A stretch of 64,000 nt of DNA. Source: Clostridia bacterium (GTDB lineage Bacteria; Bacillota; Clostridia; Oscillospirales; Acutalibacteraceae). The position numbers were made by a program, and so were the translations under genes. Below the pieces are notes generated by a model, which saw nothing but the letters and a program-made list of their open reading frames with translations, had not been told where the DNA came from and did not search any database. Positions 1 through 64,000 of this stretch are shown one piece after another (within the stretch, counting starts at the first letter, position 1; every line of letters starts with the position of its first letter). The stretch spans positions 1 through 64,000 of the forward strand of contig JAFQRY010000014.1 in assembly GCA_017409845.1 (NCBI GenBank), in the 5' to 3' direction.

Positions 1-105
1 AACCATTACTATTATACTTGGAGGTTTGATTATCTTTCAACCTTTCGGGCTTGCTTTGAGCTCGCCCATTTTGGCTTTGCTGAAGCCGTCTTTAACCCCT
101 GGTAG
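1..105 (+). other. Open frame entering from the left edge
   Basis: Frame 1 is open from the first base to TAG at 103-105 (34 codons), so it could be the 3' end of a gene that starts outside the window. The same stretch also folds into small hairpins (for example GGCTT/AAGCC at about 72-86) and runs directly into a terminator. It could equally be non-coding or repeat-derived DNA. I do not recognise the peptide. Confidence 0.15.
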
Positions 106-120
106 AACCAGGGGTTTATT
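94..120 (+). terminator. Rho-independent terminator
   Basis: A perfect 10-bp stem (94-103 with 107-116) and a 3-base loop are followed by a T-rich tail on the plus strand. It would end a transcript entering from the left of the window. Confidence 0.6.
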
Positions 121-138
121 TCCACACCTGAAGGCACC

Positions 139-173
139 AAAAAAGCAATCCCTTCCCGGTTTGGGAAGGGATT
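139..173 (-). terminator. Rho-independent terminator of the minus-strand gene at 213-416
   Basis: An 11-bp perfect stem (147-157 with 163-173) is bordered by six A on the plus strand (139-144), which read as a T-run on the minus strand. It lies about 40 bases past the stop of the small gene. Confidence 0.8.
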
Positions 174-212
174 ACTTTTGTGCCTCGGATGAAGAACATA
201 CCGAGAGAAAGC

Positions 213-416
213 TTACTGACTTACAGCCACGAAAATATCTTCTGCAATTTCTGCAACATGGCATCTTTCAACCTGAAGCTCATTGAGAAGATTTGCAAAT
301 CCTTCGGCGGAATCATAATCGGAAATAAATCGGATTATTATTCCGCTTTCATCTGCAATGCTGTAAATAACAACGCTTTCTTCGATTTCGGATTTCTCCA
401 TTTTTGCTTTGTACAT
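213..416 (-). CDS. Small conserved-type protein, possibly DUF6514-like
   Basis: This encodes 67 residues. The start at 416 is chosen because GAGGAGG lies 5 bases upstream of that ATG; a longer frame to 452 would begin inside the transcript leader without a ribosome site. The protein is acidic and has no membrane segment. Its spacing of hydrophobic residues, and an ending of the type VAEIAEDIF, recall the small clostridial DUF6514 family, whose function is unknown. The family call is from memory and tentative. It has its own good promoter just upstream, so it is probably transcribed separately from the Nudix gene behind it, and it has its own terminator. Confidence 0.6.
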   Translation of the reverse strand: MYKAKMEKSEIEESVVIYSIADESGIIIRFISDYDSAEGFANLLNELQVERCHVAEIAEDIFVAVSQ

Positions 417-454
417 TTCAGCCTCCTCGGCGAACATGTGACAACCCGTCACAC

Positions 455-483
455 ATTATACAATGCTTTTTCCGTAAATTCAA
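455..483 (-). promoter_or_regulatory. Sigma-A-type promoter for the small gene at 213-416
   Basis: On the minus strand TTGAAT (478-483) and TATAAT (455-460) are separated by 17 bases. Transcription would start near 448, about 30 bases before the chosen ATG. Confidence 0.7.
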
Positions 484-530
484 TAGTAAAACAGAGAAAT
501 CTGAAAAAATTTTCAAATAAAGATTTGCTA

Positions 531-914
531 TCAGAATTCTTTAATGATTTTTTTGAGTATTTCGTCATCGGCAGGACAGAAATTATAGAGAGGTATTTCT
601 GACGGGGTGATACATCTGATGTCATTATGCTCAAGCATGCGTGGAATTCCTTCTTCGATTTCCGCATTGAAAAGTGTCAGATGGATTGTTATGTCGGGAT
701 ATTCGTGGTCAACCTCACAGAATATTTTGCCGACCTTTACCGTTACACCGATTTCCTCACGGCATTCGCGGATGAGTGCAGCTTCAAGCGATTCGCCTTC
801 TTCCACCTTACCTCCGACAAACTCCCATTGAAAAGCACGGGTTTTTGATTCGGGTCTTTGGAAAATCATAAATTTATCGTCCTGACGAATCAGGGCAGCA
901 ACAACCTGTGTCAT
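531..914 (-). CDS. Nudix hydrolase, MutT-like (8-oxo-dGTP diphosphatase type)
   Basis: A 127-residue protein starting MTQVVAALI. The Nudix box is complete near residues 33-56: G-KVEEG-E-SLEAALI-RE-C-REEIGV, matching GX5EX7REUXEEXGU, so it should hydrolyse a nucleoside diphosphate derivative with Mg2+. MutT-type members cleanse oxidised dGTP; the exact substrate here is not provable from sequence. The ATG at 914 comes one base after the stop of the AraC gene (TAA-T-ATG), which indicates translational coupling; longer frames read into the AraC gene. The pairing with a regulator is unusual and may only reflect shared transcription. Confidence 0.85.
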   Translation of the reverse strand: MTQVVAALIRQDDKFMIFQRPESKTRAFQWEFVGGKVEEGESLEAALIRECREEIGVTVKVGKIFCEVDHEYPDITIHLTLFNAEIEEGIPRMLEHNDIRCITPSEIPLYNFCPADDEILKKIIKEF

Positions 915-915
915 A

Positions 916-2133
916 TTATTGTTCCTCACGGTATTCTTTTGGCGATTTGCCGGTGTATTTCTTGAATATTTTTGCGAAATAGTTGACGTCGAAAACGCCG
1001 CAATGCTGGGCAACGGTCTGAATCTGCAGATTTGTTGAACGCAGAAGATATCCGGCGTGCTTTACGCGTTTTTCGGTGACATATTCGGTGAGAGTTTTAC
1101 CTGTTTCTTTTTTGAAAAGAGCGGAAAGATAGCTTGCGTTTACGCTGAGGATTTCCGCAAGTCTCTTCAGACCGAGGTCTGCGGTAAGATCAGCGTCAAT
1201 AATGGTCATAACCTTTTGTATCAGCAGCGAATAATCCTTCATTGAGTGTTTTTTGACAAGCAGGCAGTATTTGCGCATCATATCGCTCATAAAATCGCTT
1301 GCCTCATGGACATTCTTTATTCTTTCGATTTTTTTTGCAAACTCGGTTGACAGCCCGTCAATATAAAAAGGATGAACTGATCCTTGCTCTGCAGCTTTTC
1401 TTAAAAGCGTATTGGTGATAATAAGATAATTTTTCATGTTCCGGACCGGATCCTCAACCCTTTCCTCAAAGGCGAAATCTGACGGATTTGAAAATAACTT
1501 TTCGAGTTTATGAATTGCACCCTGAGAAACAGCCTGCATAAACTCTCTTTCCGCATTGTATCGTTCTTCGAGAAGCTTTATTGAAAGCAATGCATCTTCG
1601 GATTTTGCTTTGAAATTATGAAGCGACTCAAGCTCGGCTTTTTCGATTTCGAGATTATTTATTGTTTCGATAATAAAGTCATTATCGCTTCCCCAGATAA
1701 CCTCGCCGAAGCTCATAAAAAGGTTTGTCAGGAATTTTTCGCTTTTTATCAGCGGAATGTTTCCGAAATATTTTATCATCTGAGAAACAAGCTGTGGGGG
1801 AACATTGAGCTCTTCGGCTTTTTCGAGAAGTATTTCTTTTGTCAGCTCTGTGTGCAGATAGGGACCTGTGATAAGAACCCTGCCTTCTTCCTTTGAAAGA
1901 AGAATAAAAATGTAGTGGCACATAAAGCTGTCGGTGACCTTGTAGATTGTGTTTGTTTTCATATAATCAAACAAATCAAAAAAATTCTCATAATTATGAG
2001 ACAGATTGAGAAATTCCCTCAGACCCTTGTCGATCCCGGGAGGGAGAGGTTCATTTTCGGTTACGATATTTGTGTCGATATGATAATTGTGCAGAATCCG
2101 GCGCAGAAAATCAAGTTCGGCTGAGTAATTCAA
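916..2133 (-). CDS. AraC-family transcriptional regulator
   Basis: 405 residues. The C-terminal ~100 residues form a double helix-turn-helix of the AraC/XylS type (…RLAEILSVNASYLSALFK… and …VAQHCGVFDVNYFAKIFK…, ending GKSPKEYREEQ). The N-terminal ~300 residues are a helical sensor region I cannot assign; it is much longer than a simple cupin domain. The start is TTG at 2131-2133 with AAGGAGGT seven bases upstream (2141-2148). It is divergent from a sugar symporter and a family 2 glycosidase, so it probably controls their induction by a sugar; that role is inferred from position. Confidence 0.9.
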   Translation of the reverse strand: MNYSAELDFLRRILHNYHIDTNIVTENEPLPPGIDKGLREFLNLSHNYENFFDLFDYMKTNTIYKVTDSFMCHYIFILLSKEEGRVLITGPYLHTELTKEILLEKAEELNVPPQLVSQMIKYFGNIPLIKSEKFLTNLFMSFGEVIWGSDNDFIIETINNLEIEKAELESLHNFKAKSEDALLSIKLLEERYNAEREFMQAVSQGAIHKLEKLFSNPSDFAFEERVEDPVRNMKNYLIITNTLLRKAAEQGSVHPFYIDGLSTEFAKKIERIKNVHEASDFMSDMMRKYCLLVKKHSMKDYSLLIQKVMTIIDADLTADLGLKRLAEILSVNASYLSALFKKETGKTLTEYVTEKRVKHAGYLLRSTNLQIQTVAQHCGVFDVNYFAKIFKKYTGKSPKEYREEQ

Positions 2134-2167
2134 AACAGAAACCTCCTTAATTATGTCACTTAACTAT

Positions 2168-2196
2168 ATTATTGTATAATTTTTGGAAAATTGCAA
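2168..2196 (-). promoter_or_regulatory. Possible promoter of the AraC-family gene
   Basis: On the minus strand TTGCAA (2191-2196) and AATAAT (2168-2173) are 17 bases apart in very AT-rich DNA. The -10 is imperfect. Confidence 0.35.
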
Positions 2197-2212
2197 TAGT
2201 CCGATAAAAAAA

Positions 2213-2241
2213 TTACTCGAAAACGCAAAAAAAATTATAAC
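2213..2241 (+). promoter_or_regulatory. Weak promoter candidate for the symporter/glycosidase operon
   Basis: TTACTC (2213-2218) and TATAAC (2236-2241) are 17 bases apart. The poor -35 would suit a promoter that needs an activator such as the divergent AraC protein. Confidence 0.3.
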
Positions 2242-2278
2242 GAAATAAGCTGATTATCATTTAGAATATAAACATGGA

Positions 2279-2294
2279 GTTCGTCAAAACGAAC
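2279..2294. promoter_or_regulatory. Small inverted repeat in the symporter leader
   Basis: GTTCGT-CAAA-ACGAAC, about 50 bases upstream of the symporter start. It could be an operator or a short RNA hairpin. AraC proteins more often bind direct repeats, so a link to that regulator is not implied. Confidence 0.3.
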
Positions 2295-2346
2295 AAATTA
2301 ATATCCACCATAATATCCAAAATTATGAAAGATGAGGGATTTTTGC

Positions 2347-3870
2347 ATGAAAAAACAAACAACCCCCCGCAATGAAACCCGCCCGTTCGGTATGCTTGAT
2401 AAAATTGCATATGCAGCAGGCGATTTTGGCTGCAATATGAGTTTTGCTCTTAAGGGAACGGTTCAGACATTCTGGCTTGTTTATATGACAATGGAAACCG
2501 GACTTTTATCCGTGCTTTTGCTGCTTGTTCAGGCATGGGATGCAATCAATGATCCGCTTATCGGCAGCATGATTGACAATGATAAGAGAAAATACAAAAT
2601 GGGTAAGTTCAAGACTTACATATTTATAGGTGCCTGCGGCCTTCTTGTTGCGGGTGCAGCTGTATTTCTTCCTTTCCCCAAAGCAAGCGTTGTTGTTAAG
2701 GCAATACTCTTTGTGCTCGGATATATTGTTTGGGATGCCTGCTACACAATAGCAAATGTTCCTTACGGCTCAATGCTTTCTCTTATTACCGAAGACAGCG
2801 GCGAAAGAGCACAGCTTTCAACATGGAGAAGCATTGGTTCGATGTTCGGCAACATTGTTCCCATGATTATTCTTCCCATGCTTATATGGGAAAAGGTTAC
2901 CTATGACGGAACCGGCAATTATCACACCAACCCCCTGACCGGAGAGGCATATAAAATCGGAGATGCCGTTCTTGATCCTCTTACAGGCAAGCAGTTTGAA
3001 ACGTTGCTCGGTGAGCGTGTGTTCTGGGCTGCTCTTATTATGGGTGTTATCGGATTTGTTGCTTTCATGTTTATGGTTAAGAAAATTACCATTCGTGTTG
3101 ATGAAAATACCGTAAAAACAAATGAAAGCGAAAAGTTCAACATCATCAAGGCATTCGGCAACTTTATGAAAAACCGTCCCGCAGTCGGTGCAACCGTTGC
3201 AGCAATGGGTATGTTCCTTGGCATGCAGTCTGCAACAACGGCAAACACAATCATGTTTGCAACCTATTTCAACAAGGCATCAATGTCGGGCATTGTTCAG
3301 ATGATAGGTTTTCTTCCCATGGTTCTTTTCCTTCCGTTCATCAAGAAGCTTGTCAACAAATACGGCAAAAAAGAAGCTTCCGTTGCAGGAACTCTCGTTT
3401 CGGTAGTAGGCGGAATTGTAATGATGATATTTCCCATGGTTGAAAACAGAGATACAGCCCTTATTGTTTATCTTGCGGGTCTTATTGCTTTCGGAATCGG
3501 TATGGGTGTATATACCTGCGTTTCATGGGCAATGATGGCGGATGCCATTGATTATAACGAGTGGAAATTCCATACCCGTGAAGAGGGGACCGTATATTCT
3601 CTTCATTCATTCTTCCGTAAGCTTGCACAGGGAATAGGCCCCTCTGTTGTGCTGGCGATTATGGGCGTTCTTGGTTATCAGTCCGAGCTCGGAACCATCG
3701 GTCAGAGCTTTGAAACCTCACATAACATGTGCTGGCTTGTATCGGGTCTGTATCTTTTCAGTGCCGTTGTTCAGTTTATCGGCGTTGCGGTTATTTATAA
3801 TCTCGATAAGAAAACCCTCGATAAGATGAACGCAGAGCTTGAAGAAAGACACGCTGCTGTTACAAAATAA
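2347..3870 (+). CDS. GPH-family sugar:cation symporter (MFS-type)
   Basis: 507 residues from the ATG at 2347, chosen over an in-frame ATG at 2332 because GAGGG (2335-2339) sits at the right distance. The protein has about 12 hydrophobic membrane segments and the glycoside-pentoside-hexuronide symporter hallmarks: an N-terminal KIAYAAGDFGCN segment, WDAINDPLIGSMIDN after the second helix, and an EEGTVYS segment in the second half. Members move sugars or glycosides in with Na+ or H+. It is followed after a hairpin by a beta-galactosidase-family enzyme, so the cargo is probably a beta-linked oligosaccharide or glycoside (inference). Confidence 0.9.
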   Translation: MKKQTTPRNETRPFGMLDKIAYAAGDFGCNMSFALKGTVQTFWLVYMTMETGLLSVLLLLVQAWDAINDPLIGSMIDNDKRKYKMGKFKTYIFIGACGLLVAGAAVFLPFPKASVVVKAILFVLGYIVWDACYTIANVPYGSMLSLITEDSGERAQLSTWRSIGSMFGNIVPMIILPMLIWEKVTYDGTGNYHTNPLTGEAYKIGDAVLDPLTGKQFETLLGERVFWAALIMGVIGFVAFMFMVKKITIRVDENTVKTNESEKFNIIKAFGNFMKNRPAVGATVAAMGMFLGMQSATTANTIMFATYFNKASMSGIVQMIGFLPMVLFLPFIKKLVNKYGKKEASVAGTLVSVVGGIVMMIFPMVENRDTALIVYLAGLIAFGIGMGVYTCVSWAMMADAIDYNEWKFHTREEGTVYSLHSFFRKLAQGIGPSVVLAIMGVLGYQSELGTIGQSFETSHNMCWLVSGLYLFSAVVQFIGVAVIYNLDKKTLDKMNAELEERHAAVTK

Positions 3871-3875
3871 AATTC

Positions 3876-3904
3876 GCAGCCGGTAGATTCTGCCGGCTGC
3901 TTTA
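3876..3904 (+). terminator. Intercistronic hairpin between symporter and glycosidase
   Basis: GCAGCCGG (3876-3883) pairs with CCGGCTGC (3893-3900), followed by TTTAT. The short T-tract suggests a partial terminator or mRNA stabiliser, letting some transcription continue into the glycosidase 24 bases further on. Confidence 0.6.
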
Positions 3905-3928
3905 TAAAATTGCAAGGAGATTGATTTA

Positions 3929-6175
3929 ATGAGAAAAATTATAAATATCAACAGAAAGTGGGCGTTCACAAAGGAATTCAGCGAAATTCCCGTATCGGTC
4001 CCCGAAAAATGGAATTTTGTGAATCTTCCTCATACATGGAACGCAATTGACGGTCAGGACGGCGGCAATGATTATTACAGAGGAACTTGCTGCTATGTCC
4101 GCGAAATAGACAGAGAAGAAATTCCCGAAGCAGACAGATACTATCTTGAGCTTCAGGGTGCAAACTCCTCTGCGGATGTTTATGTAAACGGCAAAAAGCT
4201 TGCTCATCACGATGGCGGATACTCAACATGGAGAGTTGATATCACCGATGCTATGGAGTTTAAAACCGTTATCGCAATTACAGTTGATAACAGCCCCAAT
4301 GAAGAAGTTTATCCTCAGATGGCAGACTTCACATTCTATGGCGGTCTTTACAGAGATGTCAATATTATTGCTGTAAGCAATTCGCATTTCGACCTTGATT
4401 ATTACGGTGCACCCGGTATCATGGTTACTCCCGAAGTGAACGGTAATAATGCAAAGGTTGAGGTTGAGGTTTTCCTTACGAATGCAATGGAGGCTCAGAC
4501 TCTTGTTTATACCGTTAAGGATGCAGACGGTAATGTTGTTGCCGGGGAGTCAAAGGATGTATCGGTTACAAAAGCGGTTTTTGAAATAGAAAATGTAAAC
4601 CTCTGGCACGGCAGAAAGAATCCTTATCTTTATACCGCAGAAGCGAAGCTTGTTGCAGGTGATGATGTTCTTGATAATGTAAGTGCACGCTTCGGCTGCC
4701 GCACCTTTGAAATCGACCCCGAAAAGGGCTTTATCCTCAACGGAGAAGAATATCCTCTCAGAGGTGTTTCAAGACATCAGGACAGATGGGGAATAGGCAA
4801 TGCACTTCTTCCTGAGCATCACGCAGAGGATGTTGACCTCATTATGGAGGTTGGTGCAACAACAATCAGACTTGCTCACTATCAGCATAATCAGTATTTC
4901 TACGATCTCTGCGACGAAAAGGGTCTTGTTCTCTGGGCTGAGATTCCTTATATTTCAAAGCATATGCCCGGCGGACGCGAAAACACAGTTTCGCAGATGA
5001 AGGAGCTTGTTTATCAGAATTACAATCATCCTTCAATTGTGGTATGGGGACTTTCAAATGAAATCTCCATGGCAGGCTCGGATGATGACCTTCTTGAAAA
5101 CCACAGAATTCTCAATGACCTTGTGCACGAAATTGATAAAACAAGACTTACAACAATTGCCGCTGTTTCAATGTGCAAGATTGACGATCCTTATATTCAG
5201 ATTCCCGATGTTGTTTCCTATAATCATTATTTCGGCTGGTACGGCGGAGATACCTCGATGAACGGTCCGTGGTTTGATAATTTCCACGCAACCCATCCCA
5301 CCATTCCCATCGGTGTGAGTGAATACGGTTGCGAAGCTCTCAACTGGCACACCTCAAAGCCTGTTCAGGGTGACTACACGGAAGAATATCAGGCATATTA
5401 TCACGAGGAGCTTATCAAGCAGCTTTTCACACGTCCTTATATCTGGGCAACTCATGTCTGGAATATGTTTGATTTCGGTGCAGATGCAAGAAGCGAGGGC
5501 GGCGAAAACGGACAGAATCATAAGGGTCTTATCACCTTTGACCGTAAGTATAAAAAAGACTCCTTCTATGCATACAAAGCATGGCTTTCCGATGAACCTT
5601 TTGTTCACATCTGCGGCAAGAGATATGTTGACCGCGTTGAAGACGTAACAAAGGTTACCGTATATTCAAACCTTCCCGAGGTTGAGCTTTTCGTTAACGG
5701 CGAAAGCCTCGGCAAGCAGGCAAGTGCAGAGCATTTCTTCTATTTTGATGTTCCTGTAAGTACAGAAACAAAGCTTGTTGCTGTTGCAGGCGGCTGCAGG
5801 GATGAAAGTATTATCTGCAAGGTTGAAGCTTTTAACGAGACTTACAGACTCAAAGAGAAGGGTGCAATTCTCAACTGGTTCGATATTACCGAAAGAGAAG
5901 GCTATTTCTCGCTCAATGATAAGATGGGCGATGTTATGAAGGCTCCTGAAGGCATGATGCTCTTTATGGAAATTATGAAGAATCTTATGACTGTCGGCGA
6001 AGGTGCAGGCGGCATGATGGCAGGTTTTGAATTCAACGAAGGCATGATGCAGATGCTCAACGGATTTACCGTTATCAGACTTACTACGCTTCTCGGCACA
6101 GCAGGTATCAAGATGACAAAGGAACAGCTTCTTGATATCAATGCAAAGCTTAATCAGATAAAAAAACCGGAATAA
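3929..6175 (+). CDS. Glycoside hydrolase family 2 (beta-galactosidase/beta-glucuronidase type)
   Basis: 748 residues, no signal peptide, so cytoplasmic. Domain order is the GH2 sugar-binding jelly roll (about 1-150), an immunoglobulin-like domain (about 165-260) and the TIM barrel (about 265-555). Catalytic residues are visible: acid/base Glu378 in VVWGLSNEIS and nucleophile Glu465 in IGVSEYGCEA. A second Ig-like region (about 570-640) follows. The last ~100 residues are an unusual methionine-rich helical tail. Together with the symporter it should hydrolyse an imported beta-galactoside or related glycoside; exact specificity is not resolved. AAGGAG lies upstream of the ATG. Confidence 0.92.
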   Translation: MRKIININRKWAFTKEFSEIPVSVPEKWNFVNLPHTWNAIDGQDGGNDYYRGTCCYVREIDREEIPEADRYYLELQGANSSADVYVNGKKLAHHDGGYSTWRVDITDAMEFKTVIAITVDNSPNEEVYPQMADFTFYGGLYRDVNIIAVSNSHFDLDYYGAPGIMVTPEVNGNNAKVEVEVFLTNAMEAQTLVYTVKDADGNVVAGESKDVSVTKAVFEIENVNLWHGRKNPYLYTAEAKLVAGDDVLDNVSARFGCRTFEIDPEKGFILNGEEYPLRGVSRHQDRWGIGNALLPEHHAEDVDLIMEVGATTIRLAHYQHNQYFYDLCDEKGLVLWAEIPYISKHMPGGRENTVSQMKELVYQNYNHPSIVVWGLSNEISMAGSDDDLLENHRILNDLVHEIDKTRLTTIAAVSMCKIDDPYIQIPDVVSYNHYFGWYGGDTSMNGPWFDNFHATHPTIPIGVSEYGCEALNWHTSKPVQGDYTEEYQAYYHEELIKQLFTRPYIWATHVWNMFDFGADARSEGGENGQNHKGLITFDRKYKKDSFYAYKAWLSDEPFVHICGKRYVDRVEDVTKVTVYSNLPEVELFVNGESLGKQASAEHFFYFDVPVSTETKLVAVAGGCRDESIICKVEAFNETYRLKEKGAILNWFDITEREGYFSLNDKMGDVMKAPEGMMLFMEIMKNLMTVGEGAGGMMAGFEFNEGMMQMLNGFTVIRLTTLLGTAGIKMTKEQLLDINAKLNQIKKPE

Positions 6176-6184
6176 AAATTGCAC

Positions 6185-6236
6185 AAAAAACCGAAGCCTC
6201 CCGGAACCGTTAAGGTCATGGGAGGCTTCGGTTTTT
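6185..6236. terminator. Bidirectional terminator between convergent genes
   Basis: A long stem (A-run plus CCGAAGCCTCCC at 6185-6202 with GGGAGGCTTCGG plus T-run at 6220-6235) serves both the GH2 gene and the convergent YfhO-type gene, whose stop codon is at 6238. Confidence 0.9.
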
Positions 6237-6237
6237 A

Positions 6238-9200
6238 TTATTCGGTTATTTCTTTATCTTCGGGAAGCTCTTCAGCTTCGGCTTCTTCTGAATTCTGAAT
6301 TTCAGTCGCCTCTTCTTCGGAAACAGCTTCGATAATTTCCTGCGAAGGAGCATTTTCAACTGTTTCTTCGTCGGGCGTTTCCTCTGCAGAAGCCTCTGAA
6401 ACATTTCCTTCGGATGCATCTTCTGCTGCATTTTCGGTTTCTTCTGCAGCAGAGTCAATTTCTTCTGTGTCTTCGGGAATGTCAAGCTCAACGCTTACGG
6501 GCTCACCGTTTTCGTCATTTTCGGGCTCAACGGGAGGAACATAGACAAACGGAGCATTGACATTTCTTTCTTTTCTCTTTCTGAAAATGATTGCTGCTGC
6601 AATGAGTGCAATAACGGTGAATACCGAAACTCCTGCACCGATTATAAGACCGTCAGGCATGTAGCTGAGCTCGATTGTGTGCTCACCTTCGCTCAGCTCA
6701 AAGCAGAGATACGAGTCAACAAGGGCGGTAATCTGCTCGTCTTCAAGCTCAATGCCGTCAACCTTAACACTCCAGCCCGTATCATAGGGAATTGAAGTGA
6801 AGAAGGTGCCGTCTTTATCAAATTTAACCGTACCCTTGATGCTTGTTTCTTCAAATGACTCGATATTCATGCTGCGGCTCTTGAGGATTTCATAACCTTT
6901 GTTGAGTTTGTCGTCATCAACATAATAGGGATAGAAATCAATATATCCGTATTCAGCATCTTCGATTTTGATGAATACGATAACTTCTTCGTCGGGGCTT
7001 ATAACGCCGAGGTCAAGAATATAGGGCTCATCAATAGCCTGAGTTATTTCCTCGCCGTTTGCAGTTACGGAGATTTCGTCGAAATCGCTTGATTTTACAT
7101 AAAGATAGCAATGTCTTGTTTCCTCTGTTTTGAGAATGAAGGTAAGCTCACCTTCACCTGACGCGGTTTTGGTGAAATAAATGTCACCCGTGTCAAGTCC
7201 CGAGGTGATTTCATCCATGTTGTAATACTGAATCTCATCAATATTCATCATTCCGAAAACGTCCGAAACGCCGGTTGCGTATTCAAACCAGTCACCCTGA
7301 GCAACAAAGGGATTTGTGATATCGGTTATCCATTCGTTCATTTCGTTGTTGACGCCGAAACCGATGGGAAGCCAATATTTGCTTTCGTAAGCGGTGAATT
7401 TATCAACCGTCATCAGCTCGTTGAAATAATCAGTTTCAACCGTAACCGAATCATTGTTGTCAACAACATATTTCATTGAATGCATCATGTTGTAAACGGG
7501 GGTCTGCAGATGATAGGTGTAGCTGTTGATATAGTTGCCGTACATGCCGAGGTCGCTCTGCACATTTGAAAGTCTTTCATAAGCCATGGAGGAGAAGGTT
7601 GAAACGCCGTTGAAGCCGTACCATGCGGGATCCATTCTTGCTCTGTTATAGGTAAGGTCCATGCGATACATATCGTCGCCGCCGTTGTGCTCATCGAGCT
7701 GCTCCTTGAGGTCTCTGAAATGCTCATAATCACCAACGAAATTCTCCTTGGGCTGATCCATGCTGTAGCGGTCGGTGTTTGCACAGGCAATTTCACCGAT
7801 AACACAGCAGAGGAGAAGAACAGCTACTGCTGACTGCTGATATTTTTTGTCTTTCATAAGAGCAAAAACAAGGCAGTAGGTAACAACAAAAACAAGGCTG
7901 ATGAGGATTGATATTTCCTCAACATTTTTTGAACCGATTTCCTGAATAAGAATAATTGAACCCACAACAGCAAAGCCTGCACCGAGAATTCCTCTGCCGC
8001 TGAATTCATGGAGTCTTGTGAAAGTTTTGTATGCCATCATAAGAAGAATGAAGGAATACATGAATGAGAAGCGGTAGGGGAGGTCGTTGGGATAGTGGAA
8101 ACCGTGCCAGATATAGTTGAGATAGTTTGTGTTGAAGCTGAAAAAGAGGATTCCGAGAAGTGCAACGTTTGAAATCTTCTCTTTGAGAGGAATTGATTTC
8201 GTAAAGAAATACATCGGAACAAGCATAAGAGTTGCAATTCCGCAATATACATTGGGAAGAACGTCCTCGCCGCTGCTTCTGATAGTCGGGTCAACGCTTG
8301 CAATATGGTTTGCAAGAAAATCGAAAATCGAGAAATATGATCTGTATTCAGAGGGGAAGGTGCCCGATGTTGCCGAGCAGTTCTGAAGGATAAAGAAGGT
8401 CGGCAGAAGTGCAAAAGCAACAAGACCTGCCGCTGCAAGGCTCGAAAAAGCAAATGTAAATCCGCTTCTGAGGAACATGCTGCCCTTTATTTTGTTTTTG
8501 AAAGTGTATTTCTTATTTCCTTTTTCATTGAGAGTATAAGGTGTTGATTCGTGGAGCGAGCCGCCGTCATAGTTTGAAAAATAATAAATAAGAAAATAAA
8601 TTACCGAGAAAATGCAGGTCATGTAACCCATGTAGTAGCTTGAAACAAGTGTGAGTGCGAGAAAGGCAATGTAAATTTTCGGCTTTCTGTGCTTTATAAT
8701 CATTTCAATGCCGAGGATAACCATGGGGAAATAAACCATGGCATCAATCCACATAACATTCCAGTAGTATGCGATAAAGTATCCGCACATTGCGTAAAGA
8801 ATGCCGAATGCCGCGGATGTGTAGTCGTGTCTTTCCTGCGAACGCTTGAGATAATAGGTGAAGCTGAATGCGGAAAAAGAAGCTTTGACAAGAATCATTC
8901 CCGCGATTGCTTCGGGCATGTTTTCGTGTCCGAGCAGAAGCATTATTATTGCACTCGGGCTTGAAAGATAGTTGAAAAAGTTGCCGAGGAAGGGAGCACC
9001 GAGACCTGTCTGCCATGAATAAAGAAAGCTTTTCAGGTTGGTGACTCTGTCATAGAATTCGGCAAACAGCGGACCGTACTGATGATAAAGGTCCATTCGC
9101 AGTATTGTTTTGTCGCCGAACGGAATAAGGTCATAGCAATAGTAAACAAGCATCATAATTCCTGCCGTGCAAATAAGAGCAAGCCAGCAAAAGGAATTAT

Positions 9201-9261
9201 TTGCAAAAAAGCGTTTGATCGGTGACTGCTTTTTTTGCAGGGCGTTTTCGGGCATAGTCAT
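6238..9261 (-). CDS. YfhO-family multi-pass membrane protein
   Basis: 1007 residues. It starts with a membrane segment, then a conserved loop (MDLYHQYGPLFAEFYDRV) and many further hydrophobic helices, the layout of the bacterial YfhO family (GT-C-like). After about residue 500 comes a large soluble extracytoplasmic part, then one C-terminal helix (about 875-895) and a tail of about 100 residues dominated by Glu, Ala and Ser. B. subtilis YfhO takes part in sugar modification of cell-surface polymers; a similar role here is family-based inference. The start at 9261 has GGAGGA seven bases upstream. It is monocistronic, with its own promoter and a shared terminator. Confidence 0.9.
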   Translation of the reverse strand: MTMPENALQKKQSPIKRFFANNSFCWLALICTAGIMMLVYYCYDLIPFGDKTILRMDLYHQYGPLFAEFYDRVTNLKSFLYSWQTGLGAPFLGNFFNYLSSPSAIIMLLLGHENMPEAIAGMILVKASFSAFSFTYYLKRSQERHDYTSAAFGILYAMCGYFIAYYWNVMWIDAMVYFPMVILGIEMIIKHRKPKIYIAFLALTLVSSYYMGYMTCIFSVIYFLIYYFSNYDGGSLHESTPYTLNEKGNKKYTFKNKIKGSMFLRSGFTFAFSSLAAAGLVAFALLPTFFILQNCSATSGTFPSEYRSYFSIFDFLANHIASVDPTIRSSGEDVLPNVYCGIATLMLVPMYFFTKSIPLKEKISNVALLGILFFSFNTNYLNYIWHGFHYPNDLPYRFSFMYSFILLMMAYKTFTRLHEFSGRGILGAGFAVVGSIILIQEIGSKNVEEISILISLVFVVTYCLVFALMKDKKYQQSAVAVLLLCCVIGEIACANTDRYSMDQPKENFVGDYEHFRDLKEQLDEHNGGDDMYRMDLTYNRARMDPAWYGFNGVSTFSSMAYERLSNVQSDLGMYGNYINSYTYHLQTPVYNMMHSMKYVVDNNDSVTVETDYFNELMTVDKFTAYESKYWLPIGFGVNNEMNEWITDITNPFVAQGDWFEYATGVSDVFGMMNIDEIQYYNMDEITSGLDTGDIYFTKTASGEGELTFILKTEETRHCYLYVKSSDFDEISVTANGEEITQAIDEPYILDLGVISPDEEVIVFIKIEDAEYGYIDFYPYYVDDDKLNKGYEILKSRSMNIESFEETSIKGTVKFDKDGTFFTSIPYDTGWSVKVDGIELEDEQITALVDSYLCFELSEGEHTIELSYMPDGLIIGAGVSVFTVIALIAAAIIFRKRKERNVNAPFVYVPPVEPENDENGEPVSVELDIPEDTEEIDSAAEETENAAEDASEGNVSEASAEETPDEETVENAPSQEIIEAVSEEEATEIQNSEEAEAEELPEDKEITE

Positions 9262-9302
9262 AAATTTATCCTCCGAGACTATTTATTTCCATAATTATAT
9301 TA

Positions 9303-9331
9303 ACTATATCATACTATTTTATTTATTTCAA
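9303..9331 (-). promoter_or_regulatory. Promoter of the YfhO-family gene
   Basis: On the minus strand TTGAAA (9326-9331) and TATAGT (9303-9308) are separated by 17 bases, about 40 bases before the start codon. Confidence 0.65.
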
Positions 9332-9333
9332 GT

Positions 9334-9357
9334 GAACAATCTGTAAATACATTGTTC
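9334..9357. promoter_or_regulatory. Inverted repeat between yfhO-like gene and spoIIIAA
   Basis: GAACAAT (9334-9340) and ATTGTTC (9351-9357) form a perfect 7-bp inverted repeat with a 10-base spacer, beside the minus-strand -35. It may be an operator. I could not identify a convincing sigma-E promoter for spoIIIAA nearby. Confidence 0.35.
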
Positions 9358-9402
9358 TATTCAGGGACAAGAATTCATATAAATTAATCAAAGGTGAAAA
9401 TA

Positions 9403-10350
9403 ATGGATAACATAAAGCGATTTGAGCTTGCCGTACGGAATCTGACACCGAAACTGACGGAGGTTTTTATGTCGTTGACGGCAGCTGAAAAAGAGAATAT
9501 CCGTGAAATCAGAATACGCACGGAAAAGCCGGTGACTGTTGTTTGCGGAAATGAAACGAAATTTGTTTCCTGCTCCGGAAAGCTGACAGGAATTTATTCG
9601 GATTTGAATTATAAAACCGACGAAAAAGAAATAACCGAAGTTTTCAGACGCATGTGCAGCTATTCGGTTTACAGCTTTACCGATGCGATTAATAAAGGCT
9701 ACATAACACTTTCGGGAGGACACCGTGCGGGTGTTGCGGGAACAGCTGTGTGTGAAAAAGGAAAAATTACTGCTGTGCGTGATATCTGCTGCATTAATCT
9801 CAGAATTGCAAGAGAAATAAAGGGCGCGGCAGATGAAATGTATAAAAAATTCTTTTGCGGCAAACCCTGCTCCGTTATTATTGCAGGTCCTCCGTCAAGC
9901 GGAAAAACAACCGTTCTTCGTGACCTTGCACGCCAGCTTTCCGGTGCGGAGAGAGGCAGATTGCTCAAAACCTTCGTTTGCGATGAAAGAGGAGAAATCG
10001 CTGCGGCGGTTTCGGGTGTTCCGCAGAATGACCTCGGGCTCAATTGCGATGTTATTACGAATTATCCGAAGGATGAAGGTATTATTATTGCTCTGCGTTC
10101 TTTTTCGCCCGATATAATCATCTGCGATGAAGTTGCTTCCGATTCTGAAGCTTATGCTGTGGAAACGGGTCTTAACAGCGGCGTTGATTTTGTGTTGAGC
10201 ATTCATGCAAAGGATGAAAGAGAGCTTAAAACAAAAAGGATTCTCAGAAGGCTTCTTGCAAGCGGAGCTTTTGAAGGAGTTGTTCTTCTTTCGGGTGAAA
10301 ATGCAGGAGAAATCAAATCAATATACGGGGTGGGTGAACTGCTTGATTAA
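9403..10350 (+). CDS. spoIIIAA: Stage III sporulation protein AA, secretion-type ATPase
   Basis: 315 residues from ATG 9403; AAAGGTGA lies at the right distance, which argues against the in-frame GTG at 9394. It carries Walker A GPPSSGKTT and Walker B IIICDEVAS, and belongs to the type II/IV secretion ATPase relatives. In sporulation it energises the SpoIIIA-SpoIIQ channel linking mother cell and forespore. It is the first gene of a complete eight-gene spoIIIA operon, and the order confirms its identity. Confidence 0.96.
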   Translation: MDNIKRFELAVRNLTPKLTEVFMSLTAAEKENIREIRIRTEKPVTVVCGNETKFVSCSGKLTGIYSDLNYKTDEKEITEVFRRMCSYSVYSFTDAINKGYITLSGGHRAGVAGTAVCEKGKITAVRDICCINLRIAREIKGAADEMYKKFFCGKPCSVIIAGPPSSGKTTVLRDLARQLSGAERGRLLKTFVCDERGEIAAAVSGVPQNDLGLNCDVITNYPKDEGIIIALRSFSPDIIICDEVASDSEAYAVETGLNSGVDFVLSIHAKDERELKTKRILRRLLASGAFEGVVLLSGENAGEIKSIYGVGELLD

Positions 10351-10855
10351 AATCGCCGCAATCATACTGATAGTATCGGGCTGTGTTTTTGCAGGTCGGT
10401 ATATATCTGCATTTCAGGATAAAAAAGCCGACATTCTTGAAGAAACAGCAATGATGATAAGCTTTATGCAGACCCGCCTGCGTTACGATTGCCTTCCGCT
10501 TCTGTCTTTGCTGAGAGCAACGCAGGAAAGCGGCAAAGCAGGCAGTCTGAAATTCGTTTCGATCTGTATCGAAAAAAGCGAAAACGGAATGCCGTTTCCT
10601 TCTGCGTGGCGTGAAAGCGTTGAAAATGATGCGGAACTGCGTCGTTATATACGCAATGCCTCCGCTTATCTTATCCGCTTCGGTAATGACCTCGGAACAA
10701 CAGATCTTGAAGGTCAGCTTTCGTGCTGCGAATATTACGAAACGGTTTTTCGCAATGAGCTGAGCGACAGGAAAGAACACAACAAAAAATATTCAAAGCT
10801 TTATCCGACGCTCGGCGCAATGCTCGGAATATGGGCGGCAATATTGATAATTTGA
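10334..10855 (+). CDS. spoIIIAB: Stage III sporulation protein AB
   Basis: About 173 residues if GTG 10334 is the start; it overlaps the end of spoIIIAA by 17 bases. TTG at 10343 is an alternative. An N-terminal membrane helix (IKIAAIILIVSGCVFAG) is followed by helices and a C-terminal hydrophobic segment (YPTLGAMLGIWAAILII), the layout of type II secretion F-like proteins to which SpoIIIAB is related. A longer open frame into spoIIIAA is judged spurious, because the family normally begins at the first membrane helix and is about this length. Confidence 0.92.
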   Translation: MNCLIKIAAIILIVSGCVFAGRYISAFQDKKADILEETAMMISFMQTRLRYDCLPLLSLLRATQESGKAGSLKFVSICIEKSENGMPFPSAWRESVENDAELRRYIRNASAYLIRFGNDLGTTDLEGQLSCCEYYETVFRNELSDRKEHNKKYSKLYPTLGAMLGIWAAILII

Positions 10856-10865
10856 GGTATTTACC

Positions 10866-11060
10866 ATGGATATAACCGTTGTAATAAAAATAGCGGCGGT
10901 CGGAATAATCGTTGCAATTTTAAATTCGATTCTCGTGCGTTCCGGGCGTGACGACTATGCTCTGATAACGATTCTTGCAGGCATTGTTGCGGTTCTTATG
11001 ATGCTTCTTCCGCAGTTTGCGGGTCTGCTTGATTCTGTTAAATCCATGCTTGATTTCTGA
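10866..11060 (+). CDS. spoIIIAC: Stage III sporulation protein AC
   Basis: 64 residues with two hydrophobic helices, the size and topology of SpoIIIAC, a small mother-cell membrane component of the channel complex. It begins ten bases after spoIIIAB and is followed immediately by spoIIIAD, with one base between stop and start. Confidence 0.95.
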   Translation: MDITVVIKIAAVGIIVAILNSILVRSGRDDYALITILAGIVAVLMMLLPQFAGLLDSVKSMLDF

Positions 11061-11061
11061 T

Positions 11062-11451
11062 ATGGAGATAATCAGAACAGCGTTTGCGGCTATCATAACC
11101 GCCTTGCTTTACACGCTTTTAAGGCAGATAAAACCCGAAATTGCTTCACTCATTCTCATCGGAGGCGTTTCGGTTATTGTTATAATGCTTGCGGAAAGCT
11201 TAACGGAGTTTTCGGGTGATGCAGCAGGAATGCTCAGCCTGGCAGGCATAGAAAAAGAAAATATCACGGCTTTGTTGAAGGCTCTCGGAATATGCATCTC
11301 GGCTCAGTTTGCCGCGAATATCTGCTATGATAATTCTTGCTCGTCACTTGCTGCTGCGGTTGAGCTTGCGGGAAAGGTTGGTGCCCTGAGCGTTGCTATG
11401 CCCATGCTCAAAGCCGTTGCGAATCTTGCAATAGGATTGTTGAATGTATGA
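11062..11451 (+). CDS. spoIIIAD: Stage III sporulation protein AD
   Basis: 129 residues from ATG 11062, the usual SpoIIIAD length. The longer frame from 11017 overlaps spoIIIAC and is not used. It has several membrane helices and resembles SpoIIIAC in its N-terminal part. Its stop overlaps the start of spoIIIAE in an ATGA arrangement, so the two are translationally coupled. Confidence 0.94.
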   Translation: MEIIRTAFAAIITALLYTLLRQIKPEIASLILIGGVSVIVIMLAESLTEFSGDAAGMLSLAGIEKENITALLKALGICISAQFAANICYDNSCSSLAAAVELAGKVGALSVAMPMLKAVANLAIGLLNV

Positions 11452-12569
11452 AAAAAATAATGATGACTGTAATACTCCTGTTTCTGTTTGCCGTTCCGTC
11501 ATTTGCGGTGAATATTGATGAATATTATGAAGACGGTCTTGAAGCAAGCGGAGCAAAAGAGCTTTCGGAATATCTCAGCGAGGATTCAGAAAAATATCTC
11601 GGAATGCTCGGTGTTGAAGATATGGAGCTTGAAAGAATTCTCAATCTTTCTCCGCATTCCGTGTTTGAAATAATAACGGAAATGCTGAAAAACGGTTTCA
11701 AAGCACCTCTTAAAGGCTTTATGACAGCTTCGGGTACGGTTCTTCTTGTCAGTGCTTGCTCTGCCTTCTTTCCCGATGATGAAAAAAGCAGGATTATTCT
11801 GAATCTCGTGTGCGGATGCATTCTTGTGACGGGAACTTTTATTTCGGCCGGGGATGCGATAGGTGCTGCGGCAACCGCACTTGAATGCTGCGTTGCCTTT
11901 GAAAAAGCTCTGATTCCCGTGCTTGCAGGTGTTGTTACCGCAAGCGGAAGTCCTGCCGCGGCTTTGTCATACAGAGGAGCTGCGTTTGCGGCTGCAGAAT
12001 TCATTTCATCCTTTTCAAAGAATTTTGCTTTGCCGCTTGTCGGCATTTCAGGTGCTATGGGAATAACGGGTGCGATGCTGCCGACTCTCAGGCTATCTGC
12101 AATAAGTGAAGTGATAAGAAAAACAATGACAACCGTACTTGCATCTGCCGCAAGTCTGTTCAGCGGATTTCTTGCTTTGAAAAACATGGTTTCATCAGCG
12201 GCGGACGGGCTTGTTACAAAAGGGGTAAAGCTTGCATCGGGTGCATTTATACCCGTTGTCGGCGGCACTCTCGGCGAACTGTATACTTCCGTTATCGGCT
12301 CCTTCGGTCTGATAAAAAACACAATCGGAATTTATGCCGTGGCAGCATTTTTTGTTATCTGTGTTCCCGTTATAATAAATCTTGCTCTCTGGATTTTTTC
12401 TTTGAGGGCCGCCTGTGTGCTCAGCGAGCTTCTTGACTGCCGTGTATGCTCAGAGATACTCAGAAATACCTCGTTTGTATTTTCGATGATAAATACCGTT
12501 CTTGTTTTATGCATGGCGGTTTTTGTGGTTTCAACGGGGCTTATCATCATGCTTAAGGCAGGGGATTAG
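11448..12569 (+). CDS. spoIIIAE: Stage III sporulation protein AE
   Basis: 373 residues with a cleavable-looking N-terminal signal (MKKIMMTVILLFLFAVPSFA) and several membrane segments from about residue 95 onward. SpoIIIAE is the large polytopic mother-cell protein of the SpoIIIA complex. Length, topology and position all match. Confidence 0.95.
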   Translation: MKKIMMTVILLFLFAVPSFAVNIDEYYEDGLEASGAKELSEYLSEDSEKYLGMLGVEDMELERILNLSPHSVFEIITEMLKNGFKAPLKGFMTASGTVLLVSACSAFFPDDEKSRIILNLVCGCILVTGTFISAGDAIGAAATALECCVAFEKALIPVLAGVVTASGSPAAALSYRGAAFAAAEFISSFSKNFALPLVGISGAMGITGAMLPTLRLSAISEVIRKTMTTVLASAASLFSGFLALKNMVSSAADGLVTKGVKLASGAFIPVVGGTLGELYTSVIGSFGLIKNTIGIYAVAAFFVICVPVIINLALWIFSLRAACVLSELLDCRVCSEILRNTSFVFSMINTVLVLCMAVFVVSTGLIIMLKAGD

Positions 12570-12572
12570 AGC

Positions 12573-13037
12573 TTGGATGCATTAAGAGAATGGGCACTGT
12601 GCGTGATTATTGCCGCAGTTGCAGGCACCGTTGTGTGTGTGCTGTCTCCGAGGGGAACGGCAGATAAAGCGGTACGCACGGTTATAGGAATTTTTGTTGT
12701 TTCAACAATATGCGTGCCGCTGCAGAATCTGAGCACGGATGAAATATCAATTCCGGTATTTGCGGAATCTTTCGGAAGTGAAGATGATTATATAGAAACG
12801 GAAGAATACATGATTTCTGTGTTCAAATCGGAAATCGAGAACGAAATCATGCTTGCCGCAGCTCAATACGGAGCGGATATCAAATCAATCGGAATTGATG
12901 TGTCGCTGAACAGCGAATGCATAATCATACATAAAATAGAAATATTTATACATGAAGCTGATGAAAGAAAAGAGGCGGGATTTTTTGAGGCAGTCCAAAA
13001 AAGGCTTGGTGCCCCCGTAACTCTGACCAAAGAATAA
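12573..13037 (+). CDS. spoIIIAF: Stage III sporulation protein AF
   Basis: 154 residues. The start is TTG at 12573; the nearby ATG at 12577 is out of frame. Two N-terminal membrane helices are followed by a soluble domain of about 90 residues facing the intermembrane space, related to the ring-building fold of SpoIIIAG and SpoIIIAH. It lies in the conserved position between AE and AG. Confidence 0.9.
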   Translation: MDALREWALCVIIAAVAGTVVCVLSPRGTADKAVRTVIGIFVVSTICVPLQNLSTDEISIPVFAESFGSEDDYIETEEYMISVFKSEIENEIMLAAAQYGADIKSIGIDVSLNSECIIIHKIEIFIHEADERKEAGFFEAVQKRLGAPVTLTKE

Positions 13038-13053
13038 GGAACGGTATACTTCT

Positions 13054-13614
13054 TTGAAAAACATAACGGAAAAGCTCGGAAAGCTGTTAAATAAAATATC
13101 CGAAGGCACACATCTTGATAAAAAGATGCTTGTTGCGGTTTTGCTGCTGGTGACGGGTGCGGCAGCACTTGTTTTCAGTGAAACGGCAGAAAGCCGGAAG
13201 GCTGCGGTCACAGAGGCTGCGGTAACCGAAAAAAACGGAACGGATGAATATGTTGATGACCTTGAAAACCGCCTCACTTCAATGATTTCCATGATTGAGG
13301 GAGCGGGGGAAACGAGGGTTATGATTACTCTTGAGAGCGGAAGCGAGGAGATCTATCTTCACGATTATGATTACGGAGAAAACAATGACCCAGGCGGAAA
13401 AAACAGTCTTGAAAGGAAGGATGAATATGTTATTATTGACGGTGGATCCGGCGAAGAAGGAATAGTGGTCAGAGTTGCGGAGCCGAAAATAAGAGGAGTT
13501 GCGGTTGTGTGCAAGGGTGCAGATTCCGAAACCGTCAGAAGCCGTATTGTTGAAACCGTAACGGCTCTTCTTGATATCAGCAGCGCAAGGGTAAGCGTTG
13601 CAAAAATGAGTTAA
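13054..13614 (+). CDS. spoIIIAG: Stage III sporulation protein AG
   Basis: 186 residues from TTG 13054, with AAGGA rather far upstream. One N-terminal transmembrane helix (LVAVLLLVTGAAALVF) precedes an extracytoplasmic ring-building domain. The region about residues 75-160 contains the beta-rich insertion, with GSEEIYLHDYDYGENN and a VVRVAEPKIRGVAVV segment, typical of SpoIIIAG. The protein forms a large oligomeric ring in the intermembrane channel. Confidence 0.93.
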   Translation: MKNITEKLGKLLNKISEGTHLDKKMLVAVLLLVTGAAALVFSETAESRKAAVTEAAVTEKNGTDEYVDDLENRLTSMISMIEGAGETRVMITLESGSEEIYLHDYDYGENNDPGGKNSLERKDEYVIIDGGSGEEGIVVRVAEPKIRGVAVVCKGADSETVRSRIVETVTALLDISSARVSVAKMS

Positions 13615-13651
13615 AATATGAATAAAAATACATACACACGGAGGAAACGAC

Positions 13652-14230
13652 ATGATTATCAGAAAAAGACAGCTTTTGCTTGCAACTCTCATTATTGCAC
13701 TTGCAGCGGCGGTGTTTGTCAATTGGTATTACACCAGACCCGATGTGGAGTCTGCAGGTGCGGAAACTTCGGAAGCCACGACCGTTCCGACTGCCGTTGA
13801 AGGAGCGAATCTCGGCGATGCCCGCTATGTTATTTCGGGCGATGCAACTCTTGAGGATGCTCCTGCTCAGGCAAAAGCAAATGAATATTTTGCAGGTGCA
13901 AAGCTGCGCCGTCAGACCGCCCATGACGAGGCTGCCGAAGCTCTCAATGATGTTATAAAAGACGGTGCAGCCTCTGATTCCGTAGTAAAGCAGGCGGAAG
14001 AAATGCTTGAGGAGCTTGCAAACTCAATTTCTCTTGAAAGTGATATTGAAAATCTTATTTCCGCAAAGGTCGGCTGTGAAAATCTTGTTATCCTTAACAG
14101 AGGAAATGCCGAGATTATCGTGGAGAACGGCTCTCTTGATGATGTAGCAATTGTCAAAATCAAAGAGATTGCCGTGAAGCAGACCGGATATCCCGTTGAG
14201 AACATTTCCATAACGGAAATGGAATATTAA
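13652..14230 (+). CDS. spoIIIAH: Stage III sporulation protein AH
   Basis: 192 residues, with GGAGG before the ATG. A single N-terminal membrane helix ending in VFVNWYYTRP (typical of SpoIIIAH) is followed by a linker and a C-terminal ring-building domain (about 100-192). In Bacillus this domain binds SpoIIQ across the intermembrane space. No SpoIIQ gene is seen in this window. It is the last gene of the operon; the next gene has its own promoter. Confidence 0.95.
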   Translation: MIIRKRQLLLATLIIALAAAVFVNWYYTRPDVESAGAETSEATTVPTAVEGANLGDARYVISGDATLEDAPAQAKANEYFAGAKLRRQTAHDEAAEALNDVIKDGAASDSVVKQAEEMLEELANSISLESDIENLISAKVGCENLVILNRGNAEIIVENGSLDDVAIVKIKEIAVKQTGYPVENISITEMEY

Positions 14231-14251
14231 TAAATATTTTATAAATAAGTG

Positions 14252-14280
14252 TTGTATATTTATAAAATAAGTGGTATAAT
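14252..14280 (+). promoter_or_regulatory. Sigma-A promoter of the nusB-recN operon
   Basis: TTGTAT (14252-14257) and TATAAT (14275-14280) are 17 bases apart. The next gene without a close upstream neighbour is nusB, so this promoter probably drives the whole run to 25164. Confidence 0.8.
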
Positions 14281-14290
14281 TCGGGTATCA

Positions 14291-14305
14291 AAGGGCTGAG
14301 CCCTT
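14291..14305. repeat. Short palindrome AAGGGC-TGA-GCCCTT
   Basis: A 6-bp perfect stem with a 3-base loop lies between the nusB promoter and its ribosome site, so it would be in the mRNA leader. The same stem with a different loop occurs at 31932-31946. Confidence 0.5.
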
Positions 14306-14321
14306 CCCGGAGGGAATTATT

Positions 14322-14720
14322 TTGACAAGAAGTGAAGAAAGAGAGCAGGCTTTTATCCTGATTTTTGAAAAGGCATTCAATGCCGAAACAGAGATAGCCG
14401 AGCTTTATGATTTTGCAATCGAAAACGAAGTTATATCCGGAAGCGATTTCGTTAAGTCGCTTCTTTCGACAACATGGGAAAATGTTGAAAACATTGACTC
14501 TGTTATCGAAAAATATTGTGTCGGCTGGAAAATCGGCCGTATTTCAAAGGTGGCTCTTGCCGTGCTCAGACTTGCAGTGTGCGAAATGCTTTATTTCGAC
14601 GATATTCCTGCAGGCGTTTCCATCAATGAAGCTGTTGAGCTTTGCAAGAAATACGCATCAAAAGAAGATTCCGCATTTGTTAACGGTCTTCTCGGCTCTG
14701 CCGCAAAGGATTTAAAATAA
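14322..14720 (+). CDS. nusB: Transcription antitermination factor NusB
   Basis: 132 residues from TTG 14322; GGAGGG lies seven bases upstream. The all-helical NusB fold is recognisable by the C-terminal block VLRLAVCEMLYFDDIPAGVSINEAVELCKKYA and FVNGLLG. With NusE (S10) it binds boxA RNA and supports rRNA antitermination. It is the first gene of the housekeeping operon, and its stop shares a base with the next start. Confidence 0.96.
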   Translation: MTRSEEREQAFILIFEKAFNAETEIAELYDFAIENEVISGSDFVKSLLSTTWENVENIDSVIEKYCVGWKIGRISKVALAVLRLAVCEMLYFDDIPAGVSINEAVELCKKYASKEDSAFVNGLLGSAAKDLK

Positions 14721-15661
14721 TGCGTACTCTCGGAATAGATACCAGTAACTACACAACCTCTGTCTGCATCCATGACAGCGAAAACGGTATTATGCTTCAG
14801 AAGAAGCTCCTTCTCCCGGTTAAAGAGGGAGAAAAGGGGCTTCGTCAGAGTGATGCCGTTTTTCATCATACCTCAAGGCTTTATCCGCTTATGAAGGAAG
14901 CTTTTGATGAATTCGGCGGAGAAATTGATGCGATAGGTGTTTCCGAAAAGCCGAGGGATGCCGAGGGCTCATATATGCCTTGTTTCCTTGTCGGTGTCAA
15001 TGCTGCCAACTGTATCGGTGCAGCTGCGGGAAAGCCTGTTTACGTTTTTTCACATCAGTCGGGGCATATAGCCGCAGCACTTTATTCATGCGGTAAAACA
15101 GAATTGATGAAAGAAAAATTCATTGCCTTTCATGTGTCGGGCGGAACGAGCGAAATGCTGCTCGTTACACCTGACGATGAAAGGACTTTCTGCATTAAGA
15201 TAATCGGCGAAACGCTTGACCTTAACTGCGGACAAGCGGTTGACCGCTGCGGAGTTATGATGGGGCTACGCTTTCCGTGCGGAAAAGAGCTTGAAAGGCT
15301 TGCACTTGAAAGCACCGAAAAATATAATCCCAAGGTCTGTGTAAAAGGCGGCAACTGCAGTCTTTCGGGCCTTGAAAATCAATGCAGAAAGATGCTCGAC
15401 AGCGGAGAAAAACATGAGAATGTTGCAAGATACTGCCTTGATTTTATCTGCAAAACTCTTGAAAAAATGACTGAATATGCAATCTCGGAATACGGAAATC
15501 TGCCTCTTGTTTTTGCGGGCGGGGTTATGTCGAATTCAATTATAAGAGAAAAAATTCAGAAAAAATTCGGTGCAAGCTTTGCCGAACCCGATTTTTCATG
15601 TGATAATGCGGCCGGCATTGCTTTCCTTGCTTCCGTGAAGGGAGTGACTTCCGATGAGTAA
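14720..15661 (+). CDS. TsaD/Kae1-like protein (divergent paralog)
   Basis: 313 residues with the ASKHA fold of the TsaD family. The metal-binding HxxxH motif is present (His112 and His116 in FSHQSGHIAAA), as are VSGGTSEML and FAGGVMSN. The N-terminus reads GIDTSNYTTS, whereas genuine TsaD has GIETSCDET, and it is slightly short. It is therefore more likely a paralog than the essential tRNA t6A enzyme; I would expect a canonical tsaD elsewhere. Its place between nusB and xseA is seen in other clostridia, as far as I recall. The function of the paralog is unknown. Confidence 0.75.
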   Translation: MRTLGIDTSNYTTSVCIHDSENGIMLQKKLLLPVKEGEKGLRQSDAVFHHTSRLYPLMKEAFDEFGGEIDAIGVSEKPRDAEGSYMPCFLVGVNAANCIGAAAGKPVYVFSHQSGHIAAALYSCGKTELMKEKFIAFHVSGGTSEMLLVTPDDERTFCIKIIGETLDLNCGQAVDRCGVMMGLRFPCGKELERLALESTEKYNPKVCVKGGNCSLSGLENQCRKMLDSGEKHENVARYCLDFICKTLEKMTEYAISEYGNLPLVFAGGVMSNSIIREKIQKKFGASFAEPDFSCDNAAGIAFLASVKGVTSDE

Positions 15662-16862
15662 CGGCGTTGTTCTGAGTGTAAGTCAGCTCAACAGATATGT
15701 AAAGTCAATAATCGAGCAGGATATGAATTTACAGACCGTTTTTGTTGAAGGTGAGATATCGAATTTCACCAATCACTATAAAACCGGTCACTACTATATG
15801 ACAATCAAGGACGAGTCATCGTCAATCAAGGCGGTAATGTTCAGGACTGCAAACATGCGTCTCAAATTCATGCCCGAAAATTCCATGAAGGTTATCATCA
15901 GAGGCAGGGTGTCCGTGTTTGAAAGAGACGGTCAGTATCAGCTTTATATTGATGATATGCAGCCCGACGGCACGGGTGCACTCAGCCTTGCTTTTGAACA
16001 GCTTAAAGCAAAGCTTGCAAAAGAGGGGCTTTTTGATGCCGAAAAGAAAAAACGGTTACCTGCATATCCGATGAGAGTGGGCGTTGTGACATCTCCGACG
16101 GGTGCGGCGATAAGAGATATAATCAATGTTATTTCACGCCGTTTTCCTCTTGCGGAGCTTATCCTTTGTCCCGTCGCGGTGCAGGGCGATTATGCGGCAC
16201 CGCAGATAAAAGAGGCAATCGAGCTTTTTAACAGCAAAAAGGCTGCGGATGTGCTTATTGTCGGCAGAGGCGGCGGCTCTGTTGAGGAGCTGTGGGCATT
16301 CAATGAGGAAATTGTGGCAAGGGCGGTTGCGGCAAGCGAAATTCCCGTTATTTCAGCCGTCGGTCACGAAACGGATTTCACAATCTGTGATTTTGCGGCG
16401 GATCTGAGAGCACCAACCCCATCTGCGGCAGCTGAGCTTGCCGTGCCTGATACCATTCAGCAGAAGGAAATGCTTCTTTCCGCTTTCAGAAGAATGGATT
16501 CCGCTGTTTCTGACAGAATAGCAGGTCAGCTTGCAAAACTTGAACTCAAAAAATCGGCTCTTGAAAGAATGAGCCCGAAGAATTATATAGATAGTCTTTG
16601 CGTCAGATGCGACAGAGCGGTTATGGCAATGGATTCTGCCGTAAAGCATGAAATTGCTGTTAAACAAAAGGATTTTTCTTCTCTGTGTGCAAAGCTTGAT
16701 GCAATGAGTCCTCTTAAAATACTTGCAAGAGGCTACGGCGTTGCGAGCAAAGAGGGCAGAATTATTTCCGACATCCGCTCCGTCAGCAAGGGCGACAAGA
16801 TTAATGTTATGCTCAGCGGCGGCGAAATCGGATGCGAAGTTACGGAAGTGAAGGTTAATTGA
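15654..16862 (+). CDS. xseA: Exodeoxyribonuclease VII large subunit
   Basis: 402 residues. The N-terminal OB-fold (VFVEGEISNFTNHYKTGHYY) is followed by the catalytic domain with VGVVTSPTGAAIRDI, VGRGGGSVEELWAFNEE and SAVGHETDFTICDF, then a coiled-coil that recruits small subunits. With XseB it degrades single-stranded DNA from both ends. It overlaps the previous gene by 8 bases and is followed directly by xseB. Confidence 0.97.
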   Translation: MSNGVVLSVSQLNRYVKSIIEQDMNLQTVFVEGEISNFTNHYKTGHYYMTIKDESSSIKAVMFRTANMRLKFMPENSMKVIIRGRVSVFERDGQYQLYIDDMQPDGTGALSLAFEQLKAKLAKEGLFDAEKKKRLPAYPMRVGVVTSPTGAAIRDIINVISRRFPLAELILCPVAVQGDYAAPQIKEAIELFNSKKAADVLIVGRGGGSVEELWAFNEEIVARAVAASEIPVISAVGHETDFTICDFAADLRAPTPSAAAELAVPDTIQQKEMLLSAFRRMDSAVSDRIAGQLAKLELKKSALERMSPKNYIDSLCVRCDRAVMAMDSAVKHEIAVKQKDFSSLCAKLDAMSPLKILARGYGVASKEGRIISDIRSVSKGDKINVMLSGGEIGCEVTEVKVN

Positions 16863-16863
16863 T

Positions 16864-17061
16864 ATGCAGAATATGAATTACGAAAAAGCTATTGAAAGAC
16901 TCGAAGAAATTGTGGACAAGCTTGAAAACGGGAATCTTTCACTTGAAGATATGATGAAGCTTTACGAAGAAGGCACCGTGCTTGCCGCAAAATGCTCTGA
17001 GAGGCTTGAGAATGCTCAGCTTAAGATTACCGAGCTTTCTGCAGGAAAGGGCGATAACTGA
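16864..17061 (+). CDS. xseB: Exodeoxyribonuclease VII small subunit
   Basis: 65 residues, starting MQNMNYEKAIERLEEIVDKL. The sequence LENGNLSLEDMMKLYEEG is the family signature. Small subunits coat the coiled-coil of XseA. The stop and the ispA start share a base (17061). Confidence 0.97.
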   Translation: MQNMNYEKAIERLEEIVDKLENGNLSLEDMMKLYEEGTVLAAKCSERLENAQLKITELSAGKGDN

Positions 17062-17963
17062 TGGTTGATTTTGAAAAACGAAGCACAGAATATGTTGAAG
17101 CAATCAACTGGGCTGTGTCGGATTATATGAGCAGGGATGCTTTCAACGGCAGAGAATCTTCAGGTCTTGAGCTTATGCGTGAGGCTATGGCTTATTCTCT
17201 CGAAAACGGCGGAAAACGCATAAGACCCATGCTCACTCTTGAGTTCTGCCGTCTGTGCGGCGGAAACTATATTGATGCCATTCCGCTTGCTGTCGGCGTT
17301 GAAATGATTCATACTTATTCGCTTATCCATGATGATTTACCCTGCATGGATGACGATGATATGAGAAGAGGAAAGCCATCGAGCCACAAGGTATTCGGCT
17401 ATGCAAATGCACTCCTTGCGGGTGATGCACTCCTCACTCTCGCCTTCGAAACCGTGCTTTCTGCCAAAAAACTCAGCGGAGAAATAAAGGCGAGAGCCGG
17501 TCTTGAGCTTGCGAAGGCTGCAGGCTGCTCAGGTATGATTGCGGGTCAGGTTATGGATCTTGCAAATGAAGGAAAAAAGGCTTCTCTTGACGAAGTCAAG
17601 GCTACAGATAAAAGAAAAACAGGTGAATTGATAAGGGTTTCCGCAATTCTCGGCTGCATTGCAGCGGGTGCGGATGAAGAAAAAATAAAAGCGGCAGAAA
17701 ATTATTGCAACTGCATCGGTCTTGCTTTCCAGATAGTTGATGATATTCTGGATGTGACAAGCGATGAAGAAACTCTCGGCAAGCCCATAGGAAGCGACAG
17801 CGAAAACGAAAAATCAACCTATGTTACGCTTCTTGGTCTTGAAGAGTCAATGCGTTATGCTTCCGGGCTTACTCAGAAAGCAAAAGAAGCACTTGAAATT
17901 TTCGGCAGTGAAGGAGAATTTCTGCTGGAGCTTGCAGATATGCTCTCTGGCAGAAAAAACTGA
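17061..17963 (+). CDS. ispA: Polyprenyl (farnesyl) diphosphate synthase
   Basis: 300 residues of the trans-prenyltransferase family. The first aspartate-rich motif is DDLPCMDDDDMRRGKPS, the second is VDDILD, and GGKRIRP is near the N-terminus. It condenses IPP with allylic diphosphates, most likely to C15 (FPP), for undecaprenyl and quinone-type lipids. Product length is not certain from sequence. Adjacent dxs supplies precursors by the MEP pathway, so two isoprenoid steps are linked in one operon. Confidence 0.94.
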   Translation: MVDFEKRSTEYVEAINWAVSDYMSRDAFNGRESSGLELMREAMAYSLENGGKRIRPMLTLEFCRLCGGNYIDAIPLAVGVEMIHTYSLIHDDLPCMDDDDMRRGKPSSHKVFGYANALLAGDALLTLAFETVLSAKKLSGEIKARAGLELAKAAGCSGMIAGQVMDLANEGKKASLDEVKATDKRKTGELIRVSAILGCIAAGADEEKIKAAENYCNCIGLAFQIVDDILDVTSDEETLGKPIGSDSENEKSTYVTLLGLEESMRYASGLTQKAKEALEIFGSEGEFLLELADMLSGRKN

Positions 17964-17969
17964 TTTTTT

Positions 17970-19841
17970 ATGGATAATCATACAGAGGAATTCAATATTC
18001 TTTCAAATATAAAACACCCTTCCGACATAAGGAAGCTCAGCGACGGCGAGCTTGAAGTGCTTTGCACAGAAATCCGCCACACTCTGATTGATACCGTTGC
18101 GTCAAACGGCGGCCATCTTGCTTCAAATCTCGGAACGGTGGAGTTGACTGTTGCCCTGCATAAGTCATTCAATTCCCCCGATGATAAAATAATCTGGGAT
18201 GTCGGTCATCAGGCTTATGCCCACAAGCTTTTAACGGGCAGGTATCCCCGTTTTTTAACCATAAGACGTGAAGACGGCATTTCGGGCTTTGTCCGCCCCG
18301 ACGAAAGCGAGCATGACAGCTTTTATGAAGGACATGCAGGTGTTTCAATATCTCAGGCTGCAGGCATAGCGGCCGCAAATGCTGTCAAAGGCAACAAGAA
18401 TTATGCTGTTGCCGTTATCGGTGACGGCTCCTTCGGCAACGGTATGACTTATGAGGCTCTCAACCATGCCGGCTCAACCGAATCAAAGCTTATTGTTATT
18501 CTCAACGACAACGAAATGTCGATTTCCGAAAACGTCGGAGCCATGGCTCGTTATCTTGCCAAGGTCAGAGCAAAGCCCGAATATTACCGCTTCAAGGCGG
18601 GAACGGAAAAAACGCTCAAAAAAATTCCCGTTGTCGGTCAGTCGCTTGCAAATCATCTTTTCAAGCTGAAGGCAACACTTAAAAATATCATATATTCCAG
18701 CTCCTTCTTTGAGGATCTGGGCTTCAGATATATCGGACCCATCGACGGTCACGATATCAACGGACTTTGTGAGGCTATGAACAGCGCAAAAATGGTGTCT
18801 GTTCCCGTTGTTATCCATGTAAATACCCTCAAAGGCAGAGGCTATGATTTTGCCGAGACATCTCCCGAAAAATTCCACGGTATTTCAAAATTCGATGTTG
18901 TTACGGGTGAAGCTATCAGCTCAGGCGAAAGTTACTCATCGCATTTCGGCAAAATACTCTGTGAATTTGCAGTTAAGGATAAACGCATCTGTGCGATAAC
19001 CGCTGCAATGGCACTCGGGACGGGTCTTGAAAATTTTTCAAAAGAATATCCTGAAAGATTTTTTGATGTCGGTATTGCCGAAGAACATGCCGTGACCTTT
19101 GCAAGCGGACTTTCCGCAGGCGGCATGATACCGGTTTTTGCAGTTTATTCAACCTTTCTTCAGCGTTGTGCCGACCAGATGATTCACGACTGTGCTCTTC
19201 AGAGAACAAAAACGGTTATTGCCGTTGACAGAGCGGGATTTGTCGGTGAAGACGGCGAAACGCATCAGGGTCTTTTCGATGTTGCCATTGCAAGAAGCAT
19301 ACCGAATACAACGGTTTATTCTCCTGCAACATATGAAGAAATGAGCAGAGCATTTTACAATGCATTTTATAAGGACAAAAATCTTGTCATTATCCGATAT
19401 CCGAGAGGGTGCATGCCCGCTCACGCGGAGGAAGCTGAAAACGCAGATTACGCTGTTGTCGGAAATCCCGATGCAAAAACGGCGATAGTTACCTACGGCA
19501 GGCTTTATTTCAATGCTCTCAAAGCAAAGGAGATTCTTGCGACAAAGGGAATTGATATCAAAATAATCAAGCTTACCAGAATAAAGCCGCTTCCCGAGGG
19601 TGCGGTTGATGAGGCATGCGGCTGCAGAAACGTTCTTTTCTTTGAGGAAGGAATGAAAAACGGCGGTGTTGCCGAAGAATTTGCGTCATTGCTTCTTGAA
19701 AGAGGCTATTGCGGAAAATATAAAATTAATGCGGTTGACGGTGAATTTGTCAGCCATGCGAGTGTTGACAGACTGATGGAAAAATATTCTATGAGCCCCG
19801 AAAGGATGGCTCTTCTGACAGAAAACGAGGTTTCTTTATGA
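17970..19841 (+). CDS. dxs: 1-deoxy-D-xylulose-5-phosphate synthase
   Basis: 623 residues, full length. The thiamine diphosphate motif GDGSFGNGMTYEALNHAG...NDNEMSISENVG lies in the first third. The transketolase central domain carries FFDVGIAEEHAVTFASGLS, and the C-terminal domain is complete. It makes DXP from pyruvate and glyceraldehyde 3-phosphate, the entry step of the MEP isoprenoid pathway. Its stop overlaps tlyA by four bases. Confidence 0.97.
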   Translation: MDNHTEEFNILSNIKHPSDIRKLSDGELEVLCTEIRHTLIDTVASNGGHLASNLGTVELTVALHKSFNSPDDKIIWDVGHQAYAHKLLTGRYPRFLTIRREDGISGFVRPDESEHDSFYEGHAGVSISQAAGIAAANAVKGNKNYAVAVIGDGSFGNGMTYEALNHAGSTESKLIVILNDNEMSISENVGAMARYLAKVRAKPEYYRFKAGTEKTLKKIPVVGQSLANHLFKLKATLKNIIYSSSFFEDLGFRYIGPIDGHDINGLCEAMNSAKMVSVPVVIHVNTLKGRGYDFAETSPEKFHGISKFDVVTGEAISSGESYSSHFGKILCEFAVKDKRICAITAAMALGTGLENFSKEYPERFFDVGIAEEHAVTFASGLSAGGMIPVFAVYSTFLQRCADQMIHDCALQRTKTVIAVDRAGFVGEDGETHQGLFDVAIARSIPNTTVYSPATYEEMSRAFYNAFYKDKNLVIIRYPRGCMPAHAEEAENADYAVVGNPDAKTAIVTYGRLYFNALKAKEILATKGIDIKIIKLTRIKPLPEGAVDEACGCRNVLFFEEGMKNGGVAEEFASLLLERGYCGKYKINAVDGEFVSHASVDRLMEKYSMSPERMALLTENEVSL

Positions 19842-20647
19842 GCGAAAAATTAAGGCTTGATGTTGCCGTTTTTGAAAGAGGCTTTGCCGAAACAAGAGAA
19901 AAAGCGAAGGCCATGATAATGGCGGGAAGTGTTTATCTCAACGGACAGAAGGCTCTCAAGGGCGGGGTTAATGTTAAAGAAACCGATGTTATAGAGGTCA
20001 GAGGGGCTGTAAATCCCTTCGTGAGCAGAGGCGGTCTGAAGCTCAATAAGGCTGTTGCAAGCTTCGGGCTTGACCTTAAGGATTGCATCTGCATGGATAT
20101 CGGTGCTTCAACGGGCGGATTTACCGACTGTATGTTGACCAACGGAGCAAAAAAAGTTTATGCAATTGATGTGGGCTACGGTCAGCTTGCGTGGAAGCTC
20201 AGATGTGACGAAAGAGTAGTCAATCTTGAACGCACAAACTTCAGATATGTGACCCGTGAGCAGGTGCCCGATGAGGTTGATTTTGCTTCGGTTGATGTTT
20301 CTTTTATTTCCCTCAGACTCATTTTACCCGTTATGCATACTCTTCTGAAAGACGGCGGACGCTCCGTGTGCCTTATCAAGCCTCAGTTTGAGGCAGGTAA
20401 GGAAAACATCGGCAAAAAAGGCGTTGTACGAGATAAATCCGTGCATGAGGATGTTGTCAGAAGCATAACTGAGTTTGCAAGTGAAAACGGATTTAAAGTT
20501 ATTGATGTTGACTTTTCACCCATAAAAGGTCCCGAGGGCAACATCGAATATCTCATGTATATAGAAAAATGCGAAAACGGTGAAATGCTCTGGAAAGGCT
20601 CCGTTAACGAGCTTGTTGAGCGTTCGCACGATAATCTTGATAAATAA
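19838..20647 (+). CDS. tlyA: TlyA-family rRNA methyltransferase (hemolysin A family)
   Basis: 269 residues. An N-terminal S4 RNA-binding domain (about 5-65) is joined to an FtsJ-like methyltransferase. The SAM-binding segment MDIGASTGGFTDCML and the motif VDVSFISLRLILP are clear. Mycobacterial TlyA 2'-O-methylates 16S and 23S rRNA; the old hemolysin name is probably misleading. It sits in the dxs-nadK-argR-recN order common in Firmicutes. Confidence 0.95.
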   Translation: MSEKLRLDVAVFERGFAETREKAKAMIMAGSVYLNGQKALKGGVNVKETDVIEVRGAVNPFVSRGGLKLNKAVASFGLDLKDCICMDIGASTGGFTDCMLTNGAKKVYAIDVGYGQLAWKLRCDERVVNLERTNFRYVTREQVPDEVDFASVDVSFISLRLILPVMHTLLKDGGRSVCLIKPQFEAGKENIGKKGVVRDKSVHEDVVRSITEFASENGFKVIDVDFSPIKGPEGNIEYLMYIEKCENGEMLWKGSVNELVERSHDNLDK

Positions 20648-20661
20648 CCGGAGGTGAAGGA

Positions 20662-21510
20662 ATGAGAATTGCTCTTATGCCGAATCTGACCAGAAAGGAA
20701 GCCTTCGGAGCAACAAAAGGAATATGCGAAAGTCTCGGAAAGCTTGGCGCTGAGTATTGCTTTACTCCCGAATTCAAAGATGACTTTTGCTTTACCGGTG
20801 CGGAGTTTCTTGCCGAGGATGAAGCTGTCAGCAGCTGCGATGCTGTTATTGCAATCGGGGGTGACGGCTCGATTATTCATGCTGCAAAGCTTGCCGCGGT
20901 TAAACAAAAGCCGATTCTCGGTGTAAATGCAGGCAGACTTGCGTTTATGGCAGGTCTTGAGGATAACGAGCTTCATCTGCTCTCGTGTCTCATTGAAGGG
21001 GATTACACCCTTGATAAAAGACTGATGCTTAAAACAGGTATCGTATGCGGCGGCGAAACGGTGAGCCTTGACTATTGCGTCAACGATACGCTGATTGCCA
21101 ACAAAGAAAAACAGAGAATGACCGCCATTGATGTTGCTCTCGACGGGAATGTTTTCAACAGCTATCTGTGTGACGGCGTACTTGTTTCTACCCCCACGGG
21201 TTCAACGGCATATTCGCTTTCGGCGGGCGGTCCGGTGGTTGACCCTGAGCTTGAAAGCATTCTGCTGACTCCTCTCTGCCCACATTCGCTTGTTGACCGT
21301 TCTCTTATTTTCAGACCCGATGCGGTTATAACGGTTGAGTCTGCCGAGGAAAGTCCGCTCTGTATCTCAAATGACGGCACGGAGCCCGTGAATATAGACC
21401 CGGGCTGCAAAGCGGTTATTTCAAGAGCGGAGTTCACTGCGAATTTCATCAGAATTAAATCGGATAATTTTATTGACATATTATATAAAAAACTGGCACA
21501 AAGAAGATAA
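20662..21510 (+). CDS. nadK: NAD kinase
   Basis: 282 residues. AIGGDGSIIHAAK is the diagnostic GGDG motif, with CVNDTLIANK and STPTGSTAYSLSAGGPVVDP downstream. It phosphorylates NAD+ to NADP+. GGAGG precedes the ATG at 20662. It lies in the operon 14 bases after tlyA. Confidence 0.97.
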   Translation: MRIALMPNLTRKEAFGATKGICESLGKLGAEYCFTPEFKDDFCFTGAEFLAEDEAVSSCDAVIAIGGDGSIIHAAKLAAVKQKPILGVNAGRLAFMAGLEDNELHLLSCLIEGDYTLDKRLMLKTGIVCGGETVSLDYCVNDTLIANKEKQRMTAIDVALDGNVFNSYLCDGVLVSTPTGSTAYSLSAGGPVVDPELESILLTPLCPHSLVDRSLIFRPDAVITVESAEESPLCISNDGTEPVNIDPGCKAVISRAEFTANFIRIKSDNFIDILYKKLAQRR

Positions 21511-21530
21511 ATCAAGGAGTGTAAAAAATC

Positions 21531-21980
21531 ATGAAAAAGAAAAGACATGAAGCGATAATCAGACTTATCGAACAGCACTGCCTCTCAACCCAGACCGACC
21601 TTCTTGAAATGCTTAAAGCAGAAGGCTTTGACACAACCCAGGCAACCATATCAAGAGATATCAAGGATCTCAGACTCATTAAAAAGGTTGATGAGCTCGG
21701 CAGAAGCCGATATGCGGTTGATACGGGAGATTCGGGCGAGCTTCTCGGCAAATACAGAAGCATTTTTGCTCATTCCGTTATCTCAGCGGATTACGCAGGT
21801 AATACCCTTGTTATCAAATGCTACACAGGTATGGCTCAGGCTGCTTGTGCGGCACTTGACTCAATGCATTGGGAGGGTCTTGTGGGCACTCTTGCGGGTG
21901 ATGACACTATTTTTGCTCTTTGCAGAACTACCGAAAATGCAAGTCAGATGAAGGATGCAATTGCGGAGCTTATTTCCTGA
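21531..21980 (+). CDS. argR: Arginine repressor
   Basis: 149 residues. The N-terminal winged helix contains the recognition segment TTQATISRDIKDLRL, and the C-terminal hexamerisation and arginine-binding domain ends with GTLAGDDTIFALCRT. ArgR represses arginine biosynthesis genes in response to arginine; no arg genes lie in this window. The argR-recN pairing is conserved in Firmicutes. Confidence 0.97.
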   Translation: MKKKRHEAIIRLIEQHCLSTQTDLLEMLKAEGFDTTQATISRDIKDLRLIKKVDELGRSRYAVDTGDSGELLGKYRSIFAHSVISADYAGNTLVIKCYTGMAQAACAALDSMHWEGLVGTLAGDDTIFALCRTTENASQMKDAIAELIS

Positions 21981-21998
21981 AGGGACGAATAATCAATT

Positions 21999-23669
21999 AT
22001 GTTAATCGGTTTAAAAATCGGGAATATTGCCGTTATTGAGAGTGCGGAGCTTGAATTTGACAGCGGTCTCAATGTTATGACGGGCGAAACGGGTGCGGGT
22101 AAGTCCATCGTTATTGATGCGATAAATGCCGTGCTCGGCGAACGCACGTCCAGAGAGCTTATCCGTTCGGGTGCGGAGAGCGCAAGCGTTTATGCCTCGT
22201 TTGCGGATATCAGCGAAGAAACGCAGAGTATTCTTGATGATATGGGCGTTGAAAAAATGCCCGATAATACCCTTGTTCTCAGCCGTTCGCTGAGCACATC
22301 GGGCAAAAATTCCTGCCGCATAAACGGCTGCCCCGTAACGGTATCTGCTCTTAAAGAAATAGGCTCAGGTCTTATAAATATTCACGGTCAGCACGACAGT
22401 CAGGCTTTGCTTTCGCCCGATAAGCATTGCGGCTTCATTGATTCTCTTGCCGAAAATGCAGAACTTCGTACGGAATACAGGCAGGTTTTTACAAATCTTG
22501 TTTCAGTAAAGAAAGAACTTGATTCTCTTTATGACACAAGAGATGAAAAAGCGGCACGGCTTGATTATCTTGCTTTTCAGATTGATGAAATAACAGCAGC
22601 GGATGTAAAAATCGGTGAAAGGGAAGCTCTTTCAAAAGAAAAGGAGCTTCTTCAGCACAGCGGTAAGGTTATAAAAGCTCTTGAAAATGCATATTCCGCA
22701 CTGAGAAGTGAAAACGGAATTCTGACAGGTGTTGAAGACTGTGCAGGCGACCTTGAAAGAGCCGCAGAATATTATGATTCCGCAGAAAATGCGGCAAAGG
22801 GCATAAGAGGAATTGCTTATGAGCTTGCAGATTTTACTGCTGAGGTCAGAGGTCTTATCGACGGATTTGACTATAATCCCGAACGGCTTACCGCGATAAA
22901 CGAAAGGCTTGATTTTCTTTACCGTCTTTCCATGAAATACGGCAAGGATGAAGAGGATATTCTTTCTTATCTTGAAAAAGCTCAGAAAGAGAAAAACGAA
23001 ATAGAAATATCCGACGAAAGAATATCGGAGCTTGAAGAAAAGCTTTATGCTCTTTCGGATGAAATAAAAATACTTTCCGCAAAGCTTACCGAAAGCAGAA
23101 TGAAGGCGGCTGCCGAGTTTGAAAAGAGCGTCAAAGCGGAGCTTGAATTCCTTGATATGCCGAAGGTAACCTTTGTTGTTGACAGAAAACAGACCGCACT
23201 TACTTCAAAGGGTGCGGATGCGATAGAATTTTTAATCAGTGCAAATCCCGGTCAGGAGCCCAGACCCATTGCAAAAATCGCTTCGGGCGGTGAGCTTTCA
23301 AGGATTATGCTTGCAATCAAAAATGTTCTTTCGGATAAAGATAATATCGGCACTCTGATTTTTGATGAAATAGATACGGGAGTCAGCGGCTCGGCGGCTG
23401 AAAAAATCGCACTTAAGCTTGGCGAGGTTTCAAAGGGCAGGCAGGTCATCTGCGTTACTCATCTTGCCAGGATCGCCGCTCAGGCAGACTGTCACATGAA
23501 AATAATGAAATCTGTTGACGAAAACAAAACATATACAAAAATAGAACCCCTTGATTTTGAAGGCAGGGCAGCTGAAATTGCGAGAATCTCGGGCGGAGGC
23601 AATGTAACGGCTCTTCAGCTTGAAACCGCAAGAGAAATGCTTCTGAGCGCAAAGGAGAAAAGCTTATGA
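21999..23669 (+). CDS. recN: DNA repair protein RecN
   Basis: 556 residues of the SMC-like family. Walker A is GETGAGKSIVIDA, NIHGQHDSQALL follows, the middle third is coiled coil, and the C-terminus has ASGGELSRIMLAIK, LIFDEIDTGVSG and VTHLARIAAQAD. It acts at double-strand breaks. The gene ends with a four-base overlap with a TIM-barrel protein that is not normally part of this cluster. Confidence 0.97.
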   Translation: MLIGLKIGNIAVIESAELEFDSGLNVMTGETGAGKSIVIDAINAVLGERTSRELIRSGAESASVYASFADISEETQSILDDMGVEKMPDNTLVLSRSLSTSGKNSCRINGCPVTVSALKEIGSGLINIHGQHDSQALLSPDKHCGFIDSLAENAELRTEYRQVFTNLVSVKKELDSLYDTRDEKAARLDYLAFQIDEITAADVKIGEREALSKEKELLQHSGKVIKALENAYSALRSENGILTGVEDCAGDLERAAEYYDSAENAAKGIRGIAYELADFTAEVRGLIDGFDYNPERLTAINERLDFLYRLSMKYGKDEEDILSYLEKAQKEKNEIEISDERISELEEKLYALSDEIKILSAKLTESRMKAAAEFEKSVKAELEFLDMPKVTFVVDRKQTALTSKGADAIEFLISANPGQEPRPIAKIASGGELSRIMLAIKNVLSDKDNIGTLIFDEIDTGVSGSAAEKIALKLGEVSKGRQVICVTHLARIAAQADCHMKIMKSVDENKTYTKIEPLDFEGRAAEIARISGGGNVTALQLETAREMLLSAKEKSL

Positions 23670-24439
23670 AATTCGGCATTTGTATCGGAACGGACATTGA
23701 AAAAATGAAATTTATAAAATCTCTCGGATATGATTATGCCGAGGGCCATTGTCAGGAAATTGTCCAAAAGAGCAAGGAATATCTTGACGAAATGAAAGCA
23801 ACGGGGCTTCCCGTTATTGCCGCAAACTGTTTTATCGGAATGAAAATTGTCGGCAAAGATAAAGATGAAGAAAAGATAAAGGAATATCTTGAGGTGCTTT
23901 TTGAAAAAGCATCATATCTCGGATTGAAATATCTTGTTTTCGGCTCGGGCGGTGCAAGAAGAATTCCCGATGACATGAGTCTTGAAGAGGGCAGGGAGGA
24001 GATAATTTGTTTTCTTAAAAATCTCGTAGCCCCGCTTGCAGAAAAATATAAAATTCCCGTTGCAATCGAGCCGCTCAGACCCGAAGAATGCAACGCAATC
24101 AATACCGTTTCCGACGGTGTGGAAATTGCAAAAGCGGTAAATTCGCCTTATGTCAGAGTCCTTGCCGATGTTGCACATATGTATGTTCAGAATGAGGCAG
24201 TGGACAGTCTTCTTGATTATAAAGGCTGGATTGTTCATGCACACACATCAAATCCCGACCCGGGACCGGAGTATGACTGCAAAAGGCTTTTTCCCTGTAA
24301 GGATGATAATTTCAGTCAGTCATCATTTGTTGATTCGCTTAAAGCAATCGGAGTTGAGCATTGCTCGATAGAAGCGAATGTTATTGATTTTGAAACAGAT
24401 GCAAGGAACGCATATGAAGTCCTGAAGGAGCTGAAATAA
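23666..24439 (+). CDS. Sugar phosphate isomerase/epimerase-like TIM barrel protein
   Basis: 257 residues of the xylose isomerase-like/AP endonuclease 2 fold. Visible metal-ligand-type segments are VAIEPLRPEE, VRVLADVAHMYVQ, VHAHTSNPD and CSIEANV, which give the Glu/Asp/His/Glu pattern of sugar epimerases. The actual substrate is unknown. It overlaps recN by 4 bases and the next SGNH hydrolase by one base, so it is co-translated with both. A carbohydrate role for this pair is likely from the folds. Confidence 0.8.
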   Translation: MKFGICIGTDIEKMKFIKSLGYDYAEGHCQEIVQKSKEYLDEMKATGLPVIAANCFIGMKIVGKDKDEEKIKEYLEVLFEKASYLGLKYLVFGSGGARRIPDDMSLEEGREEIICFLKNLVAPLAEKYKIPVAIEPLRPEECNAINTVSDGVEIAKAVNSPYVRVLADVAHMYVQNEAVDSLLDYKGWIVHAHTSNPDPGPEYDCKRLFPCKDDNFSQSSFVDSLKAIGVEHCSIEANVIDFETDARNAYEVLKELK

Positions 24440-25164
24440 TGAAGCTTACGGATAAGGATGTTATTCTTTTCTCGGGTGACTCGATAACCGACGGTAACCG
24501 CGGTAAGAGTATGGACTGTAACCATATTATGGGTCACGGCTATCAGTATATAGTTTCGGGCAGGCTTGCTCTTGATAATTGCGAAGCAAGACCGAAATTC
24601 ATCAACAAAGGCTATTCAGGCGATGTGGCTGAGGGTCTTTATAAAAACTGGCAGGCTGATGTTATTGACAACAGGCCGACGATTCTCAGTATTCTTGTCG
24701 GCGTAAACGATGGCGGCAGAGGCTGGTTTGACGAAATCACTCCCGATGAAGCTGCGGGACGACACGAAAAATATCTGCGACTTATTCTTGAAAAAACAAG
24801 AAAAGAGCTCGGCAATATAAAAATCATTGTTTGCGAACCTTTTTATTTTCCGCTTGATAAGTCAGATTATTCTTACAGATACACGCCTCATCCTGACGGA
24901 GTTGAAGGACCTTTCAAGCGTCCCGACAGCAATGACCCCGAGGATTCCGTTGCATACCGTGAGGCGGCAAATATAAAAATCAGATCGGCAACGAAAAAGC
25001 TTGCTGAGGAATTTGACTGCGTTTTTGTTCCTCTTTATGATAAAATCAAAGAGCACGCAGAGAAATCAAAAACGGAATATTTCATATGGGACGGAACCCA
25101 TCCAAGCATCGCAGGTCACATGATTATTGCAGAAGAGTGGCTGAAAGCCTTTAATGAAATATAA
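24439..25164 (+). CDS. SGNH/GDSL-family hydrolase
   Basis: 241 residues, no signal peptide. Block I FSGDSITDGN holds the nucleophile Ser15, a Gly block (NKGYSGD) and the Asn block (VGVNDGGRG) follow, and WDGTHPSIAGH supplies the catalytic Asp and His. Such enzymes are esterases, often deacetylating sugars. It forms a coupled pair with the preceding TIM-barrel protein, which suggests turnover of an acetylated or acylated sugar (inference). It is the last gene before the tyrS promoter. Confidence 0.85.
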   Translation: MKLTDKDVILFSGDSITDGNRGKSMDCNHIMGHGYQYIVSGRLALDNCEARPKFINKGYSGDVAEGLYKNWQADVIDNRPTILSILVGVNDGGRGWFDEITPDEAAGRHEKYLRLILEKTRKELGNIKIIVCEPFYFPLDKSDYSYRYTPHPDGVEGPFKRPDSNDPEDSVAYREAANIKIRSATKKLAEEFDCVFVPLYDKIKEHAEKSKTEYFIWDGTHPSIAGHMIIAEEWLKAFNEI

Positions 25165-25170
25165 CAAAGC

Positions 25171-25200
25171 TTGACAAAGCAATACATAATAATGTATATT
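25171..25200 (+). promoter_or_regulatory. Promoter of tyrS
   Basis: TTGACA (25171-25176) and TATATT (25195-25200) are 18 bases apart. Only about 40 bases separate the likely start point from the ATG, too few for a T-box leader. Confidence 0.7.
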
Positions 25201-25245
25201 TTTATAGTTTGATAATGTAAACAATATCGAAAGGATGTTTTAATA

Positions 25246-26469
25246 ATGCAGATTTATGAAGAGCTTGTTGCAAGAGGACTTATTGCACAGGTAACGGACG
25301 AAAAAGAAATCAGAGATCTTATCAACAACGGCAAGGCTGTTTTTTATATCGGCTTTGACCCCACAGCTGACAGCCTTCATGTAGGTCATTTCATGGCTCT
25401 TTGCCTTATGAAAAGACTTCAGATGGCGGGCAACAGACCCATCGCCCTTCTCGGCGGCGGTACAGGTATGATTGGTGACCCTTCAGGCAGAAGTGATCTC
25501 CGTCAGGTTCTCACCAAGGAAACAATCGAGCATAATGTTGAATGCTTCAAAAAGCAGATGAGCCGCTTCATCGAGTTCGGCGAAGGCAAAGCAATGATGA
25601 TCAACAACGCAGACTGGCTTCTCAATCTCAACTATGTTGATGTTCTCCGTGAGGTCGGTGCATGCTTCTCTGTTAATAATATGCTCCGTGCGGAATGCTA
25701 TAAGCAGAGAATGGAAAAGGGACTTTCCTTCCTTGAATTTAACTATATGATTATGCAGAGCTATGACTTCTATCATCTTTTCAAGGAATACGGCTGCAAC
25801 ATGCAGTTCGGCGGCGATGACCAGTGGTCAAATATGCTTGGCGGTACCGAGCTTATCAGAAAGAAGCTTGGCAAGGATGCTTATGCAATGACTATCACCC
25901 TTCTCCTCAACTCCGAGGGAAAGAAGATGGGCAAGACCGCATCGGGTGCTGTATGGCTTGATCCCGAAAAGACCTCACCTTATGAATTCTATCAGTATTG
26001 GCGTAATGTAGGCGATGATGATGTTCTCAAGTGCATCCGTATGCTTACCTTCCTTCCTCTGGAAGAAATTGATGCAATGGATTCATGGGAAGGCAGCCAG
26101 CTCAATACCGCAAAGGAAATTCTTGCTTTCGAGCTCACAAAGCTTGTTCACGGCGAAGAAGAGGCAGCAAAGGCACAGGCTGCCGCAAAAGCTATTTTCA
26201 GCGGTGCCGCTGACCTTGATAACATGCCTTCAACAACTCTCGCAGACGAAGATTTCACCGACGGTGCAATCGACATCATGGATATCCTCATCAAAGCAGG
26301 CATCACAAAGTCAAGAGGCGAGGGCAGAAGACTTGTTCAGCAGGGCGGTATTTCCGTTGATGATGCAAAGGTTACAGATTTTGCAATGAGCTTCACACAG
26401 GCTGCTCTCAAGGAAGCTCCCATCGTTGTTAAGAAGGGCAAGAAAATCTTCCATAAGATTGAGGCATAA
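25246..26469 (+). CDS. tyrS: Tyrosyl-tRNA synthetase
   Basis: 407 residues. The class I signature is HVGH (45-48), and the second signature is KMGKT (about 227-231), a normal variant of KMSKS in TyrRS. The C-terminus has an S4-like domain ([21 protein letters not shown]). It charges tRNA-Tyr. It is followed after two bases by a HAD phosphatase and probably shares its transcript. Base composition is slightly richer than its neighbours, as expected for a highly expressed gene. Confidence 0.98.
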
Positions 26470-26471
26470 TT

Positions 26472-27251
26472 ATGCTTGACAATAAAGAAAAATGTGCGGT
26501 TTTTCTTGATATCGACGGAACTTTAATCAGCAACAGCTTTAAAATTTCTCGGGAAAACCTCGATGCTATTGCCAAAGCAAGAGCGAGAGGACACATGGTT
26601 TTTATAAATACGGGACGCTCTTGGGGAAACATTCCCGAAGTTCTTCACGAGCAGTTTGAGCTTGACGGAATTATTTCGGGCATCGGAACCATGATTGTTA
26701 TGAACGGAAAGCCTGTTTTCAAATCATGCATGAGCAAAGACCTTGTAAAGCGTGTTTCGGAATACTTTTTTGATAATCCGCAGTATTGGGCACTTTTTGA
26801 GGGAATCAAAAATGTTTATTCAATAGAAAACGATGAAAGAGAAAAGCGGAAGCATGAAATTTCCGTTTCGTCTCCCGAGGATTGCGAAAAGATTTGTGCC
26901 GATGATGAAATTCAGGTTATCGCCATGGGAAAAACAGCTCCCGATGAATTCAGAGAGCTTTTTAAAGATGAACTGACGGTATTTCAGTTTGAAACCTATG
27001 CCGACTGCGTTGCACGCGGATTAAACAAGGCAAAGGGGATTGAAAAGGTTCTTGAATTGACGGGAATAAAGCGTGAAAATACAATTGCAATCGGCGACAG
27101 TAACAACGATTACGATATGCTGAAATATGCAGGCATCGGCGTTGCTATGGCGAATTCACAGCAGTCCATTCTCAACATGGCGGATTATATAACCGCTTCT
27201 GCAAGCGAAAACGGTGTTGCAAGAGCGATTGAAAAATTTTTGCTTGATTAA
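26472..27251 (+). CDS. HAD-superfamily hydrolase, Cof type
   Basis: 259 residues. Motif I is FLDIDGTL (nucleophile Asp13, acid Asp15), and motif IV is IAIGDSNNDYDMLKYAGIGVAMANS. The cap domain and length fit the Cof/YbiV-like subgroup IIB that dephosphorylates sugar phosphates or flavin-type compounds. The specific substrate is unknown. The ATG is two bases after the tyrS stop. Confidence 0.92.
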   Translation: MLDNKEKCAVFLDIDGTLISNSFKISRENLDAIAKARARGHMVFINTGRSWGNIPEVLHEQFELDGIISGIGTMIVMNGKPVFKSCMSKDLVKRVSEYFFDNPQYWALFEGIKNVYSIENDEREKRKHEISVSSPEDCEKICADDEIQVIAMGKTAPDEFRELFKDELTVFQFETYADCVARGLNKAKGIEKVLELTGIKRENTIAIGDSNNDYDMLKYAGIGVAMANSQQSILNMADYITASASENGVARAIEKFLLD

Positions 27252-27257
27252 TATTAC

Positions 27258-27294
27258 ATCGGCGGAGGCTTTTGCTTTCCGCCGATATCTTTTA
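27258..27294 (+). terminator. Terminator of the tyrS-HAD operon
   Basis: ATCGGCGGA (27258-27266) pairs with TCCGCCGAT (27278-27286), followed by a T-rich ATCTTTT tail. Confidence 0.8.
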
Positions 27295-27325
27295 TAAATA
27301 CAGTTAATTTTGTGAAAACAGAAAG

Positions 27326-27364
27326 ACCGTCGGTGTCAGAGGTTTTCCGATACCGACGGTTATT
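27326..27364. terminator. Hairpin terminator before the radical SAM gene stop
   Basis: A 12-bp stem (27326-27337 with 27349-27360, one G-T pair) lies immediately past the stop of the minus-strand radical SAM gene. T-rich sequence follows on the plus side, so it may work in both directions. Confidence 0.7.
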
Positions 27365-29290
27365 TTATTTGTATTCGGCTGTTATTCCGGTGTTGAAGGT
27401 GATTCCGTTTTTACCGAACCAGACGGATTCCGTTGCGTAATCTCTCCAGTTGCGTGCGTGGATTTTGTTGTTTACCTTTAAAACTATTTTTTTGGATTCA
27501 AGAGGAACGCGTATTCCTGAAACTGCGTTACAGAAATACGAAGCCCAGTCTTTCGTGAATTCAGCGGCATAATTGTTTTTGAACGGAAGCTTGAGAACTG
27601 TTTCCTGAAATCTGATCAGCTCTTCAATAATGTCATCCTCAACTTCGAGATATCGCAGAGAAGGCTTGATTTCCCAATAGAATTCATCCAGACGGTAAAT
27701 TGCTGCAAGGTGGGGCACTTTCTTGTTTATCCACGATGCCTTACCGAATAATTCATTGCGATAAGCTTTTATCGGTTTACCCTCTGCTGAGTTTTTGTAA
27801 TATTCATAAAGAAAATCATATGCCGGGCGAAGAACGGAATCCTCGTTTTTCTTAGTATATCTGATAACCATATTGTAAATCTCATCATAAGGAATATTCT
27901 TTTCCTGATGAAGGTATATGGCAATGAATTTAAGTATACCGTAGTGGTGGAGCGATTCCTCAAAACATGCAAAAATGTTGCAGGCTATCCAATCCTCAAC
28001 ACTCAGAGTGGCAGTGCCCGTTACATGAACGGATTTTTCCGTAATTTGTTCTTCTCCTTCGCTGTGAGATGAGAGTGAATCAACCTCAACTGTTCTTATT
28101 CCGTGCTTTTTTATGAATTGCGGATCAGCCATGGGAGAATTCGGAAGAACCTCACAGTTATAAACTGTTATCAGTCTGTGTTGACCTGCAGAAAGAAGAG
28201 TGCCGATTCCTTTGCAGAAGCTGTCATAGGTTTCTCCGGGTAAGCCTATAATCAGTTCGGAATAGGTGGTGATACCCTCTCGTGTATACATATCGAGAAG
28301 CTTACTGAATTTTTCCATGCTCATATTTTTTCTGCCGATATTCTTCAGCACATCCGGATTAAGGCTCTGGAATGATAAGGTTGCGCCTTCCTTGCTCAAT
28401 CCGTGTTTTTCAAGCTTGCGGCTTATTTCAAAAACAGTCTCAGGTTTTTGCATTGAATAATTGATTCTCAGTCTTTCGGGAAAACCCGTTTTTTTCTTCG
28501 TTTCAATCAGATAGTCGATAATTCCCGAGTCACGGTTTGCAAAACCGAAGTTTGAATCCGCACCCCAGATAAATCTCACCTTGTGTGAAGCCATCCAGTC
28601 GATTTCAGCAAGAACTCTTTCGGTGGGGAACAGTCTGATTTTTGTTCCGTTGCAGCCCCAGTCGCAGTATGCGCATGAATTCGGGCATCCTCTTGAAGTT
28701 TCAAGGATGGCATCAAGCTGCATATCGGGATTTTCTTCGAAAATACTTTCAAATAAACCGCAGAGGTAGGGTGACGGATAGTCCGTTTTGGACTGAATAA
28801 CGGTGGGGTTTTTTTCGGCATTTCCGTTTTTGCCGCGGTATGAAAGATTCGGAACAGAGGAATAATCGGGTGAGGGCTTTGCAAGCTCAAGAAGAAGAGA
28901 GCAAAATGCTTCTTCGCCTTCGGAATGAATAAGAAAATCTATAAAAGAATATCTTTCAAGAAAAGAATTGTCAGGAGGAACATTGTGTCCGCCGAAAACG
29001 ATTATGCATTCGGGAAAACGCTCTTTGATTTTTTGCGCAAGAACAAGGTTATATTGGGTGTTCCATATGTAGCATGAAAAGCCGACAACAGCAGGATTTT
29101 TCATGCTTTCAACGCACCTGTCGGTGTTTTCACGGGTGAAAACAAAGCGTTTAAAGCAGTATTCTTTTTTTATAGTTTCGTTTGTAAAAGCGTAGGCGAT
29201 CAGAAGACCGACTGCATAAGGAAGATAAGCTGCCTTAAATCCTTTGCCTTTATAGGTATCCGATGCCTGTACCATATAAATATTTTTCAT
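27365..29290 (-). CDS. B12-binding-domain radical SAM protein, function unknown
   Basis: 641 residues. The N-terminal ~140 residues form a cobalamin-binding-like Rossmann domain (IIVFGGHNVPPDNS), without the DxHxxG cobalt-ligand motif. The radical SAM core begins at Cys202-Cys206-Cys209 (SRGCPNSCAYCDWG, the CX3CX2C cluster motif), with LIIGLPGET downstream. The last ~200 residues are helical and unassigned. It is in the same broad class as BchE-like and antibiotic-pathway methylases. No partner biosynthetic genes are visible, so no substrate can be named. GAGGGAAAG precedes the ATG. Confidence 0.85.
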   Translation of the reverse strand: MKNIYMVQASDTYKGKGFKAAYLPYAVGLLIAYAFTNETIKKEYCFKRFVFTRENTDRCVESMKNPAVVGFSCYIWNTQYNLVLAQKIKERFPECIIVFGGHNVPPDNSFLERYSFIDFLIHSEGEEAFCSLLLELAKPSPDYSSVPNLSYRGKNGNAEKNPTVIQSKTDYPSPYLCGLFESIFEENPDMQLDAILETSRGCPNSCAYCDWGCNGTKIRLFPTERVLAEIDWMASHKVRFIWGADSNFGFANRDSGIIDYLIETKKKTGFPERLRINYSMQKPETVFEISRKLEKHGLSKEGATLSFQSLNPDVLKNIGRKNMSMEKFSKLLDMYTREGITTYSELIIGLPGETYDSFCKGIGTLLSAGQHRLITVYNCEVLPNSPMADPQFIKKHGIRTVEVDSLSSHSEGEEQITEKSVHVTGTATLSVEDWIACNIFACFEESLHHYGILKFIAIYLHQEKNIPYDEIYNMVIRYTKKNEDSVLRPAYDFLYEYYKNSAEGKPIKAYRNELFGKASWINKKVPHLAAIYRLDEFYWEIKPSLRYLEVEDDIIEELIRFQETVLKLPFKNNYAAEFTKDWASYFCNAVSGIRVPLESKKIVLKVNNKIHARNWRDYATESVWFGKNGITFNTGITAEYK

Positions 29291-29520
29291 TTTATCTTCT
29301 TTCCCTCTTAAAAAAACAGAAAAACAGCGTGAGCAGTATTTTCTTATTATGTATAATTAAAACACTAAATTTCTGTTGTGGCAATACTTTTTGTTAATCT
29401 TGCACAAACCAATTGTGTTGTACTCTGTTTTATATAATTCTTAATTACAATATATAAAAACGAATATAATTCCGAATAAATATCCTTGTTTGGAAATAAA
29501 AGATATCGAAAACGGACCGT

Positions 29521-29566
29521 TAAAGACAAAAAGCACGGGAGATAAACCCATGCTTTTTGTCTTTAA
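29521..29566. terminator. Long hairpin, probable terminator for the protease gene
   Basis: A stem of about 19 bp (29521-29539 with 29548-29566, one C-A mismatch) has long A and T tracts built in, so it can work in either direction. It lies about 70 bases past the stop of the protease gene. The rest of the 345-base gap 29291-29635 is AT-rich; I could not find a convincing promoter for the radical SAM gene in it. Confidence 0.6.
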
Positions 29567-29579
29567 AGAGGAAATACAA

Positions 29580-29621
29580 ATGAAAATTATTAAGAATATG
29601 TCAATCAGGTGCAATGATTAA
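29580..29621 (+). CDS. Possible 13-codon open frame with ribosome site
   Basis: ATG at 29580 is preceded by AGAGGAAA at good spacing, and the frame (MKIIKNMSIRCND) ends at TAA 29619-29621, 15 bases before the protease stop on the other strand. It directly follows the hairpin at 29521-29566. It may be a coincidence; I record it because of the ribosome site. Confidence 0.15.
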   Translation: MKIIKNMSIRCND

Positions 29622-29635
29622 CACACGGATGGTTT

Positions 29636-31453
29636 TCAGAAGAGTCTGAACATCTCAAAAAACTTCGCAAAGAACATGCTTAAAAAATCATAAAAGCTTA
29701 TTGTCTGAGCTCCGCTGCTGTTTGCTGAATAGCTTCTGCTCTGAACAGTACCGCATCCGTTGCACTCGCGGTGACAGATTTCCATGCCGGTTTCGCTGTC
29801 GTGAGCGTAATTGCTCCACTCACCGAAAGTGTGCTCTGATTTTGAAATGCATTTTGTTCCTGTTGTCTTGCCGCACTGAATGCAGATTTCAGAAAGAGTG
29901 CCTTCTTTGTTGCATGTAGCTTCTTCGGTAACGATTGATTCTTTGTCGGTGTGGGCGCATTCGGTTGAGGCCTGAATCATTGCGTTGCAGAAGCCGTAAT
30001 AGCTTGTTTCTTTCCAATAGTTGTATTTTGTGTTAAGCAGAATGAAGGATTCACCTTCATCGGAATGATATCTTTTGTTTGTTCCGTCTACTTCAACGGG
30101 TACCTTCACATTGCCTCCGCTGTGATAATAATAAACTGCGATCGAGAAAATCTCACCGGGGCTGAGCTCGATTTTTTTGTCGGGATAAACGGTGTGGAAT
30201 CCGCTGTTATCAGCAGAATATTCAATAGTTGCCGCAAGCGTTCCGTCGCTCGGCTTTGAATAGTTTTCGGGGAGATTTTTATAAATCTTAACATTTATAA
30301 ATGTATCGGGAAGGACTGTGTATGTTGAAACGGAGGTCAGCTTTTCGTTTCCGTCTGCAACAAAAACATTTGCAGCCGCAATTTCGGAAACGCTTGCATA
30401 AACAGAAGTATTCCATGTATCTCCGTTATGTGTATAATTTTTATAATGATTGTCTGCTGATGTGACGCTGAAGCCGATGAATTCCGTGAGATTTACATCA
30501 TAATATGAAAGAGCAAAGCATCCGTCATCGCCCCATGATCTGCCCCAGCTGTTCTGACAAATCCATGCACCGTTACCCAGCGGTGTTTTGCCTGAATTGT
30601 TTGTGAAATCCGAAGCGGGATAGCTGTCATCCCAGCCGATAACCGTAATCTGATGATTGGTTGTGTTTTCTGCGTGGCAGTAATAGGTGTTGTCTGAAGT
30701 ATCAAAATATGCATCGTTGTAATAAAACGCTGCTGAAACGCTGCCGTGCTTCATTATCCAGCTTTTGATTTCTTCGGTATCGGTAAGCTGCTGTGCGGAG
30801 TCGAGAATAACGTTTGATGAATTGTTATATCTTTCAGCTTCATCGTAATTACCCATCGAAGCAATGCTTCCGAAGGGAAAAGCTTCCTCGGTTGCTACGC
30901 CGGAGCGTCTTGCAAGAGCACCGGTTGCCATTCTCCAGTTGCCGCCCTGCTTATAAGGCGAAGCGTAATTATAACCGTCGCCGTCCGCACCGTCCGGAGC
31001 ACCTGCTGTGTTGGGTCTGCACGCAAACCATGCAAGATGTGCTTCCGAAAAGTCTGTGTTTTCAGTCTGAGTATATCCTTTTGTAATGCTGTCTGATTCA
31101 AGGGCACTGATTGTTGAAAATACCCAGCAGTTGTTTGTTACGCCCTGATATTTTGCAGGCGTTACTGAACCGTTTTCTCTTGCATCATATGAAGAGGGAA
31201 GGGGGTTGCTTTCAAGAGAACAGCAGCTTAACATGAGCTCTTCTTCGGGATCCGATAAGGAAACCTCGTTGCCGTTCTCGTCAACGAATCTTTCGGCAAT
31301 GTATCCGAATTCGCTTGGTTCACCTGACTCAATAAAAATCATTTCAGGTTTAACGGAATCTTCAGCTGTGTAAGCTGATGCAAGTGCCGCTGTATTGATA
31401 AGTGTTGCGATTGCAAGAACTGATGATAATATTTTCTTTGTGTATGCTTTCAT
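29636..31453 (-). CDS. Secreted papain-like (C1) cysteine protease
   Basis: 605 residues from ATG 31453, where the signal peptide (MKAYTKKILSSVLAIATLIN...ALASA) begins; the longer frame to 31489 adds a non-signal extension without a ribosome site. The catalytic set is present: Gln103 and Cys109 in KYQGVTNNCWVFS, His267 in TNHQITVIGWDD, Asn301 in QNSWGRSWGDDG. A beta-rich region (about 330-480), like the lectin-like domain of other clostridial C1 proteases, follows, then a Cys-rich module (CAHTD...CIQCG). The last 19 residues are strongly aromatic (FYDFLSMFFAKFFEMFRLF), like the ends of two other exported proteins in this window. It probably degrades proteins at or near the cell surface. Confidence 0.9.
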   Translation of the reverse strand: MKAYTKKILSSVLAIATLINTAALASAYTAEDSVKPEMIFIESGEPSEFGYIAERFVDENGNEVSLSDPEEELMLSCCSLESNPLPSSYDARENGSVTPAKYQGVTNNCWVFSTISALESDSITKGYTQTENTDFSEAHLAWFACRPNTAGAPDGADGDGYNYASPYKQGGNWRMATGALARRSGVATEEAFPFGSIASMGNYDEAERYNNSSNVILDSAQQLTDTEEIKSWIMKHGSVSAAFYYNDAYFDTSDNTYYCHAENTTNHQITVIGWDDSYPASDFTNNSGKTPLGNGAWICQNSWGRSWGDDGCFALSYYDVNLTEFIGFSVTSADNHYKNYTHNGDTWNTSVYASVSEIAAANVFVADGNEKLTSVSTYTVLPDTFINVKIYKNLPENYSKPSDGTLAATIEYSADNSGFHTVYPDKKIELSPGEIFSIAVYYYHSGGNVKVPVEVDGTNKRYHSDEGESFILLNTKYNYWKETSYYGFCNAMIQASTECAHTDKESIVTEEATCNKEGTLSEICIQCGKTTGTKCISKSEHTFGEWSNYAHDSETGMEICHRECNGCGTVQSRSYSANSSGAQTISFYDFLSMFFAKFFEMFRLF

Positions 31454-31565
31454 TTCGTTCACTCTTTTCTGTTTTTTAAGGCCTTTCATAACTTAAGACG
31501 AACGAAATCCCGGATTGGTTTGCTTTTTTTGAAAAATTTCAAAAATTTTTGCAAAAGAAAAAAGG

Positions 31566-31592
31566 AACTGCCTCAACTGAAGTGAGACAGTT
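31566..31592 (-). terminator. Terminator of the small membrane protein gene
   Basis: AACTGCCTCA (31566-31575) pairs with TGAGACAGTT (31583-31592) with one mismatch; the A-rich plus strand before it reads as a T-run on the minus strand. Confidence 0.6.
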
Positions 31593-31603
31593 CAATTTAA
31601 ATG

Positions 31604-31816
31604 TTATTTTGTTTCCTTGCTGCTTTTCTTTTTGCCTTTCTTTAACCCGATAACAAGAAGAATTGCACCGATAATGCCCGGAAGGCAGAAGCCCAGCAGT
31701 TCCGCAAACGAAAAAAGATTGAATGCCGTGAACATATCCGAGAATTGACCGTTGAGGATGCTTCCTATAAGACCGATTGCCTGAAGAACAAGTAAAATAA
31801 TTCCTGCGGTTTTCAT
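31604..31816 (-). CDS. Small membrane protein, unknown function
   Basis: 70 residues starting MKTAGIILLVLQAIG; GAGGAG (31825-31830) selects this ATG over longer frames. It has two hydrophobic helices joined by a short loop (NGQFSDMFTAFNLFSFAEL) and a Lys-rich cytoplasmic tail (GLKKGKKKSSKETK). I do not recognise the family. It has its own promoter and terminator, so it is an independent unit. The tail suggests the C-terminus stays in the cytoplasm. Confidence 0.75.
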   Translation of the reverse strand: MKTAGIILLVLQAIGLIGSILNGQFSDMFTAFNLFSFAELLGFCLPGIIGAILLVIGLKKGKKKSSKETK

Positions 31817-31849
31817 GAATAAATACTCCTCTTTCATTTGTTTGATTAT

Positions 31850-31878
31850 ATAATACGACATAAATTTCCAAAAATCAA
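31850..31878 (-). promoter_or_regulatory. Promoter of the small membrane protein gene
   Basis: On the minus strand TTGATT (31873-31878) and TATTAT (31850-31855) are 17 bases apart. Confidence 0.65.
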
Positions 31879-31931
31879 CTGCAAAAATATACTTTTATTA
31901 ATAAGTAAATAGTGAGAGTTAATAGTTTCGG

Positions 31932-31946
31932 AAGGGCTCCGCCCTT
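31932..31946. repeat. Short palindrome AAGGGC-TCC-GCCCTT
   Basis: The 6-bp stem is identical to that at 14291-14305, with a different loop. It begins a cluster of palindromes that fills most of the gene-free stretch 31879-32212. Confidence 0.5.
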
Positions 31947-32023
31947 ACCTGATTATATAATAAAATGCGTAATTAAGGGTTGTTTCGTTTCGATCTATTA
32001 TATACAGATAATTGGTTGTTTCG

Positions 32024-32050
32024 TGTAGGGGTCGGCGACCTGACGACCCG
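32024..32050. repeat. Intergenic repeat unit, GTAGGGGTCGGCGACC type
   Basis: This GC-rich block (TGTAGGGGTCGGCGACC followed by TGACGACCCG) stands out from AT-rich flanks. It shares the GTAGGG opening with the two units at 32112 and 32166. It looks like a dispersed intergenic palindromic element. No coding potential was seen. Confidence 0.5.
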
Positions 32051-32111
32051 TCCGCGCCGCAAGGTGCGGAAAATTTTTGAAAGAATATTGAATAAATAAT
32101 TAAATGCTTGT

Positions 32112-32145
32112 GTGTAGGGCTGGATGTGGGCATCACGCCCTACAC
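32112..32145. repeat. Intergenic repeat unit, GTGTAGGGC...GCCCTACAC palindrome
   Basis: GTGTAGGGC (32112-32120) and GCCCTACAC (32137-32145) form a perfect 9-bp inverted repeat with a 16-base middle. It is the second of three related elements in this gap. Confidence 0.6.
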
Positions 32146-32165
32146 GAGTGATATGTTTGTAATCG

Positions 32166-32190
32166 TAGGGGACGGCCTCTGTGCCGTCCC
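32166..32190. repeat. Intergenic repeat unit, GGGACGGC...GCCGTCCC palindrome
   Basis: GGGACGGC (32169-32176) and GCCGTCCC (32183-32190) flank a 6-base loop. The same stem, with the loop ATTGGT, recurs at 42822-42843, where it serves as a terminator. Confidence 0.65.
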
Positions 32191-32212
32191 GAATATCCTT
32201 AAATTCAAAAAA

Positions 32213-32235
32213 GGAGCAGGCACAAAACCTGCTCC
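32213..32235 (-). terminator. Terminator of the fur-rubrerythrin operon
   Basis: GGAGCAGG (32213-32220) pairs with CCTGCTCC (32228-32235); six A before it on the plus strand give a T-run on the minus strand. It lies 17 bases past the rubrerythrin stop. Confidence 0.85.
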
Positions 32236-32251
32236 CTTGACTATTGTTTAA

Positions 32252-32797
32252 TTAACCGAAGTATCTCTCAAGAAGACCCTGGAATGCTTTGCCGTGTCTT
32301 GCTTCGTCACGAGCCATTTCGTGAACGGTGTCGTGGATAGCGTCGAGTCCCTGCTCTTTAGCCATCTTTGCAAGCTCAAACTTACCAGCTGTTGCACCGT
32401 TTTCGGCATCAACTCTCATTTCAAGATTCTTCTTTGTGCTGTCGGTGATTACTTCGCCGAGAAGCTCTGCAAATTTTGCTGCATGCTCTGCCTCTTCATA
32501 AGCTGCCTTTTCCCAGTAAAGACCGATTTCAGGATAGCCTTCACGGTGAGCAACTCTTGCCATTGCAAGATACATTCCTACTTCTGAGCATTCGCCTTCA
32601 AAGTTAGCTCTGAGACCGTCGATGATTTCCTGGCTTACGCCCTTTGCAACGCCTACTACATGCTCTGCAGCCCATGACATTTCGCCGCTCTTCTGCTCGT
32701 TGAATTTTTCAGCGGGAACCTTGCACTGGGGGCAGAATTCGGGAGCTGAGTCGCCTTCGTGAACATAACCGCATACTGAACATACAAACTTTTTCAT
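32252..32797 (-). CDS. Reverse rubrerythrin (N-terminal rubredoxin, C-terminal ferritin-like)
   Basis: 181 residues from ATG 32797, with GGAGG about 8 bases upstream; a TTG 15 bases earlier overlaps that site. Residues 1-40 are a rubredoxin-like module with two CxxC pairs (CSVCG and CPQC). The rest is a four-helix diiron domain with the ligands EGECSE, EEAEH and MARDEARHG. The domain order is opposite to classical rubrerythrin. Such proteins reduce hydrogen peroxide (and in some clostridia O2) in anaerobes. The 51-base gap to the Fur-family gene upstream, with no promoter, indicates one operon. Confidence 0.93.
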
Positions 32798-32848
32798 AAC
32801 ATTTTCCTCCAAAATATAATTTTAAAAATTTTTGATAAATTTATTTGC

Positions 32849-33232
32849 TCATCCGACCTGCTTGCTGCAAGCGGAACAGTAGCCTGTGAATAAAACTGAG
32901 TGACCAATTATTTTTCCGTTGAAAACCTCTGATGCTTTACGGCAAAGACCGCAATCATTATCCATGAAAACATCAAAAACACCGCCGCAATTAATGCAAG
33001 ACAGATGATAGTGGAGATTGATGTTGCCGTCGTATCTTGCCGTGCCTGCTGATTCGATACGGATAATCTTTCCGTCACTTTCGAGCTGAGAAAGATTTCT
33101 GTAAACCGTTGCAAGGCTGAGGGCAGGTATTGCGGGCTTTAAGGAAAAATAAATATCCTCTGCCGTGGGATGATCATATCGTGAACAGAGGTTGTCGAAA
33201 ATGGCGTCACGCTGTTTGCTGTGTCTTACCAT
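32849..33232 (-). CDS. Fur-family metalloregulator (PerR/Fur type)
   Basis: 127 residues. The winged-helix segment LSLATVYRNLSQLESDGKI is typical of Fur proteins. Downstream come a His-rich metal site (HYHLSCINCGG), CxxC at CINC, and a second CSAC pair for structural Zn. It could sense peroxide (PerR) or iron (Fur). The neighbouring rubrerythrin favours peroxide sensing, while the operator resembles a Fur box, so I leave it open. The operator overlapping its own promoter points to autoregulation. Confidence 0.92.
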   Translation of the reverse strand: MVRHSKQRDAIFDNLCSRYDHPTAEDIYFSLKPAIPALSLATVYRNLSQLESDGKIIRIESAGTARYDGNINLHYHLSCINCGGVFDVFMDNDCGLCRKASEVFNGKIIGHSVLFTGYCSACSKQVG

Positions 33233-33248
33233 CTGGCTCTCTCCTTTC

Positions 33249-33267
33249 GATAACGATAATCGTTATC
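33249..33267. promoter_or_regulatory. Fur-box-like operator
   Basis: GATAACGATAATCGTTATC is a 19-bp palindrome (perfect apart from the central base) and is very close to the classical Fur consensus GATAATGATAATCATTATC. It lies just downstream of the -10 of the fur-family promoter, where bound repressor would block transcription. Confidence 0.85.
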
Positions 33268-33270
33268 ATT

Positions 33271-33299
33271 ATCATATCAGCAGAATTCCATTTTGTCAA
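33271..33299 (-). promoter_or_regulatory. Promoter of the fur-rubrerythrin operon
   Basis: On the minus strand TTGACA (33294-33299) and TATGAT (33271-33276) are 17 bases apart, a near-consensus promoter next to the palindromic operator. Confidence 0.85.
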
Positions 33300-33367
33300 T
33301 ACTTTTTTGAAAAAAATTTTGTTTTTTACCGAATATATTCCGGAAATTGCCGAATGTATTGATTTAC

Positions 33368-33396
33368 TTGAAAAACAAGCGGTTTTGTTATATTAT
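33368..33396 (+). promoter_or_regulatory. Promoter of the LytTR/DUF3021 operon
   Basis: TTGAAA (33368-33373) and TATTAT (33391-33396) are 17 bases apart, followed by AAGGAGG at 33406-33412. Confidence 0.55.
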
Positions 33397-33417
33397 TCAG
33401 ATGTAAGGAGGCTTCTT

Positions 33418-33852
33418 ATGAAATTCAGACTGATTGTTGATAAAACCCGTGAGGAAGAGGTGATTGTTTATACACATAAAGAAACAAAGCTGACTGACGA
33501 ATTGAAAAGAATAGCTGAAAGCGATTCAAAAGAGCTTGTGGGCTATGTTGAGCGTGAAGCATATAAAATCATGTTGACTGAAGTTATCTGCTTTGTTTCT
33601 GAGGATAATAATGTTTATGCGATAACTCCCGAAAACAGACTCAGAATAAAATTACGTTTATATCAGCTTGAAGAAATGCTTGATTTGAATTTTATAAAAA
33701 TAAATCAGTCATGCATTGCCAATATAAATGAAATCAAAAAGTTTGATGCGTCAATATCGGGAACGCTCAGAGTAGTTTTTAAAAACGGTTATACCGATTA
33801 TGTTTCACGACGAAACATAAAAACAATAAAGGAAAGGCTTGGTATAATATAA
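33418..33852 (+). CDS. LytTR-domain DNA-binding regulator
   Basis: 144 residues from ATG 33418, with AAGGAGG six bases upstream; a longer frame starting inside the divergent fur gene is not used. The N-terminal ~45 residues are a small alpha-beta region. The C-terminal ~100 residues are a LytTR domain (ITPENRLRIKLRLYQLEEML, FIKINQSCIANINEIKKF, YTDYVSRRNIKTIKERLG). It lacks a receiver domain. Proteins of this type are usually encoded next to a DUF3021 membrane protein, as here, and may control it. Stop and next start share a base. Confidence 0.9.
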   Translation: MKFRLIVDKTREEEVIVYTHKETKLTDELKRIAESDSKELVGYVEREAYKIMLTEVICFVSEDNNVYAITPENRLRIKLRLYQLEEMLDLNFIKINQSCIANINEIKKFDASISGTLRVVFKNGYTDYVSRRNIKTIKERLGII

Positions 33853-34268
33853 TGAATAAATATATAAAAGAATTTTTGCACAGAGGTCTTATGTTCGGCG
33901 GCTTCGGTCCTGTCATACTCGGAATAATATTTTATATTCTCTCAAAAACGGTTGATGATTTTTCTGTAAGCGGAGGAGAGATTCTGCTCGGCATTGTTTC
34001 AACTTATCTTATTGCTTTTGTTCATGCAGGAGCAAGTGTATTCAATCAGATTGAGCATTGGCCGATTGTAAAATCGCTTTTCTGTCATTTCGGAACGCTT
34101 TATGTGGTTTATGTTTTTTCTTATACAATCAATTCGTGGATACCGTTTGAATGGGCTGTTATAGGAATTTTTACAGCAATATTTGTTGCGATTTATTTTG
34201 TTGTATGGTTTACCGTATATTTTATTGCGAAAGCAACGGGTAAAAAACTGAATGCTACGCTGAAGTGA
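33852..34268 (+). CDS. DUF3021-family four-helix membrane protein
   Basis: 138 residues with four hydrophobic helices (FGPVILGIIFYIL; LLGIVSTYLIAF; FCHFGTLYVVYVFSYTI; GIFTAIFVAIYFVVWF). It begins MNKYIKEFLHRGLMFGGFGPVI, the typical N-terminus of DUF3021 proteins, whose role is unknown. It is coupled to the LytTR regulator by a one-base overlap, so it is probably part of an envelope-sensing or membrane-stress pair (inference). Confidence 0.88.
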   Translation: MNKYIKEFLHRGLMFGGFGPVILGIIFYILSKTVDDFSVSGGEILLGIVSTYLIAFVHAGASVFNQIEHWPIVKSLFCHFGTLYVVYVFSYTINSWIPFEWAVIGIFTAIFVAIYFVVWFTVYFIAKATGKKLNATLK

Positions 34269-34274
34269 AAAAAG

Positions 34275-34306
34275 ACGGACTGCAGCCAAAATGGGTTGCA
34301 GTCCGT
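34275..34306. terminator. Bidirectional terminator between convergent genes
   Basis: ACGGACTGCAGCC (34275-34287) pairs with the stem at 34293-34306 with one G-T pair. There is an A-run before it and TTTCTT after, serving the DUF3021 gene and the convergent glycosidase gene. Confidence 0.8.
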
Positions 34307-34335
34307 TTCTTGTTACTGAAATATAATAAATTGTA

Positions 34336-36237
34336 TTATTCCGATATTTCATAAGTATTTTTATCAAGGTCGATTGTGACCGATGTGCCGTCGGAATATG
34401 TAGCTTTTTGTTTGCGGTAGCTTCCGAGAAATTCATGCTTCACCATTTCTTTGTTATAAAGCTTTGCCTGAAGTCTGCAAAGAGGTTCAATTCTCTTTAA
34501 TTCCTTTTTAAGTTCTTCGTCGCTCATCATTTCAACATCGGCGGTTCTGTTGTCCGTACCTATTTTACGCAGTTCGTTTCCGTAAGGATGAATGTAAGGC
34601 ATACCTGCATTGAGTGCACCGTATAAATCGCCGTTATCGCCCTTTGGAATACCCCAGTTATTGAACCAATTCCAGGGCACCATTATGCAGTCGTGATAAA
34701 CAAGATTACCGAGGGGGACGGGAATTCCGACAGCTTTGCCGTTTTCCTGCGGAATGAGTGCATGCGGTCCGTGGTGAACAAGGGCAAGATGATTGAGCAT
34801 CTGCATTCCCGGCTCTTCCGAAGACATAACAAAGCCTTTCCCGTTAAGGTAATCGAAGCATTCGCCCCGAAGCTTCATGCTTTCTTCTCTTGTGATTTTG
34901 TGGTCTTTATGGAAGCATTCATCACCCGGCATAATTGAAAAAACATCAAGATATGCACCCTGAACATCCACGCCGTTTTCTTCAAGCTCTGCATAGGTTT
35001 GCTTAACGGCATCAAGAGCGTGGCACGAACAAAGATAGGTGTGTTCACCGCCGTCCCAGATTGAGCAGTAAGGATTTGAACCGTCAATGTTTGTCACAGC
35101 TTTGTTTTTGTCAAAAACGGGGCTGTCATAATAATAATCTCTGTATTGGTCGTGAAGAGCAAAAACATAACCGAGCTCACGGCTGACACGGGAGAATTCC
35201 TTGAAGCCCTCCCATCCGCCTGCCTGCTCGCAGGGTGGAAGAATATAAGGATGATTATTGTCATATCCGTCTTTACCCCAGCCGTCGGTATGTATATACA
35301 GCTTTTCAAGTCCGAGAGATTTAAGTTTTTTGATTTGTCCGGCTCTTTCAGAGAATGTGGCACAGAGGATTTCGTTTGACCCGTTTTTATCATAAAACTG
35401 CGATTTCTCATTTATTTTAGAGAAGATTTTGTGATGAAGAACAGGTGCTCCGATAATATTCTTTATGTTCGGATTTTTAGCAATTTTCTCATCAATCGTA
35501 ACAAGCTGATTGTTTTCAATCAGATAATTGCGGTAATCCTTTGCAACGGTGTTGTAATCGCCGTTTTCGTGGAATATGAAACGGATTTTTCTTTCATATG
35601 ACAGCTTTCCGAGAGACGAAAGCCAATAAACGGAGTTGATAAAAGCACCGTGCTTTCCGAAAGAGGAATACATTGAAGCATCATAAGGAGTTTCGACAAT
35701 GGCGGTAAAAGAGTGATTGTCGCACACTCTGCCCCAGACGGGCATATACGCATCTCCCGAATTTATCCGGCGTTTCATGTGAGTATAGCCAATCATGGGT
35801 ATGATGTGCCTTATCTGACCGTCAGGCAGGATAAATCCCTGACGCATCGGGTCGACATGATATGAATTTTTGCCCTTGTGTTTTGAATTGAAGGGTGCGG
35901 GAAAATAAACAGCCTCAATGTCATAGCCTGTTTCGTTTTCAGCCTTCAAAGAAAATTCAACAGTATTATCGCTTATGATTTCAGCGGTACAAATAAGACT
36001 GAACGGAAGTTTTTTACCGAATGCGGCAAAATCCGAATAAACGGTAACCGTTTTATTATCGGATATCTCTGTTTCTTTTTTTCGTGCGGACTGCAGAGAA
36101 CAATCCTTTCCGATATATTTTCCTTTATTATTCTTTTGTCGAACGGTTATATATGCTTTTCTGCCGTCACTCACCCACGAAAAACCGTTATGGATAATTT
36201 CGTAGCTTCCGTTGGATTTGCTGAAATTCAGTTTCAT
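34336..36237 (-). CDS. GH129-like (GH101/GH129-related) glycosidase, probable alpha-N-acetylgalactosaminidase
   Basis: 633 residues from ATG 36237, with TGGTGG upstream; a GTG 12 bases earlier is less likely. No signal peptide, so intracellular. An N-terminal beta-sandwich of about 230 residues is followed by a TIM barrel. Candidate nucleophile Asp431 lies in GAYLDVFS, and the acid/base candidate is Glu474 (or Glu475) in SSEEPG. From memory, the bifidobacterial GH129 enzyme NagBb has the same length and the same 43-residue spacing of its catalytic Asp and Glu. GH129 enzymes release GalNAc from mucin-derived Tn-antigen inside the cell. The family call rests on remembered features and is not certain. 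Confidence 0.6.
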   Translation of the reverse strand: MKLNFSKSNGSYEIIHNGFSWVSDGRKAYITVRQKNNKGKYIGKDCSLQSARKKETEISDNKTVTVYSDFAAFGKKLPFSLICTAEIISDNTVEFSLKAENETGYDIEAVYFPAPFNSKHKGKNSYHVDPMRQGFILPDGQIRHIIPMIGYTHMKRRINSGDAYMPVWGRVCDNHSFTAIVETPYDASMYSSFGKHGAFINSVYWLSSLGKLSYERKIRFIFHENGDYNTVAKDYRNYLIENNQLVTIDEKIAKNPNIKNIIGAPVLHHKIFSKINEKSQFYDKNGSNEILCATFSERAGQIKKLKSLGLEKLYIHTDGWGKDGYDNNHPYILPPCEQAGGWEGFKEFSRVSRELGYVFALHDQYRDYYYDSPVFDKNKAVTNIDGSNPYCSIWDGGEHTYLCSCHALDAVKQTYAELEENGVDVQGAYLDVFSIMPGDECFHKDHKITREESMKLRGECFDYLNGKGFVMSSEEPGMQMLNHLALVHHGPHALIPQENGKAVGIPVPLGNLVYHDCIMVPWNWFNNWGIPKGDNGDLYGALNAGMPYIHPYGNELRKIGTDNRTADVEMMSDEELKKELKRIEPLCRLQAKLYNKEMVKHEFLGSYRKQKATYSDGTSVTIDLDKNTYEISE

Positions 36238-36280
36238 TGTATACACCACCAGATTATGTTTATATGAATTGTCTTATAAA

Positions 36281-36763
36281 TTATTTTTTCGCAAAATCTG
36301 TGAGACTTTCACCCGTCATTCTGTAAATCGTCCAGTCGTCAAGCGGTTTTGCACCGACCGAGAGATAAAAGTCAATGCTTGGTTTGTTCCAGTCAAGGCA
36401 GCACCATTCAAGTCTGCCGCAGCCTCTTTCAACAGTTATTTTTGCAAGAAATTTCAAAAGTGCTTTACCGTAGCCCTTGCCTCTGTGTTCAGGCATGACA
36501 AACAAATCCTCAAGATAAATTCCCGACCTTCCGAGAAAGGTTGAAAAATTATGAAAGAAAAGAGCAAAACCTACTTCTTTTCCGTTTTCAACAGCAAAGA
36601 CAACCTCCGCTTTTTTCTTTTCAAATATCCATTCCTTTAAAATGTCCGTTGTTGCAACAACTTCGTTTGCCATTTTTTCATATTCCGCAAGTGCTTTTAT
36701 GAAATCAAGAATGATTTCTGTATCTTTTTCCTCAGCAAAGCGTATTTCAAATTCTTTGTTCAT
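36281..36763 (-). CDS. GNAT-family N-acetyltransferase
   Basis: 160 residues from ATG 36763, with GAGGAA upstream. The acetyl-CoA-binding segment DLFVMPEHRGKGYGKALLKFL (motif A, R/QxxGxG/A) is clear, and the later motif is CGRLEWCCLDWNKPSIDFYLSVGAKP. It resembles the spermidine/spermine or diamine acetyltransferase-like branch, but the substrate cannot be given. It lies 43 bases upstream of the glycosidase on the same strand and probably shares its transcript. Confidence 0.9.
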   Translation of the reverse strand: MNKEFEIRFAEEKDTEIILDFIKALAEYEKMANEVVATTDILKEWIFEKKKAEVVFAVENGKEVGFALFFHNFSTFLGRSGIYLEDLFVMPEHRGKGYGKALLKFLAKITVERGCGRLEWCCLDWNKPSIDFYLSVGAKPLDDWTIYRMTGESLTDFAKK

Positions 36764-36794
36764 TTTTATTCCTCTTTTTGAAAAGATTTGAATT

Positions 36795-36823
36795 ATTATA
36801 ACATTATTTTTATCTGCAGGCAA
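36795..36823 (-). promoter_or_regulatory. Promoter of the GNAT-glycosidase unit
   Basis: On the minus strand TTGCCT (36818-36823) and TATAAT (36795-36800) are 17 bases apart. Confidence 0.7.
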
Positions 36824-36880
36824 TATGTATCGGAATTTTGTTTGACAAGCAGTTTACACCGCATTTTTTCTTTTTACAGG

Positions 36881-36908
36881 TTGACTTTTTTATATAATAT
36901 GGTATACT
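36881..36908 (+). promoter_or_regulatory. Promoter of the pyrimidine operon
   Basis: TTGACT (36881-36886) and TATACT (36903-36908) are 16 bases apart. The start point would be only about 25 bases before pyrC, leaving no room for a PyrR attenuator. Confidence 0.7.
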
Positions 36909-36938
36909 TATAAAAGTGACTTATGAAAGGATTTGACC

Positions 36939-38183
36939 ATGGATTTTACCGTTAAAAACTGTAAAATAATCGGACAAGGTAATCTTGTTGATATAAGTGT
37001 TTCAGGCGGCGTCATCGGCGGTGCCTCCGATACCGTTTTTGAATTTAATAACTGTGCTGTTTTTCCCGGCTTTATTGATGTTCATGTTCATCTCAGAGAG
37101 CCGGGATTTTCTTATAAAGAAACCATAAAAACGGGTTCATCCGCATGCGCAAAGGGCGGCTACACAACCGTTTGCTCAATGCCGAATCTTAACCCCGTGC
37201 CCGACAGCATCGTGCATCTTTCGGAGCAGCTTGAGCTGATAAAAAAGGATGCGGTTGTGAATGTTGTTCCCTACGGATCAATAACCGTCGGCCAGGCAGG
37301 CGAGAAGCTTTCGGATATGGAAGCTATGACAGAATATGTCTGTGCATTTTCCGATGACGGCAAGGGTGTGCAGAGCGATGATATGATGAGAGCGGCCATG
37401 CTCAAAGCAAAATCACTCGGCAAAATGATAGTTGCCCATTGTGAGGATAACAGCCTGCTCAGGGGCGGATATATACACGACGGTGAATATGCAAAGGCTC
37501 ACGGACACAGAGGAATCTGCTCCGAAAGCGAGTGGAAGCCCATCGAGCGTGACCTTAAGCTTGCCGAAGAAACGGGATGCGCATATCATGTTTGTCATAT
37601 CTCAACAAAAGAAAGCGTTGAGCTTATCAGGCAGGCAAAGGCGAGAGGTGTTGATGTTACATGCGAAACCGCACCGCACTATCTTATCCTCAGCGATAAG
37701 GATATGCAGGAGCACGGCAGATTCAAAATGAACCCTCCGCTTCGTGACGAAAGCGACAGACTTGCTTTGATTGAAGGAATCTGTGACGGCACGATTGACA
37801 TGATTGCAACCGACCACGCTCCGCATTCAGCGGAAGAAAAGGGCAGGGGCCTTGAAAAAAGTGCAATGGGAATCGTAGGAATAGAAACCGCATTTCCTCT
37901 GCTTTACACTTATCTTGTTAAAACGAATATCATCACACTTGATAAATTAATCGAACTTATGAGCACAAATCCTGCAAAAAGATTCGGATTTGAAAGCTCG
38001 CTTGAAAACGGAAAGCCTGCAAGCTTCACCGTGTTTGATCTTGATAAAGAATACGAAATCAATCCCGAAGAATTTGTTTCAATGGGCAGAGCAACTCCGT
38101 TTGAAGGATATAAAGTTTTCGGCGAATGTCTTATGACTGTATGCAACGGAAGGATTGCATGGAGAAAAGGAGAGGAAAAATGA
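36939..38183 (+). CDS. pyrC: Dihydroorotase
   Basis: 414 residues from ATG 36939, with AAAGGA upstream; an in-frame TTG two codons earlier is rejected. The metal site begins FIDVHVHLREPGF. Other amidohydrolase marks are HCEDNSL, CHISTKESVE, CETAPHYL and ATDHAPHS. It closes carbamoyl-aspartate to dihydroorotate. It is the first gene of a seven-gene pyr operon, and its stop overlaps pyrK by four bases. Confidence 0.97.
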   Translation: MDFTVKNCKIIGQGNLVDISVSGGVIGGASDTVFEFNNCAVFPGFIDVHVHLREPGFSYKETIKTGSSACAKGGYTTVCSMPNLNPVPDSIVHLSEQLELIKKDAVVNVVPYGSITVGQAGEKLSDMEAMTEYVCAFSDDGKGVQSDDMMRAAMLKAKSLGKMIVAHCEDNSLLRGGYIHDGEYAKAHGHRGICSESEWKPIERDLKLAEETGCAYHVCHISTKESVELIRQAKARGVDVTCETAPHYLILSDKDMQEHGRFKMNPPLRDESDRLALIEGICDGTIDMIATDHAPHSAEEKGRGLEKSAMGIVGIETAFPLLYTYLVKTNIITLDKLIELMSTNPAKRFGFESSLENGKPASFTVFDLDKEYEINPEEFVSMGRATPFEGYKVFGECLMTVCNGRIAWRKGEEK

Positions 38184-38911
38184 ACAGAGCATATTATGAC
38201 ATTATTTATAACAAGCCCTTGACAAAGGATATATTTGAAATGAAGCTCGAGGGCGACACCTCTCATATCACCGCTCCGGGTCAGTTTATCAATATTCAGC
38301 TTGACGGCTTTTATCTTCGCAGGCCCATTTCAATCTGTGATTATGACGATGAAACAATTACAATCATCTATAAGATTGTAGGTCAGGGAACGGAAAACAT
38401 GTCTATGCTTGATGCAGGTGATTATCTTGACATTCTCTGCGGCCTCGGCAACGGCTTTGATACCTCAAAATGCGGCAAAAAGACCGTTCTTATCGGCGGC
38501 GGTGTAGGTGTGCCTCCGATGTATAACCTGTGCAAAAAGCTTCTTTCTGAGGGCAAGGATGTTTCGGTCATCCTCGGTTTCAACACCAAAGACGAAATCT
38601 TCTATGAAGAAGAATTCAAAGCTCTCGGAGCAAAGGTTTATGTTTCAACCGTTGACGGTTCTTACGGTACAAAGGGCTTTGTAACCGATGTGCTTAAAGA
38701 CCTTGAATATGATTATTTCTGCACCTGCGGTCCCATGCCAATGTTCCGTGCAATCGAAAAAATTGCGAAAACAAGCGGTCAATACAGCTTCGAAGAAAGA
38801 ATGGGCTGCGGCTTCGGTGCATGCATGGGATGCTCATGCAAAACAAAATACGGCTACAAGAGAATCTGCAGGGACGGTCCCGTGCTTGAAAGGGAGGAGA
38901 TAATATGGTAA
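38180..38911 (+). CDS. pyrK: Dihydroorotate dehydrogenase electron-transfer subunit
   Basis: 243 residues from ATG 38180 (ATGA overlap with pyrC). The FAD-binding segment LRRPISICDYD, the NAD-binding segment VLIGGGVGVPPMYNL and the C-terminal [2Fe-2S] cysteine cluster (GCGFGACMGCSC and further Cys) are all present. It passes electrons from PyrD to NAD+ in class 1B dihydroorotate dehydrogenases. It overlaps pyrD by seven bases. Confidence 0.96.
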   Translation: MNRAYYDIIYNKPLTKDIFEMKLEGDTSHITAPGQFINIQLDGFYLRRPISICDYDDETITIIYKIVGQGTENMSMLDAGDYLDILCGLGNGFDTSKCGKKTVLIGGGVGVPPMYNLCKKLLSEGKDVSVILGFNTKDEIFYEEEFKALGAKVYVSTVDGSYGTKGFVTDVLKDLEYDYFCTCGPMPMFRAIEKIAKTSGQYSFEERMGCGFGACMGCSCKTKYGYKRICRDGPVLEREEIIW

Positions 38912-39822
38912 ACACAAAAGTCAATCTTTGCGGAATTGAGCTTGATAATCCCGTTATTCCCGCTTCGGGTACTTTCGGCTTCGGCTATGAATTCGCGGAG
39001 CTTTACGATATTAATTGCCTCGGAACTTTTTCGTTCAAAGGCACAACAAAAGACCCCCGTTTCGGCAATCCCACTCCCAGAATCGCAGAATGCGAAAGAG
39101 GTATGATAAACGCTGTCGGACTTCAGAATCCCGGCGTTGAAAAGGTTATTTCGGAAGAGCTTCCCAGGCTCAAGGCTTGTTTCTCAAAGCCTGTTATGGC
39201 AAATGTAAGCGGATTCTCACTTGAAGAATATGCATACACCTGCGAAAAGCTCGACAAAGAAGAGCAGGTCGGTTGGCTTGAGGTCAATATAAGCTGCCCT
39301 AATGTTCACGGCGGCGGAATGAGCTTCGGCACATCTCCCGAGGCTGCGGCAGAGGTCACAAAGGCTGTCAGGGCAGTAACAACAAAGCCCGTTATAATCA
39401 AGCTTTCACCCAATGTAACCGATATCGTTGCAATTGCAAAAGCTTGCGAAGAAGCAGGAGCAGACGGCATCAGCCTTATCAACACTCTTCTCGGCATGAG
39501 AATTGACCTTAAAACGGGCAAACCCGTCATCGCCAATAAAATGGGCGGCTTTTCGGGTCCTGCAATCAAGCCGGTCGGAATAAGAATGGTTTATCAGGTA
39601 AGTCAGGCGGTCAATATTCCCGTTATCGGTATGGGCGGCGTTGAAACTGCAGAGGATGTTATCGAATATATAATGGCAGGTGCAACGGCGGTAGAGGTCG
39701 GTGCGGCAAACCTTGTTAATCCCTATGCAAGCTTTGCAATCGTGAACAACCTTCCCGATGTAATGTATAAATACGGTATTAAAAATTTAAATGATATAAA
39801 AGGATGTGCACACAATGGGTAA
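38905..39822 (+). CDS. pyrD: Dihydroorotate dehydrogenase, class 1B catalytic subunit
   Basis: 305 residues. ASGTFGFGYE near the N-terminus, catalytic Cys in LEVNISCPNVHGGG, and FMN phosphate-binding IGMGGVETAEDVIEYIMAGA are diagnostic of the NAD-dependent type 1B enzyme that works with PyrK. It oxidises dihydroorotate to orotate. GGGAGG precedes the ATG. Confidence 0.97.
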   Translation: MVNTKVNLCGIELDNPVIPASGTFGFGYEFAELYDINCLGTFSFKGTTKDPRFGNPTPRIAECERGMINAVGLQNPGVEKVISEELPRLKACFSKPVMANVSGFSLEEYAYTCEKLDKEEQVGWLEVNISCPNVHGGGMSFGTSPEAAAEVTKAVRAVTTKPVIIKLSPNVTDIVAIAKACEEAGADGISLINTLLGMRIDLKTGKPVIANKMGGFSGPAIKPVGIRMVYQVSQAVNIPVIGMGGVETAEDVIEYIMAGATAVEVGAANLVNPYASFAIVNNLPDVMYKYGIKNLNDIKGCAHNG

Positions 39823-40513
39823 AGACGTAATCGTAGCCTGCGATTTCAGCAGCAAGCAGGCAGTAATGGATTTTCTCGATAAGTTCACCGAGGAAAAGCC
39901 CTATGTTAAAATCGGTATGGAGCTTTTCTATGCCGAAGGTCCCTCAATCGTTAAGGAAATCAAAGATAGAGGACACAAGATTTTTCTTGACCTCAAGCTC
40001 TGCGATATCCCCAATACAGTCAAGAAGGCAATGAGCGTTCTCAGCGGTCTTGATGTTGATATGACAAACCTTCATGCAAGCGGCACAATCGAAATGATGC
40101 AGGCTGCAATCGAAGGACTCACAAAGCCCGACGGTACCCGTCCTCTTCTTATTGCGGTAACTCAGCTTACCTCAACAAGCGAAGAAAGAATGAGAGAGCA
40201 GCTCCTTATCGACAAGCCCCTTGACGAGGTTGTTATGCACTATGCATCAAACGCCGAAAAAGCAGGACTTGACGGCGTTGTATGCTCACCTCTCGAGGCA
40301 GGCAAGGTACATGACAGATGCGGAGCAAAGTTCCTCACCGTTACTCCCGGTGTCCGTTTCGCAGATGGCGATATCGGTGATCAGGTAAGAGTAACAACTC
40401 CCGAAAAAGCAAAGGAGCTCGGCTCAGACTATATCGTGGTCGGCAGACCCATCACAGCTGCAGAAGATCCCGTTGCGGCTTACAGAAGATGTGTTGCCGA
40501 ATTTGTCGGTTAA
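39815..40513 (+). CDS. pyrF: Orotidine 5'-phosphate decarboxylase
   Basis: 232 residues from ATG 39815; AAAGGA is about 11 bases upstream, and an in-frame GTG at 39806 is too close to it. The active-site segment FLDLKLCDIPNTVKKA with DxKxxD geometry and VTPGVRF near the end are diagnostic. It converts OMP to UMP. The start overlaps the end of pyrD by 8 bases. Confidence 0.96.
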   Translation: MGKDVIVACDFSSKQAVMDFLDKFTEEKPYVKIGMELFYAEGPSIVKEIKDRGHKIFLDLKLCDIPNTVKKAMSVLSGLDVDMTNLHASGTIEMMQAAIEGLTKPDGTRPLLIAVTQLTSTSEERMREQLLIDKPLDEVVMHYASNAEKAGLDGVVCSPLEAGKVHDRCGAKFLTVTPGVRFADGDIGDQVRVTTPEKAKELGSDYIVVGRPITAAEDPVAAYRRCVAEFVG

Positions 40514-40548
40514 TTGAATTGTAAATAATACTCAGGAGGATATAAATT

Positions 40549-41187
40549 ATGCAGAAACTTATTGCCAAAGATTTGCTTTCAATCGGTGCTGTTTTCCTTC
40601 GTCCCGAAGAACCCTTCACATGGGCAAGCGGCATCAAAAGCCCCATTTATTGCGACAACAGACTCACTCTGACCGCTCCCGCAGTGCGTACAGATGTTGA
40701 AAAGGGTCTTGCCGCAATCGTAAAAGAATATTATCCCGAAGCAGAAGTGCTTATGGGTACATCAACCGCAGGTATTGCTCACGCAGCAATCACCGCTCAT
40801 ATGCTTGATATGCCCATGGGATATGTCCGTTCAGGTGCAAAGGACCACGGCAGAGGAAATCAGATTGAAGGTAAGCTTGAAAAGGGTCAGAAGGTAGTTG
40901 TTATCGAAGACCTTATCTCAACGGGCGGCAGCGTTATTGAAGTTGTTGATGCTCTCCGTGAAGCAGGTGCAGAGGTTCTCGGTATTGCAAGCATCTTCAC
41001 CTACGGCATGAAGAAGGGTCTTGACAGACTTGCTGCAGCCGATGTTAAAAATGTAAGCCTTACCAATCTTGATGTGATAGCAGAAGTTGCAGCGGAAATC
41101 GGCTATATCAAGCCCGAGGATGTTGCCCGTCTTATTGCTTTCAGAAATAACCCCTCCGACGAAAGCTGGATAGGGGGAGCAAAATGA
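40549..41187 (+). CDS. pyrE: Orotate phosphoribosyltransferase
   Basis: 212 residues. The PRPP-binding motif is [13 protein letters not shown], and [16 protein letters not shown] is typical of the N-terminus. It adds ribose phosphate to orotate. GGAGG lies upstream of the ATG. Its stop overlaps the pyrB start by four bases. Confidence 0.97.
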
Positions 41188-42098
41188 GAAGTCTGATAGA
41201 CATTCTTTCGCTCTCAACAGATGAAATCGACGAGCTTATTGCCGTTGCAGAAGATATAATTGCTCATCCGGAGGAGTACAGAGAAAAGTGCAGATATAAA
41301 AAGCTTGCAACCCTTTTCTTTGAGCCTTCAACAAGAACACGACTCAGCTTTGAAGCGGCAATGTATGAGCTTGGCGGTTCGGTTCTCGGCTTTTCAGAGG
41401 CAAACTCATCCTCCGCCGCAAAAGGCGAAAGCGTTGCGGATACTGCAAGAACGGTAAGCTGTTATGCAGATATCATTGCAATGCGTCATCCCAAGGAGGG
41501 TGCACCGCTTGTTGCGTCAATGGCTGCAAGTGTTCCCATTATCAATGCGGGTGACGGCGGACACAATCATCCCACCCAGACTTTAACCGACCTTCTCACA
41601 ATCAAGCGTGAAAAGGGCAGACTCAATAATCTTACCGTCGGTTTCTGCGGCGACCTTAAATTCGGCAGAACCGTTCATTCGCTTATAGAGGCTCTTTCAA
41701 GATATACGGGAATTGAATTTGTTCTTATTTCACCCGAGGAATTAAAACTTCCGAGTTATCTTAAAAAAGACCTTCTTGATGTCAAGGGTATAAAGTATAC
41801 AGAAACAACCGATCTTGAAGGCGTTATGCCTCAGCTCGATATTCTTTATATGACCCGTGTTCAGCGTGAACGCTTCTTCAATGAAGAAGACTATTTAAGA
41901 CTTAAGGACAGCTACATTCTCACTCCCGAAAAGCTTGAGAATGCAAAGGAAGACCTTGCAATTCTTCATCCGCTGCCCAGAGTCAACGAAATTCACACTT
42001 CCGTTGATGCCGATCCCAGAGCATGTTATTTCAGACAGGTTCTCAACGGAAAGTTTATCCGCATGGCTCTCATTCTTAAACTGCTGGAGGTAAAATAA
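41184..42098 (+). CDS. pyrB: Aspartate carbamoyltransferase catalytic subunit
   Basis: 304 residues. The carbamoyl-phosphate motif [13 protein letters not shown], the 80s-loop region [26 protein letters not shown] and HPLPRVNEI are present. It makes N-carbamoylaspartate. The presence of pyrI next to it implies the regulated (dodecameric) form of the enzyme. Confidence 0.97.
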
Positions 42099-42515
42099 AT
42101 GCATATTGATTCTATCAAAAACGGCGTTGTTATTGACCATATCAAAGCAGGCAAAAGCATGGAAGTCTATAATTATCTTGAGCTTGATAAGCTTGACTGC
42201 ACGGTTGCGATAATCAAAAATGTCAGCAGCAAAAAAATGGGCAGAAAGGATATCATTAAAATCGACTCCGAGATGGAAGTTGACCTTGATGTTCTCGGCT
42301 ACATTGACCCCGATATCACCGTTAATGTCATCAAAAATGAGATTCTCTGCGAAAAGAAAAAGCTTACCCTTCCTTCACAGATCAAAGATGTTGTCAAGTG
42401 TAAAAATCCTCGCTGCATAACAACAACGGAGCAGGATCTGCCTCATATTTTCAAGCTTACCGATGCGGAAACCAAAACTTATCGCTGCATTTATTGCGAA
42501 ACAAAGGCTAAATAG
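42099..42515 (+). CDS. pyrI: Aspartate carbamoyltransferase regulatory subunit
   Basis: 138 residues. The N-terminal allosteric domain contains MGRKDIIKIDSEMEVDLDVLGYIDP, and the C-terminal zinc domain has four cysteines (CKNPRC and CIYC). It binds ATP/CTP and tunes PyrB activity, so feedback is allosteric here. The ATG follows the pyrB stop with no gap. The protein is a little shorter than enterobacterial PyrI. Confidence 0.95.
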   Translation: MHIDSIKNGVVIDHIKAGKSMEVYNYLELDKLDCTVAIIKNVSSKKMGRKDIIKIDSEMEVDLDVLGYIDPDITVNVIKNEILCEKKKLTLPSQIKDVVKCKNPRCITTTEQDLPHIFKLTDAETKTYRCIYCETKAK

Positions 42516-42523
42516 GTGATAAA

Positions 42524-42814
42524 ATGATTAAACACATTGTTTGCTTTAAATTAAAAGACAACAGTCCTGCGGAATGCGAAAAAGCAAAGGAAGTTCTTCT
42601 TTCGATGCAGGGCAATGTTCCTCAGCTCAGAGGTATTGAGGTCGGAATTGATTTTCTTCATTCCGAGCGTTCATATGACCTTATTCTTGAGGTGCTTCTT
42701 GATGATGAAGCAGCTCTAGAAAGCTATCAGAACGACTCTTATCATTGTTCGGTAGTCAAAACTCATATGCACGCAGTAAGAGAATCAAGCGTTGCGGTAG
42801 ATTATGTGATTTAA
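42524..42814 (+). CDS. Dabb-domain (stress-responsive A/B barrel) protein
   Basis: 96 residues starting MIKHIVCFKLKDNS, the typical opening of the Dabb ferredoxin-like family, with conserved spacing up to HxxVVKTHMHAV. The function of most bacterial members is unknown. It is the last gene of the pyrimidine transcript, 8 bases after pyrI and just before the terminator, so it is co-expressed, without an obvious role in the pathway. Confidence 0.88.
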   Translation: MIKHIVCFKLKDNSPAECEKAKEVLLSMQGNVPQLRGIEVGIDFLHSERSYDLILEVLLDDEAALESYQNDSYHCSVVKTHMHAVRESSVAVDYVI

Positions 42815-42821
42815 CACTTGT

Positions 42822-42849
42822 GGGACGGCATTGGTGCCGTCCCTTTTTT
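42822..42849 (+). terminator. Terminator of the pyr operon, made from the GGGACGGC palindrome
   Basis: GGGACGGCA (42822-42830) pairs with TGCCGTCCC (42835-42843), loop TTGG, followed by six T (42844-42849). The stem is the same as the intergenic repeat at 32166-32190. Confidence 0.9.
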
Positions 42850-42852
42850 CAT

Positions 42853-42881
42853 TTGACACATTAATAATCGTATGATATATT
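42853..42881 (+). promoter_or_regulatory. Promoter of the GH3 glycosidase gene
   Basis: TTGACA (42853-42858) and TATATT (42876-42881) are 17 bases apart, about 25 bases before the ATG. Confidence 0.75.
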
Positions 42882-42911
42882 AAATGTATATAAATTCTAA
42901 GGGGTAATGGT

Positions 42912-45332
42912 ATGAGCGTTATCAGAAAAAAAGTGATGAAAGCAGTCGGAAAGATTGTAAATTTCGTAACCACAACAACATCTCAGGGAACATCCGACGG
43001 AAAACTCGGCAAAAGCTTTGTTCCCGATGATAAAATAATTGAGCTTTGCAGGAAGACTGCCGTTGAAGGCATCGTTATGCTAAAAAACAAAGATAATGTT
43101 CTTCCTCTTAAAGAGAATAATGTTGTTTCTGTTTTCGGCAGGGTGCAGAACGATTATTTTTATGTTGGCTACGGTTCGGGCGGTGATGTTAAAGCTCCTT
43201 ATAAGGTCAGCCTTATGCAGGGCATAAAAAATAACGGAAAGATAAAATATAATGAGCTTCTTGCAACCGCCTATGAAAAATGGCGTGAGCTTAATCCCGT
43301 TGATGACGGCTTCTGGGGTAACTGGCCCATGTGCTATGATGAAATGCCGATCGACCTTTCGGTAGCACGCACCGCCGCTTCGATGTCCGATACTGCAATT
43401 GTCGTTATCGGCAGGTCAGCAGGTGAAGACAGAGAAAACAAGCTTGAAGAAGGCAGCTATTATCTTACCAAAACAGAGAAGAATATGCTCGACTGCGTTA
43501 CATCTGCTTTCAGCAGAGTAATTGTGCTTCTTAATTGCGGCAGCATTATGGATATGGGTGAGCTTGCCAATTACGGCGATAAAATTTCCGCAATTCTCTA
43601 TGTATGGCAGTCGGGAATGGAGAGCGGCAACGCAATTGCCGATGTTCTTTCGGGAGATGCATATCCGAGCGGAAAGCTTGCGGATACGCTTCCCTGCAGC
43701 TATTACGATTATCCGGGATGCAACGATTTCGGCGACAGAAAATATAATTGCTATACCGAAGATATCTATGTCGGCTACAGAGGCTTTGAAACCTTTGCAA
43801 AAGACAGAGTTCTTTATCCATTCGGTTTTGGCATGGGTTATACGGAATTTGCAATCGAAAACAAAAAATATACATGTGAAAACGGCGTGATTACCGTTTC
43901 GGCTGATGTAAAAAATATCGGCTCTTTTAAAGGTAAAGAAGTTCTTCAGGCATATTTTGAAGCTCCTTGCGGCAGACTCGGCAAGCCTGCAAGAGTTCTT
44001 GTTTCATTCGCAAAAACCTCGGAGCTCAAACCCGGTGAAAGCGAAAATGTTTCTCTTTCGTTCAACGTTAACGATATGTCATCCTATGATGATGAATCCG
44101 AATATTCATATATCCTTGAAAAAGGCAGCTATAATATTTATCTCGGCAGCGATGTCCGCACGGCTGAAATCTGCGGCACATATGAGCAGGAAAAGAGCGA
44201 AATAATTCAGCGTCTTAAGCAGGTGTCTGCTCCTTCCCGTGAATTCAAACGCATGAAATTTATCGGCGGCGAGGTCGTTTATGAAAATGTGCCTGTCGCA
44301 AAATATAATCTCAGACAGATAATTCTTGACAGTCTTCCCGAGGCAACACCTCAGACGGGGGATAAGGGCTATAAGCTTTCGTATGTTAAAGACGGCAAGG
44401 TTTCAATGGCGGATTTTGTTGCTCAGCTTACAAATGAAGAGCTTGAAGCAATCAGCCGCGGCGACTATGTTATGAACAGCCCCCTTGGTGCCGCAGGCAA
44501 TGCAGGCACCTTCGGCGGTGTACTCAAATCCATGAGAGATAAAGGCATTCCTGCCGCAACAACAACCGACGGACCTTCGGGAATACGCATAAACGAGGGT
44601 GCATCACTCCTTCCCGTTGCAACGTCACTTGCAAGCACATGGAATCCCGCTCTTATAGAGGAGCTCTATGAGCAGGTCGGACTTGAAATGAAGCGTGTCG
44701 GCTCGGATATCCTTCTTGCACCGGGTATGAATATTCACAGAAATCCGCTTTGTGGCAGAAACTTTGAATATTTCTCCGAAGATCCTTATCTGACGGGAGT
44801 AATGGCATCCGCTTTTGTAACCGGTATTCAGAAAACGGGCGTTTCGGCTTGCCCCAAGCATTTTGCGTGTAATAACCAGGAAACCAACCGCACTCATAAT
44901 GACTCTGTTCTTTCTGAGCGTGCTCTCCGTGAGATTTATCTCAAGGGCTTTGAAATCTGTGTGAAGAATTCAAAACCGCAGAATATAATGACATCCTATA
45001 ACAAAATCAACGGCGTGTGGGGTCATTATAATTATGAGCTCTGCGAAAGAATACTCAGAGGCGAGTGGGGCTATGAGGGCAATGTTATGACCGACTGGTG
45101 GATGCGTTCATCAAAATCACCCGAGTTCCCGAATATCTGCGATCAGGCCTACAGAGTGCGTGCGGGTGTCAATGTTCTCATGCCGGGCGGCGACAGAACA
45201 GGCAGAAGAAAGCCCGACGGAACTCTCCTTAAAACTCTCGGCAAGCCCGACGGAATCACACTCGGCGAACTTCAGAAAAATGCGGCACAGATTCTTAATT
45301 TTGTTATGAACAGCAATGCGATGAATTCTTAA
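42912..45332 (+). CDS. Glycoside hydrolase family 3 with swapped domain order
   Basis: 806 residues, no signal peptide. The alpha/beta sandwich usually found at the C-terminus comes first (AVEGIVMLKNKDNVLPL near residue 50; VVIGRSAGEDRE), followed by a fibronectin-III-like part (about 310-420). The (beta/alpha)8-type barrel comes last (TTDGPSGIRI, CPKHFACNNQE, nucleophile Asp728 in VMTDWWM). This order is known from rumen-type enzymes such as Butyrivibrio and Ruminococcus albus beta-glucosidases. Activity is probably beta-glucosidase or related, intracellular. It is followed after 20 bases by the large surface protein. Confidence 0.92.
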   Translation: MSVIRKKVMKAVGKIVNFVTTTTSQGTSDGKLGKSFVPDDKIIELCRKTAVEGIVMLKNKDNVLPLKENNVVSVFGRVQNDYFYVGYGSGGDVKAPYKVSLMQGIKNNGKIKYNELLATAYEKWRELNPVDDGFWGNWPMCYDEMPIDLSVARTAASMSDTAIVVIGRSAGEDRENKLEEGSYYLTKTEKNMLDCVTSAFSRVIVLLNCGSIMDMGELANYGDKISAILYVWQSGMESGNAIADVLSGDAYPSGKLADTLPCSYYDYPGCNDFGDRKYNCYTEDIYVGYRGFETFAKDRVLYPFGFGMGYTEFAIENKKYTCENGVITVSADVKNIGSFKGKEVLQAYFEAPCGRLGKPARVLVSFAKTSELKPGESENVSLSFNVNDMSSYDDESEYSYILEKGSYNIYLGSDVRTAEICGTYEQEKSEIIQRLKQVSAPSREFKRMKFIGGEVVYENVPVAKYNLRQIILDSLPEATPQTGDKGYKLSYVKDGKVSMADFVAQLTNEELEAISRGDYVMNSPLGAAGNAGTFGGVLKSMRDKGIPAATTTDGPSGIRINEGASLLPVATSLASTWNPALIEELYEQVGLEMKRVGSDILLAPGMNIHRNPLCGRNFEYFSEDPYLTGVMASAFVTGIQKTGVSACPKHFACNNQETNRTHNDSVLSERALREIYLKGFEICVKNSKPQNIMTSYNKINGVWGHYNYELCERILRGEWGYEGNVMTDWWMRSSKSPEFPNICDQAYRVRAGVNVLMPGGDRTGRRKPDGTLLKTLGKPDGITLGELQKNAAQILNFVMNSNAMNS

Positions 45333-45352
45333 TTTCTGAGGAGGATTTTAAA

Positions 45353-48300
45353 ATGAAAAAATTATTAAAGCAAGCATTATCAATCGTTCTTGTTGTGGTA
45401 ATGGTATTCGGAGCTGCACCTCTCGCAGGTCTTGCAGGCATCGAACTCCCCGATTTCAGCAGCCTCTTTGCACCTAAGGCAAAGGCTGAAGAAATCGCAA
45501 CAAGCGGCACCTGCGGCGAAAACCTTACATGGGAATTCGACGAAGCAACAGGTACCCTCACAATCAGCGGCGAGGGTTACATGGAATCGTGGTACAGCAC
45601 CCAAACTCCCTGGGACAGTTTTAGATTATTAACGAAAAATGCAGTTATTGAAAATGGTGTAAAAAGCATTGGAGGATTTGCTTTTAGAGGTTTTAAGGCA
45701 TTAGAAAAAATTGTTATTCCACATACTGTTGAAATGATTGATTCCTTTGCTTTTAATGATTGTTGTTCACTGCTTGAAATTGATCTTGATAAAAATAATA
45801 TCTGTTTTTCAGTGGATGAATATGGCGTTCTGATTAGCAGAAATTCCCAGTTAATTAAATGCCCTGCGAGAATAAATTTGACAAGCTATACAATTCCTGA
45901 AAATGTAAATTGGATAGAACAAAGAGCTTTTAGTTGCTGTACCTCACTTGAAAACATTATAATACCAAATACAGTATGGTATATTGGTAATTGTGCTTTT
46001 GAAGGTTGCACAAATATAACAGATTTATTTATTCCTGATAGTGTTAGTTCTATGGATTTTTCTGCGTTTGAGGGCTGTTCAACACTTGAAACAATAAAAG
46101 TTGATAGGAATAATTCGTCTTATTTAAATGATGACTATGGTGTATTATATGATAAAGATAAGACCACTTTGATTAAATACCCTGAAGGTTCTAAAAACAA
46201 GAACTATGCTATCCTAGAAGGTGTTAAATATATAGAGGGTGATGGCTTTTGCGGTAATTCTATGCTTGAAAGGATAAAGCTTCCAAACAGCCTGACGGTT
46301 GTTACAAATAAAATGTTTGCCGAATGTACCGGACTTTTAGAAATCAGTATTCCTGATAATGTTACTGTAATAGAGGATGAAGCGTTTCGAGATTGTTCCA
46401 ATTTAAAAAGCATCACTATACCGTCACAAGTAACATATATAGGTTACAGTGCTTTTGGTTATTGTGTCAGTTTGAGTGATATAAAGTTTTCTGAAGGACT
46501 AAAATCAATTGGTGAACTTGCTTTTACTAATTGTGTTAATTTGAAAAGTATTATAATCCCCCAAAGTACCCAATTTATAGGTTTAGGTGCTTTCTATTTC
46601 TGCGAGTCGCTTGAAAATGTAATTATTCCGGATGGTGTGAATATATCATATAATCCTTTTATCGATACAGCTATGTATGAGAAGTTTTTGAATAGTGACG
46701 AGGATGTTTGGTATATAGGTAATTATTTAATAGAAGCAAAAAATTCATTGAAAGGAAAGTATGAGATAAAAAGCGGAACAAAAGAAATTTGTGATGGTGC
46801 GTTTGGCGGATGCTCATTCATTACTAGTGTAATAGTTCCGAACACGGTAACTAATCTGAGAAATGGTGTCTTTTCAGGCTGTTCATCCTTGTCTAATGTT
46901 ATTTTGCCTGATACATTAATGAGCATAGGGTATGGAACATTCAAAGATTGTATATCGCTTGAAAATATATCTTTACCCACCAGTGTTACAAGTATAGACA
47001 GTGAGTCATTTGATAATACAGGTATATATAACAAAATATCAAACTGGGAAGAAGATGTTTTATATATAGGTAATAATCTTATTGTTGGTAAAAAAGTATC
47101 GTCAGATTCATATTCTGTTAAATCTGGAACAAAAATAATTGCCAACCGAGCTTTTGCTTATTGCGATTCATTGAAAAGCCTAAAAATTCCTACTACCGTA
47201 AAGTATATAGGTATAGAAGCTTTTTATAAATGTGAAAATATTGAATCTGTATATTTTGAAGGAAATATAAAAGATTGGTTAGATATTACTTTTGCGACAT
47301 ATGATGCATTCGACGGATGGTTCGATGAAACTTCCAATCCTTTACATAGCGGAGCAAATCTTTATTTTGAAGATCAGCTTGTGACTGATTTGGTTATTCC
47401 TAAAAATATTGAGATTATTAAACCTATTACATTTTCTGGTTGTGAAAGTATTGAAAGTATATCGCTTGAAGATGATAGCCAATTAACTCATATAGGATGT
47501 CAGGCTTTTAGTTACTGTGTTAATCTTGATCGAGTTTCTTTAGACAAAGCAACGAGATTAAATATAATTGATACTCATTCATTTTGTAATTATCGTGATA
47601 TAGAAAGTATCACTCTCCCGGCAAGTGTAAATGTCATAAATGCAGGATTATCTGCTAAAAATGTTTATTTTAGTGGTGATATTTATGATTGGTGTAAAAT
47701 TTCTTTTGGTGTATCAATTATATTTGGCGATCCGGGAAAGTTGTTTTTTAACGGGGAGCTTGTAACGGATTTAGTTATTCCGAATGATATAACAGAAATC
47801 AAAGATAGTGCATTTCAAGGATGTTCAAGCATAACAAGTCTAACTTTTGCCGAAGATGCTAAAATCGAAAAAATAGGTCTTGCTGCATTTGGAGAATGCT
47901 ATAATTTAGAAAAAGTGAAATTACCTGAAGGATTAATCGATTTGTCAGGAGCAACATTTCGTTCATGCATGAAATTGAAGTGCATTAAAATTCCATCGTC
48001 GGTAGAAATAATAGGTGATGCGGTCTTTCTTGATAGTGGACTTGAAAAGGTTATTTTTGAGGAAAACAGCTCTTTAAAAATAATAGGTGATTTCGCTTTC
48101 AATGATACCTGTATAGAATATATAGAAATTCCTGAAACGGTAACCGAAATCGGAACATATGCATTTGAGCGTAACGATCTGAAAACTGTTGTTTTTAAAG
48201 GGAACAGTAATCTTAAGAGTATTGGTAGTGAAGCATTCAGATATTGTACCACTTTAGAATTATTTGAAATTCCTGCAGGTGTTACAAGTATAGGCAGATA

Positions 48301-49453
48301 TGCATTTGACATGTGTTACTCCCTTAAACGTGTTCATATCCCGCCAAGTGTTTTGGTAATCGGAAATAATATTTTGTCAAAAACAACAGCATATATTTGT
48401 TCGTCAACAGAAGATTGTTATGCGAAGACCTATGCAGATGAAAACGGTTATACTTTTAAACTTTGTGATGGACATGATGATGAATGCAAACATATTCCTA
48501 CAACAATAACTGTTTCTGCAACTTGCAAAGCGACAGGCATGAGTTATGATGTGTGCATGTATTGCGGTGTTTCTATGGGTAATGAAATTGTTTTGCCTAA
48601 AACGGATCATATTCCCGGTGATTGGATAATTATTGTGAATCCAACAACTGAAACCGAGGGAAAAAGAGTAAAAAAATGTACGGTTTGCGGAAAAGTGGTT
48701 GATGAAGAAGACACTTCAAAATTAGCTGTTATTGTTGATGAAGATACAGGTGTTGAATTTATTTACAATCCCGATGACTATGAAGGAAAGCCAAAATTGA
48801 AAGTTGAAGAATCTTTTGATGAGGTTGCTTTGCAGATAGTCAATCTGAAAACCGGTGCAGTATCTCAGCAGATTTTTAATATAACAATGCTTCTTGATGG
48901 TGATGAAATACAACCTAAAGATTATGTTACCATTAAAATACCCGTTCCTGAGAGTTTTGATCCTGATTACATTCATATTTATTATGTTAATTCAAAAACG
49001 GGAAATGCAGAAAAACTTGAAAGTTGGATTGAAGACGGCTTTGTTGTATTCTCAACCGACCATTTCAGCTATTATGCACTTGTTCAGAAGGTCGGAGAAA
49101 TTGAAATCCGTAAGCCTTCGGTAACGGAAATCAAATACGGTGACAGCATTATTCTTCACGCCGATGTGAAGGGTGCACTTCCCGAGGGTGCAACAATTGA
49201 GTGGACTGCTTCAAACGAAAACTTCACTTATTCCGTATCGGCAGACGGCACGGCATGCACTGTTTCTCCCTCCTCAAGCGGTGATACAACCTTCACGGCT
49301 ACCGTATATGACGAAAGCGGAAATGTTATCCGCAAGGATACTCAGGTTATGACTTCTAAGGCAGGCTTCTTCCAGAAGATTATTGCTTTCTTCAAGAAAC
49401 TTTTCGGTATGACCAAGCTTATACCCGAAGAAATCAGAAATGTGTTCCGATGA
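45353..49453 (+). CDS. Secreted BspA-type leucine-rich repeat protein
   Basis: 1366 residues. A signal peptide (MKKLLKQALSIVLVVVMVFG...) leads into a short linker. About 30 or more LRR_5/BspA-type repeats run from about 60 to 1030 (pattern IxIPxxVxxIGxxAFxxCxxLxxV). Then come a Cys-rich region with CMYCG and CTVCG, a beta-rich region (about 1120-1240), an Ig-like domain (about 1245-1335), and a C-terminal aromatic helix (FFQKIIAFFKKLFGM). BspA repeats mediate binding to host proteins or other bacteria in several species. Codon usage of the repeat region is much more AT-rich than both ends of the gene. GAGGAGG precedes the ATG. Confidence 0.9.
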   Translation: MKKLLKQALSIVLVVVMVFGAAPLAGLAGIELPDFSSLFAPKAKAEEIATSGTCGENLTWEFDEATGTLTISGEGYMESWYSTQTPWDSFRLLTKNAVIENGVKSIGGFAFRGFKALEKIVIPHTVEMIDSFAFNDCCSLLEIDLDKNNICFSVDEYGVLISRNSQLIKCPARINLTSYTIPENVNWIEQRAFSCCTSLENIIIPNTVWYIGNCAFEGCTNITDLFIPDSVSSMDFSAFEGCSTLETIKVDRNNSSYLNDDYGVLYDKDKTTLIKYPEGSKNKNYAILEGVKYIEGDGFCGNSMLERIKLPNSLTVVTNKMFAECTGLLEISIPDNVTVIEDEAFRDCSNLKSITIPSQVTYIGYSAFGYCVSLSDIKFSEGLKSIGELAFTNCVNLKSIIIPQSTQFIGLGAFYFCESLENVIIPDGVNISYNPFIDTAMYEKFLNSDEDVWYIGNYLIEAKNSLKGKYEIKSGTKEICDGAFGGCSFITSVIVPNTVTNLRNGVFSGCSSLSNVILPDTLMSIGYGTFKDCISLENISLPTSVTSIDSESFDNTGIYNKISNWEEDVLYIGNNLIVGKKVSSDSYSVKSGTKIIANRAFAYCDSLKSLKIPTTVKYIGIEAFYKCENIESVYFEGNIKDWLDITFATYDAFDGWFDETSNPLHSGANLYFEDQLVTDLVIPKNIEIIKPITFSGCESIESISLEDDSQLTHIGCQAFSYCVNLDRVSLDKATRLNIIDTHSFCNYRDIESITLPASVNVINAGLSAKNVYFSGDIYDWCKISFGVSIIFGDPGKLFFNGELVTDLVIPNDITEIKDSAFQGCSSITSLTFAEDAKIEKIGLAAFGECYNLEKVKLPEGLIDLSGATFRSCMKLKCIKIPSSVEIIGDAVFLDSGLEKVIFEENSSLKIIGDFAFNDTCIEYIEIPETVTEIGTYAFERNDLKTVVFKGNSNLKSIGSEAFRYCTTLELFEIPAGVTSIGRYAFDMCYSLKRVHIPPSVLVIGNNILSKTTAYICSSTEDCYAKTYADENGYTFKLCDGHDDECKHIPTTITVSATCKATGMSYDVCMYCGVSMGNEIVLPKTDHIPGDWIIIVNPTTETEGKRVKKCTVCGKVVDEEDTSKLAVIVDEDTGVEFIYNPDDYEGKPKLKVEESFDEVALQIVNLKTGAVSQQIFNITMLLDGDEIQPKDYVTIKIPVPESFDPDYIHIYYVNSKTGNAEKLESWIEDGFVVFSTDHFSYYALVQKVGEIEIRKPSVTEIKYGDSIILHADVKGALPEGATIEWTASNENFTYSVSADGTACTVSPSSSGDTTFTATVYDESGNVIRKDTQVMTSKAGFFQKIIAFFKKLFGMTKLIPEEIRNVFR

Positions 49454-49474
49454 ATTGAATATCAAATAAAAATT

Positions 49475-49506
49475 GCGGACTCAGAGAATTTTTTCTTTGA
49501 GTCCGC
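49475..49506 (+). terminator. Terminator after the leucine-rich protein gene
   Basis: GCGGACTCA (49475-49483) pairs with TGAGTCCGC (49498-49506), followed by a T-rich tail. I do not see a clear promoter between it and the next ATG at 49536. Confidence 0.75.
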
Positions 49507-49535
49507 TCAATATTTTTATGTAAGGAGGAATTATT

Positions 49536-50501
49536 ATGTGTACGGCAATTTCGTTTGATTCAAACGGTCTTTATTTCGGAAGAACTCTCGACAATGATTT
49601 TTCTTTTGGTGAAAAAGTGACGGTAACTCCGAGAAACTTTCCGCTTGAATTCAGAAAAGCAGGCAGGCTTGATTCTCATTTTGCGATAATCGGCATGGCG
49701 TTTGTCAAGGATAATTATACGCTTTATTATGATGCCATGAATGAGTGCGGGCTTTGCATGGCAGGTCTGAATTTTGTCGGGAATGCAGTTTATAACGAAG
49801 CGGTTGAAGATAAACAAAATATCGCTCAGTTTGAGCTTCTGCCATGGATTCTTGCGAAATGCAGAAGTGTTGATGAGGCGTGCAGTCTGCTTGAAAAAAC
49901 AAATATAACAAACGAAGCTTTCAGCACGAATTTGCCCGCATCACAGCTTCATTGGCTTGTTGCTGATAAAAACCGCACGATTACCGTTGAATGCACTGCA
50001 GACGGAATGAAAATATATGATAACCGTCTTGGTGTTCTGACCAACAATCCGCCGTTTGACAAGCAGGTGGAGAATTACAAAAAATATTTTTATCTTTCTG
50101 CAAAAGACCCTGAAGATTTTGATTATAAAGAAGGACATTACAGTAAGGGGGTCGGTACAATCGGTCTGCCGGGTGACCTGACATCTCAGTCAAGGTTTGT
50201 AAGGGCTGCGTTTGTGAAAAACAATTCGGTTACGGGGAACAATGAAAACGAAAGCGTTAACAGCTTTTTTCATATAATGAATTCCGTTGAACAGCAGAGG
50301 GGATGCTGTGTTTTCGATGAAGATAAATATGAGATAACCATATACACCTCTTGCTGCAGTGCGGATAACGGTATTTATTATTATACAACCTATGGCAACC
50401 ACAGGATTTCCGCGGTAGATATGAATAAAGAAAATCTTGACTCTGAAAGGCTTGTTTGTTATCCGCTTATCAAAAACGAACGGATTGAAATGCAGAATTG
50501 A
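49536..50501 (+). CDS. Choloylglycine hydrolase family (bile salt hydrolase / penicillin V acylase)
   Basis: 321 residues. The N-terminal nucleophile is Cys2 (MCTAISF), exposed by removal of Met. Other active-site positions match the family: Arg16 and Asp19 in GRTLDND, Asn79 in MAGLNF, Asn170/171 in LTNNPPFD, and Arg220/223 in SQSRFVR after GLPGD. It cleaves amides such as glycine- or taurine-conjugated bile salts, or penicillin V; deciding between them needs the substrate loops or an assay. It lacks a signal peptide, which is normal for bile salt hydrolases. AAGGAGG precedes the ATG. Confidence 0.92.
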   Translation: MCTAISFDSNGLYFGRTLDNDFSFGEKVTVTPRNFPLEFRKAGRLDSHFAIIGMAFVKDNYTLYYDAMNECGLCMAGLNFVGNAVYNEAVEDKQNIAQFELLPWILAKCRSVDEACSLLEKTNITNEAFSTNLPASQLHWLVADKNRTITVECTADGMKIYDNRLGVLTNNPPFDKQVENYKKYFYLSAKDPEDFDYKEGHYSKGVGTIGLPGDLTSQSRFVRAAFVKNNSVTGNNENESVNSFFHIMNSVEQQRGCCVFDEDKYEITIYTSCCSADNGIYYYTTYGNHRISAVDMNKENLDSERLVCYPLIKNERIEMQN

Positions 50502-50541
50502 AGTGTTTTTTAACAATATAAATTGATAATACGGATTGTTT

Positions 50542-50570
50542 TTGTCACATTATCAGAATAATATTATAAA
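50542..50570 (+). promoter_or_regulatory. Promoter of the cysteine-synthase-like gene
   Basis: TTGTCA (50542-50547) and TATAAA (50565-50570) are 17 bases apart, about 70 bases before the ATG. Confidence 0.5.
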
Positions 50571-50640
50571 ATTAAAGTAGAGGTTGAAACTTTATTTTAA
50601 TTGTGTTATCATATCAGTAATTTGGCAGAGAAAGGTATAT

Positions 50641-51570
50641 ATGATGGTTTGTAATACTATTTTGGATGCGATGGGAAATACTCCGATTATCAGGCTTCAG
50701 CATATGACAGGCCCCGATGATGCGGAAATTCTTGTTAAATTTGAAGGACTTAATATCGGCGGATCTATCAAAACAAGAACCGCTTTGAATATGATAATTG
50801 AAGCCGAAAAGCAGGGACTTATCGGCCCCGATACAATTATCGTTGAACCCACAAGCGGTAATCAGGGTATCGGTCTTGCACTTGTCGGTGCGGTAAGAGG
50901 CTATAAGGTTAAAATTATTATGCCCGATTCCGTAAGCGAAGAAAGGCTTAAGCTTGTTCAGCATTACGGTGCTGAGGTTATTCTTATCCATGATGCGGGC
51001 AATATCGGTCTTTGCATTGAAGAATGCCTTAATCTTGCACTCAGAATGAAAGAGGAAAATCCGAATGTTTTTGTTCCTCAGCAGTTTGAAAATCCTGCAA
51101 ATCCTGCTGTTCAGCGTTTGGGAACGGGCAGGGAGATTCTTGAACAGGTCAATGCTCCCATTCACGGATTTTGCTCGGGCATAGGAACAGGCGGCACAAT
51201 TACCGGAATCGGTGAAACCCTTAAGGCTGCAAACCCCGATATGACAATCTGGGCGGTTGAACCCGAAAATGCCGCTATTCTTTCGGGAGGTTCAATCGGT
51301 ACTCATGTTCAGATGGGCATAGGTGACGGTCTTATTCCTGCTATCCTCAATCAGCAGATTTACGATGATGTTTGTATTGTCAAGGATGAAGAAGCCTTGC
51401 AGACCTCAAAGGATCTTGCCGCAAAAGAAGGCATCATGTGCGGCATCAGCAGCGGAACAAATGTTGCTGCAGCCCTCAGGCTTGCAAAGAAGCTCGGAAA
51501 AGGAAAAACGGTTGTCACTGTTCTTCCCGATACGGCAGAAAGATATTTTTCAACTCCGCTTTTTGATTAA
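50641..51570 (+). CDS. Cysteine synthase-like PLP enzyme
   Basis: 309 residues from ATG 50641 (50644 is also possible; AGAAAGG lies upstream); a longer frame from 50584 crosses the promoter. It is a fold-type II PLP enzyme, with PLP lysine Lys44 in GGSIKTRTA, the substrate loop TSGNQG at 71-76, and the phosphate-binding GIGTGGTITGIG. In classical CysK these read VKDR and TSGNTG. The differences occur in a clostridial subgroup usually annotated as cysteine synthase. O-acetylserine sulfhydrylase is the most likely activity, but another beta-replacement is possible. No cysE lies nearby. Confidence 0.85.
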   Translation: MMVCNTILDAMGNTPIIRLQHMTGPDDAEILVKFEGLNIGGSIKTRTALNMIIEAEKQGLIGPDTIIVEPTSGNQGIGLALVGAVRGYKVKIIMPDSVSEERLKLVQHYGAEVILIHDAGNIGLCIEECLNLALRMKEENPNVFVPQQFENPANPAVQRLGTGREILEQVNAPIHGFCSGIGTGGTITGIGETLKAANPDMTIWAVEPENAAILSGGSIGTHVQMGIGDGLIPAILNQQIYDDVCIVKDEEALQTSKDLAAKEGIMCGISSGTNVAAALRLAKKLGKGKTVVTVLPDTAERYFSTPLFD

Positions 51571-51583
51571 TGATAAAAAAACA

Positions 51584-51613
51584 GCCTCGCTTGTCTTGAC
51601 TGACAGGCGAGGC
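51584..51613. terminator. Bidirectional terminator between convergent genes
   Basis: GCCTCGCTTGTC (51584-51595) pairs with GACAGGCGAGGC (51602-51613) with one wobble. There is an A-run before and TTTTT after, so it serves both the cysteine-synthase-like gene and the minus-strand gene at 51626. Confidence 0.85.
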
Positions 51614-51625
51614 ATTTTTATATGC

Positions 51626-52588
51626 TTATTTATTTTTTTCTTTCTTTGCCTTAGGAGCCTTGGGTTCCTTCTGCTCCTTGGGAGCGGAGCTTCCCGATTT
51701 CTCGAGAAGAACAAGAAGCAGACACCAGAATGCTGCAAGAAGAACAAAGAGAATACAAACGAGAATTGCATTTACGATTGCGAAGCTGAGGAGTCCGCCT
51801 ACTGCGGGAATATAGAAGTTAACAACACCGTAGCAGTCTGCAGCCATGATCGTTGCAGGAAGCTGAGCAGAGGTTGTGATATCGGATGTGATAAGCTCTG
51901 CATTTTCAGGTCCTGCATTATTTATGGCGTTGATGATATGAATATCGCAGCCATTGGTTGAAGCAGAAGGAACGGCAATCATGTCGCCTACGACATATGC
52001 TGTGGGCTCAATCTTCTTTGAAATGATAAGGTCACCCTGCGAAACGGGAGAAACACCATTAACATTAAGATCGCCGCTCATTGTGTTGAAGCAGATTCCG
52101 CCGAGGTTTGAACCGCCGTTATCAAGGAAAACGGAAACGAAGCAGCCGAGAACAAAAACAACAACCGTTACGGCAAGAAGGATTATTGCAACAATTTTTC
52201 CTGCAAGTGCACCTTTGCTCTTCTTTTTGGGAGCTTCTTCAACCTGAGGTTCGCCGTAATTGATGTTGGGAATAAAGGGCTGCTCACTTTTCTGCACGGG
52301 AGCACCGACGGGGGAGTAGCCTGCATTGTTCTGACCGATGGGAACAAGGGGTCGGGGTTTCTTTGCTTCGGGCTTGGGTGAATATGTGGGCTCGGCATTG
52401 AGATTCTGAGCAGGCTTTGAAAAATAATTCTGCTGTGAATTTGCCGATCCTGAGAAAGAGTTTATATCGTTATTCTGCTGCTGAGGAGCAGAGTTGACGG
52501 GCTTGGATGCTGCAGGAGCCTGTCCTTTGATTTTTGTAACAAACTCAAGATCAAGCTCATCAATGCTTTTAAGTCTGAACTGTTCCAT
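51626..52588 (-). CDS. Signal-peptidase-I-like membrane protein lacking the catalytic serine
   Basis: 320 residues. A Pro/Gln/Asn-rich cytoplasmic part (1-125) is followed by a membrane helix (about 129-155), an extracytoplasmic domain (about 156-265), a second membrane helix (about 266-296), and a Lys/Pro/Ala tail. The middle domain follows the SipW-type signal peptidase plan: a segment like SGxMxP, then GDLIISKKIEPTAYVVGDMIAV, an H-containing strand (CDIHIINAI, His217), and a YIPAVGGLLSF ending. The usual SGS is SGD here (Ser171-Gly172-Asp173), so cleavage is unlikely. It is 37 bases downstream of the DivIVA-like gene, same strand. The family assignment is my reading of the pattern. Confidence 0.6.
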   Translation of the reverse strand: MEQFRLKSIDELDLEFVTKIKGQAPAASKPVNSAPQQQNNDINSFSGSANSQQNYFSKPAQNLNAEPTYSPKPEAKKPRPLVPIGQNNAGYSPVGAPVQKSEQPFIPNINYGEPQVEEAPKKKSKGALAGKIVAIILLAVTVVVFVLGCFVSVFLDNGGSNLGGICFNTMSGDLNVNGVSPVSQGDLIISKKIEPTAYVVGDMIAVPSASTNGCDIHIINAINNAGPENAELITSDITTSAQLPATIMAADCYGVVNFYIPAVGGLLSFAIVNAILVCILFVLLAAFWCLLLVLLEKSGSSAPKEQKEPKAPKAKKEKNK

Positions 52589-52625
52589 ATTGATTATTTC
52601 TGCCTTTCAGATAATTTCGGTTTGA

Positions 52626-52982
52626 TTACTTTGAAATCTTTGCACGCAAAACTGCGTTTTCTTTTGCGATTTCTTCGCTGAGCTTCATTATTTTATCAAC
52701 ACTTGCAAGAAGGGCAGGGTCAACTGCGGGAGCTGCGGGTGCTGCTGCGGCAACGGGTGCTGCGGCAACGGGTGCTGCGGGAGCTGCTCCGCCTGCTTTG
52801 AGAGCTTTGTTTTCATCAGAAAGCGAACGGCAGATTTTCTTGAGCTTTTCGTTGTTGGCTTCAACAGCCTTTGCATATTCAAAAACCTTTTTATATTCGG
52901 TTTTGAGAACTGTTATGTATTGCTCAACCTGTGCACAGTTATAGCCTTCTGCGGTTATCTGAAATAATTCTTTATTTTCCAT
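52626..52982 (-). CDS. Small DivIVA-like coiled-coil protein
   Basis: 118 residues from ATG 52982, with GGAGGAT upstream. The N-terminus (NKELFQITAEGYNCAQVEQYITVLK) has the F...GY...V..Y layout of DivIVA/GpsB domains that bind curved or septal membrane. A coiled coil (about 30-60), an Ala/Pro/Val linker (about 65-85) and a second short coiled coil (about 88-118) follow. It is much shorter than true DivIVA. It probably forms a membrane-associated scaffold; the following gene, encoding a signal-peptidase-like protein, is likely its partner (inference). Confidence 0.7.
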   Translation of the reverse strand: MENKELFQITAEGYNCAQVEQYITVLKTEYKKVFEYAKAVEANNEKLKKICRSLSDENKALKAGGAAPAAPVAAAPVAAAAPAAPAVDPALLASVDKIMKLSEEIAKENAVLRAKISK

Positions 52983-53022
52983 CTTTTTATCCTCCGATAA
53001 TTTTTCAAAATATTTATAATTC

Positions 53023-53051
53023 ATAATATCATATAATAACAAAAATTACAA
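53023..53051 (-). promoter_or_regulatory. Promoter of the DivIVA-like operon
   Basis: On the minus strand TTGTAA (53046-53051) and TATTAT (53023-53028) are 17 bases apart. Confidence 0.6.
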
Positions 53052-53116
53052 CATCAATTACAAAAAAATTATCAAAATAATGCAGAATTGCGAAAGAAAA
53101 ATTTTCCGTCGCGGTA

Positions 53117-53145
53117 TTGACAAAATATGATTATCATGCTATTGT
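53117..53145 (+). promoter_or_regulatory. Promoter of the GntR-ABC operon
   Basis: TTGACA (53117-53122) and TATTGT (53140-53145) are 17 bases apart. The -10 touches the inverted repeat at 53144-53178. Confidence 0.7.
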
Positions 53146-53178
53146 ATAGGTGTGATATCACAGATAGCACACCTATAC
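53144..53178. promoter_or_regulatory. GntR (YtrA-type) operator
   Basis: GTATAGGTGTG (53144-53154) and CACACCTATAC (53168-53178) form a perfect 11-bp inverted repeat with a 13-base spacer covering the start point. Its position argues for repression by the GntR protein encoded next to it. Confidence 0.8.
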
Positions 53179-53194
53179 GGAGGGAGTGGTGCAA

Positions 53195-53566
53195 TTGATA
53201 ATTATTGATAAAAAAAGCAGAGTGCCCGTTTATGAACAGATAAAAAATCAGATTATAACCTTTATCAGGCTCGGTGTTTATCCTGCAAATTCAAAGCTGC
53301 CTTCAATAAGACAGATTTCCGCAGACACTTCAACGAATGTGAACACGGTCAAAAAGGCGTTTGCGGAGCTTGAACTCAGCGGAGTGATTTATACCGTGCC
53401 GGGTACGGGCAGCTTCGTAAGCGAAAACGCACTTGCAGACAGCAACCTTACAGCTAAGGCTATGCGGCAGCTTTCGGATGACATTGAGGTTGCAAAATCA
53501 ATCGGGGTGACAATTGATGAGATAAGGCAGCTGCTTGATTCGATTTATAAGGAGGACGAACGATGA
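53195..53566 (+). CDS. GntR-family regulator, YtrA subfamily
   Basis: About 123 residues from TTG 53195, 8-10 bases after GGAGGG; GTG at 53189 or 53186 lies too close to that site. The opening IIIDKKSRVPVYEQIKNQI is typical of YtrA-type proteins, with a winged helix (LPSIRQISADTSTNVNTVKKAF, TVPGTGSFV) and a short C-terminal helix pair instead of a ligand domain. YtrA regulators repress a linked ABC transporter and respond to cell-envelope antibiotics in some species. It overlaps the ATPase gene by 4 bases. Confidence 0.9.
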   Translation: MIIIDKKSRVPVYEQIKNQIITFIRLGVYPANSKLPSIRQISADTSTNVNTVKKAFAELELSGVIYTVPGTGSFVSENALADSNLTAKAMRQLSDDIEVAKSIGVTIDEIRQLLDSIYKEDER

Positions 53567-54462
53567 TTGAAATTAAGGGCGTAACAAAGAAATTCGGCAG
53601 CTTTACGGCTATAGAAAATCTTTCGCTTAAGGTCGGCAACGGTTCGGTTTACGGGCTTGTGGGCTATAACGGGGCAGGCAAAACCACGCTTCTGAAAACG
53701 ATAATGGGAATTTACAAAGCTGATGAAGGCAGCATTACGGTTGACGGAGTTGAAACCTTTGATTCTCCCGATATAAAAAAGAAAATGTTCTTCGCACCCG
53801 ATGACCTTTATTTTGAGCCCTATTCAACAATAAATAAGATGGCTAAATTCTACAGCGGTTATTATCCTGAATTCTCGTTTGAAACGCTTGAAAAGCTTTG
53901 CAAGGTTTTCGGGCTCGATAAAGATAAAAGAATCAATTCATTTTCAAAGGGAATGCAGAGGCAGGCTGAGCTGATTCTTGCCATTTCTTCAAAGCCTGAA
54001 ATTATCCTTTTTGACGAAAACTTTGACGGACTTGACCCTGCGAAACGTAATCTGTTCAACAAGATGATTATTGAGTATGTTGCGGAAACTGACAGCAGCG
54101 TTATTATATCGTCACACAATCTGCATGAGCTGACTGATATCTGTGACCATATCGGTCTTATCAACGGCAAAAGAATCGTGCTTGACTGCTCTGTTGACGA
54201 CATCAGTGCAAGCAGATGCAAATTCCGCCTTGTTTTTGCAGACGAAAAGACAGAGGAGGATTTCAAAGATATTCCTTATAAGAAATTCAATAAAGACGGC
54301 AGAATCATCACTCTTTCAATGGCTGTTGATGCCGAAGAGGGAGAAGAAATTCTCAGAAAGCTTAATCCTCTGATGATTGAAAAGTTTCCGCAGACACTTG
54401 AAGAAATATTCCTTGACGAAATGGAGGGTTCAGACTATGACTTCAAAGAAATCTTCGGTTAA
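53563..54462 (+). CDS. ABC transporter ATP-binding protein
   Basis: 299 residues. Walker A GYNGAGKTT, a degenerate signature FSKGMQRQ, Walker B IILFDENFDGLDP and the H-loop SSHNLHELTD are present, followed by a C-terminal extension of about 80 residues. It resembles bacitracin/YtrB-type export ATPases. It is translationally coupled to the GntR gene, and its end overlaps the permease start by 26 bases. Confidence 0.93.
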   Translation: MIEIKGVTKKFGSFTAIENLSLKVGNGSVYGLVGYNGAGKTTLLKTIMGIYKADEGSITVDGVETFDSPDIKKKMFFAPDDLYFEPYSTINKMAKFYSGYYPEFSFETLEKLCKVFGLDKDKRINSFSKGMQRQAELILAISSKPEIILFDENFDGLDPAKRNLFNKMIIEYVAETDSSVIISSHNLHELTDICDHIGLINGKRIVLDCSVDDISASRCKFRLVFADEKTEEDFKDIPYKKFNKDGRIITLSMAVDAEEGEEILRKLNPLMIEKFPQTLEEIFLDEMEGSDYDFKEIFG

Positions 54463-56893
54463 TCCGTTCCGTTTTACCTTTTTGAGAACCTGCTCAAGAA
54501 ACTGGCTTGTTCCTCTCGGCGTTTTTCTTCTTACGGGATATGCATTCTTCGTTTGCGGATTTGTTGATGCCAAAAGAAACTACAACAGAAACCTCACAGA
54601 CGGCTCTGTTGCATATTATCTTGCAAATCACAAATTTCAGCTTTCCGATAATAACTGGGGCGGACTCGGATTTGTCATTGATCTGCTGCTGATTGCTGCC
54701 TCGGTTGTGCTGGCAATTTCAATATTCCGCTATATGTTTTCAAAGAAATCGGTCAATGTCTATTATTCTCTCGGAATGAAAAGGGGAGAAATGTTCCTTT
54801 CGAAATATCTTGCAGGTGCATTTCTGCTCACCGTTTCCGTTGTGATACCCATGCTTGCGGATGTTATCGGCAATATCACGATTTTCGGCTCATCAAAGGA
54901 GCTGTGGATATCCGCAATTTATATGACGGTATGTGTTGTTCAGATGATGCTTTATGCATATTCGGTAACCGTTCTTGTCTGCTGCTGTGTGGGTACGATT
55001 CTTGAAGCGGGATTTTTCGGACTTGTGTTCATTGCCTCTCCGATTATCGCGGAGTATCTTGTATCAGTGCTTTTCAAAACCGTTCTTTACGGTTCACCCT
55101 ATGGCGGTGGCTTTGACTATTCAACCATGATTTACGGTCAGGGACATTACAGACCGCCCGTGAGCTTTACTGCATTGCAGAATAATATCCTCTTTTTTGC
55201 TTCGGGTCGTTTCAGCAAATATCACGAGCTTCAGAGGGGAATTGAAGAAGTTCCCTATAATTTTAAAAATCCGCAGCTTCTTCCCGTGCTTGTTATGCTT
55301 GCGGTAATAGTTGCCGTTGCGTTTGCATCGTATGTTTTCTATAAAAAACGCAAGAACGAAATTGCGGGCTTCCTCGGCTCAAATCCCGTTATAACGGGTA
55401 TCGGGATATTTACGATTTCGGCTTTTCTGTTTGCGTTTATTTCCCGTCATATCGTTTATCTTGATCATTCAAACAGATATCTCGCCTTCCTTCTTGCTTT
55501 TGGTATGATATTTGTTGTTTACACCGTTATTCAGATTATTTCTCTCAGAAGCATAAAGCTTTTCTTTAAAAAGTTCCGCTTCATTACCGTTCATTTTGCA
55601 CTTATGGCTGCATTGATTGCTGTTTTTGTGACCGGTCTTTTCGGCTACAGCACAAGAATTCCCGATAAATCCGAAATTGAAAAAATAGCAGTTTCAACCG
55701 GTACGGGCGATATTTTTTATAATAATGCAAGCAGTTACTCAACGGTGCATTCCTTTGTGGATTCATATTATCAGGGAATAACCGTTGATGCAGGTGTGAA
55801 AGCAGAGCAGAATACGCTTTATCTTATTGACGGCTATGATTCTCCCGAAGAGGTTGAGCATATTCTCGATATTCACCGCAGACTCATAGAAATGAAAGAT
55901 GATGACTTTTCTCCCGAGGCAAGACGAAAGTCGTTCGGTGAAAGAAAGGTTCTGAGTGCAACGAGAATAATCTATACTCTCAAAGACGGAAGTACATTTG
56001 ACAGACTTTATACCTGCTCGGATGACGAAACAAACAGATTGCTTTCTCAGCTGACAAGAACCGAAAATTATAAAAAAGGTGCCGCCGAAGAACTTTCATG
56101 GTATTTCGGATTTAAAGAAGTAACGTTTGAAAACGATGAGTATTCCGAATACGGTTATCTGCTTGGTGATTATGAGATTTCCGTTCCTGCAGATGAAATT
56201 CTTGTTTCGATTGCATCGCCAAACTATTCTTCTTTGAAAACCGCTCCTTCACTCAATACGAAGGAATCCTTCCGTGAGCTTTATGATGCTCTGGCATCCG
56301 ACATCCTTTCAGGCAGGCTTCCGCTTGATTTCAACACGGATTCTCCCGTCAAAGGCTATATTCAGCTGTCAAGCTATAACGAGTCTTATTTTGATAAACC
56401 TAAGGAAATGACCGAAAGCTGGCACACCAATAATGTGATTATTTCGATAGGCGATGCAAATATTGTTATTCCGGTCTACGAGAGCATGACGGATACACTT
56501 GCCGTTATTGAAAAACACGGTTGCACCTCGCTTTTTGAAAATGCCAAAGAGCCTGTTGCGGTCGAAACATGGAAATACGGCGAAAAGGCACTTGACCCTT
56601 ACGGCTCAATAAAAACAACTCTTATTCAGGGTGTTTATCTAAATAACGAAGGCAAGATTGATGAGTTTTCGACTTATTATTCATCGTTTGATGAAAACGG
56701 AGAAAAACTCAATATGGTTGCTCCGAAGCTTGCACCCGATGCCGTTGAAACGGATAACCCGATTCAGATAAAGAAGTATTCCGATGCTTTCAGGATGATG
56801 ACTCTTGACTGTTTCGACGGATATTATGTGAGGCTCATATTTGAAGACGGCTCCTGCGTTTACGGATATGCACCGATGACTCTGGTTGAATAA
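54437..56893 (+). CDS. ABC transporter permease with large extracytoplasmic domain
   Basis: 818 residues from ATG 54437, with GGAGGG upstream; a longer frame from 54377 lies within the ATPase gene. About ten hydrophobic helices occur in the first ~420 residues (a six-helix ABC-2-like half and a further group at about 295-415). A soluble domain of about 400 residues follows. The layout matches clostridial permeases paired with YtrA regulators, which carry a C-terminal domain of unknown function. Likely export of, or defence against, membrane-active compounds (inference). Confidence 0.8.
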   Translation: MTSKKSSVNPFRFTFLRTCSRNWLVPLGVFLLTGYAFFVCGFVDAKRNYNRNLTDGSVAYYLANHKFQLSDNNWGGLGFVIDLLLIAASVVLAISIFRYMFSKKSVNVYYSLGMKRGEMFLSKYLAGAFLLTVSVVIPMLADVIGNITIFGSSKELWISAIYMTVCVVQMMLYAYSVTVLVCCCVGTILEAGFFGLVFIASPIIAEYLVSVLFKTVLYGSPYGGGFDYSTMIYGQGHYRPPVSFTALQNNILFFASGRFSKYHELQRGIEEVPYNFKNPQLLPVLVMLAVIVAVAFASYVFYKKRKNEIAGFLGSNPVITGIGIFTISAFLFAFISRHIVYLDHSNRYLAFLLAFGMIFVVYTVIQIISLRSIKLFFKKFRFITVHFALMAALIAVFVTGLFGYSTRIPDKSEIEKIAVSTGTGDIFYNNASSYSTVHSFVDSYYQGITVDAGVKAEQNTLYLIDGYDSPEEVEHILDIHRRLIEMKDDDFSPEARRKSFGERKVLSATRIIYTLKDGSTFDRLYTCSDDETNRLLSQLTRTENYKKGAAEELSWYFGFKEVTFENDEYSEYGYLLGDYEISVPADEILVSIASPNYSSLKTAPSLNTKESFRELYDALASDILSGRLPLDFNTDSPVKGYIQLSSYNESYFDKPKEMTESWHTNNVIISIGDANIVIPVYESMTDTLAVIEKHGCTSLFENAKEPVAVETWKYGEKALDPYGSIKTTLIQGVYLNNEGKIDEFSTYYSSFDENGEKLNMVAPKLAPDAVETDNPIQIKKYSDAFRMMTLDCFDGYYVRLIFEDGSCVYGYAPMTLVE

Positions 56894-56899
56894 TGCTTG

Positions 56900-56942
56900 A
56901 TTCTCCTGCGGATTATTAATCGGATCTGCAGGAGAATTTTTT
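56900..56942 (+). terminator. Terminator of the GntR-ABC operon
   Basis: ATTCTCCTGC (56900-56909) pairs with GCAGGAGAAT (56928-56937), followed by a run of T. Confidence 0.85.
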
Positions 56943-56994
56943 ACACAATCAAGCATTTTTGTATATAATTAAATGTGTTTGTCTGTATAAAAGA

Positions 56995-57023
56995 TTGATT
57001 TTTTTGATGTTAACTGATATAAT
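56995..57023 (+). promoter_or_regulatory. Promoter of the amide-synthetase/hydrolase operon
   Basis: TTGATT (56995-57000) and TATAAT (57018-57023) are 17 bases apart, about 30 bases before the ATG. Confidence 0.7.
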
Positions 57024-57061
57024 ATATTGTCAAATAATATATTATAGGATGTGATACTGCC

Positions 57062-58789
57062 ATGGCGTTTTCAGACTTCGGAATACTGCTCGGAGATGTT
57101 TCGCTTGCGGAAATTGAGCATTATACCAAAAATCCGATGAAAGCACAGGAAAGCACCCTCAGAAAAATTCTCGGAAGAAACAAGAATTGCGAGATAGGAA
57201 AAAAGTATAATTTCAAGGATATCAGAACAATTGCCGAATATCAGGCGAAGGTTCCTCTTTCAACCTACGAGGATTATGAACCCTATGTTGAAAGGATGAT
57301 ACATAACAAAGAGAATAACCTGATGTTTTCGGGCATTAATGTGAGATACTGCTCGTCATCGGGCAGTGTCGGCAAACCTAAAATTCTTCCCAAGGGCATA
57401 AAAGACCTCTGGAATATGCAGTGCATCGGCTTTTCATGTACCGTTGCAACCGCAGCCCATCACCTCAGAAAGGTCAAAGGCATAAAGATGCCTGCTCAGA
57501 TGGGTCCGCTTGTGCTTATTCTTACCGGTCATCCTCTTGAAGACGGAAAAATGTGCAACGGTGCGGGTCAGGTTCCTCTTACATATCTCAAGGCAATTAC
57601 GCCTTTTTTCTGCACATCTCCCACCTCGCTTCTTTATCCCGAGCACGAGGAGCTTATTGACACTTCATATCTTCAGCTTCGCTTTGCTCTTGAAAACGCA
57701 AAGGTCAGCTACATAGGCTCTCTTGTTGTTACCCTTGTTACGACAATGTTTGATTATCTTGAAGAAAACTGGGAGATGCTCTGTGACGATATCGAAAAGG
57801 GTATCATCAATCCCAAGGTGAAGATTACTCCCGAGCTCTATAATGAATACGCAAAGAAATTCAAGCCCAATCCCCGAAGAGCGGCGGAGCTCCGCAGAGA
57901 GTTTGAAAAGGGTTTTGATACACCTATTGCACCCCGCATCTGGCCGAAGCTCACATGGGCTTACGGAATGGTAGGCTCAAACCTCAAGGTCTATGTCGAA
58001 AAGCTCCGCAAATCAATCGGTGACGATATTCCCATCCATAACATGGGCTTTGCTGCAGCAGAAGGCTTCTTTTCAATGGCAACAGAGCTTGATGTGCATG
58101 ACGGAGTGCTTCTTCCCCATTGCCTTTTCTTTGAATTTCTTCCCGTTGATGATGAAGAAGAGGGTGCAGACGAAAACGCAACTCCGCTTCTCATTAATCA
58201 GCTTGAAATCGGAAAGAAATATGAAATCATTGTTTCAAATTTTTCGGGACTTTACAGATACCGCATGGAGGATGTTGTTGAGGTCACGAGGATGCATAAC
58301 AACACGCCGATGATTGAATTCCTTTATCGCAGAAACCTCGGCATGAATATTGCAAACGAAAAAACAACCACTCAGATGGTGGATTTTGCCGCAAAGCAGA
58401 CTGCTGAGGCAATGGGTAACGAATTCGTCGGCCACAGCATGTATGCCGACTATTCAACCAATCCTCCCAGATACTGCATGCTTGCTGAGCCCGTTAATCC
58501 CGTAAGCGAAGAAGACAGACAGAAATATATTGATATTCTTGACGAAAAGTTCAAGGAATTCAACGAAAAATATTTCAAATACCGCCGCTGGGGAATGATC
58601 AACCGCCCCGAGGTGCTCTTCCTTAAGCCCAAAACCTATTGGGACTACAGAGAAAGCCTTCGTGAAAAAGGCAGGGTGCTTAATCAGATAAAACCCGTAA
58701 CAATCATCAACAGTGAGGAAAGATGCGAATTCTTCTTCTCGCATGTTGCAACAGAAACTGAGCTTCCTTACAAGCCAAAACAAAAATAA
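57062..58789 (+). CDS. GH3 auxin-responsive-family acyl-acid amido synthetase
   Basis: 575 residues. This is the plant GH3/JAR1-like adenylating family (not glycosidase family 3). The ATP-binding loop is CSSSGSVGKPK (97-107), HNMGFAAAEG is in the middle, and YRYRMEDVVEV (about 398-408) carries the hinge motif. Full length for the family. Plant members activate a carboxylic acid with ATP and join it to an amino acid. Bacterial gut members are common but mostly uncharacterised, so acid and amine are unknown. Cytoplasmic. A secreted alpha/beta hydrolase follows after 14 bases. Confidence 0.9.
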   Translation: MAFSDFGILLGDVSLAEIEHYTKNPMKAQESTLRKILGRNKNCEIGKKYNFKDIRTIAEYQAKVPLSTYEDYEPYVERMIHNKENNLMFSGINVRYCSSSGSVGKPKILPKGIKDLWNMQCIGFSCTVATAAHHLRKVKGIKMPAQMGPLVLILTGHPLEDGKMCNGAGQVPLTYLKAITPFFCTSPTSLLYPEHEELIDTSYLQLRFALENAKVSYIGSLVVTLVTTMFDYLEENWEMLCDDIEKGIINPKVKITPELYNEYAKKFKPNPRRAAELRREFEKGFDTPIAPRIWPKLTWAYGMVGSNLKVYVEKLRKSIGDDIPIHNMGFAAAEGFFSMATELDVHDGVLLPHCLFFEFLPVDDEEEGADENATPLLINQLEIGKKYEIIVSNFSGLYRYRMEDVVEVTRMHNNTPMIEFLYRRNLGMNIANEKTTTQMVDFAAKQTAEAMGNEFVGHSMYADYSTNPPRYCMLAEPVNPVSEEDRQKYIDILDEKFKEFNEKYFKYRRWGMINRPEVLFLKPKTYWDYRESLREKGRVLNQIKPVTIINSEERCEFFFSHVATETELPYKPKQK

Positions 58790-58803
58790 AAGAAGGTCTT
58801 TAA

Positions 58804-60375
58804 ATGAAAAGAATAGTATCGTTGCTGCTATGTGCCGTTATATTATTTACTGCCGTTGTTTCTGCTGCACCCGTTTCGGTTGCGGCGGAAGATGCTGCGG
58901 TTATACCGGTTGTTCATGTTGTCGGAACGGGTACTCCGATAAGCAGAAAGAACGCTGAAGGAGAAACCGAAAGAGTTTATCCCGTGCAGATTCCCGAGGG
59001 ATATATTGAGGAAAAAGCAAAAATATTTCTTCCCGTTTTTGCCGAAGCGTTTTTTACCCAGAGGTGGGATGAATTCTGCGATGTTCTTTATGAAATCCTT
59101 TCTCCTCTTTTCAGCTCAATGGCACTTGACAAAAACGGAGAGGTAACAGACGGAAGTTATGTTGAATGGACATGGTCTCTTGAGTCTCTTGCGGCTGATA
59201 CGAGAGCTGACGGAACCTACGGCGTTACCGATTATATGTTCCATTATGACTGGCGTCTTGATCCGATGATTATTGCAGATACCCTTCATCGGTATATAGA
59301 GGATGTGCTGACTGTTACGGGTGCCGAGAAGGTTGCACTTTACGGCAGATGCCTCGGCTCAAACATAGTTGCCGCATATATGCATAAATATGGCGGAGAG
59401 CATGTCTGTGAAGTCATTCACTATGCAAGTGCGCTTTACGGAGCTACTCAGTGCAGCAAGGTTTTTACGGGCGAGCTCAGATTACATGCTGACGGAATCG
59501 AACGCTTTGTATATGACATAAACCTTGATATTGATGAATATTTTATGGGCTTCATTCAGGCATTTGTTTCGCTTCTCAACAAAACCTACGGGCTTGATAT
59601 AACCTGCTGGGCAATCAACAATGTTATGGAAGATATCTATCTTGACATAATCCCGAGAGTTATTGCGGAAAGCTACGGAACATTTCCTGCTTATTGGGGC
59701 ATGGTACGCATTGAGGATTACGAAAAAGCGAAGGAAACCGTTTTTTACGGCTCGGATATTTCGGAGTATTCAAAGCTTATCGAAAAAATCGAGTATTTCC
59801 GTAACAATGTTCAGCTTACATTTGAAGACGATGTCAAAAAACTCCGTGAATCGGGCATTGAATTTTCAAATATCGTGAAATACGGTTATCAGAGCATTCC
59901 CGTAACCGAAGAAGGCGACGCACTTTCCGATGCTCTGTGCAGCGTTGAAAAAAGCTCATTCGGAGCCGCAACAGCTCTTGTCAACGAAAGCTTCTCCGAC
60001 GATTATATTGAAAAAGCAAAAGAAAAAGGCACCTTTAACTATATTTCACCCGATAAACAGATAGATGCTTCAACCTGCCTTTCTCCGGACACAACATGGT
60101 TTGTCAAGAATCTTTTTCATACGGATTTTCCGACCTGCATCAACGGGTTGGTCAGCGAGATAGTCAATAATGACGGATATACCGTCACAAGCAGTGCGGA
60201 ATATCCTCAGTATCTTGTTTATAATAAAGAAGATAATCGGCTTGTTCCGATGGATTCCGGAAACATGAATACGACTCAGAGATGGGAAGTAACATTTTTT
60301 GAAGCTTTTGTTTCGTTCTTTAAAAATCTTCTTAAAATGATTGAGGGCAAGGTTGCGGAATCATTTGCAAAATAA
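58804..60375 (+). CDS. Secreted alpha/beta hydrolase, lipase/LCAT-like
   Basis: 523 residues with a signal peptide (MKRIVSLLLCAVILFTAVVSAAPVSVAA). The early strand IPVVHVVGTG, FHYDWRLDP and the nucleophile elbow YGRCLGSNIVAAYM follow the LCAT/lipase plan. The elbow carries Cys183 where most lipases have Ser (GxSxG). SPDTTWFVKNLFHTDFP near residue 430 probably supplies catalytic Asp and His. The C-terminus (FFEAFVSFFKNLLKM) shares the aromatic motif of two other exported proteins here. It is probably co-transcribed with the amide synthetase; substrate unknown. Confidence 0.75.
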   Translation: MKRIVSLLLCAVILFTAVVSAAPVSVAAEDAAVIPVVHVVGTGTPISRKNAEGETERVYPVQIPEGYIEEKAKIFLPVFAEAFFTQRWDEFCDVLYEILSPLFSSMALDKNGEVTDGSYVEWTWSLESLAADTRADGTYGVTDYMFHYDWRLDPMIIADTLHRYIEDVLTVTGAEKVALYGRCLGSNIVAAYMHKYGGEHVCEVIHYASALYGATQCSKVFTGELRLHADGIERFVYDINLDIDEYFMGFIQAFVSLLNKTYGLDITCWAINNVMEDIYLDIIPRVIAESYGTFPAYWGMVRIEDYEKAKETVFYGSDISEYSKLIEKIEYFRNNVQLTFEDDVKKLRESGIEFSNIVKYGYQSIPVTEEGDALSDALCSVEKSSFGAATALVNESFSDDYIEKAKEKGTFNYISPDKQIDASTCLSPDTTWFVKNLFHTDFPTCINGLVSEIVNNDGYTVTSSAEYPQYLVYNKEDNRLVPMDSGNMNTTQRWEVTFFEAFVSFFKNLLKMIEGKVAESFAK

Positions 60376-60386
60376 TAAGAAAATCA

Positions 60387-60428
60387 AACACGCAGAGTGG
60401 TCCTGAACGGGCACTCTGCGTGTTTTTT
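60387..60428 (+). terminator. Terminator of the amide-synthetase/hydrolase operon
   Basis: AACACGCAGAGTG (60387-60399) pairs perfectly with CACTCTGCGTGTT (60412-60424), followed by T's. Confidence 0.9.
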
Positions 60429-60464
60429 TATATCAATTAAATCCACAAAATATTGAGTTTTTTC

Positions 60465-60493
60465 TTGCAATAAACGGCAGATGATGTTATAAT
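60465..60493 (+). promoter_or_regulatory. Promoter of the tepA-ftsK operon
   Basis: TTGCAA (60465-60470) and TATAAT (60488-60493) are 17 bases apart. Confidence 0.7.
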
Positions 60494-60586
60494 AAACTAT
60501 AAATAACTAAAATCGGATAATATCGTTTATTAAACGCCTTTTGAGGAATAATACTTTTGTTTTATTATGACGAAAGGGCGTTGAAA

Positions 60587-61375
60587 ATGAAAAGCAAAAA
60601 CAATAAGAAGAATAATTTTTTCCTTCCTTCACCTCCGTGGCAGTCACCTGATTTAAGCAGTGGCGGAAATTCAGACTGCGATGAGTCTTCGGCACTCAAC
60701 AGCATTGTTGAGGCCGGCTCAATAACCGTAAAAAAAGGGGAGCATCTTATCCATTGTCTGACGGTTATCGGTCAGATTGAAGGTCATTATATTCTTCCTG
60801 CCCAAAACAAAACCACTAAATATGAGCATGTTATTCCTCAGCTTGTTGCAATTGAGGAAAGCGATGAGGTTGACGGACTGATTATGATTCTCAATACCGT
60901 CGGCGGTGATATTGAAGCGGGACTTGCCATTGCAGAGCTTGTTTCGGGAATGAAAACTCCGACCGTATCTCTTGTTCTCGGCGGAGGGCATTCAATCGGT
61001 GTTCCTCTTGCCGTATCCACAGACCGTTCATTTATTACACCGTCTGCAACAATGACCATTCATCCCGTCAGAATGAACGGTCTTGTTCTCGGAGTTCCCC
61101 AGACGCTTTCTTATTTTGAGCAGATGCAGGAAAGAATAGTTCGTTTTGTTTCCGATAATTCCGGTATTTCTCCTGACAGATTCCGCGAAATGATGCTTGC
61201 CACGGGCGAGCTTGTTATGGATGTCGGAACGGTTCTCAGCGGTGAAGCAGCGGTGAATGAAGGACTTATTGATTCGCTCGGCAGTCTTTCTGATGCTTTG
61301 AACTGCTTATATGAAATGATAGATAATAACAGCAAATCCAATAATGATTTTGATATTAAAACTCCGAAAGGATGA
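60587..61375 (+). CDS. tepA: ClpP-class protease TepA (YmfB family)
   Basis: 262 residues from ATG 60587 (GAAAGGG at about 60572); a TTG 30 bases upstream is rejected. The ClpP/crotonase-like fold shows catalytic Ser136 in GGGHSIGVPLA and His159 in ATMTIHP, with LNTVGGDIEAGLAI as the oxyanion strand. In B. subtilis tepA also lies directly upstream of spoIIIE, which supports the call. TepA has been linked to protein translocation and to degradation of small spore proteins. It overlaps the possible first ATG of ftsK by four bases. Confidence 0.9.
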   Translation: MKSKNNKKNNFFLPSPPWQSPDLSSGGNSDCDESSALNSIVEAGSITVKKGEHLIHCLTVIGQIEGHYILPAQNKTTKYEHVIPQLVAIEESDEVDGLIMILNTVGGDIEAGLAIAELVSGMKTPTVSLVLGGGHSIGVPLAVSTDRSFITPSATMTIHPVRMNGLVLGVPQTLSYFEQMQERIVRFVSDNSGISPDRFREMMLATGELVMDVGTVLSGEAAVNEGLIDSLGSLSDALNCLYEMIDNNSKSNNDFDIKTPKG

Positions 61376-61380
61376 CTCTG

Positions 61381-63963
61381 ATGCCCGCAACCAAAAATAA
61401 AAAACCAACATCAAAAAAGCCTGCTCAGAAGAGCGGCTCATCGGCGAAAAAGACTGCAACGCAAAGTAAGCAGAAAGCGAAGCCTGAAATACCTATTGAA
61501 GTAAAAAGACAGAAATCCGCCATAATTATGGCTGCCGTGGCGGCGTTTCTTCTCTTTGTGGTGTTTATTGAGGGTGAAAGTGCGTGGCTGTATATGCATA
61601 ACGGTTTGTTCGGGATTTTCGGCTTCTGCGTTTATGTAATTCCGGCTTCGCTGATTTACCTTGCAATTATTTTCGCAAAGGATAAAACTCTCGGAAGTGT
61701 TGCGGCAAATCTGACAGCCGCCGGAGTGTTTGTTGCTCTGCTCAGCGGAGCGATACATATTTTCACAAATCCTGCCGATTATCTGACTTCCTCAATGATT
61801 TCCGAGCAGATTGCCGATGTGTGGAGTAATGCTCCTTCACTTTCAAGCGGCGGTGTTATAGGTGCTGTTATCGGCGGTCTTGTTGCAAAGCTTTTCGGCA
61901 AGGTCGGAGCAGGAATAACCTTTGTTATTCTTCTTATAGTAATTCTTATGTTTATAACCGGAACAACCCTTCCGGGGCTTTTCGGCGTACTCAGAAAGCC
62001 TGTGAGCCGAATGAGCGAAATTGCAAACGAAAAGATGGAACAGAATGCACAGCGTCGCGAGCAGCTCGAGCGTGAACGTGAAGAAGCTGAAAAAGAAGAG
62101 AAGGCGAAGGAGCCGTCAAAGAAAGTTTTCAATCCTCCGAAACAGCCGACTGTTGCGGTTGAAAATTTTGAGGATAATTTTATAACCGACGAATCGACCT
62201 TTGCTCCCGTTGAGGAGCCCCCCATGCCCGAAATTCCCGTTGTGAGGCTTCCTGATTCCGCAAAGACCGATATTATTGAAGAAACAGTTGAAGAAGCAAT
62301 AAAGCAGGAGAAAAAGAAACGCAGAAAAGCCGCTCCCGCAATGCCCGACGGAAACCCTGTTGATGAAGAAATACCCGTTGAAGTTCTTCCTGAAACGGAG
62401 CAGGAGCAGCCCGATTATGTTTATCCGCCCATTGACTGTCTTAATGTTGTTGAAAATTCGGGCACGGGTGACAGCATGCTCGAAATGCAGCTCGGTGCAC
62501 AGAAGCTTGTTTCCACTCTTGAAAGCTTCAAAATCAAAGCTGAAGTTACAAATATCTGCAGAGGACCTTCCGTTACAAGATACGAGCTTGTTCCGGAGGC
62601 AGGTGTCAGAATTAATAAAATAACAACTCTTGCCGACGATATTGCTCTCCGCCTTGCCGCAACGAGCGTGCGTATCGAAGCTCCCATTCCCGGGAAAGCA
62701 GCTATCGGAATTGAAATTCCCAACAGTGCAAAATCAATGGTATCAATGCGTGAAATCATTGATACTCCTCAATACAGAGAGGCGAAGAGCAAGCTTAATG
62801 TTGCTCTCGGTAAGGATATTACGGGCAACATTATCTGTGCCGACCTTGCCAAAATGCCCCATCTTCTTGTTGCAGGTACAACCGGTTCGGGTAAATCGGT
62901 TTGCCTCAATTCGATGATTGTCAGCATACTTTATAACGCAAAGCCCGATGAAGTAAAGCTTCTTATGATTGACCCCAAGATGGTTGAATTTACCATCTAT
63001 AACGGAATTGCACACCTTGAGGTTCCCGTTGTTTCCAATCCCAGAAAGGCTGCGGGTGCTCTCGGCTGGGCAGTCAGCGAAATGGAAAAGAGATACAAGC
63101 AGTTTTCCGAAAACAGCGTAAGGGATATCAAGGGCTTCAACAAGCTTTGCGAAACAAGGGATGACCTTGTTAAAATGCATCAGATTGTAATCTTCATTGA
63201 CGAGCTTTCGGACCTTATGATGGTATCTCCCAAAGAGGTTGAAGATTCCATTCAGCGACTTGCACAGATGGCGCGTGCCGCAGGTATCCACCTTGTTATT
63301 GCAACCCAAAGACCTTCGGTTGATGTTATCACGGGTATCATCAAGGCAAATATCCCCAGCCGAATCGCTCTTTCCGTTTCATCACAGGTTGACTCGAGAA
63401 CAATTCTTGATGCTGTAGGTGCTGAAAAGCTTCTGGGTAACGGTGATATGCTTTTCAATCCCGTAGGTGCATCAAAGCCCACCCGTGTTCAGGGCTGCTT
63501 TATATCCGATGCCGAGGTTGAAAGTGTTGTCAATCACATCAAGGCTCAGGCACAGACAACATATAACGAAGAAACCATGCACGAAATCGAAGCGAAGGCA
63601 GCTGCATCCGAAAACGCAAAGAAAAAGGATGTCGGCGGCAGCGAAGAAAACGACGGCGGCTGGGATCCAATTGTCAAGGATGCGGCAGAGGTTGTTATCA
63701 ACGCAGGCGGTGCTTCAACAACAATGCTTCAGAAAAAGCTTTCGCTCGGCTATGCGAGAGCATCAAGAATCATTGATGAACTTCACGATAAGGGCATTGT
63801 AGGTCCTGCAAACGGTGCAAAGCCCAGAGAGGTTCTGATTACAAAACAGCAGTGGTATGAAATGCAGGCACTCGCAGACGGTGCCGGTGAAGGTGCACCC
63901 AATATAGATGCAATCTTTGCCGATGACGATGATTTTGCAGGTGCGGAGGATGATTTTGAATAA
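61381..63963 (+). CDS. ftsK: DNA translocase FtsK/SpoIIIE
   Basis: 860 residues from ATG 61381; AAAGGA is 8 bases upstream. An in-frame ATG at 61372 would lie directly on that site. A Lys-rich N-terminus is followed by four or five membrane helices (about 45-205), a charged linker (about 215-370), and the motor with Walker A GTTGSGKSVC (about 498-507) and Walker B IVIFIDELSDLMM. The C-terminal gamma winged helix (TTMLQKKLSLGYARASRIID) reads DNA polarity sequences. It moves chromosome through the division or sporulation septum. In a spore-former one protein may serve both roles; I cannot choose between ftsK and spoIIIE. Confidence 0.95.
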   Translation: MPATKNKKPTSKKPAQKSGSSAKKTATQSKQKAKPEIPIEVKRQKSAIIMAAVAAFLLFVVFIEGESAWLYMHNGLFGIFGFCVYVIPASLIYLAIIFAKDKTLGSVAANLTAAGVFVALLSGAIHIFTNPADYLTSSMISEQIADVWSNAPSLSSGGVIGAVIGGLVAKLFGKVGAGITFVILLIVILMFITGTTLPGLFGVLRKPVSRMSEIANEKMEQNAQRREQLEREREEAEKEEKAKEPSKKVFNPPKQPTVAVENFEDNFITDESTFAPVEEPPMPEIPVVRLPDSAKTDIIEETVEEAIKQEKKKRRKAAPAMPDGNPVDEEIPVEVLPETEQEQPDYVYPPIDCLNVVENSGTGDSMLEMQLGAQKLVSTLESFKIKAEVTNICRGPSVTRYELVPEAGVRINKITTLADDIALRLAATSVRIEAPIPGKAAIGIEIPNSAKSMVSMREIIDTPQYREAKSKLNVALGKDITGNIICADLAKMPHLLVAGTTGSGKSVCLNSMIVSILYNAKPDEVKLLMIDPKMVEFTIYNGIAHLEVPVVSNPRKAAGALGWAVSEMEKRYKQFSENSVRDIKGFNKLCETRDDLVKMHQIVIFIDELSDLMMVSPKEVEDSIQRLAQMARAAGIHLVIATQRPSVDVITGIIKANIPSRIALSVSSQVDSRTILDAVGAEKLLGNGDMLFNPVGASKPTRVQGCFISDAEVESVVNHIKAQAQTTYNEETMHEIEAKAAASENAKKKDVGGSEENDGGWDPIVKDAAEVVINAGGASTTMLQKKLSLGYARASRIIDELHDKGIVGPANGAKPREVLITKQQWYEMQALADGAGEGAPNIDAIFADDDDFAGAEDDFE

Positions 63964-63964
63964 T

Positions 63965-64000
63965 ATGAACGGATTTTTACCCGTTACAAAAGAAGATATG
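63965..64000 (+). CDS. Start of a YgiQ-type radical SAM protein (cut by window edge)
   Basis: ATG at 63965, one base after the ftsK stop, opens a frame that runs to the window end: MNGFLPVTKEDM. YgiQ-family radical SAM proteins have a conserved FLP(M/T)(S/T)xEEM segment near the N-terminus, so this is a plausible match. Only 12 codons are visible. Confidence 0.45.
   Translation, partial: MNGFLPVTKEDM

What the first reader, a model, noticed from the sequence alone, without database searches (positions are those of the whole stretch)
29639..60372. Shared C-terminal aromatic helix on three unrelated exported proteins: candidate new surface-retention signal
The papain-like protease (29636-31453, minus), the leucine-rich protein (45353-49453) and the alpha/beta hydrolase (58804-60375) have no common domain. 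Each has a signal peptide and ends in one aligned block: FYDFLSMFFAKFFEM, FFQKIIAFFKKLFGM, FFEAFVSFFKNLLKM. The pattern is F-[FY]-x2-h-h-x-F-F-x-[KN]-h-h-x-M, followed by 4 to 13 residues (exact spans 29639-29695, 49367-49450, 60295-60372). None has LPxTG, SLH, choline-binding or a normal transmembrane anchor. An amphipathic aromatic helix at the very end could insert into the membrane interface or be recognised by a sorting factor. Convergent positions, all terminal and all exported, argue against chance. I know of no named signal of this form.
Basis: partly seen in the sequence, partly recalled or inferred. Interest (0 to 1): 0.85.

Follow-up and report, generated by a model that had tools for sequence, protein, structure and literature searches.

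The report
Shared C-terminal anchor helix, gut Clostridia
Many unrelated secreted proteins in a lineage of ruminant-gut bacteria end in the same short, greasy, positively charged helix, which most likely holds them to the outer face of the cell membrane and matches no model in the protein-family catalogues searched.

Summary
A profile of 37 tails, none from the window, recovers only the leucine-rich protein's tail (E 5e-17); the hydrolase's is marginal (0.028) and the papain-like protease's is not found. Those two belong to their own families with their own amphipathic ends. The real tail, about GFFxKIIxFFKxLFG plus 6-18 residues, gives 425 hits in 44 of 45 same-genus genomes at E<=0.05; a reversed profile gives 5. 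All 78 hits inspected lie at the stop, and 65 of 66 complete proteins have a Sec-like signal by my rule. Hosts include LRR, subtilase, M23, CHAP, CAP and GH3 proteins. Six tails scanned alone reach no Pfam or NCBIfam cut-off. AlphaFold makes the tail a helix right after an Ig-like stalk; its physical values match the E. coli PBP5 anchor. Best reading: a PBP5-like in-plane membrane anchor used as a general retention tail. Three near-invariant Phe leave a specific receptor possible. Membrane binding is inferred, not shown.

The parts
45353..49453 (+). P0002: exported BspA-type leucine-rich-repeat protein, the one window protein with the canonical tail
   Evidence: translation; Pfam LRR_5 E 6e-158; signal peptide MKKLLKQALSIVLVVVMVFGAAPLAG (sequence; rule)
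49097..49360 (+). Ig-like stalk domain just before the tail (about residues 69-156 of the folded piece window:48893-49450)
   Evidence: AlphaFold model, pLDDT of most blocks 90-98, beta sandwich; Foldseek matches to Ig-like domains of S-layer protein, lambda gpV and intimin, best E 3.9e-4, modest scores
49364..49450 (+). Canonical retention tail GFFQKIIAFFKKLFG-MTKLIPEEIRNVFR; the predicted helix is FFQKIIAFFKKL
   Evidence: HMM without window tails, E 5e-17; helix 159-170 of the model, block pLDDT 92-96
58804..60375 (+). P0003: exported protein of a multi-copy family (9 matches in this genome), probable alpha/beta hydrolase; fold not predicted here
   Evidence: weak NCBIfam match to a PHA depolymerase, E 0.0069, below cut-off
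60295..60372 (+). P0003 C-terminal amphipathic aromatic segment: similar physics, family-specific sequence
   Evidence: marginal in the HMM without window tails, E 0.028
29636..31453 (-). P0001: exported papain-like protease with lectin-like domain
   Evidence: Pfam Peptidase_C1 E 3.7e-23, Lectin_like E 5e-21
29639..29695 (-). P0001 C-terminal helix FYDFLSMFFAKFFEMFRLF: shared in kind with its close relatives, not recovered by the canonical tail profile

Best explanation
The canonical tail is a portable C-terminal in-plane (monotopic) membrane anchor. Proteins leave by Sec. The tail folds as a short amphipathic helix; its Phe/Ile/Leu face sinks into the outer leaflet of the cytoplasmic membrane, while its Lys/Arg residues sit at anionic headgroups. 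An Ig-like stalk or other domain just before it lifts the working domain toward the wall. It works like the C-terminal helix of PBP5/DacA but is used as a general retention tail for many unrelated proteins. A second form (B) has the same helix between Cys/His clusters (CxCxCH ... CxCGxxH). Shown here by computation: homology, terminal position, link to export, spread over unrelated domains, predicted helix, physical match to E. coli PBP5. Inferred: membrane binding, topology, retention.
For: 425 hits in 44 of 45 genus genomes against 5 for the reversed profile. Core ends 6-18 aa before the stop in 78 of 78; Sec-like signal in 65 of 66 complete proteins, while the same rule fires on 14 of 50 window ORFs and 193 of 591 other fetched ORFs. 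Further sets: 21 of 21 loci read from other genera at the stop, and 20 of 20 stretches near the stop with a Sec-like signal. Unrelated hosts among 56 scanned: LRR_5 28, Flg_new 16, Big_2 7, Peptidase_S8 3, CAP 2, M23 2, CHAP 1, GH3 1. Tail swap: three homologues of the window's protease carry the canonical tail, while its close relatives carry another helix. Physics, 86 tails: moment 0.65, mean H 0.82, charge +2.2, interfacial dG -3.6; E. coli PBP5: 0.65, 0.84, +1, -3.2; 80% of tails pass a combined filter against 11% of other C-termini. Not a transmembrane helix: 1 of 86 reaches KD19 of 1.6, at 1.61. Some DacA proteins of the genus end in amphipathic helices of like layout. Codon identity at identical residues is 0.58 against 0.45 expected from usage, so the sequence is kept mainly by selection rather than recent copying.
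Against: No experiment. The profile does not recover DacA tails as relatives (E. coli DacA E 1.3, 15 genus DacA frames no better than E 2.3), so PBP5 is an analogy, and the genus's own DacA tails have a less favourable interfacial energy (about 0 to +3.3 in six). Three core Phe are almost invariant (66/66, 65/66, 66/66), more than a generic amphipathic helix needs. The AlphaFold helix has block pLDDT 92-96, which would also fit a helix packed on the Ig domain; I had no contact map. 42 of 45 genus genomes also have sortases, so the lineage does not lack another anchor. The non-tail C-terminus control is contaminated with related proteins.
Confidence: 0.6

Rival explanations
1. Receptor or sorting-factor signal: the FFxKIIxFFKxLF helix is read by a specific membrane or wall protein, which tethers or processes it, like a dockerin or a sortase-type C-terminal signal.
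For: Near-invariant Phe in unrelated proteins (entropy 0-0.11 bits at three positions) while other hydrophobic positions swap I/L/V, and while the C-helix of 25 P0001 relatives varies at most hydrophobic positions. Conserved Gly and Lys. Narrow 6-18 aa distance to the stop.
Against: No recurrent neighbour gene: among the 15 largest clusters of non-tail ORFs, none outside families that contain tail proteins reaches more than 6 of 133 partly overlapping loci. No tripartite motif-TM-basic layout. No genome-wide co-occurrence test could be run.
Confidence: 0.25
2. The helix is a C-terminal cap or oligomerisation element of the Ig-like domain, with no membrane role.
For: Confident AlphaFold helix straight after the last Ig strand.
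Against: In the alignment of 52 C-termini the helix is far more conserved than the Ig domain before it. Form B has a Cys-rich run before the helix. Favourable interfacial energy and positive charge.
Confidence: 0.1
3. The tails are membrane-active (antimicrobial or modulin-like) ends that act on other cells after secretion.
For: One weak NCBIfam match, to phenol-soluble modulin epsilon, E 0.019 and below its cut-off; cationic amphipathic composition.
Against: In the hits inspected the tail ends large proteins, and many hosts look adhesin-like or wall-active. Processing was not tested.
Confidence: 0.05

Closest known systems
C-terminal in-plane membrane anchor of PBP5/DacA (low-molecular-weight PBPs)
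   Same: Extreme C-terminus of a Sec-exported protein; about 15-residue aromatic amphipathic helix after a beta domain; near-identical moment, hydrophobicity and interfacial energy to E. coli PBP5; 7 of 14 residues identical without gaps to the tail core, 2 of 20,000 shuffles as good.
   Different: There one enzyme family has its own anchor; here one conserved sequence sits on many unrelated proteins. Not recovered as a relative by profile. Phe positions more rigid here.
C-terminal sorting tags: LPxTG, PEP-CTERM, GlyGly-CTERM, MYXO-CTERM
   Same: A C-terminal homology region shared by proteins that have a signal peptide and are otherwise unrelated; protein families whose members carry different tails (PMC3237569, abstract and section list; PMC11980579, abstract).
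   Different: Those have motif, transmembrane helix and basic cluster, and a partner protease; here no transmembrane helix and no partner found among neighbours.
Phenol-soluble modulins and amphipathic antimicrobial peptides
   Same: Short cationic amphipathic helix; weak match E 0.019.
   Different: Those are free peptides (recalled); this is the end of large exported proteins.

Membership tests
PBP5/DacA-type in-plane amphipathic anchor | Located at the extreme C-terminus of an exported protein | tested here: met
   78 of 78 within 6-18 aa of the stop; 65 of 66 complete proteins with a Sec-like signal
PBP5/DacA-type in-plane amphipathic anchor | Amphipathic helix with membrane-interface energetics, not a transmembrane helix | tested here: met
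   helix in one model; moment 0.65, dG -3.6; 1 of 86 at KD19 1.6 or more. Prediction only
PBP5/DacA-type in-plane amphipathic anchor | Sequence homology to DacA anchors or a DacA catalytic domain | tested here: not met
   tail profile does not recover E. coli DacA (E 1.3) or any of 15 genus DacA frames (best E 2.3) (a first run had nine of them in a wrong frame); Peptidase_S11 is not among the 25 families listed of 33
PBP5/DacA-type in-plane amphipathic anchor | Removal releases the protein from the membrane | not testable with these tools
   needs fractionation
LPxTG / PEP-CTERM / GlyGly-CTERM / MYXO-CTERM sorting tags | Tripartite motif, transmembrane helix, basic C-terminal cluster | tested here: not met
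   1 of 86 reaches KD19 1.6; longest run without D/E/K/R/N/Q/H/P 11 residues; loose LPxTG-like match in 3 of 86
LPxTG / PEP-CTERM / GlyGly-CTERM / MYXO-CTERM sorting tags | Co-distributed processing protease | not tested
   only neighbours and sortase presence in 42 of 45 genomes were looked at; no phylogenetic profiling
Any catalogued family in Pfam-A or NCBIfam | A model covering the tail | tested here: not met
   6 tails scanned alone: 0 Pfam at E<=10; 1 NCBIfam match, E 0.019, below its cut-off
Phenol-soluble modulin | NCBIfam equivalog cut-off | tested here: not met
   14.7 bits against 33

The most novel reading that the evidence does not exclude
The tail is a dedicated surface-sorting code: a lineage-specific membrane or wall receptor reads the invariant Phe face of the helix and gathers the many unrelated tail-bearing exported proteins of a cell at one site, with form B (Cys/His-flanked) as a second, metal- or disulphide-locked address.
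Probability: 0.22. Interest if true: 0.82.

Novelty: new variant of a known kind. Interest (0 to 1): 0.62.

Why it matters
If right, a short profile would at once assign a likely location (outer face of the membrane, under or through the wall) to many surface proteins of uncultured gut Clostridia: LRR adhesin-like proteins, proteases, wall hydrolases. It would extend the PBP5-type anchor from a feature of one enzyme family to a general, exchangeable retention tag alongside sortase signals. It would also offer a small non-covalent anchor for surface display in Gram-positive bacteria.

Tried and rejected
Rejected: that the three window tails are shown to be one family. Rejected: a plain transmembrane anchor. 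Rejected: recent DNA copying of the tail as the main cause of its sameness (codon identity 0.58 against 0.45 expected; some excess remains). Rejected: descent from DacA, as far as a profile can show. Rejected: absence of sortase as the reason for the tail (42 of 45 genomes have one). No recurrent neighbour gene among the 15 largest clusters. A first pattern scan of the window used a wrong register and gave two unrelated matches. Rfam and tRNA scans of the window found nothing. PDB sequence search with the tail profile gave two chance-level matches, best E 0.41. Form B profile in the class: only the own genome of 391, but at most 19 candidates per genome were scored. Structure of P0003: the job failed and was not repeated. 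The DacA comparison had nine minus-strand frames wrong; it was redone with the same outcome.
Full report
CHECK. The three proteins and tails exist as described. Pfam gives Peptidase_C1 plus Lectin_like for P0001, LRR_5 (and LRR_8) for P0002 and nothing for P0003. No Rfam family at its gathering score and no tRNA lies in the window.

IS IT ONE FAMILY? A profile of the three tails finds more tails in the own genome; an enlarged profile gives ten at E<=2e-4, one of them in a 54-residue frame. I then ran a profile of 37 tails, none from the window, against 721 window ORFs (row count). P0002 is found at domain E 5e-17, P0003 at 0.028, P0001 not at all. Of 30 loci read for relatives of P0001, most end in a helix of their own, roughly GNxITLxxLLxMIFxRI; a few more distant ones end otherwise and one is cut off. 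P0003 belongs to a family with 9 matches in the own genome and 1-13 per genus genome, whose 30 members read end in varied amphipathic segments.

THE REAL FAMILY. In the genus, 44 of 45 genomes have the tail at E<=0.05, 425 matches in all (summed). The reversed profile gives 5 matches in 45 genomes, best E 0.007, one of them inside a DacA frame. The tool listed only part of the 425. From 141 non-own rows that I copied I took every second one (71) and added 7 own-genome places. In 78 of 78 the core ends 6-18 residues before the stop. Of these, 66 are complete frames of at least 100 residues, and 65 have a Sec-like signal by a home-made rule. The rule fires on 14 of 50 non-overlapping window ORFs, some of them plainly membrane or cytosolic proteins. 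The 12 others are short or open at the 5' end of the stretch.

SPREAD. Family: 54 of 398 genomes and 20 of 135 genera at E<=0.001. Order: 3 of 295 genomes, own included. Class, form B profile: own only, of 391, with at most 19 candidates scored per genome. In other genera, 21 of 21 loci read have the tail at the stop (one further locus, L305, was not read), and 20 of 20 further stretches (17 other genera, 3 same genus) are terminal with a Sec-like signal. An earlier, looser family search (E<=0.01) was less clean: of 21 loci read, 20 and one, 13 end long frames, 7 lie in frames of 61 residues or less, and 1 is N-terminal. The own genome has one N-terminal resemblance just after a signal peptide, at E 0.22. 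Named records found with form A are metagenome-assembled Clostridia; most titles name colon, rectum or caecum of goat, sheep, deer, water buffalo, yak or cattle, and one is labelled Oscillospiraceae.

TWO FORMS. Form A...TMTSKAGFFQKIIAFFKKLFGLTKxIPE..., typically after an Ig-like stretch. Form B: CxCxCHxGGIxGFFYKIVLFFQKLFGxNKVCxCGxxH(Y), Cys/His clusters on both sides; 12 of the 66 complete proteins by a filter on Cys, CH and a final His.

HOSTS. 56 representative tail proteins, which share little outside the tail (mean column identity 7%), match 33 Pfam families, 25 listed: LRR_5 28, Flg_new 16, Flg_new_2 10, Big_2 7, Peptidase_S8 3, CAP 2, M23 2, ricin lectin 2, CHAP 1, GH3 1 among them. Three of the 59 representatives were left out by the size limit.

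TAIL SWAPPING. Three homologues of P0001 (29-30% identity over more than 500 residues, loci L336-L338) carry the canonical tail, while P0001 and its close relatives carry the other helix. The catalytic part is kept and the end is exchanged.

STRUCTURE AND PHYSICS. AlphaFold on the last 186 residues of P0002 with 51 relatives gives an Ig-like sandwich followed by a helix at residues 159-170, FFQKIIAFFKKL, block pLDDT 92-96. Foldseek finds Ig-like domains, modest scores. Over 86 tails: moment 0.65, mean hydrophobicity 0.82, charge +2.2, Wimley-White interfacial sum -3.6; E. coli DacA 0.65, 0.84, +1, -3.2 (scale values recalled). Other C-termini in fetched loci (591, contaminated with related proteins): 0.48, 0.48, +0.6, +2.2; 11% of them and 80% of tails pass a combined filter. 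P0001 and P0003 ends also score as amphipathic (0.59 and 0.76). Six genus DacA tails have high moments (0.67-0.80) but interfacial sums of about 0 to +3.3, weaker than the canonical tail. Maximum KD19 in the last 60 residues averages 1.00; one of 86 reaches 1.6.

SELECTION. Within genomes, tail residues are 68.5% identical between paralogous tails, while codon identity at identical residues is 0.58 against 0.45 expected from usage. Phe at core positions 9, 10 and 14 is 66/66, 65/66 and 66/66; positions 6, 7 and 13 swap I/L/V. The Phe rigidity goes beyond simple amphipathicity and is the best argument for a specific reader.

MECHANISM. The nearest known mechanism is the PBP5 anchor. PMC2909392 (passages) states that the amphipathic C-terminal helix attaches PBP5 to the cytoplasmic membrane and that a form lacking the last 18 residues is soluble and largely loses its septal localisation. 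PMC1564421 (passages) describes in-plane membrane anchors as a class. Of 30 S11-family loci read in this genus, some end in comparable amphipathic helices, others in transmembrane segments, and one is cut off. The tail profile does not recover E. coli DacA or 15 genus DacA frames: works like, not a member of. For C-terminal sorting tags I saw the abstracts and section lists of PMC3237569 and PMC11980579; their transmembrane part is absent here.

PARTNER. Among the 15 largest clusters of non-tail ORFs around 133 partly overlapping loci, none outside families that contain tail proteins reaches more than 6 loci. Sortases occur in 42 of 45 genus genomes. Genome-wide co-occurrence was not tested.

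NOVELTY. Six tails scanned alone match no Pfam model and no NCBIfam model above cut-off. A literature search for four core strings returned 0 papers; searches on C-terminal amphipathic anchors, sorting signals and BspA-like proteins showed nothing of this form in their listings (titles and abstract starts only, except the four papers named above). Only open-licence PubMed Central papers were searched. I judge it a new variant of a known kind.

Noticed in passing
58804-60375 and loci L242-L271: P0003 belongs to an exported family (9 matches in the own genome, up to 13 per genus genome) with no Pfam match at E<=0.001; its likely nucleophile elbow reads GRCLG, and the Cys (183) and the last Gly (185) are invariant in 29 aligned members, i.e. 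a Cys in place of the usual Ser of an alpha/beta hydrolase.
   Followed up: partly
49536-50501: A choloylglycine (bile salt / linear amide) hydrolase family protein (Pfam CBAH E 1.9e-96) directly follows the tail-bearing LRR gene.
   Followed up: no
57062-58789: A protein of the GH3 family (PF03321 E 2e-70), which I recall as named after plant auxin-conjugating enzymes, lies just before P0003.
   Followed up: no
G000:C32:105238-105288 (locus L153): A partial tail, E 2e-4, in a 54-residue frame without an exported protein in front of it in that frame.
   Followed up: no
Form B tails, e.g. L152, L345, L348: Helix flanked by strongly conserved CxCxCH-type and CxCGxxH clusters: possible metal or disulphide lock, unexplained.
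   Followed up: partly
G000:C14:118774-118845 (locus L010): An N-terminal resemblance of the helix right after the signal peptide of a 367-residue frame (E 0.22); probably chance, but in the mirror position of the tail.
   Followed up: no
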